From NCBI GenBank assembly GCA_023512255.1, contig JAILZY010000066.1, positions 1 to 19,208 of the forward strand: 19,208 nt of DNA, in the 5' to 3' direction. Below, piece by piece: positions 1 to 19,208 of the stretch. Numbering within the stretch: position 1 is the first letter of the stretch; each line of letters starts with the position of its first letter. Under the pieces are notes generated by a model. That model ran no database searches. It had not been told where the DNA came from and saw nothing but the letters and a program-made list of their open reading frames with translations. The DNA is from a bacterium. GTDB taxonomy: Bacteria > SZUA-182 > DTGQ01. A program made the position numbers and the translations under genes.

Positions 1-338
1 CTTTCTTCTCTCTTTATTTTCTCTCCTCCCCTTTATATTTTCAACATTATTTTTTCAACATGGGGAACATCTGCCAACCCTTTGCCGATCTTGACTCTTG
101 CCCTAGGCTGCTGCTATAGTAAGAGAGTAAATCACAGTTGTTCCCCAGCATCTCCTCCCTTGATGGGAGGGGCGAGAGGAGGGGGGAGGTTTTTATTCAC
201 CCCCCACCTAGACTCCCCATCAAGGGAGGGGAAAGGTATGAGGCTCTGATGATGAGGATATGAAGCCTATGAAGCCCTCTATTAGAGTATGAGGCTCTCT
301 ATTAAAAAATAAGGGGAACGTCTGGAGTAAAAATTTGA
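1..338. other. Intergenic, repeat-rich, no gene seen
   Basis: No convincing coding frame is present. The stretch begins with a pyrimidine-rich run, followed by a ten-base direct repeat (TTTTCAACAT at 38-47 and 52-61). A G/C-run inverted repeat lies at 154-231. Short direct repeats of the type TATGAGGCTCT surround 237-297. No clear -35/-10 pair for the downstream gene was recognised. Confidence 0.6.
154..231. repeat. G-rich/C-rich imperfect inverted repeat
   Basis: The left arm CCTCCCTTGATGGGAG (154-169) pairs with CTCCCCATCAAGGGAGG (213-229) with one bulge. An inner G-run and AGGT at 181-190 face a run of C's and ACC at 199-208 across an A/T-rich loop. The whole could fold into one long cruciform or RNA hairpin. 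The TTCACCC...CATCAAGGGAGGG layout resembles dispersed palindromic elements seen in intergenic DNA of many uncultured bacteria. That likeness is from memory, not a search. Confidence 0.6.
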
Positions 339-932
339 GTGGTGATAAGATCAATGAATATTCATTCTATCCAGCAGCAAGACAGCCGGCTTAAACTCAG
401 CTATCAGGACTATATCTTGTTTCCCTCTGATGGCAAGAGGCATGAAATTGTCGATGGAGAACATCATATGGCTCCTTCCCCTGAAATACGGCATCAGGAG
501 ATCTCGAGAAATTTGGCTCTAATTATAGCCTCCTACCTCAGAGAAAATAAACTTGGCAAATTGCTATACGCGCCTTGTGATGTCGTTTTATCCAATTGGG
601 ATATTGTGGTTCCTGACCTGATTTTCATTGCCAAGGAGAATGAGAAAATTATCACCAAGAAAAATATCCGAGGCGTACCTGACCTTGTGGTGGAGATTAT
701 TTCACCAGCTAGCAAGAGGTACGATCTTGTTATGAAGAGGAAGCTCTACGAGCGGTTTGGGGTTAAGGAGTATTGGATTTTTGACCCTGAAAGAGAAAGA
801 GTTGAAGTCTATACTCTATCTGAATCTGATCGGAGATTCTTAGAGCCAAAGATCTATGAACATGATCAGGTCATGGAATCATCTTTATTCCCTGCTCTTA
901 AGATCAACCTTACGGAGGTCTTCTCAGGTTAG
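339..932 (+). CDS. Uma2 family restriction endonuclease-like protein
   Basis: A 197-residue protein of the Uma2 (DUF820) family, which has the PD-(D/E)XK nuclease fold and occurs in many copies in cyanobacteria and uncultured bacteria. The cellular role of the family is unknown. Family hallmarks are the N-terminal YxDGE-like patch (HEIVDGE, residues 35-41), APSP and a following His, PDLIFI (92-97), PDLVVEIISP (114-123, giving Asp115 and Glu119), Lys133/Lys135, and GVKEYWIFDP (141-150). The putative catalytic Asp/Glu and Lys are all present, so it looks intact. The start is GTG at 339 with GGAG 11 bases upstream; GTG at 342 or ATG at 354 are alternatives. It is a single-gene unit, convergent with the carbonic anhydrase gene and ending before a strong terminator. 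Confidence 0.88.
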   Translation: MVIRSMNIHSIQQQDSRLKLSYQDYILFPSDGKRHEIVDGEHHMAPSPEIRHQEISRNLALIIASYLRENKLGKLLYAPCDVVLSNWDIVVPDLIFIAKENEKIITKKNIRGVPDLVVEIISPASKRYDLVMKRKLYERFGVKEYWIFDPERERVEVYTLSESDRRFLEPKIYEHDQVMESSLFPALKINLTEVFSG

Positions 933-970
933 CCTCCTCCATGCCATTAAAAAGTAAAGCATAAAAAGTC

Positions 971-1009
971 AAAAACCCGGCTGCGGGGAAAACCCATAGC
1001 CGGGTTTTT
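971..1009. terminator. Bidirectional rho-independent terminator
   Basis: A perfect 12-bp stem, AAAAACCCGGCT (971-982) with AGCCGGGTTTTT (998-1009), encloses a 15-nt loop. The T-run on one strand and A-run on the other let it work in both directions. It lies between convergent genes ending at 932 (+) and 1058 (-). Confidence 0.88.
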
Positions 1010-1057
1010 GGTTAAAAACATATGGTGAGAAATCTCATCTAATCCAGGCAGTATGGC

Positions 1058-1978
1058 CTAATCCAGGCAGGATGACCGCCCCAGGAATTTTGAAAACAGA
1101 CATAAGGCATCCTGCGGAGTAATTTCACCGTCATGATTGACATCCGCACAAGCCGAGCAGGCGCCTCTTTCGAGATAGCACAGGAAGACAAGCAAGGCAT
1201 CCTGTGGAGTGATCTCGCCATCCCCGTTAAGATCGCCATCGCAGGTCTCAAGGTAGCCTTCGGCCAGGGATTCATTGACATGGACCACAGCCTCGTTGGT
1301 GTGCTCATAGGTGTAGCCTTCATAGATTGGGTAGGTTTTTTCAGCCACCTCGCTCTGTGAGGTGATGGTTGTGCCTGCCGGAACATAGACATGGTCGGGC
1401 AGCTCAACCCCGACGATGGTGCAGCCTGGCTCGATGACGCAGTGTGAGCCGACCTTGGCGTTGAAGATCAGAGACTGCATGGCGATGAAAGTATCGTGGC
1501 CGACATAGGCTGGGCCATGCACCTGAGCCTGATGAGCCAGAGAGACCCTCTCGCCAATATAGACCGAGTAGCCGCTGCCATCGCCTACCCTCTCACCCTG
1601 GGCATTGAACTGCCGACCAGCTTTGAACTCCCAGTCGCCATGCTCTTTTGAAAGCTCTTCGGTCTCAAGACCGTGCAGCACAACGCCATCTTGGATATTG
1701 GCCGCCTCACCCACAAATATAGGCTGGCCCTCATCCCCACGAACCGAGGCCCCAGGGGAAACCATAATCTGCCCCTCCAGGGTAACATTGCCAATCACCG
1801 AGGCCAAGGGATGAACAAAGGTGGTGGCGGCAATGTGCGGGGAGGACACAGTGCGGCTAAAATCAGTGGCCACATTGGGGGCAATATGACCCATACCGGC
1901 GAAGGCGGTGCCTGCCAGCAGGGCAGTTATTATTACCAGATGAGAGAAAAAAACCTGCCATTTTTTTTGCTGAATCAT
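1058..1978 (-). CDS. Exported Cam-type gamma-carbonic anhydrase with C-terminal dockerin-like domain
   Basis: A 306-residue protein predicted to interconvert CO2 and bicarbonate outside the cytoplasm. Residues 1-27 form a signal peptide ending AFA. Residues about 32-245 match the left-handed beta-helix gamma class, closest in sequence pattern to Methanosarcina Cam. Visible are Arg80, Asp82 and Glu83, Asn94 and Gln96, the metal-ligand histidines His102, His149 and His154, and a proton-shuttle-like Glu105 three residues after the first ligand. The HTNEAVV stretch near 226-232 also matches Cam. The loop between the first and second His is about 11 residues longer than in Cam. Residues 247-301 hold two dockerin-like calcium loops (DxNxDGxIxxxD at 249-260 and 279-290) with extra cysteines. 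The start ATG follows AAGGAG at 5-nt spacing. No cohesin gene is in the window. Confidence 0.92.
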   Translation of the reverse strand: MIQQKKWQVFFSHLVIITALLAGTAFAGMGHIAPNVATDFSRTVSSPHIAATTFVHPLASVIGNVTLEGQIMVSPGASVRGDEGQPIFVGEAANIQDGVVLHGLETEELSKEHGDWEFKAGRQFNAQGERVGDGSGYSVYIGERVSLAHQAQVHGPAYVGHDTFIAMQSLIFNAKVGSHCVIEPGCTIVGVELPDHVYVPAGTTITSQSEVAEKTYPIYEGYTYEHTNEAVVHVNESLAEGYLETCDGDLNGDGEITPQDALLVFLCYLERGACSACADVNHDGEITPQDALCLFSKFLGRSSCLD

Positions 1979-2660
1979 AGCTACTCCTTGTAACTCCCTG
2001 TAACCGTTATTAATTAATACGATTCCTTAATTGTAAGGGGGATCAAAAATAAAAACAAAAACAAACAATAAACAATAAAAAAATTTATTTTCGCCTGGTT
2101 GAGATTAAAAATTTTCATCCGTTGGAGAGATCGGCTGATGGATTTTCAAATTAGGAAAGGGACAGGGCGCAGGATGAAACGCAAGATTTTAATCCTCAAA
2201 TTCTATCCTCAATCCTGCTGATACTTACAGGGGAAAATATAGTGGAGCCAACAGCGCGAAGAGAAGGAGGAGGTGCAGGAGGCAGTAAAAATAGAGCTGG
2301 GGAAAATAATAGTTTTCTTAAAGGGAAAATGGCCCAAAACCACACCTAGTCTTTGACCGCGATAATCAAAAAAATAGCTGCTTCTTCAAGGGGAAAATGA
2401 TCGATTGAGTGGGTGAATTTTGCACCTTCGTACCATGACCTTCCTACCGTGGGAGAGCTTGACAACCTGGGGAAAGCTTGACAACAACCTGTTATTACCA
2501 TCAACCTTTCTCTTTTTAATTTCCTAAAAAGAAAAACTCGATTCGCCACCACCTCCTTAAAGTTTAGTAGGATCTACGGACTAAAATGGACTAAAAAGTA
2601 TTCCCCCCTTGATCTATTTCGCCCCTTTGAGTTATTGTTTTCATTAAGCCAGCCTCGGGG

Positions 2661-2693
2661 CTTTTAGTGATTCTATCGCCAAGTGCGAGAGCA
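2661..2693 (+). repeat. Degenerate direct copy of the inverted-repeat arm
   Basis: CTTTTAGTGATTCTATCGCC followed by AAGTGCGAGAGCA resembles the left arm of the neighbouring element (2719-2752: GTCTTAGTGGTCTTTTCGCT, AAGTGCGTAACACA). The offset is 58 bases. It may be the remnant of an older insertion of the same element. Confidence 0.45.
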
Positions 2694-2698
2694 TATTC

Positions 2699-2864
2699 AG
2701 TTACATCATCAAGCAAGAGGTCTTAGTGGTCTTTTCGCTAAGTGCGTAACACAAGTGCGCAGCGGACAATTAGGCTATCAATTGTAGGGACGGCCTTAAG
2801 GGGGCCGCCCAAATTGCGCACTTTGTTAGCGAAAGAACCACTTAGACCTTTTAAGTTAACTGCA
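2699..2864. repeat. MITE-like inverted repeat element with internal hairpin
   Basis: The left arm at 2715-2760 (AGGTCTTAGTGGT, then CTTTTCGCTAA, then AAGTGCGC) is mirrored by the right arm at 2816-2852 (GCGCACTTTGTTAGCGAAAG, then ACCACTTAGACCT), with small gaps. CAGTTA/TAACTG at the outer edges (2699-2704 and 2859-2864) extends the symmetry. The core holds a CAATT...AATTG pair (2767-2784) and a GGGACGGCC/GGGGCCGCCC hairpin (2788-2810). There is no transposase inside. Target-site duplication was not clear. Confidence 0.6.
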
Positions 2865-2969
2865 TTGTCATTACTATACTTTACTTTATTTTTTAACTGA
2901 AAGTCAAAGGTTTTCGATTTTATCTGTCTATTTTGTAACCATGAATAACTTTGAAGTATCGGCTTTTAT

Positions 2970-2998
2970 TTGACTTTTTCTACAAGCTATGTTACAAT
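2970..2998 (+). promoter_or_regulatory. Sigma-70 promoter for the PHP-lipid A gene cluster
   Basis: TTGACT (2970-2975) and TACAAT (2993-2998) are separated by 17 bases. Each box has five of six consensus bases. Transcription would start near 3005 and give a leader of about 84 nt before the ATG at 3089. Confidence 0.68.
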
Positions 2999-3018
2999 AA
3001 TATCACATTAGGTAGACA

Positions 3019-3037
3019 GCAAGAGAAACTCTCTTGC
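3019..3037 (+). other. Small stem-loop in the leader RNA
   Basis: GCAAGAG (3019-3025) and CTCTTGC (3031-3037) form a perfect 7-bp stem with a 5-nt loop, just downstream of the predicted start of transcription. No T-run follows, so it is not a terminator. It could stabilise the leader or bind a protein. Confidence 0.5.
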
Positions 3038-3088
3038 GGATAATCAAGTGAATACAACTGAATAGATGGAAAGATATCAAAAATCCTG

Positions 3089-3742
3089 ATGATTGACCTT
3101 CATACCCATTCTTTTTTCAGCGATGGTGTTCTTCTTCCGGCAGAATTGATCAGGCGTGCTAGGGTGAAGGGCTGCATAGCCGTAGGCATCACCGATCATG
3201 TTGATCAATCCAATTTTGATTTCGTAATCCCGAAAATCATTACGGCCTGCACTTGGTATTCTGAATCCCATGGGATTGTGGCTATTCCGGGGGTTGAAAT
3301 TACGCATGTTCCTCCACAGAACATTCCCAGTCTGGTAAGAGAGGCGCGAGAGCTTGGTGCCCGGCTGGTAATTGTGCATGGAGAGACGCTGGTTGAGCCG
3401 GTGATGCCTGGTACAAATCTTGCTGCTCTTCAGGCGGATATTGACATCTTGGCTCATCCTGGTCTTATCTCAGAGGAGGAGGTGGCCCTGGCCAGGGATA
3501 AATCAATCTATCTGGAGATCACAGCCAGGAGCGGGCATTCATTGACTAACGGCTATGTTGCCCGCATCAGCCAGAAGATAGGCGCGGGACTGGTGATCAA
3601 TACCGATGCCCATGAGCCTTCAGACCTGATTGATCAGGATATGGCCTGGAAAATAGGTTTAGGGGCTGGAATGATCAAAGAGGAGATCGAAATAGCCTTT
3701 GATAACGCCAAAAGGATCCTGGACCGCTGCCTGGGGAAGTAA
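3089..3742 (+). CDS. PHP domain phosphoesterase
   Basis: A 217-residue single-domain PHP protein, a metal-dependent phosphoesterase related to histidinol phosphatase and the polymerase III alpha PHP domain. The metal-binding series is complete: DLHTHS (His5, His7), Asp12, TDH (Asp36, His37), Glu70 (GVEIT), His97 (VHGE), His123 (AHPG), and NTDAH (Asp173, His175). The substrate cannot be told from sequence. Start ATG 3089 has no strong Shine-Dalgarno; GGAAAG lies about 15 bases upstream and no better in-frame start was found. It is first in a same-strand run that leads into fabZ-lpxA-lpxI, so it may be co-transcribed with envelope genes. Confidence 0.88.
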   Translation: MIDLHTHSFFSDGVLLPAELIRRARVKGCIAVGITDHVDQSNFDFVIPKIITACTWYSESHGIVAIPGVEITHVPPQNIPSLVREARELGARLVIVHGETLVEPVMPGTNLAALQADIDILAHPGLISEEEVALARDKSIYLEITARSGHSLTNGYVARISQKIGAGLVINTDAHEPSDLIDQDMAWKIGLGAGMIKEEIEIAFDNAKRILDRCLGK

Positions 3743-3796
3743 ACCGGCAAAAGTGAACGGTGATCTTGAGAGTAACTTTGAGGGAGAGCAATAAGC

Positions 3797-4777
3797 ATGC
3801 AGATTAAAAAGAAATTGACGCGAAAGCAGTTTTTAACTCAAGATGATGAAGTTATGTCATTTATGAAGAGGGCGCTAATTTGGGTCAGAGAAAATGTCAA
3901 CCTAATTATTTTCGCAGCTGTGGGCCTTGTGATCGTGGTGGCTGTCATCTGGGGTGTCCGCTACCAGAGAGAGTCGAACCTCAGAAATTCAGCCAAGCTC
4001 CTGGCCCAAGCACGAGCAGACTACTACGCAAGGGTTGAAGGAGAGCCCACCGCGTTTGATGATCACCAGAGTGAAAAGAGCTTTAAAAATGCCAGGGAAA
4101 AGTATACGGCGGCTATGAATACCCTGGATCAGGTTTTGAAGTTATATCCCTCTTCAGCCAGCGCAGATGATGCGCTTTTCCTCAAGGCGGAAGCCTACTA
4201 TAATCTAGGAGAATATGATAAGGCTATCCTTACCTACAAGCAATACCTTGAAAAGTATAAAACCAAAGGGGCACACAGTATAGAGGCTCTATCTTCTATT
4301 GGCTACAGCTACGAAGCCAAAGGAGAGTATAAGGAAGCGGCCCGGGCTTTCCAAAAGATTCTTGATGATTATCAGGGGTATTTGCTCCGTGACAATATCT
4401 ACATGGAATTGGGCAGATGCTATGAACAGATGAAAGAGTTTAGCAAAGCCAAGGAGGCTTATCAGAAGTTAGTAGCAAACTTTTCTGATTCTCCGCTGCT
4501 CAAGGATGCTCAGAATAAATTGAATCTCTTAAACTCAAGCTCTGCTGCTTCGGCAGATTCGCATCCCTCACTGCCGCAAGCTTTAAATACCAATCAGACT
4601 TCAAATACCAATCAGACTGCTCCCGCGCAGACCAATCAGGCTGCTCCTGCAGAAGGGGAGGCGGCCTCTTCAGCCAGCCAGCTTTCTGGTGAGCCTGCCG
4701 CGGCGGCTCAGGTTTCTCATGGCAGTGAGCAAAATAGTGTTACTTCAGGCCAGAATGAGCCCCCTAAAGGGCATTAA
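3797..4777 (+). CDS. Membrane-anchored TPR protein with low-complexity tail
   Basis: A 326-residue protein. A basic N-terminus is followed by one transmembrane helix (residues about 35-54, LIIFAAVGLVIVVAVIWGV), so the rest probably lies in the periplasm. Residues about 60-115 are helical. Residues about 118-245 hold four tetratricopeptide-like repeats (for example DDALFLKAEAYYNLGEYDKA and YMELGRCYEQMKEFSKAKEA). The architecture is like YfgM or periplasmic tol-pal/BamD-type TPR proteins, so a scaffold in envelope assembly is inferred. Residues 247-326 are a Ser/Ala/Gln/Asn-rich disordered tail containing an 18-bp in-frame tandem repeat encoding NTNQTS (4585-4618). The start follows AGGGAGAG with 8-nt spacing. 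Confidence 0.8.
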   Translation: MQIKKKLTRKQFLTQDDEVMSFMKRALIWVRENVNLIIFAAVGLVIVVAVIWGVRYQRESNLRNSAKLLAQARADYYARVEGEPTAFDDHQSEKSFKNAREKYTAAMNTLDQVLKLYPSSASADDALFLKAEAYYNLGEYDKAILTYKQYLEKYKTKGAHSIEALSSIGYSYEAKGEYKEAARAFQKILDDYQGYLLRDNIYMELGRCYEQMKEFSKAKEAYQKLVANFSDSPLLKDAQNKLNLLNSSSAASADSHPSLPQALNTNQTSNTNQTAPAQTNQAAPAEGEAASSASQLSGEPAAAAQVSHGSEQNSVTSGQNEPPKGH

Positions 4778-4798
4778 GGCTAAGGCATTAAGGCTTAA
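4771..4798 (+). repeat. 14-bp tandem duplication over the TPR gene stop codon
   Basis: GCATTAAGGCTAAG (4771-4784) is followed immediately by GCATTAAGGCTTAA (4785-4798). The first copy contains the stop codon TAA (4775-4777) of the upstream gene. The second copy lies in the 32-nt spacer before the next start. Confidence 0.75.
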
Positions 4799-4809
4799 TC
4801 TGAAACATC

Positions 4810-5361
4810 ATGCAATGGCTTCAATTGATTAAGACGAATATCCCCTGGGGGAAGAGAGAAAGGATGATAGTCAGGGGCATCCTCATCGCTCTTCCCTTGA
4901 TCTTGGTTATCCAGTTTTATCTTTTGCCGAGTATAGTCAAGATCAAGGTTCTTGCTCAATCCATCCCTAAAAGGAAAGAGGATCTGAAGGAGCTACGTAG
5001 GCTGAGGGATGAGCTCTTTGAGCTGCGTAGAGAAACAGCGCGGGTAAATCAAGCCATCCAGCAGCGAGGTCAGGATTTTGAACTGCTCGCTTTCCTCGAA
5101 GAACTGGCCAAGAAGTGCAAGATCGAGGACAAGATAGTTTCGATGCGGCCAGTGTCTAATCTTTCTTCACCACCAAACGAGAAAATTATTGAGATAACTA
5201 TTGATGGTCTGGTAACTGAAGAGCTAACCAAGTATCTTTACGAGATTGAAAATTCAACTAAGCTTCTTTCTATTAAAAAAACAACGATTCGATCAAATCT
5301 TGGTCCTGAGAAGTCTCTTGATGTTTCTCTTCAGGTTTCAACATTAATAGATACGATCTAA
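4810..5361 (+). CDS. PilO/GspM-like membrane protein
   Basis: A 183-residue bitopic protein. It has a short cytoplasmic N-terminus, one transmembrane helix (about 23-42, ILIALPLILVIQFYLLP), a charged coiled-coil stretch (about 50-88) and a compact C-terminal domain (about 90-183). The C-terminal domain has the alternating beta pattern (EIITIDGLVTEELTKYLYEIENS-type region) of the ferredoxin-like fold in type IV pilus PilO and type II secretion GspM. No pilM, pilN, pilQ or gsp genes accompany it, so either it is an orphan or the machinery lies elsewhere. The ribosome site is weak; translation may couple to the TPR gene 32 nt upstream. The family call is from architecture and residue pattern, not a profile search. 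Confidence 0.68.
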   Translation: MQWLQLIKTNIPWGKRERMIVRGILIALPLILVIQFYLLPSIVKIKVLAQSIPKRKEDLKELRRLRDELFELRRETARVNQAIQQRGQDFELLAFLEELAKKCKIEDKIVSMRPVSNLSSPPNEKIIEITIDGLVTEELTKYLYEIENSTKLLSIKKTTIRSNLGPEKSLDVSLQVSTLIDTI

Positions 5362-5377
5362 AATAGATACGATCTAA
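5346..5377 (+). repeat. Perfect 16-bp tandem duplication including a stop codon
   Basis: AATAGATACGATCTAA occurs at 5346-5361 and again at 5362-5377, directly adjacent and identical. The first copy ends with the stop codon of the PilO/GspM-like gene (5359-5361); the second copy repeats that stop out of frame. Confidence 0.9.
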
Positions 5378-5418
5378 TCCAATTTCCCCGGAAGATCTTT
5401 CATAAGGAGAAACAAAAA

Positions 5419-5901
5419 ATGCTTGACATCAAGGCTATCTTGGAGTATTTACCCCATCGATATCCATTTCTGCTGATTGACAGGGTAATAGAATTTGAAG
5501 CCAAAAAGAGGATTGTGGCTATCAAAAACGTTACCATAAACGAACCTTTTTTCACCGGACATTTTCCCGGCAATCCAGTTATGCCTGGGGTGCTGATCAT
5601 AGAGGCCCTGGCTCAAGCCGGTGGAGTCTTGTGTCTGGCCTCGATGGGGGTCAAAAAACATAGTCTTGTTTATCTCATGGGTCTTGATAAGGTGAAATTT
5701 CGCGCTCCGGTTACGCCTGGGGATCAGCTTCGGCTGGAGGTTTGTGCCCTCAGGACTCATCAGAGAGGATGGAAAATGGGCGCTCAGGCTTTTGTAGGAT
5801 CAAATTTAGTAGCCGAAGGGATGATTTTGGCCAGGGCTGGCGGTGATCAACCAGAGACGAGCAGTGTTGAATCCGCTGCCTGCTGTGATATTGAACAGTG
5901 A
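5419..5901 (+). CDS. fabZ: 3-hydroxyacyl-ACP dehydratase FabZ
   Basis: A 160-residue hot-dog-fold dehydratase that converts (3R)-hydroxyacyl-ACP to trans-2-enoyl-ACP in the cytoplasm. It competes with LpxA for the same hydroxyacyl-ACP pool. The N-terminal motif [13 protein letters not shown] (11-23) and the catalytic stretch [17 protein letters not shown] (47-63) give His48 and Glu62. [18 protein letters not shown] is also typical. Length is about 10 residues over many family members because of a Ser/Cys-rich tail (150-160). Start ATG 5419 follows AAGGAG at 9-nt spacing. The stop TGA is close to the lpxA start, supporting translation from one message. Confidence 0.96.
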
Positions 5902-5915
5902 GGGACAGCCAGAGA

Positions 5916-6686
5916 ATGAACATCCACAAGACAGCTATCGTACATCCTAAGGCTCAGATTGAAGAGAATGTAACCATTGGTCCTTATTGCATCGTCGGCG
6001 AACATGTCATTATCCACAGCGGAACTATTCTTGAGGCTCAGGTTTTTCTTGACGGCTGGACCGAGATTGGAAGAGATTGCCATATTTTCCCATTTGCTAC
6101 CTTGGGTACTGTACCGCAGGATTTGAAGTTTCAGGGCGAGAAAAGTGAATTGAAGATAGGGCAGGGGACCGTGATTCGTGAAGGAGTAACTGCCCACCGC
6201 GGCACGAGCGGAGGGGGAGGTATTACCACCATTGGGGATGGATGCCTGCTGATGGCCTATGCCCATGTTGCTCATGACTGTCATGTAGGCAATCATGTTA
6301 TTCTGGCCAATGGGATTGCCATGGCCGGCCATGTTACCATTGAAGACCATGCCTCTGTCGGTGGACTGACCGCTATCCATCAGTTCACCAGAATTGGCCG
6401 CTATGCTTATGTCGGGGGTGCATCAGCCGTATCCAAAGATGTACCTCCCTACGGTATGGCTGCCGGGAACCGGACTAAGCTGTATGGAGTGAACTCGATC
6501 GGGTTGCAGCGAAAGGGTTTTTCTCAAGAAGCGATCGAGAACATCAAGAAGGCTTATCGCCTGCTGTTATCATCACACCTTAATGTTAGTCAGGCAATTG
6601 CCCGCATCGAGGCTGAAATTGATTCACCAGAAGTTAGATATCTAGTTGATTTTATTAAAAATTCAGACCGAGGAATTTGTAAGTAA
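5916..6686 (+). CDS. lpxA: Acyl-ACP--UDP-N-acetylglucosamine O-acyltransferase LpxA
   Basis: First committed enzyme of lipid A synthesis, transferring a 3-hydroxyacyl chain from ACP to UDP-GlcNAc (or its 3-amino analogue). The protein is 256 residues from ATG 5916, which has GAGGGA about 10 nt upstream. A GTG at 5898 overlapping the fabZ stop would add six residues and is less likely. Hexapeptide repeats of a left-handed beta-helix fill most of the chain. The catalytic His is in AHVAHDCHVGN (His120). The C-terminal helical part carries the LpxA signature GVNSIGLQRKGFSQEAI. LpxD is excluded by this C-terminus and the length. Confidence 0.95.
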   Translation: MNIHKTAIVHPKAQIEENVTIGPYCIVGEHVIIHSGTILEAQVFLDGWTEIGRDCHIFPFATLGTVPQDLKFQGEKSELKIGQGTVIREGVTAHRGTSGGGGITTIGDGCLLMAYAHVAHDCHVGNHVILANGIAMAGHVTIEDHASVGGLTAIHQFTRIGRYAYVGGASAVSKDVPPYGMAAGNRTKLYGVNSIGLQRKGFSQEAIENIKKAYRLLLSSHLNVSQAIARIEAEIDSPEVRYLVDFIKNSDRGICK

Positions 6687-6725
6687 TCATCAGGTCAAAA
6701 GGCGCTCGGGAGGGAAGATGAGAGC

Positions 6726-7565
6726 ATGGAAAGTTTGGGACTTATTGCCGGCAGCGGCCAATTTCCTATCATTGTGGCCAATGAGGCCAAAAAGCAGGGG
6801 CTTCGGGTCGTGGCTGTCGGGATCAGCAGAATCACCTCACCAAATCTGCTCTTTTCTGTAGACAAGCTCTCCTGGATCGAACTGGGAAATCTCAGCAAAC
6901 TTATTAAAGAATTTAAGGCTGAAGGGGTTAACCAGGCCATCATGGCCGGCCAGATTCGGCACGTAAACCTTTTTCGGGACATTAAGTTTGATTGGCGGAC
7001 CTTGCTTTTGTTGAGGCGGCTGATTAATAAAAAAGCCGATACGATTCTCGGAGCTGTGGCCAATGAATTGGAGCGGGAGGGAATTCATATTCTGGAGTCA
7101 ACAAAATATATTACCCATCTGCTGCCAGCACCCGGAGTCCTTACCAAGAGGAAACCCTCAAGGAAAGAAATAAAAGATATAGAGTTTGGATTTGAAATTG
7201 CCAAGAAAATAGCTGGCTCAGATATCGGACAGACCGTAGTGGTTAAAGACCTGACCGTCGTGGCTGTGGAAGCAATGGAAGGAACTGATGAAACCATACG
7301 AAGAGGTGGTCAAATAGGCGGTGGGAAAACCGTGGTGGTCAAGGTGAGTAAGCCTAATCAGGATATGAGGTTTGATGTGCCGGTGATCGGTTTGGGGACA
7401 ATCAACTCTTTGAAGGAAGCCAAAGCAGCGGTGCTGGCTATTGAGTCGGGCAAAACTCTATTTTTTGACCAGCAGACGGCTATTGCCGAGGCCGATGCGG
7501 AGAAAATCTGCCTGGTTTCAGTTAGGATAGGCCAGAGTGGAAGGATAGAGTTTGCTGATAAATAG
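6726..7565 (+). CDS. lpxI: UDP-2,3-diacylglucosamine diphosphatase LpxI
   Basis: A 279-residue DUF1009-family enzyme that hydrolyses UDP-2,3-diacylglucosamine to lipid X and UMP. It is the LpxH replacement found in alpha- and deltaproteobacteria and many other phyla. Features are an N-terminal LGLIAGSGQFPIIVA (4-18), IMAGQIRHVNLF (72-83), the family core QTVVVKDLTVVAVEAMEGTD (169-188), and MRFDVPVIG (214-222), whose Asp217 corresponds to the catalytic Asp of Caulobacter LpxI. It starts 39 nt after lpxA with a purine-rich GGGAGGGAAG upstream. Neither lpxB nor lpxC/D is in the window. Confidence 0.94.
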   Translation: MESLGLIAGSGQFPIIVANEAKKQGLRVVAVGISRITSPNLLFSVDKLSWIELGNLSKLIKEFKAEGVNQAIMAGQIRHVNLFRDIKFDWRTLLLLRRLINKKADTILGAVANELEREGIHILESTKYITHLLPAPGVLTKRKPSRKEIKDIEFGFEIAKKIAGSDIGQTVVVKDLTVVAVEAMEGTDETIRRGGQIGGGKTVVVKVSKPNQDMRFDVPVIGLGTINSLKEAKAAVLAIESGKTLFFDQQTAIAEADAEKICLVSVRIGQSGRIEFADK

Positions 7566-7578
7566 TGGGGAAAAATCA

Positions 7579-8523
7579 ATGGATAAGCTGGCCGTTGGAG
7601 TAGTTGGGGTAGGGCATCTTGGAAAACATCACGCTCGGATTTTGGCCGATCTCAAAGAGTGCAAGCTCTATGGAGTGGTTGATATTGACCAGAGGCGGGC
7701 AGAGGAGATCGCCGCTCAATATCAGACCAGGGCTTTTATCGACTACCATGACCTGATCGGTAAAGTTGATGCGGTAAGCATTGCTGCTCCCACGATCTGG
7801 CACTATCAGATTGCCAGAGATTTTCTGGCTGAGGGAATTGATGTTTTAGTTGAAAAACCGATGACTGAAACTCTTGAACATGCCCGCGAGCTGATTGACC
7901 TTGCGGATCGACACAAGGCTATCCTGCAGGTAGGGCACTTGGAGCGTTTTAACGGTGCTGTATTGGCCCTTGAGAAATATATTCATGATCCTCGCTTCAT
8001 TGAATCCCACCGCATCGCCCCCTTTGTTGAGCGGGGAGTGGATGTTGATGTGGTCCTCGATCTCATGATCCATGATATTGACATTATCTTGAGTCTGGTT
8101 AAATCCAGAGCCCGAAGGATAGAAGCTGTCGGCGTTCCAGTGATCTCCTCAAAGATTGATATTGCCAATGCCAGACTGGAATTTGAAAATGGCTGTCTAG
8201 CCAATGTAACTGCCAGCAGAGTATCGCTCAAGAAAGAGAGAAAGATGCGAATCTTTCAAAAAGATGCCTATTTTTCCCTAAACTACGCTGAGTCCAAGCT
8301 GTATTCTTGTACGCTCAGCAAAGAGGCAGAAAGCAGTAGCCCCTATCCATTTCAAATCGTCCGAAATGATATCCCGGTTCAGGAGATCGAGCCTCTCAGG
8401 GCAGAGCTTGAGGCTTTTGTCCACTCCTGCCGCAGTCGGGAAAAACCAACTGTTTCCGGTGAAGAAGGCTATGAGGCTTTGTGCGTAGCCTTTAAAATAC
8501 TAGAGAAGATTTCTACAAGTTAA
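7579..8523 (+). CDS. Gfo/Idh/MocA family oxidoreductase, possible UDP-GlcNAc 3-dehydrogenase
   Basis: A 314-residue NAD(P)-dependent sugar dehydrogenase. It has the Rossmann motif VGVVGVGHLGKHHA (6-19), the family EKP motif (Glu92-Lys93-Pro94), HLERFN (120-125) and DLMIHDIDI with catalytic-type His165. Start ATG 7579 follows GGGGA at about 7 nt and lies 13 nt after the lpxI stop. An in-frame ATG at 7552 would overlap lpxI and lacks a ribosome site. Members of this family beside lpxA/lpxI in other bacteria include GnnA, which oxidises the 3-OH of UDP-GlcNAc on the way to the 3-amino sugar of some lipid A. The partner aminotransferase GnnB is not present, so this specificity is only inferred. 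Confidence 0.88.
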   Translation: MDKLAVGVVGVGHLGKHHARILADLKECKLYGVVDIDQRRAEEIAAQYQTRAFIDYHDLIGKVDAVSIAAPTIWHYQIARDFLAEGIDVLVEKPMTETLEHARELIDLADRHKAILQVGHLERFNGAVLALEKYIHDPRFIESHRIAPFVERGVDVDVVLDLMIHDIDIILSLVKSRARRIEAVGVPVISSKIDIANARLEFENGCLANVTASRVSLKKERKMRIFQKDAYFSLNYAESKLYSCTLSKEAESSSPYPFQIVRNDIPVQEIEPLRAELEAFVHSCRSREKPTVSGEEGYEALCVAFKILEKISTS

Positions 8524-8562
8524 AGGGGAAAACCCTTTAAGTTTTAAGGGGAAAACCCTTTT
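8517..8562 (+). repeat. 22-23 bp tandem duplication spanning the oxidoreductase stop codon
   Basis: AAGTTAAAGGGG plus AAAACCCTTT (8517-8538) is followed directly by AAGTTTTAAGGGG plus AAAACCCTTTT (8539-8562). The first copy contains the stop TAA at 8521-8523. The second copy also serves as the left arm of the hairpin that follows. Confidence 0.8.
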
Positions 8563-8583
8563 GAAAAAGGGTTTTCCCCTTAA
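8544..8583. terminator. Long hairpin between convergent genes, probable terminator
   Basis: TTAAGGGG-AAAACCC-TTTT (8544-8562) is mirrored perfectly by AAAA-GGGTTTT-CCCCTTAA (8565-8583), a 19-bp symmetrical arm pair with a very short loop. It separates the lipid A cluster from the convergent sir2 gene. There is no clean T-run after the stem on either strand, so termination is inferred from position and stem strength. Confidence 0.6.
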
Positions 8584-8606
8584 AAAACCCCTTTCCTAAA
8601 ACTTTA
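8546..8606 (-). repeat. REP-like hairpin family, copy 1
   Basis: Read on the minus strand, the box TAAAGTTTTAGGA (8606-8594) precedes a hairpin whose centre is AACCCTTTTTCAAAAGGGTT. The same box and the same 20-nt core recur at 12769-12825 on the plus strand, while the outer stem sequences differ. This marks a dispersed repeat family rather than two unrelated terminators. Confidence 0.6.
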
Positions 8607-8630
8607 GTACTCTCCTTTTTTAATCCCAGT

Positions 8631-9407
8631 TTAAAGCCTTCTGTTGAAGACCTCTTGAGCCAGCTCACGGCAGATGTCATCACAACTTCCCAGCAACAAT
8701 TCCATCTTTCGCTGAAAAGCAGCTGGTGGAGGAGTCTTATTAATCATGATGATGGGACAATTCGGCCTTATGGCATTCACTAGCCCAGCAACTGGATAAA
8801 CATTGAGCGATGTTCCCATAACGAGTAAAAGATCAGCCTGAGGGAGGTCCTCGGCAACAGATTGAAAGAAGATCTCTGGTAAGGCTTCACCGAAAAAGAC
8901 TATATCCGGCTTGATAATGGATTGCGGGCTGCAAGGGCAGGTGGGCACTTTCCCCGCTTTGATTTCGATTTCAATATCGCTCAGGGAATACTTCTGCCCG
9001 CAAGAGAGACAGGTAGCGGTCTTGAACGTGCCGTGGCAAGCTATGACCCTCTCAATATGAGCCGCCTCCTCCAAACCATCAATGTTTTGCGTATAGTTTT
9101 GCAGAAGTTTGCCTTCTTCTTCCAGCATCCGAATAAATCGATGAGCCAGGGTTGGCTGATAATTGCCTGGCAAAAGTTCCTTAGCCAGCTCAAAAAAAGG
9201 CTGCGGATGTTGGATAAAGTAGTTGAGGTCGAAAATGGCCTCTGGATATGGGAGATGGTACTTTTGCAGGTTGTAATAAAGGCCTGTTCCTGGTGATCGA
9301 AAATCAGGAATCCCAGCAGCCGTCGATATCCCGGCTCCTGTTATAACCGCAATCCTTTCGGCTTCACGAATAAGAGAAGCACATTTTTTCACCTGATCGG
9401 ATGACAT
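8631..9407 (-). CDS. Sir2-family NAD-dependent protein deacylase
   Basis: A 258-residue sirtuin that uses NAD+ to remove acyl groups from lysine, acting in the cytoplasm. Motifs in order are GAGISTAAGIPDFRSPGTGLY (24-44, NAD binding), TQNIDGLE (106-113), catalytic HG (His125), a zinc site of Cys133, Cys136, Cys157 and Cys159, GEALP (173-177) and GTSLNVYPVA (198-207). The GTGLY pattern after PDFRSP and the absence of the Tyr/Arg pair of SirT5-like enzymes point to a class I-like deacetylase. ATG 9407 follows GGAGGG at 10-nt spacing. It is transcribed away from the Rieske-like gene and converges on the lipid A cluster. Confidence 0.94.
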   Translation of the reverse strand: MSSDQVKKCASLIREAERIAVITGAGISTAAGIPDFRSPGTGLYYNLQKYHLPYPEAIFDLNYFIQHPQPFFELAKELLPGNYQPTLAHRFIRMLEEEGKLLQNYTQNIDGLEEAAHIERVIACHGTFKTATCLSCGQKYSLSDIEIEIKAGKVPTCPCSPQSIIKPDIVFFGEALPEIFFQSVAEDLPQADLLLVMGTSLNVYPVAGLVNAIRPNCPIIMINKTPPPAAFQRKMELLLGSCDDICRELAQEVFNRRL

Positions 9408-9456
9408 ACGTTTTTAACCCTCCGCCATATTTGCCTGCTATTGCATATACCTGCCT

Positions 9457-9485
9457 ACCATAAAGAGTCAAAATAAAAAAGTCAA
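9457..9485 (-). promoter_or_regulatory. Candidate sigma-70 promoter for the sir2 gene
   Basis: On the minus strand TTGACT (9485-9480) is 17 bases from TATGGT (9462-9457). A second TTGACT (9471-9466) with TATATG downstream is an alternative. Both -35 boxes lie in a 14-bp tandem duplication (9466-9479 and 9480-9493). Confidence 0.4.
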
Positions 9486-9501
9486 GATAAATTGGTCTGA
9501 A

Positions 9502-9518
9502 TTGGCACGATCTTTGCC
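9502..9518 (+). promoter_or_regulatory. Sigma-54 (RpoN) -24/-12 promoter
   Basis: TTGGCACGATCTTTGCC matches the RpoN consensus YTGGCACGRNNNTTGCW at all positions but the last. The invariant GG (9504-9505) and GC (9516-9517) have exactly ten bases between them. Transcription would start near 9529 and give a leader of about 83 nt to the ATG at 9612. No clear activator-binding dyad was recognised upstream. Confidence 0.8.
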
Positions 9519-9611
9519 ATGATAGTGAGTGAGGAAAGATTCTGTAACCATTATCTTTCTTCCAAGAGATGATGAGGTTAAAGTGAAGAGTTAGCAAAGG
9601 AGTCAGAAATT

Positions 9612-10079
9612 ATGCACTATCAATCAGGGGTTAGGTATTCAGCAGCAGGAGATATATATGTAAGGAAAACCAGTTTTCGCAAGATCATCCTTAGGACCAT
9701 GATCATCCTGGCCATTGGCGCCTTTTTTCTCTATCCGCTTGTCCGCTATCTGACCGCTCCTCCAAACATGATGCGATACCTGGAAACAGTCCAAATATCT
9801 TTGGCCACTCTGCCGGAAGGAACCTCTCAGTTGATCTCCTATCACGGCCAGCCAGTCCTAGTCATTAATTATCATGGCAATATCAAAGCACTCTCTGCAA
9901 TTTGTACCTATAACAGTGCTCTGTTGAGATGGGACAATGATCGGGAAGAGCTGGTCTGCTCATCTCACGATGCCCGCTACGATATCAATGGAAATGTAAA
10001 AGCTGGCTTAGCCCCGCGGCCCCTGGAGCAGCTCGAGGTTATGGTTGTTGAGGGAAGTGTCATTATCGGCAAATCATAA
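9612..10079 (+). CDS. Membrane-anchored Rieske-like protein with an altered cluster site
   Basis: A 155-residue protein. Residues about 25-48 form an N-terminal membrane anchor; the remainder is a Rieske-type domain, likely on the outer face of the membrane. The fold pattern is visible: hydrophobic strands VLVINYHGNIKALSAICTY, then LVCSSHDARYDINGNVKAGLAPRPLEQLEV, as in Rieske ferredoxins and cytochrome bc subunits. The canonical CxH...CxxH set is broken: Cys98, Cys116 and His119 are present, but position 100 is Tyr (codon TAT) instead of His. A normal [2Fe-2S] centre with two His ligands is therefore not expected. Start ATG 9612 follows AAAGGAG at 9 nt. It is a single-gene unit behind a sigma-54 promoter, with no cytochrome b nearby. 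Confidence 0.78.
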   Translation: MHYQSGVRYSAAGDIYVRKTSFRKIILRTMIILAIGAFFLYPLVRYLTAPPNMMRYLETVQISLATLPEGTSQLISYHGQPVLVINYHGNIKALSAICTYNSALLRWDNDREELVCSSHDARYDINGNVKAGLAPRPLEQLEVMVVEGSVIIGKS

Positions 10080-10276
10080 GCACTTATCCACTTATGATTA
10101 TAATTATCCACTTCAACTTATAACCATACACTTATAATTTCATATTATAACTATACGCTTATAATTTATGACAACATCATAATTTATATGGACATTCCCT
10201 AGGACATTCCCTATAGACATTCCCTGCCCTGGGTGAGCCGAGGTAAATCTGAGGGCTATGCCCTTTCTCTGAAAGA
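10080..10276. repeat. A/T-rich degenerate tandem repeats in intergenic DNA
   Basis: Immediately after the Rieske-like stop, TTATCCACTT occurs at 10084 and 10104, and ATACACTTATAATTT (10126-10140) recurs as ATACGCTTATAATTT (10153-10167). Three copies of GACATTCCCT follow at 10191-10200, 10203-10212 and 10216-10225. No gene is seen. Confidence 0.7.
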
Positions 10277-10852
10277 TTAAAATTCCACTTTCGGAACCTG
10301 CTTTTCCTCCTCCGGCATTTGATAATATGTGCCCTTTTCAAAGCCAAACAATCCAGCAAAAACCCGATCTGGAAATTTAGCGATCGCCGTGTTATACTCT
10401 TTAACTCGCTCATTATACCGCATCCTTTCTACTGCCAGGCGGTTTTCTGTTCCGGCCAGCTCATCCATAAGCCGGTTGAAGCTCTCATTGGCCTTCAGCT
10501 CAGGATACCTCTCAAGGATAACCAGTAATCTTCCAAGAGCAGTTTCCACTGCCTGAGCTCCTTGAATCTTCTCAGGGATGGTTGTCGCCCCGGCCAGTTT
10601 TGCCCTGGCCTCAGCGATCTTGATAAATATTTCCTTCTCATGAGCAGCATACCCTTTGACCGTATTCACCAGATTAGGAATAAGATCATTCCTTCTCTTG
10701 AGCTGATTATCAACCTGGGCCCAGGCTCCGTCGATATTTTCCCTCATAGTTACCAATTTATTATAACGCGATATTCCCCAACCAACGAGAATGAGAAAAA
10801 GGATAGCTATGGCAGCCAAAACCGCCAGGAAAATGCTAAGACCTCGCTTCAT
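10277..10852 (-). CDS. lemA: LemA family protein
   Basis: A 191-residue LemA protein: a single N-terminal membrane helix (about 5-26) followed by a long antiparallel helical bundle facing the other side. Family signatures are RYNKLVTMRENIDGAWAQVD, LKRRNDLIPNLVNTVKGYA, the ELKANESFNRLMDELAGTENR stretch, YNTAIAKFPD and the C-terminal FEKGTYYQ. LemA proteins are poorly understood envelope proteins, often next to TPM-domain genes as here. ATG 10852 is preferred because AGGAGG lies 5 nt upstream; an upstream ATG at 10870 would place that site inside the gene. It is the last gene of a three-gene unit, 101 nt after the TPM gene. Confidence 0.95.
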   Translation of the reverse strand: MKRGLSIFLAVLAAIAILFLILVGWGISRYNKLVTMRENIDGAWAQVDNQLKRRNDLIPNLVNTVKGYAAHEKEIFIKIAEARAKLAGATTIPEKIQGAQAVETALGRLLVILERYPELKANESFNRLMDELAGTENRLAVERMRYNERVKEYNTAIAKFPDRVFAGLFGFEKGTYYQMPEEEKQVPKVEF

Positions 10853-10917
10853 CCTTGCCTCCTGATGCAATTAGTTATTAACTTGATTACTTAACTAGCC
10901 GCCTACCTGCTGTTATT

Positions 10918-10948
10918 AGTCTGTCCGCTTACCGAGCAGTCTGCCCGC
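10918..10948 (-). repeat. Short direct repeat downstream of the TPM gene
   Basis: AGTCTGTCCGC (10918-10928) and AGTCTGCCCGC (10938-10948) differ at one base and are offset by 20. They lie a few bases beyond the TPM stop codon (10954-10956). Confidence 0.55.
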
Positions 10949-10953
10949 TCTGC

Positions 10954-11844
10954 CTACCATCTACCCGTAGCTCCGCCGCCTCCGCTCGATCCTCCGCCAA
11001 ACCCACCAAATCCACCGCCACCCCAGCCGCCGAATCCCCCACTGCTCCAGCCGCCGAATCCTCCTCCACGAAATCCTCCACCTCCCCTGTGGCCCCAGTA
11101 GCCACCCCCTGGTGGGCCGAAAAACCAATACCACAACAGCCCGCTTTTCCATCCCAAGAGAAGCACTATAAAAAGCAGGATAAGGATAAATTCCAGGCCG
11201 TCTGAATCAGACTCAGGGGTCTTTTGATCTTCTGCCTCCTCAGGAGCTACTTTTGGCAAGCCGCTTATTTGGACCTGATACTGCCGGGCAATCCGTGAGA
11301 TAACTGCCTCTGTTCCAGCTACAAGCCCCTGACCATACTTCCCCTTCTTGAAGAAGGGGATCATATATTTTCGGATGATCTCCCCAACCAGGCCGTCGGG
11401 TAAAATTTCCTCTAGCCCGTAGCCGACCTCGATCCTAACCTCACGCTCCCGCAAGGCCAGCAGGATAAGAACCCCATTATCCTTGCCCTTGACCCCAATG
11501 CCCCACTTCTCAAAGAGTTTGACCGCGTAGAGATTGATCTCGTAGGGAGCCACGCTCTCCACGGTAACTACGGCAATCTCTACTGTGGTTTTCTGCTGAA
11601 GCTCCTGAATTAAGCGGCTGAGAGTCTCCTTGTCTTGAGGAGAGAGAAGCTTTGCCTCGTCATTGACATAGCCTGTGTACTGAGGAAATGGAATCTCCTC
11701 TTGCTCAGAATCAATCCGCGGGGATAGAGCAAAGGCCGAAGACTCTTTTCCCCCTGTGGCCACCAGACACCTAAGACCTAGCAGGAAAGACACTAGGGCG
11801 GCCACTATCAGCAGTCGTTTTTTCTTGCTGTACAGAGCGGTCAT
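10954..11844 (-). CDS. TPM domain protein (YgcG family) with glycine-rich tail
   Basis: A 296-residue membrane protein. A signal or anchor helix lies at about 10-28. A TPM (DUF477) domain spans about 57-192, with family motifs GYVNDEAKLLS (58-68), TVEIAVVTVESV (87-98), LFEKWGIGVKGKDNGVLILLAL (110-131) and VGYGLEEILPD (140-150). A transmembrane helix covers about 218-243, followed by a Gly-rich tail (246-296) of GGGF/GGW repeats. The order signal-TPM-TM-Gly tail is the usual one for LemA-linked TPM proteins. ATG 11844 overlaps the previous gene's stop by four bases (ATGA), so translation is coupled. Confidence 0.93.
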   Translation of the reverse strand: MTALYSKKKRLLIVAALVSFLLGLRCLVATGGKESSAFALSPRIDSEQEEIPFPQYTGYVNDEAKLLSPQDKETLSRLIQELQQKTTVEIAVVTVESVAPYEINLYAVKLFEKWGIGVKGKDNGVLILLALREREVRIEVGYGLEEILPDGLVGEIIRKYMIPFFKKGKYGQGLVAGTEAVISRIARQYQVQISGLPKVAPEEAEDQKTPESDSDGLEFILILLFIVLLLGWKSGLLWYWFFGPPGGGYWGHRGGGGFRGGGFGGWSSGGFGGWGGGGFGGFGGGSSGGGGATGRW

Positions 11845-12599
11845 GAGATCACCGGCAGGGCATCGACTTTTTGAGCCAGCTCATGAAGGCTGCAAAGATA
11901 GGCATTTAGGAGGCTCTCAAGCTCTGGTTTTTTCACCCCGCTCCTTCTTCCTTCCTTTAGGTGCAGCACTCTCATGAATACCTCAGTCTGAAGCTTAAGC
12001 CGATCGGCAATTTCCTTAATGACCCCCTCTCTTGACTTGGGAGGTGCGCCTCCCTGAAGACGGATGAGGCTGCGCAAGACCGGCATAAGAGCGGTCAGGG
12101 AATGGACCAGCAGTTGCTCGATCGGTTTTTGCTGAAGCCCTATTTCCAGGTAAGATTGGCGGATTCTGATCAGTTTGCCCTTAATTTCCTGCTCACACTG
12201 AAGACGCAGGTTGGACTGATTGATAGATAACTTTTGAAAGATATCCTCTCCGTAGACAGTAACATGCTGTTCCTTGATCTCAATGAATTCAATGGGGAAA
12301 GTATCGCATGAGGAAAGAATATGCTCCTCGGTAAGAAAGAGGGGCGCGGGGATTTTTTCCTTTCGGCCGCGGGCGATTACCTTTAGGCTGTCTTTTAGGG
12401 TAGAAAAGGGGAGATCAGCAAAGATAAACAGCAGATTGATATTCGACCGCTCAGGGATATAGTCTTCTCCGGCAGCGCTGCCATAGACAGTGGCTGATTT
12501 TAAGTTTTCTTGGTGAATTTGAATCATGCTCTGGCAGTAGCGGGCCACTGTCAGTCGAATACTGGGGGGCAGTAGATCGAGATTTTTTAGCTCACTCAC
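11841..12599 (-). CDS. Nucleotidyltransferase-fold protein with altered catalytic site
   Basis: A 252-residue cytoplasmic protein. Residues about 36-60 (ATVYGSAAGEDYIPERSNINLLFIF) have the hydrophobic-GS...SDIDL pattern of the polymerase-beta/aminoglycoside nucleotidyltransferase superfamily. The two metal-binding Asp residues are replaced by Asn53 and Asn55 (codons AAT and AAT). The remaining 190 residues are mostly helical, with no family I can name. GTG start 12599 follows GAGGAG at 7 nt. It is the first gene of the unit with TPM and lemA, sharing an ATGA overlap with the TPM gene. It could be a non-catalytic nucleotide-binding or regulatory protein. The superfamily call rests on a short motif. 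Confidence 0.62.
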   Translation of the reverse strand: MSELKNLDLLPPSIRLTVARYCQSMIQIHQENLKSATVYGSAAGEDYIPERSNINLLFIFADLPFSTLKDSLKVIARGRKEKIPAPLFLTEEHILSSCDTFPIEFIEIKEQHVTVYGEDIFQKLSINQSNLRLQCEQEIKGKLIRIRQSYLEIGLQQKPIEQLLVHSLTALMPVLRSLIRLQGGAPPKSREGVIKEIADRLKLQTEVFMRVLHLKEGRRSGVKKPELESLLNAYLCSLHELAQKVDALPVIS

Positions 12600-12660
12600 C
12601 CTTTTTCTCCTCTTGGGTTACTAGCGATATCAGTATAGAAAAAAAGATAAAATCAGAGAG

Positions 12661-12690
12661 ATTTTATTATTTATCAATCCAATTTGTCAA
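12661..12690 (-). promoter_or_regulatory. Sigma-70 promoter for the nucleotidyltransferase-TPM-lemA unit
   Basis: On the minus strand a consensus TTGACA (12690-12685) is 18 bases from TAAAAT (12666-12661). Transcription would start near 12654 and give a leader of about 55 nt to the GTG start at 12599. Confidence 0.62.
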
Positions 12691-12768
12691 CTGAAAGTAT
12701 ACCCTTTTTCTAAAACTTTTAATAACTCAGCCTTTAATAACCCTTGGGGAATGTAGGTAGGAAAAGTT

Positions 12769-12825
12769 TAAAGTTTTAGGAGGATGGTTTGGAAGGAACC
12801 CTTTTTCAAAAGGGTTCCTTCCAAA
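12769..12825 (+). repeat. REP-like hairpin family, copy 2
   Basis: The box TAAAGTTTTAGGA (12769-12781) is followed by an 18-bp perfect stem, TTTGGAAGGAACCCTTTT (12788-12805) with its complement (12808-12825), closed by a 2-nt loop. Box and central 20 nt match the element at 8546-8606, which lies in the opposite orientation. Here it lies between divergent promoters, where a transcription terminator would have no gene to end. Confidence 0.65.
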
Positions 12826-12851
12826 ATTTAGTGTGGCGATATTTTCCCTGA

Positions 12852-12879
12852 TTGCCCGAAAACAGATGTAGTCTACGAT
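12852..12879 (+). promoter_or_regulatory. Weak candidate promoter for the GAF-hydrogenase operon
   Basis: TTGCCC (12852-12857) and TACGAT (12874-12879) are 16 bases apart, each with four of six consensus bases. The start of transcription would be about 19 nt before the ATG at 12905. The assignment is tentative; a regulated promoter of another kind is equally possible. Confidence 0.28.
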
Positions 12880-12904
12880 TTTATTGGATAAGAAAGGGCG
12901 TCAT

Positions 12905-13957
12905 ATGCAAGAGGTCGAAATAAAATACCGAGATGAGTTTTGCCAGCGATGCGGGGAAATCTCCTGTACTTTGAATTTTGATGAGGCCCTGCAAACCATT
13001 CTGGACAACATTGATCGCTGTCTTGATGTTCAGGCCTCTGCCATTCATCTGGTAGATCCTGGCTCACAAACCATAGCTCCTGTGGCTGCCAGGAACCTAT
13101 CGTCTGACTATATCAGCCGATATCAGCTTAGGCTTGAGGAGAACCCTATTGAGCAGGAGGTATTAAAGGGCAAGGTCATCACTATCGCTGATGCCAGGGA
13201 AAACCCAACCTACCAGAAGTTAGCCGAATCAGAGGGCATCCGCTCCATACTCTGTGCTCCGCTCAAGGCTAAAGAGCGGATCATCGGCAGTCTCTGGCTT
13301 TTTACCCGTACGGTGCGCTCATTCGATCCGGGCGAGCTCAGCTACGTTACTACCTTGGCTAGTCAGGCCGGAGTGGTACTGAGCAATGCTAAATTGTACC
13401 AAAGCCTCCATGCCCTGTCGGAAATAGGTCAAGCCCTCACCTCTCGTCTTGATTTGAGCGAGGTTCTGCAAATGATTGTCGAAAAGGCTACCCGGCTCAT
13501 GGGTGGCAAGGGAGCCTCGATCCTGTTGATAGCCCGACAAGGGGAGACTCTGGAGGTTGGGGCTACCTGGGGCCTAAGTGAAAAATTTTTGAAAAAAGGG
13601 CCGATAGAGATTGAAAAATCTCTCCGCGAATGCCTGGACCATCTGCTAGTAATCCCCGATGTTTCCAAGAGCCAAGATGTGCAGTATCCAGAGCATCTGG
13701 CCCAAGAGGGCATCCGCTCCATTCTCTGCACGCCCCTGACCGTCAAGGAACGGCCTATCGGGACGCTTAGAGTGTATCTTGCTTATCCTAGGGAATTTTC
13801 TGCTGAGGACCTTGAGCTGTTTCAGATCTTGGCTGATTTTGGCGGCATTGCTATTGAAAATGCCCGATTATTCAACCACATAAAGAGAGATTACGAAGAC
13901 CTGACCCAAGATGTATGGCAATGGTACGATTGGGGTAAAAGGGCACCAAGTATATAA
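12905..13957 (+). CDS. Tandem GAF domain protein
   Basis: A 350-residue soluble protein made of two GAF domains (about 22-168 and 184-325), small-molecule or redox-sensing modules. Both carry the same core phrase, EGIRSILCxPL then KERxIGxL (near 110-130 and 268-288), so they are internal duplicates. No kinase, GGDEF, HTH or AAA+ output domain follows; the chain ends in a short tail DVWQWYDWGKR. N-terminal cysteines at 13, 16 and 21 precede the first domain. ATG 12905 has GAAAGGG about 7 nt upstream, whereas a TTG at 12884 lacks one. The gene ends 12 nt before hydB and is probably in the hydrogenase operon, suggesting a sensory or partner role in H2 metabolism. Confidence 0.87.
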   Translation: MQEVEIKYRDEFCQRCGEISCTLNFDEALQTILDNIDRCLDVQASAIHLVDPGSQTIAPVAARNLSSDYISRYQLRLEENPIEQEVLKGKVITIADARENPTYQKLAESEGIRSILCAPLKAKERIIGSLWLFTRTVRSFDPGELSYVTTLASQAGVVLSNAKLYQSLHALSEIGQALTSRLDLSEVLQMIVEKATRLMGGKGASILLIARQGETLEVGATWGLSEKFLKKGPIEIEKSLRECLDHLLVIPDVSKSQDVQYPEHLAQEGIRSILCTPLTVKERPIGTLRVYLAYPREFSAEDLELFQILADFGGIAIENARLFNHIKRDYEDLTQDVWQWYDWGKRAPSI

Positions 13958-13968
13958 CGAGTATATAA
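13949..13968 (+). repeat. Direct repeat over the GAF gene stop codon
   Basis: AGTATATAA occurs at 13949-13957, ending in the stop codon of the GAF gene, and again at 13960-13968 just before the hydB start. It leaves hydB with little recognisable Shine-Dalgarno sequence. Confidence 0.65.
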
Positions 13969-13969
13969 T

Positions 13970-15046
13970 ATGCAGGAGCAGGCTTTTATCATTGAAAAAG
14001 ATCAGCTTTTCTCCTGGCTGGAAAAATTGCAGCAGGAATTTCTCCTCATTGGCCCCAAAAAGCAAGAAGAAGGTGGTGGGGTGGCTTTCCTCCCTATTAA
14101 ATCCGTTCAGGAGCTTGATTTAAATTATACCCTAACCATGATGGGGCCTCAAATTTATCTCTATCCTCCTGAGGAGACAATTTGCACCGTTTGGCGGAAA
14201 GATGACGGGGGATTTGAGGTCAGGATGAGGGAAGAGGTTCCTAGGCAGGTGCTATTTGCGGTTCGCTCCTGTGATCTTCAGGCCATCTTAGTGCTGGATA
14301 AGGTTTTCTTAAGGCCGGGGCTTGAAGATCGCAACTATCGGCTTTGGCGTGAAAACACGCTGCTTATAGGCCTTCACTGCTCATCGATTCATCCCCAGTG
14401 TTTTTGCGCTTCTATGGGTAGTGGTCCGTTTTTTGAGCCAAGGCAGGGCTATGACCTCTTGCTCACGGATCTTGGCCAGATAGGGTATTTAGCTGAAACT
14501 TTAGGGGAGCGGGCTTCGAGCCTTCTTGCAGCGCTAAAGGCTCAGCCAGCTACCCAGACTCATTTTGATCAAAAGAGGCAAATTGGCCACTACCTGCTGA
14601 CTCAATTTCAAAAGAGCATCGATACCACACACCTGGTTGAGGTTCTGTTGAAAAATCAAGATCATCCGGTTTGGTCACAGACAGCGGATCAGCGCTGTTT
14701 GAGCTGCACCAATTGCACTAAGGTTTGTCCGACCTGCTTTTGCTATAACACCAAGGATACGGTCAGCTTTGACCTCGTGCGGTGTGAGCGGACAAGGTAT
14801 AAAGACTCATGTCAAGAGCTTCATTTTGCCCAGGTGCATGGGGCAAATTTTCGCTCAACGAGATCTTCTCGGCTTCGGCAGTTTGTTACTCATAAGCTAG
14901 CTACCTGGGTAGAGCAGTTTGGCTGCTTTGGCTGTGTCGGCTGTGGTCGGTGCATGAGCTGGTGTCCGACTGGGATTGATCTTACACAGATGGCTAAGGA
15001 AATCATGGTTTCAGAGGGGCTCTATGATCGGCGGCGGCAAACATGA
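13970..15046 (+). CDS. hydB: Hydrogenase iron-sulfur (beta) subunit, HydB-like
   Basis: A 358-residue electron-transfer subunit of a group 3b-type (sulfhydrogenase-like) [NiFe]-hydrogenase. The N-terminal about 200 residues match the domain shared with the anaerobic sulfite reductase A / HydB family, including FAVRSCDLQAILVLDKVFL (96-114) and LLIGLHCSSIHPQCFC (131-146). Two [4Fe-4S] motifs follow: Cys243, 246, 249, 253 (CLSCTNCTKVCP) and Cys322, 325, 328, 332 (CVGCGRCMSWCP). In this family the subunit links the flavin subunit to the catalytic pair. The ribosome site is weak, so translation may depend on the GAF gene upstream. The gene order B-G-D-A is that of Pyrococcus sulfhydrogenase. Confidence 0.9.
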   Translation: MQEQAFIIEKDQLFSWLEKLQQEFLLIGPKKQEEGGGVAFLPIKSVQELDLNYTLTMMGPQIYLYPPEETICTVWRKDDGGFEVRMREEVPRQVLFAVRSCDLQAILVLDKVFLRPGLEDRNYRLWRENTLLIGLHCSSIHPQCFCASMGSGPFFEPRQGYDLLLTDLGQIGYLAETLGERASSLLAALKAQPATQTHFDQKRQIGHYLLTQFQKSIDTTHLVEVLLKNQDHPVWSQTADQRCLSCTNCTKVCPTCFCYNTKDTVSFDLVRCERTRYKDSCQELHFAQVHGANFRSTRSSRLRQFVTHKLATWVEQFGCFGCVGCGRCMSWCPTGIDLTQMAKEIMVSEGLYDRRRQT

Positions 15047-15107
15047 TGGGGAAAGCATGGTGAGGGCAAGCATGATGAGTATGAGTACATGATGACATGA
15101 TGAGTAT
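15042..15107 (+). repeat. Short repeats after the hydB stop codon
   Basis: CATGATG/CATGGTG motifs begin at 15042, 15057, 15071, 15088 and 15096. The longest pair is CATGATGAGTAT at 15071-15082 and 15096-15107. The first motif contains the hydB stop TGA (15044-15046). Several ATG codons arise in this spacer, which complicates the choice of the hydG start. Confidence 0.65.
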
Positions 15108-15129
15108 AGGAGAGGGGGATTTAGGGCTT

Positions 15130-15957
15130 ATGGATAATCCGCACTATCGAGTTGCTTGTCTTCTGGATGTTCAGCCTGAGACAGAGGATACAAGCTCTTA
15201 TCTGTTTGTCCTAGAGGATGGAGGGGATTTTCAGTTCTCCCCTGGACAATTCAATATGCTTGGCCTGCCAGGTACAGAGGAGGCAGCCATATCCTTTAGC
15301 TCTCTGGCCGCGGCAGGCAGTGGCCGCTTTACTCATACTATCCGCCGGGTAGGAAATGTGACTAGGCTGATTGGGGAGCTTGAGATCGGCCAGAGAGTGA
15401 TGGTCAGGGGGCCATTTGGGCGTGGCTGGCCAATCGAGCAAGCCGTGGGTTGTGATGTTTTGCTGGTTGCCGGCGGGCTTGGACTGGCACCGCTCAGGCC
15501 CTTTCTTCTCTACATGTTGGAGAATAGGGGCCAGATCAGAAATCTGGTTTTGATCTTCGGCGCCAGAACACTGGATGATATGATTTTTCAAATAGATCTG
15601 GCTAGGTGGCAGGAGCAGGATGAGATAAGTACAATCTATTGCGTTGATCATCTGACTAGGGAATCTAATTTGCGACTTCGCACCGGGCTGGTAACTCGGT
15701 TCATGGATGGACTTGATCTTGATCCTCGCAATACCCTGGCCTGCATTTGCGGTCCGGAGATCATGATGCGGTTTGTGGCTCGCAATCTCGCGCTGCAAGG
15801 ATATCGGCAGGATCGAATTTACCTTTCAATGGAAAGGAGAATGCGCTGCGGTACGGCCCACTGCGGCCATTGTCAGATTGGGGCTAAGTTTGTCTGCCAG
15901 GATGGGCCGGTTTTCTCTTATCCTGATATTGCCCGATTTGCAGATACGGCTCTATAG
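15130..15957 (+). CDS. hydG: Hydrogenase FAD/NAD(P)-binding (gamma) subunit, HydG-like
   Basis: A 275-residue flavoprotein of the ferredoxin-NADP reductase superfamily, the NAD(P)H-reactive subunit of the hydrogenase. Counting from ATG 15130, an FAD-binding beta-barrel covers about 1-98 (FSPGQFNMLGLP; EAAISFSS in place of the usual RxYS), and a nucleotide-binding domain begins VLLVAGGLGLAPLRPFL (about 110-126). A C-terminal [2Fe-2S] site has Cys240, 245, 248 and 256 in CGTAHCGHCQIGAKFVCQDGP. This arrangement is like dihydroorotate dehydrogenase PyrK and Pyrococcus HydG. In-frame ATGs at 15097 and 15100 would add 11 or 10 residues but lack a ribosome site; AGGG precedes 15130. Specificity for NAD versus NADP was not determined. 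Confidence 0.9.
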   Translation: MDNPHYRVACLLDVQPETEDTSSYLFVLEDGGDFQFSPGQFNMLGLPGTEEAAISFSSLAAAGSGRFTHTIRRVGNVTRLIGELEIGQRVMVRGPFGRGWPIEQAVGCDVLLVAGGLGLAPLRPFLLYMLENRGQIRNLVLIFGARTLDDMIFQIDLARWQEQDEISTIYCVDHLTRESNLRLRTGLVTRFMDGLDLDPRNTLACICGPEIMMRFVARNLALQGYRQDRIYLSMERRMRCGTAHCGHCQIGAKFVCQDGPVFSYPDIARFADTAL

Positions 15958-15993
15958 GATGAGGGAAAGCAAAAAAGAGGGAGCGTTTCGATC

Positions 15994-16791
15994 ATGTTAG
16001 TGAAAAAGAAGAAGCTGCGGCTAGGTGTCTTTAAGTATAGCTGCTGTGCTGGGTGTGAATTTGAGCTTATCTATTTTCAGAAGTACATTCGGGAAACTTT
16101 TGACAATGTGGACATTATCTATTTTCGCATGGCCAAGAGCGGGGGATCAGAGGAAGGCCCCTTTGACTTGGTCCTGATTGATGGAGCAATTACTGAGGCC
16201 TGGCAGGTCGACCAGTTGAAGAGGGTTCGCCAGGTAGCTAGGTTTTTGCTTCCTATCGGCTCCTGTGCAGTCAATGGGGGAATTCCAGCCATTAAGAATC
16301 ACACCTCGGAGCTTGATATGGAAAAGAGGGTCTATCAGGATATTACCCACGTCCATTCGATAAAAACTCATCCAGTGGATGATTATGTCCAGGTAGATGG
16401 CTACATCAAAGGATGCCCTATGGGCAGAAAAGACCTGTATGAGGCCTTCACCTCGCTGCTCCTTGGCAAAAGACCAAGTTTTGTCAACTATTCAGTTTGC
16501 GTAGAGTGCAAGATCAAGGGAAATACCTGCGTGTTGATATCCTATGGCTGGCCATGCATGGGGCCGGTTACTAACGGAGGCTGTGGGGCGCTGTGTCCTT
16601 CTTATAATCGCGCCTGTTATGCCTGCTGGGGACCGATGGAAGATGCCAATGCGCCTGCTCTGGCTAGGCAGTTTGAGAAAATGGGCCTCGCCCCGGATGA
16701 TATATTTCGCAGATTCACCCAGTATGGATCAACAAAACCTGAATTTCGCAGGGGAGCAGAACTCTATGGATCGACAACCCAACCCTTTTAA
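15994..16791 (+). CDS. hydD: [NiFe]-hydrogenase small (delta) subunit, HydD-like
   Basis: A 265-residue subunit of the NADH:ubiquinone oxidoreductase 20 kDa family, carrying iron-sulfur clusters next to the NiFe subunit. The proximal cluster ligands are Cys18 and Cys21 (CCAGCE), Cys91 (GSCAVNGG) and Cys141 (GCPMG). Eight more cysteines at 169, 172, 179, 188, 197, 201, 208 and 211 can bind the medial and distal clusters of group 3 enzymes. Without an N-terminal twin-arginine signal the enzyme should be cytosolic. ATG 15994 follows GAGGGAG at 10 nt. The last 26 bases overlap the large-subunit gene. Confidence 0.94.
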   Translation: MLVKKKKLRLGVFKYSCCAGCEFELIYFQKYIRETFDNVDIIYFRMAKSGGSEEGPFDLVLIDGAITEAWQVDQLKRVRQVARFLLPIGSCAVNGGIPAIKNHTSELDMEKRVYQDITHVHSIKTHPVDDYVQVDGYIKGCPMGRKDLYEAFTSLLLGKRPSFVNYSVCVECKIKGNTCVLISYGWPCMGPVTNGGCGALCPSYNRACYACWGPMEDANAPALARQFEKMGLAPDDIFRRFTQYGSTKPEFRRGAELYGSTTQPF

Positions 16792-18073
16792 CTCCAAAAC
16801 CATATCTATTGATTATCTGGCTCGGACCGAGGGCGAGAGCGGTCTTATGGTCAAGATCGCGGAGGGCGGAGATGTTCAGGAAATTAAGCTGAAAATTTTC
16901 GAGCCGCCTCGCTTCTTCGAAGGCTTCCTAGTCGGCCGAAAATACAGCGAGGCAGGGGATATCGTCTCCCGGATCTGTGGAATCTGCCCGATCTCTCATC
17001 TGACCACCTCTCTTCAGGCGGTTGAGGATGCTATGGGTATTATGCCAAGCCCTCAAACTAGACGGCTGCGCAGGCTCATGTGCGTGTCTCAGGTGGTGGC
17101 CAGCCACATTATTCACCTCTACATGTTTGTCCTGCCTGACTACTTCGGCTATCCTGGCTTTGCCGAGATGATGCCCGAATTCAAGAAGGAGACCGATTAT
17201 CTTCTGGCCATGAAGGAGGCCGTAAACAATGTGGCTGAGAAGATCGGCGGACGCCCCCTGAATCCTGTTTCTATGGTAGTCAATGGCTTTACCAAGCTGC
17301 CGGACAGGGAAACCATGCTCTCTCTGGCTGAGGGGATCAGAGCTGTTTTGCCAATGGCTTATGAGACCGCCATGATGATGAGCCGCCTGCCTTATCCAGA
17401 TCTTGAGACTGAGGGCGAATTTGCGGCCCTCCGAAAAGAAGCGAGCGGGGAAGAGGAAAGGGGCGAATATGCCTTTAATGAAGGGCGTCTTGTTTCCTCA
17501 GGTGGGCTAAACCTCGACATCCACGACTATTTTGCCGCTTTTTGCGAACAAGAGCAGGGATATGCCCAAGCCAAAAAATCTTTCCTTAAGACTGGAAATA
17601 CTTATATGTCAGGTGCCTTGGCTAGGGTTAATCTCAAATTCGATCAGCTCCATGATGAGACCAAGAAGCTGGCTCAGGAGATAGGCTTTAGCCGACCAGA
17701 CAGAAATCCCTTCCATAATAATCTGGCTCAGGCACTTGAAATCTATGATGGAATGCTTGAGAGTATCAGGCTTCTTTCAGAAATTGATCCCAAAAAGGAA
17801 GTGCCTTCGGTGGATATCCGGGCAGGGGAGGGGGTAGCCATTACCGAAGCGCCAAGGGGCCTTCTCATGCACCGCTATGTCATCGACCGACGGGGAGTGA
17901 TTGAGGAGGCAAATCTAATTACGCCCACCTCGCAGAATTTTGCCAATATCGAGCGGGATCTTCACCTGCTGGCCGCGCGGTATGGCCAAAGTGACGACCA
18001 TGAGGCACTTCGGCTAAAATGCGAGCAGCTCATCCGAGCCTACGATCCGTGCTTTTCCTGCTCGGTGCATTGA
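16766..18073 (+). CDS. hydA: [NiFe]-hydrogenase large (alpha) subunit, HydA-like
   Basis: A 435-residue catalytic subunit that holds the NiFe(CN)2CO centre and splits or forms H2. The N-terminal metal motif RICGICPISH supplies Cys71 and Cys74 with His78, and the C-terminal motif DPCFSC supplies Cys429 and Cys432. Glu22 lies in the conserved RTEGE. ATG 16766 is chosen because GGGGAG lies 9 nt upstream and the sequence from there matches the usual N-terminus; the frame is open further upstream (to 16544) only because it overlaps hydD. The chain stops directly after His435 (CSVH, then TGA), so it lacks the C-terminal extension that the maturation endopeptidase removes in most families. Confidence 0.95.
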   Translation: MDRQPNPFNSKTISIDYLARTEGESGLMVKIAEGGDVQEIKLKIFEPPRFFEGFLVGRKYSEAGDIVSRICGICPISHLTTSLQAVEDAMGIMPSPQTRRLRRLMCVSQVVASHIIHLYMFVLPDYFGYPGFAEMMPEFKKETDYLLAMKEAVNNVAEKIGGRPLNPVSMVVNGFTKLPDRETMLSLAEGIRAVLPMAYETAMMMSRLPYPDLETEGEFAALRKEASGEEERGEYAFNEGRLVSSGGLNLDIHDYFAAFCEQEQGYAQAKKSFLKTGNTYMSGALARVNLKFDQLHDETKKLAQEIGFSRPDRNPFHNNLAQALEIYDGMLESIRLLSEIDPKKEVPSVDIRAGEGVAITEAPRGLLMHRYVIDRRGVIEEANLITPTSQNFANIERDLHLLAARYGQSDDHEALRLKCEQLIRAYDPCFSCSVH

Positions 18074-18107
18074 GGGTTTTGCTGCCTTTTCCTGCTAAAG
18101 TGCATTG
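18052..18107 (+). repeat. Imperfect tandem duplication over the hydA stop codon
   Basis: CTTTTCCTGCTCGGTGCATTG (18052-18072) encodes the end of HydA and reaches into its stop. It recurs at 18086-18107 as CTTTTCCTGCTAAAG plus TGCATTG. A weaker third copy, CTCTTTCTGCTCCGATG, begins near 18120. Offset is about 34 bases. Confidence 0.7.
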
Positions 18108-18573
18108 TTTAGGGGGCTGCCTCTTTCTGCTCCGATGTTATTTTTTGGGGGTTGATCACTCGGAAAACCCTGGGGAAAATCCCCACAATCACCCGCACTT
18201 GCCGTATTTTTTCTCATCCAAGCAGCTAGCCAGTTTGGGGCTTAAAGAATCTGCTTTTATTGAAAAATTTCCAAGAAAATTTGAAATGTTGATTTTATCT
18301 TGACAGATTTCGGCAATCCATAGTACTTTGGTATGGCGGTCAGCTGCTCAAGCTACTGAAAGATGAAGCCATCGGAATTACACTGGGGCAAACAGTGAAT
18401 GACCACTGGGATAAACATTGTAAGAGAATTTAAGGTAATCGAAGGAAATCATGGCAGAGAATTTGCACTTATTAGCTTCTATCAGATTATATCAGACTTG
18501 ATCGGAAAAGCTGAAAAAAGTTGCAGCCGCGGTGAGTTAAAGAACACAAACTGGAGGGGGAGACAGAAAGCAA
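18074..18573. other. 500-base intergenic region without a convincing gene
   Basis: After the hydA-end repeats there is a small hairpin TGGGG-AAAAT-CCCCA near 18171-18186 that could weaken read-through. TTGACA at 18300-18305 has only a poor -10 (GTACTT, 17 bases on). An open frame of 60 codons (18399-18581) has GGGG at 10 nt but no family features, and overlaps the next gene by eight bases. Confidence 0.5.
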
Positions 18574-19107
18574 ATGACTGACCGGGAAATAGGAAAGCTC
18601 CTCCATGGGCTAGAGGCAGAAGTAGAAACTCTCAGGCAGATCTCATCAACCTTGCATCAGCTTCTTGTCCATGAAGGAAAGCTAGAGCTTCTGTTCAGTG
18701 AATTGGCAACGGTGAGCGATGAAATCATCTTCCTGAGAAAAAAGCTGGACAGAAGTAAGAGCAGATGGGATCTGCAATTGGATTTTAAGCTCAAATCGCT
18801 CTTAAGCCGGCTAGATCGGCTGGAGATGTCCGAGAGGATGCAAGGGAGTCCCACTTGGGCTGAGCTTGAGGAAAGGAATCAGGAACTAGCCAAAGTCAGA
18901 GAGGATCTGACGGCTCGGAGTCAGGAATTATTCACGATCAGAGATCATCTCAAGGATAGGGAAAAGGAGTTGTCCGAAGCTCGGGCTTATCTTGAGGAGC
19001 GGGAGCGGGAGGTAAGCGAATATAAGAAGCGGATCAGGGACCTTGAGGCTGAGCTGAAAAGGCTCAAACGTCCATGGTGGAGGAAACTGTTCCCTGTATG
19101 GCCGTAG
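18574..19107 (+). CDS. Coiled-coil protein with tryptophan-rich C-terminus
   Basis: A 177-residue, highly charged protein with no family I recognise. Heptad-like helices are predicted at about 5-80 and more strongly at about 100-165 (LEERNQELAKVREDLTARSQ and following Glu/Arg/Lys-rich repeats). The chain ends KRPWWRKLFPVWP, an aromatic and basic tail of the kind that can attach a coiled coil to a membrane surface. There is no signal peptide, transmembrane helix or cysteine pattern. ATG 18574 has a purine-rich GGAGGGGGAGA upstream at a longer than ideal distance. It could be a structural or adaptor protein; no link to the hydrogenase is evident. Confidence 0.72.
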   Translation: MTDREIGKLLHGLEAEVETLRQISSTLHQLLVHEGKLELLFSELATVSDEIIFLRKKLDRSKSRWDLQLDFKLKSLLSRLDRLEMSERMQGSPTWAELEERNQELAKVREDLTARSQELFTIRDHLKDREKELSEARAYLEEREREVSEYKKRIRDLEAELKRLKRPWWRKLFPVWP

Positions 19108-19141
19108 GGGATGGCTATAAATATAAATATATTCGCTCTTA

Positions 19142-19185
19142 TATATCAGACACCATAAACCCTATATCAGAACAACCATAAACCC
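19142..19185 (+). repeat. 21/23-bp tandem repeat
   Basis: TATATCAGA-CACCATAAACCC (19142-19162) is followed directly by TATATCAGA-ACAACCATAAACCC (19163-19185), with a 2-base difference in length. It lies 35 bases after the stop of the coiled-coil gene, near the window edge. Confidence 0.75.
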
Positions 19186-19208
19186 TCGAAGGGGCTTAGC
19201 TCTTATTA

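Follow-up and report, generated by a model that had tools for sequence, protein, structure and literature searches.

What produces the short direct repeats that recur at the ends of unrelated genes in a 19,208-nt window (the whole stretch of DNA analyzed here) from an uncultured bacterium? The first-pass annotation listed such repeats across several stop codons and between genes, and offered an active micro-duplication process, fail-safe second stops, or a sequence trait of the lineage as explanations. Rechecking the window confirmed that the listed repeats are present. Its non-coding DNA contained 9 close direct repeats of at least 11 bp, compared with 0.09 in shuffles. This test covered 4.4 kb, made up of non-coding DNA and 25 bp of gene ends. 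At exact lengths of at least 9, 10, 11, and 12 bp, it found 17, 12, 9, and 7 loci with repeats, where shuffles averaged 0.99, 0.29, 0.09, and 0.01.

Two stop-spanning repeats were exactly as described. The clearest is a perfect 16-bp tandem duplication (16/16, offset 16, copies at 5346 and 5362) across the TAA of a PilO-like gene (5346..5377, plus strand). In its boundary contexts, aaCATT^AATAGATACGATCTAA^TCC, each boundary has a C at -4 on the plus strand, and the orthologue in the sister genome, G001, has a single copy with TCC directly after it. A 13-bp exact repeat (13/13, offset 19, copies at 1039 and 1058) crosses the stop of a gamma carbonic-anhydrase-like gene (1039..1070, minus strand). 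The slightly decayed 14-bp duplication across the stop of a TPR gene (4770..4797, plus strand), listed at 4771/4785, was found at 4770/4784 with 12 exact positions and an offset of 14; the G001 orthologue lacks the second copy in an alignment that is gappy there. Two others were present but weaker than described: the repeat at 13949/13960 across the stop of a GAF gene (13949..13968, plus strand; 9 bp exact, offset 11) and that at 18052/18086 across the TGA of a HydA-like gene (18052..18096, plus strand; 11 bp exact inside a 34-bp offset), which is single copy in the G001 orthologue. The repeat given as 8517/8539 exists at 8523/8546, with an offset of 23 and 16 exact positions. However, 8523-8561 is no independent duplication, as it lies within a dispersed, terminator-like hairpin element of the AAGGGGAAAACCC family (8517..8590, plus strand). 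Similarly, 19142-19186 is part of a dispersed repeat of ~65 bp near the contig end, with an internal 23-bp duplication (19136..19200), and does not count as an independent event.

Between genes, the window contains a triplicated GGACATTCCCTA (12 bp, then 10 bp; 10190..10225), present as one copy in G001; an 11-bp exact repeat with an offset of 19 (2456..2485); a 10-bp exact repeat with an offset of 14 (38..61); a perfect 9-bp tandem duplication, TATGAAGCC (259..276); and a decayed 14-bp duplication (9462..9491). The first three had been placed nearly correctly, at 10191/10203/10216, 2457/2476, and 38/52, compared with 10190/10202/10216, 2456/2475, and 38/52 here. A 12-bp exact repeat with an offset of 25 reaches the start of a HydG-like gene (15071..15107, plus strand), and an 18-bp coding duplication within the TPR gene (4585..4618, plus strand) keeps the frame.

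The repeats extend far beyond the window. Within a 973-kb sample of the genome, a scan of the 159 kb lying between genes, a check that the first-pass annotation had proposed, found 224 close direct repeats compared with 3.8 in shuffles. The two genomes of the genus exceeded shuffles 47-fold and 41-fold, other members of the family did so to a lesser degree, and genomes from elsewhere came close to zero, which bears out the idea of a lineage trait. Frameshifting duplications numbered 23 per 100 kb here, 6 to 13 in three family relatives, and 0 to 5 in other sampled bacteria. Alignment with the sister species, also proposed earlier, revealed single-copy sites wherever orthologues could be aligned. 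Together, the genus-level excess and these empty sites support an active micro-duplication process.

We considered whether the focus of that process is the gene end. Most of the repeats fill non-coding DNA without touching a stop codon. Stop-spanning repeats were enriched two- to threefold (33 compared with 11.9 expected; 29 compared with 11.6 without the window; 9 compared with 4.4 in fresh sequence), so the emphasis on gene ends holds only as a secondary feature of a process acting across all non-coding DNA. In coding DNA, 65 of 71 duplications were multiples of three in length, compared with 67/76/80 over the three remainders in intergenic DNA; these counts show that coding DNA is purged of duplications unless the frame is kept. 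A duplication spanning a stop would persist as intergenic ones do because its first copy retains the stop and leaves the gene intact. The stop enrichment could instead reflect selection for fail-safe or regulatory repeats. We find this very improbable, since the majority of repeats lie clear of stop codons, just 8 of the 33 stop-spanning cases place the second copy in frame, the units share no common sequence, the copies decay, and the repeats are absent from alignable orthologous gene ends in G001. The earlier remark that none of six offsets was a multiple of three is not informative, as this has a chance of (2/3)^6 = 0.09, and stop-spanning offsets genome-wide fall 8/13/12 into remainders 0/1/2, without a frame preference.

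Tandem duplications would also result from slippage during replication or from misaligned templates, were such errors exceptionally common in this lineage, but slippage requires short flanking repeats. Among 92 perfect duplications of at least 11 bp, junction homology of 0, 1, 2, and 3 bp occurred 60, 15, 8, and 5 times, compared with 48.6, 25.5, 10.7, and 4.4 at random sites. Junction homology is thus at or below chance, with zero the commonest class, which shows that the duplications need no microhomology; therefore, simple slippage does not fit. Some duplications do have 2 to 5 bp of junction homology, and slippage may explain part of the 16-22 bp class. As a general account we consider it distinctly unlikely, as it also does not predict the boundary motif described below. 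Perfect, spacer-free duplications could alternatively be target-site scars of excised transposons. However, a transposase gives one fixed length, whereas perfect-copy lengths are mostly 7 to 20 bp and continuous, with a sharp fall beyond about 20 bp. An assembly artifact could neither keep the coding frame nor carry a boundary motif. We regard scars and artifact as scarcely credible.

The duplication junctions themselves carry a signature. In perfect copies of 10 to 15 bp, both boundaries have a C 4 nt upstream, on a shared strand, the outer C at 53% compared with 20% (p=7e-14), in a TCWTT^W-like context. Permutation (2000 rounds) of 73 perfect, zero-homology, non-coding duplications of at least 10 bp never reached the observed values: the first boundary carried a C at -4 in 64 cases against 28.5 (z 7.5), both boundaries did so on a single strand in 28 cases against 6.9 (z 8.3), and the score for TCNTTW gave z 6.3. 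C-C pairs were raised at flank position 4 only, and overall matching at that position was ordinary; therefore, the motif is not longer homology, and we rejected extended imperfect homology as its source. The strand bearing the motif was the coding strand in 12 cases and the template strand in 16, with no transcriptional bias. For the 10-15 bp class, the log-likelihood was -131.3 for a same-strand model (C at 81% and 54%), -136.7 for independent opposite strands, and -171.5 for the null; the two geometries differ by just 5.4 log units. The same-strand model also outperformed a single-cut model and a pure opposite-strand one. Inner C's were enriched too and showed same-strand pairing with outer C's (OR 2.3, p=0.02). 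Duplications of 16 to 24 bp (n=22) or 8 to 9 bp (n=32) showed no motif, and these classes may reflect a second process. The motif was identified post hoc in one genome; in G001-G003, 3 of only 8 usable duplications carry the C pair (p=0.018).

Bacterial topoisomerase I favors sites with C at -4 (PMC7587558), and Topo-Seq in Escherichia coli gave the motif TCNTTA/T, with the 5' end held covalently and the 3' end free (PMC9352719). The junctions match this preference, and new repeats seem to be the work of a housekeeping enzyme. We propose that TopA would nick one strand at CNNN^, remaining covalently attached to the 5' end while a free 3'-OH is exposed. From there a polymerase, we infer, would add 10 to 15 nt and push aside the strand bound to the enzyme. 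Once C at -4 recurs at the new 3' end, TopA would reseal this end to its 5' partner, and the inserted loop would become a tandem duplication at the next replication. We put at roughly 0.6 the probability that the duplications are products of a lineage-specific mutational process making head-to-tail copies, mostly of about 10 to 20 bp, and that a natural, topoisomerase-I-driven mechanism explains the 10-15 bp class. In E. coli, TopoI cuts increasingly toward the ends of transcription units with weak expression (PMC9352719).

Nearby nicks on opposite strands, made by topoisomerase I or another nuclease preferring C at -4, could instead leave a staggered break with 5' overhangs that is filled in and joined bluntly. 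Zero junction homology and an outer C at -4 on both sides agree with this route. We nonetheless consider it unlikely, given the same-strand pairing of inner and outer C's, the better fit of the same-strand model, and the lack of Ku in the family. A profile search found no Ku (PF02735) in G000-G009, and Ku/LigD end joining was rejected on this basis.

The topoisomerase I reading must also contend with the enzyme's ubiquity, as all other sampled bacteria have a type IA topoisomerase without the duplication trait. An extra type IA enzyme was rejected because the genome studied here, G000, has a single match, TopA. Its motif ARRILDR is intact, with the spacing of E. coli R168/R169/R173, and the equivalent of R168 appears unchanged, so a change of the R168C type was also rejected. 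Loss of the Pol I flap nuclease was rejected because PF02739 and PF00476 both occur in one 906-aa frame in G000, and loss of SbcD because it is present in G000 and G001.

The closest known system is the E. coli topA R168C mutator (Bachar et al., NAR 2020, PMC6954433), whose de novo, head-to-tail duplications of 2 to 19 bp resemble those here in length and are likewise independent of repeats. That system is a laboratory point mutation for which no cleavage motif was detected at hotspots, whereas here a natural lineage with an intact ARRILDR has hundreds of fixed events and a C(-4) junction signature. Top2-dependent duplications in yeast and human tumors (reviewed in PMC11477040) also arise without a prior repeat, from a topoisomerase cleavage complex. 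However, they involve a type II enzyme, measure 2 to 4 bp, and require an opposite-strand stagger and non-homologous end joining, unlike the 10-15 bp, same-strand type IA signature found without Ku. Mapped type IA cleavage sites share with our junctions the C four nt upstream of the break, T at -5, and an AT-rich, TCNTT^W-like context (PMC9352719; PMC7587558); those sites are reversible and biochemically mapped, while ours are deduced from genomic duplication junctions. The Beggiatoaceae TAACTGA repeats (PMC4679880) are likewise abundant short direct repeats between genes but have one fixed sequence, whereas each duplication here repeats the sequence of its own site.

The E. coli topA mutator paper called the origin of tandem repeats from non-repeated DNA unknown, and that work saw duplications but could not tie them to cleavage sites (PMC6954433). 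What is new here is hundreds of natural events with a junction signature pointing to an enzyme, a same-strand geometry, and a size window. Topoisomerase I may act as a chronic tandem-repeat generator in a natural lineage, through cleavage at C(-4), synthesis of 10 to 15 nt, and same-strand resealing, giving rise to duplications on the order of a thousand in number and remodeling both its intergenic DNA and the ends of its genes; we give this broader proposal an even chance. If it is true, some wild lineages would carry a chronic topoisomerase-linked duplication load, with effects on the evolution of DNA between genes, of gene ends, and of in-frame repeats in proteins.

The repeats that the first-pass annotation had listed at stop codons and between genes were all found in the sequence, with slightly amended coordinates. 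They do not all stand as separate cases, as two of them, at 8517-8590 (a hairpin) and 19136-19200, belong to dispersed families. Across the window's gene ends and non-coding DNA, 4.4 kb in all, we counted 9 close exact repeats of at least 11 bp, compared to 0.09 in dinucleotide shuffles. Genes were called by a simple script rather than a standard annotator, and gene names are those of the first-pass annotation, assigned from sequence alone. One dispersed element is a repeat of ~65 bp (AGGGTTTATGGTTGTTCTGATAT..., 19136-19200) with 39 BLAST hits in the 973 kb analyzed of G000, the genome under study, and no BLAST match in sampled DNA of the congener G001 or of G002, another family member. Seven hits lie at most 250 bp from a locus end, the window's own end included, and this repeat may have broken the assembly. 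Two related hairpin families (AAGGGGAAAACCCTTTT... and TTGGAAGGAACCCTTTT..., at 8517-8590 and 12781-12830) are REP- or terminator-like; dozens of copies are present in G000, and none was found in sampled relatives. The window also encodes, on the minus strand at 1058-1978, a protein resembling gamma carbonic anhydrase. It has a likely signal peptide and ends in two calcium-binding repeats that form a dockerin-like pair at the C terminus (GDLNGDGEITPQDALLVFL...ADVNHDGEITPQDALCLF). A non-coding stretch at 18276-18334 shares 93% identity over 59 bp with a non-syntenic site in G001:C29, while the intergenic DNA around it is not conserved with the congener; it is possibly a small RNA or mobile element.

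The G000 assembly, in which the window constitutes contig C65, comprises 3.83 Mb in 172 contigs, of which we analyzed 973 kb together with portions of the relatives' genomes. Intergenic DNA of G000 contained 224 close repeats of at least 11 bp versus 3.8 in shuffles. Offsets of the intergenic repeats were spread evenly across the three remainders (67/76/80), and 65 of 71 coding repeats kept the frame, as explained by duplication plus purifying selection. This frame filtering led us to reject assembly error as a general cause. The proposed association with stop codons is real but proved to be a secondary feature: 33 repeats crossed stops and 7 crossed starts, against 11.9 and 12.1, respectively, expected from the intergenic rate. 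The excess at stops was also seen without the window (29 versus 11.6) and in fresh sequence alone (9 versus 4.4). The stop lay within the first copy in 29 of 34 stop cases, leaving the gene unaltered. The local repeat rate was highest 0-20 bp past stops and lowest 0-10 bp ahead of starts.

Comparison with the sister species G001, which shares 78% DNA identity across the window region, revealed a single copy at the PilO-like and HydA-like gene ends and one copy of the triplicate at 10190; at the oxidoreductase gene end, G001 had no trace of the hairpin element. Perfect and decayed duplications occur side by side, indicating that the process has been running for some time. Junctions with zero homology were the most frequent (60 of 92 perfect non-coding duplications of at least 11 bp; 48.6 expected at random sites); thus, the process does not use microhomology. 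Duplication lengths were continuous, dropping beyond ~20 bp. At four sampled G001 loci (L036, L046, L047, and L050), we observed arrays of more than two heptamer-like units (CTGACTC, ACTGACC), which differ in style from the two-copy duplications of G000.

The duplication boundaries were non-random, with a C four nucleotides outside each (position -4) on the strand running into the boundary. C occurred at -4 of the first boundary in 64 cases versus 28.5 expected from positions permuted within the same intergenic segments, and on the same strand at -4 of both boundaries in 28 versus 6.9; neither value was reached in 2000 permutations (0/2000). C-C pairing was elevated at position 4 alone, where overall matching was ordinary, which rejects hidden homology as the source of the pairs. 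The fitted strand-specific context was T(-5) C(-4) W(-3) T T ^ W, where ^ is the boundary. The signal was carried by duplications of 10-15 bp (51 events; outer C in 54/102). Neither the 22 duplications of 16-24 bp nor the 32 duplications of 8-9 bp showed it. Within the 10-15 bp class, placing the C's on the same strand gave a better fit, by 5.4 log units, than placing them independently on opposite strands. The lack of the motif in the longer perfect duplications of G000 (16-22 bp) suggests either that another process produces them or that the first one is limited in size. These motif statistics come from one genome, G000, and a motif found post hoc; in the relatives, 3 of 8 usable duplications had the C(-4) pair (p=0.018).

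The base and position of the motif match a known enzyme preference. Bacterial topoisomerase I prefers C at -4, holding the 5' end covalently and leaving the 3' end free (PMC7587558), and its in vivo motif in E. coli is TCNTT^A/T (PMC9352719). In an E. coli topA point mutant, head-to-tail duplications 2-19 bp in length arise de novo and independently of existing repeats; the authors of that study could match them to no known cleavage motif and left the mechanism open (PMC6954433). G000 has one type IA topoisomerase match, TopA, with an intact ARRILDR motif. From its spacing and what is known of the family, we take this motif to contain the equivalents of E. coli R168, R169, and R173. Its intactness disfavors a change like the R168C mutation of the laboratory mutator and is consistent with retained C recognition. 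Two type IA matches were present in G002 (G002:C38 and G002:C58), of which only the latter fits the ARRILDR-type pattern, and one in the other family members. Ku is absent from G000; Pol I, including its flap nuclease, and SbcD are both present. We infer that TopA is the enzyme responsible and that the 3' end is extended: TopA would nick at CNNN^, the 3' end would be extended, and TopA would reseal once the new end again carried C at -4.

The fold excess of repeats over shuffles was 47 in G000 (first 302 kb), 41 in G001, and 7 and 3.5 in the other two family genomes; outside the family, it was approximately nil in the remaining genomes. Duplications with offsets that are not multiples of three provide a count independent of gene calling. 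These frame-breaking duplications numbered 23 per 100 kb in G000, 6-13 in the three other family members, and 0-5 in samples, some of them small, from elsewhere in the class, Acidobacteriota, Gammaproteobacteria, Poribacteria, Planctomycetota, and others. The suggestion of a sequence trait of this lineage is therefore borne out: the trait belongs to the family and peaks in the species represented by G000.

Follow-up and report, generated by a model that had tools for sequence, protein, structure and literature searches.

Cohesin and dockerin pairs, in which the calcium-binding dockerin is the plug and the cohesin its socket, are usually treated as tools for polysaccharide breakdown. Recruitment of a carbonic anhydrase (CA) into a larger assembly is known from CcmM of beta-carboxysomes, a gamma-class CA trimer for which C-terminal binding modules carry out this task. 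The role of many non-cellulosomal cohesin and dockerin sets is a standing question in the field. In ANME archaea the dockerin or cohesin tag is reported to be common on the binding proteins of ABC transporters and on S-layer proteins, and CA is not mentioned in the main text on these sets (PMC9012536). Our literature search found no natural dockerin-tagged CA, no dockerin-tagged CO dehydrogenase (CODH), and no paper on disulfide-rich bacterial dockerins. The enzyme type, the dockerin fold and the existence of non-cellulosomal cohesin and dockerin sets are already known, and what appears new at the locus described here is the combination of CA and dockerin. We consider it probable that its product is a secreted Cam-type CA, held in place by a dockerin that plugs into cohesins on further proteins exported by the same cell.

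The gene lies at positions 1058-1978 on the reverse strand of the window (the whole stretch of DNA that was analysed, 19,208 nucleotides), and encodes 306 amino acids recognised from the open reading frame (ORF), Pfam, NCBIfam and a phmmer search of the PDB as an exported Cam-type gamma CA with a C-terminal dockerin. The ORF starts with ATG, with AAGGAG just 5' of it, and is real, the match to Cam and dockerin being far beyond chance. Residues 1-27 (1898-1978, reverse strand) read by eye as a signal peptide, MIQQKKWQVFFSHLVIITALLAGTAFA followed by G, with the likely cut between AFA and G and a long N-terminal helix in the model. The gamma CA domain (residues 28-243; 1250-1897, reverse strand) consists of a left-handed beta helix and a C-terminal helix according to alignments and the model, and the six-cysteine type I dockerin assigned from Pfam, alignment and fold (residues 244-306; 1061-1249, reverse strand) runs to the C-terminus, which ends SSCLD. 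A sequence-only reading had proposed a signal peptide, a Cam gamma-class enzyme with its metal-ligand and catalytic residues, and a dockerin with two C-terminal calcium loops. All three are supported: a Sec-type signal peptide is clear by eye and is kept in the sister species, the residues are all present by alignment in a predicted fold close to that of Cam, and the dockerin exceeds the Pfam cut-off, with dockerins as its fold matches.

Between the CA gene and a convergent Uma2-type gene (339-932, forward strand) is a likely shared terminator hairpin, AAAAACCCGGCT...AGCCGGGTTTTT (972-1011, no strand assigned), which was read from the sequence, as its loop is longer than the limit of the simple hairpin scan that did not pick it up. 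With this likely terminator on one side and ~1.1 kb without clear genes on the other, the CA gene appears to stand alone; it does not adjoin a cohesin gene, no operon or co-regulated partner was found for it within the window, and an Rfam scan of the window gave no family matches. An antisense ORF over the CA gene (window 1673-1993, forward strand) is open also in the sister species (57% identity); conservation of the CA frame on the opposite strand most likely accounts for it. A signal peptide alone brings a protein only as far as the periplasm. The cell is expected to have an outer membrane, since the ORFs at 5419-6686 of the window look by eye like lipid A genes of the fabZ/lpxA type. The CA is predicted to work outside the cytoplasm, and both the surface and the periplasm are compatible with its signal peptide.

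Residues 248-294 score 31 bits with the Dockerin_1 model of Pfam (E = 2.9e-7), for which the cut-off is 22.9. Pfam and the family alignment place the two calcium loops at residues 249-260 (D249-D260; DLNGDGEITPQD; 1199-1234, reverse strand) and 279-290 (D279-D290; DVNHDGEITPQD; 1109-1144, reverse strand), and both show the D-x-N-x-D-G...D spacing. When modelled alone the domain has a mean pLDDT of 82, and the top 26 of its 29 fold matches are dockerins, with probabilities up to 1.00, TM scores of ~0.6-0.7 and E-values which are weak (0.1-1.5) because the domain is small. The closest solved structures are type I dockerins, and the sequence matches are mostly cellulosomal dockerins. Judged by sequence and model together, the C-terminal domain is a genuine type I dockerin.

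The last 63 amino acids of the CA are common to ~19 other proteins of the same genome (48-68% identity), and the same tail is found in 30 proteins of the sister species (G001); over both genomes the identity is mostly 50-69%, and most of these proteins have a cohesin immediately in front of the dockerin. In a family alignment of 31 sequences, every copy keeps the opening and closing aspartates of the two calcium loops, TP[AQ..]DA stands in both loops of nearly all, and six cysteines (C246, C267, C274, C277, C293 and C304 in the CA) each occur in 26-31 copies. The 'ITPQDA'-type repeats singled out by the sequence-only reading thus recur, as TP[AQ]DA, in ~20 proteins here and in 30 of the sister species. 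These dockerins usually end in PSCLD, at or near the C-terminus in most of the tagged proteins, and the dockerins fetched from other organisms are without this cysteine set. By this comparison of sequences the six-cysteine dockerin is a lineage-specific variant, and its cysteines may form disulfides. At the usual cohesin-recognition positions the CA dockerin has P-Q in both loops, whereas the studied dockerins of Clostridium thermocellum are of the S-T type, so the choice of partner is not predictable. A different, cysteine-poor dockerin is encoded in the same genome (L107:7928-10126, forward strand), directly upstream of a protein with two cohesins and a dockerin, and more than one plug specificity is therefore likely. 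A family-level relative (G002; L138, reverse strand, ~5344-5568) retains what is left of a six-cysteine dockerin, interrupted by an in-frame stop.

In the genome (G000; 3.83 Mb, 172 contigs, 96.6% complete), the cohesin and dockerin domains that exceed their Pfam cut-offs number 20 each. A genome free of cohesins would have counted against the complex proposed in the sequence-only reading; the 20 that were found, some of them in likely anchors, speak for it. At E <= 1e-5 there are 25 cohesins in the sister species and 0-5 in each of the other seven members of our nine-genome sample of the phylum. Five proteins of the genome have a dockerin only (the CA among them), 14 have one or two cohesins and then a dockerin, and ~6 have cohesins only, with a maximum of two cohesins per protein. 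In nearly all of the cohesin-then-dockerin proteins the distance from the LKFKVK strand of the cohesin to the start of the dockerin is mostly 38-44 amino acids, and the end of the cohesin (GGCFC) is only a few residues away from the first dockerin cysteine. We infer that so tight a joint disfavours folding back onto the same molecule, and favours intermolecular chains.

Among the proteins with cohesins alone, L119 has two of them and a lipobox (LLAGC) at its start, and is a predicted lipoprotein which fits the part of a membrane anchor. Three others (L113:2242-5496, L121:435-6299 and L122:1664-2806) end in low-complexity tails rich in Trp, Tyr, Gly and Ser. A three-gene cluster, in which a two-cohesin protein is flanked by two dockerin proteins, is kept in both species (C122 in G000, C67 in G001). 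The other domains on the cohesin and dockerin proteins of this genome include beta-propeller, beta-helix, VWA, RHS, PKD and C25-protease domains. Three gingipain-type C25 proteases bear a C-terminal six-cysteine dockerin (L112:5528-8161, L174:6203-9280 and L182:354-4019), two of them being cohesin-dockerin proteins and one having a dockerin only. No glycoside hydrolase domains were found in the scanned dockerin proteins of the genome, and no carbohydrate-binding module (CBM) in its cohesin proteins. GH9 is absent from the genome, the control search being positive, and a search for GH48 gave no match, with the GH48 control silent too. A cellulosome was rejected as a reading of this set, there being no glycoside hydrolase cargo among the scanned dockerin proteins, no multi-cohesin scaffoldin with a cellulose-binding module, and two cohesins per protein at most.

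Relatives of gingipain-type C25 proteases in Bacteroidota bear type IX sorting domains. That such proteases carry the six-cysteine dockerin here, and that in most of the tagged proteins this domain closes with PSCLD at the C-terminus or a short way from it, could indicate a sorting or surface-attachment tag, like the C-terminal domain of type IX secretion, which does not act via cohesins. We regard this as improbable, since L114, L116, L126, L131, L167 and L168 have the domain in mid-protein or towards the N-terminus, positions incompatible with a C-terminal sorting tag. Furthermore, cohesins are about as many as dockerins in both genomes, and are scarcer in the other members of the phylum. 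The reading that the dockerin docks onto cohesins is supported by the 20 cohesins and the set of plug-only, plug-and-socket and socket-only proteins, by the conservation of the fusion, and by the other tethers which are found on exported Cams elsewhere.

These other tethers were seen in a sample of ~85 other Cam homologues, none of which shows a dockerin. The sample comprised 18 bacterial homologues, the Cams of 62 genomes from the class to which an ANME archaeon belongs, and those of 7 genomes sampled from the phylum of a Thermincola MAG; the range of the match and the length of the frame served as the criterion, and the complete sequence was read for 14 of the longer frames. Exported Cams with a lipobox include L032 and L033 (Thermincola), L038 and most of the archaeal ones that were read. 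In the archaeal L201 and L204 a Tat signal is combined with a C-terminal anchor of the PGF type. L201 (genome G088), a surface protein, has three Cam domains in one frame of 729 amino acids, and tandem Cam arrays therefore occur outside the sister species. Going by these sequences, an exported, tethered Cam is a known theme and the dockerin would be a new tether. Its conserved cysteines, six in number, point to added stability once outside the cell, and the domain could be a plain EF-type pair of loops, held by calcium and disulfides, that merely stabilises the exported enzyme. This is a good deal less probable than a sorting tag, as the other Cam homologues examined all do without such a domain, and a plain EF-hand pair was set aside for a dockerin on the Pfam score over the cut-off and on a model which matches dockerins and not EF hands in general.

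The CA part of the protein is ~50% identical to Cam of Methanosarcina thermophila, with which residues 30-245 align at E = 1.5e-60 (phmmer search of the PDB). The match to the NCBIfam family carb_anhyd (NF040597; 261 bits, E = 1e-77) does not reach the equivalog cut-off of 380, and the protein is therefore termed Cam-type and is not filed as that equivalog. In the alignment, R59, E62, N73, Q75 and D76 of Cam correspond to R80, E83, N94, Q96 and D97, and H81, E84, H117, H122 and N202 to H102, E105, H149, H154 and N235, and all are present. Alignments with both Cam and the homologues support the metal ligands H102 (Cam H81; 1673-1675), H149 (Cam H117; 1532-1534) and H154 (Cam H122; 1517-1519), all on the reverse strand, and the E84 proton shuttle has its equivalent in E105. 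Among 19 homologues the listed active-site residues are invariant save for D97 and E105. W19 and Y200 of Cam are replaced by F40 and H233, as in most bacterial homologues. The core of the CA model has a pLDDT mostly above 90, and the predicted fold matches Cam structures with target-normalised TM scores of 0.95-0.96 and an rmsd of 1.1 (Foldseek). On these residues and this fold the enzyme is a Cam-type gamma CA with an intact active site, and is predicted to hydrate CO2. In some CcmM proteins a CA-like part acts as a scaffold, and CcmM is the second NCBIfam match. A role chiefly as a trimer-forming scaffold of that kind, with catalysis weak or absent, is nevertheless very hard to credit for the present domain, which retains every metal ligand of Cam along with the counterpart of its proton shuttle and has a dN/dS of 0.07. 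A second exported CA is encoded in the same genome, a beta-class enzyme with an apparent signal peptide (L104:2629-3357, forward strand; C93), and the physiological need is thus not met by the dockerin-tagged CA alone.

The sister-species orthologue keeps the fusion of CA and dockerin, with dN/dS at 0.07 in the CA part and 0.12 in the dockerin part, and by this measure of sequence change the fusion is under purifying selection. There it takes the form of a tandem CA-CA-dockerin (L124, reverse strand, ~12478-14005), the two CA copies being 94-99.6% identical in DNA; the first copy holds an assembly gap (N), and the exact frame is therefore provisional. The same species also has a dockerin-tagged CODH of 764 amino acids (L130:5674-7968, forward strand), which is possibly the most surprising item of the analysis. 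Its score with TIGR01702 is 578 bits, where the cut-off is 478. The Tat motif SRRNFIK is followed by a CxxCH heme motif just past the likely cleavage site, and the protein bears the C-cluster ligand motifs and, at its C-terminus, the same six-cysteine dockerin. A GEGP-motif diheme cytochrome (L133:7615-8958, reverse strand; NF041762, 452 bits) has the same C-terminal dockerin. Near the tagged CODH are small proteins like those with Trp/Tyr/Gly/Ser-rich tails (L184:8515-9204, 9874-10548 and 12195-13031).

The exported CA would interconvert CO2 and bicarbonate outside the cytoplasm. It probably forms trimers, as its homologue Cam does, giving three plugs per particle, and these plugs may bind the cohesins of the lineage in a calcium-dependent manner. 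The cohesin-then-dockerin proteins could chain head-to-tail, with socket-only lipoproteins or proteins with low-complexity tails anchoring the network. The benefit might be a balance of CO2, bicarbonate and local pH beside the enzymes that use CO and CO2, in an organism with a Wood-Ljungdahl-type gene set.

The sequence-only reading had brought in the hydrogenase of the window, but this lies 12 kb away and no evidence was found that links it to the CA. CO and CO2 appear to be the better-supported metabolic context, and for the CA of the window they are context only. The genome has two CODHs, one (C130) beside a ferredoxin-type protein and hydrogenase-like subunits and the other (C153) beside CODH/ACS-type genes, with the subunits named by eye; both are without the tag, and no dockerin-tagged CODH was found in this genome. 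In the sister species, the tagged CODH and diheme cytochrome suggest an extracytoplasmic CO/CO2 module. It is conceivable, though we think it unlikely, that the genus runs its cohesin-dockerin assembly partly for one-carbon and redox chemistry outside the cytoplasm, with CO oxidation, electron export and CO2 hydration on one scaffold. The members of such an assembly in the sister species would be the heme-motif CODH, the diheme cytochrome and the double-domain CA, of which the CA is the one kept in both species.

A dockerin on an intact CA, and in the sister species on a CODH and a diheme cytochrome, gives a non-cellulosomal set a cargo of definite, testable chemistry. The snap-together system known from the digestion of plant fibre appears to have been put to another use here, in one-carbon chemistry beyond the cytoplasm. 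If true, CO and CO2 turnover outside the cytoplasm would have an enzyme scaffold of natural origin, and its plug, possibly reinforced by disulfides, would be a potential part for building enzyme assemblies.

Compared with known systems, the protein shares with Cam (PDB 1QRM, 3OTM and others) the fold, all metal-binding and listed catalytic residues and ~50% identity, and the Cam family is often exported; it differs in its C-terminal dockerin, in an acidic loop which is ~12 residues longer, and in having F and H in place of W19 and Y200. Cams of anaerobes with a lipid, sortase-type or membrane anchor (for instance Thermincola L032 and L033, and the archaeal L201 and L204) are likewise exported and held at the membrane or surface, and tandem Cam domains occur on both sides, L201 having three and the sister-species CA two; in place of a dockerin, these anchored Cams use a lipobox, or else a Tat signal combined with a C-terminal segment of the PGF type. 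CcmM also joins a gamma CA to C-terminal binding modules and is related in sequence, as the second NCBIfam match indicates; however, it is cytoplasmic and its modules bind Rubisco, whereas the present protein is exported and has a dockerin as its module. With the type I cellulosome systems of C. thermocellum and others there are in common the dockerin family, the predicted fold, the paired calcium loops, the many cohesins in one genome and the anchor-like cohesin proteins. In contrast to those systems, no glycoside hydrolase is tagged here, the dockerin has six conserved cysteines, cohesin and dockerin are usually in one protein, and no multi-cohesin CBM scaffoldin is seen. The cohesin and dockerin sets of ANME archaea (PMC9012536) resemble the present one in that such proteins are many, cellulose is not degraded, and the organisms are anaerobes with C1 metabolism.
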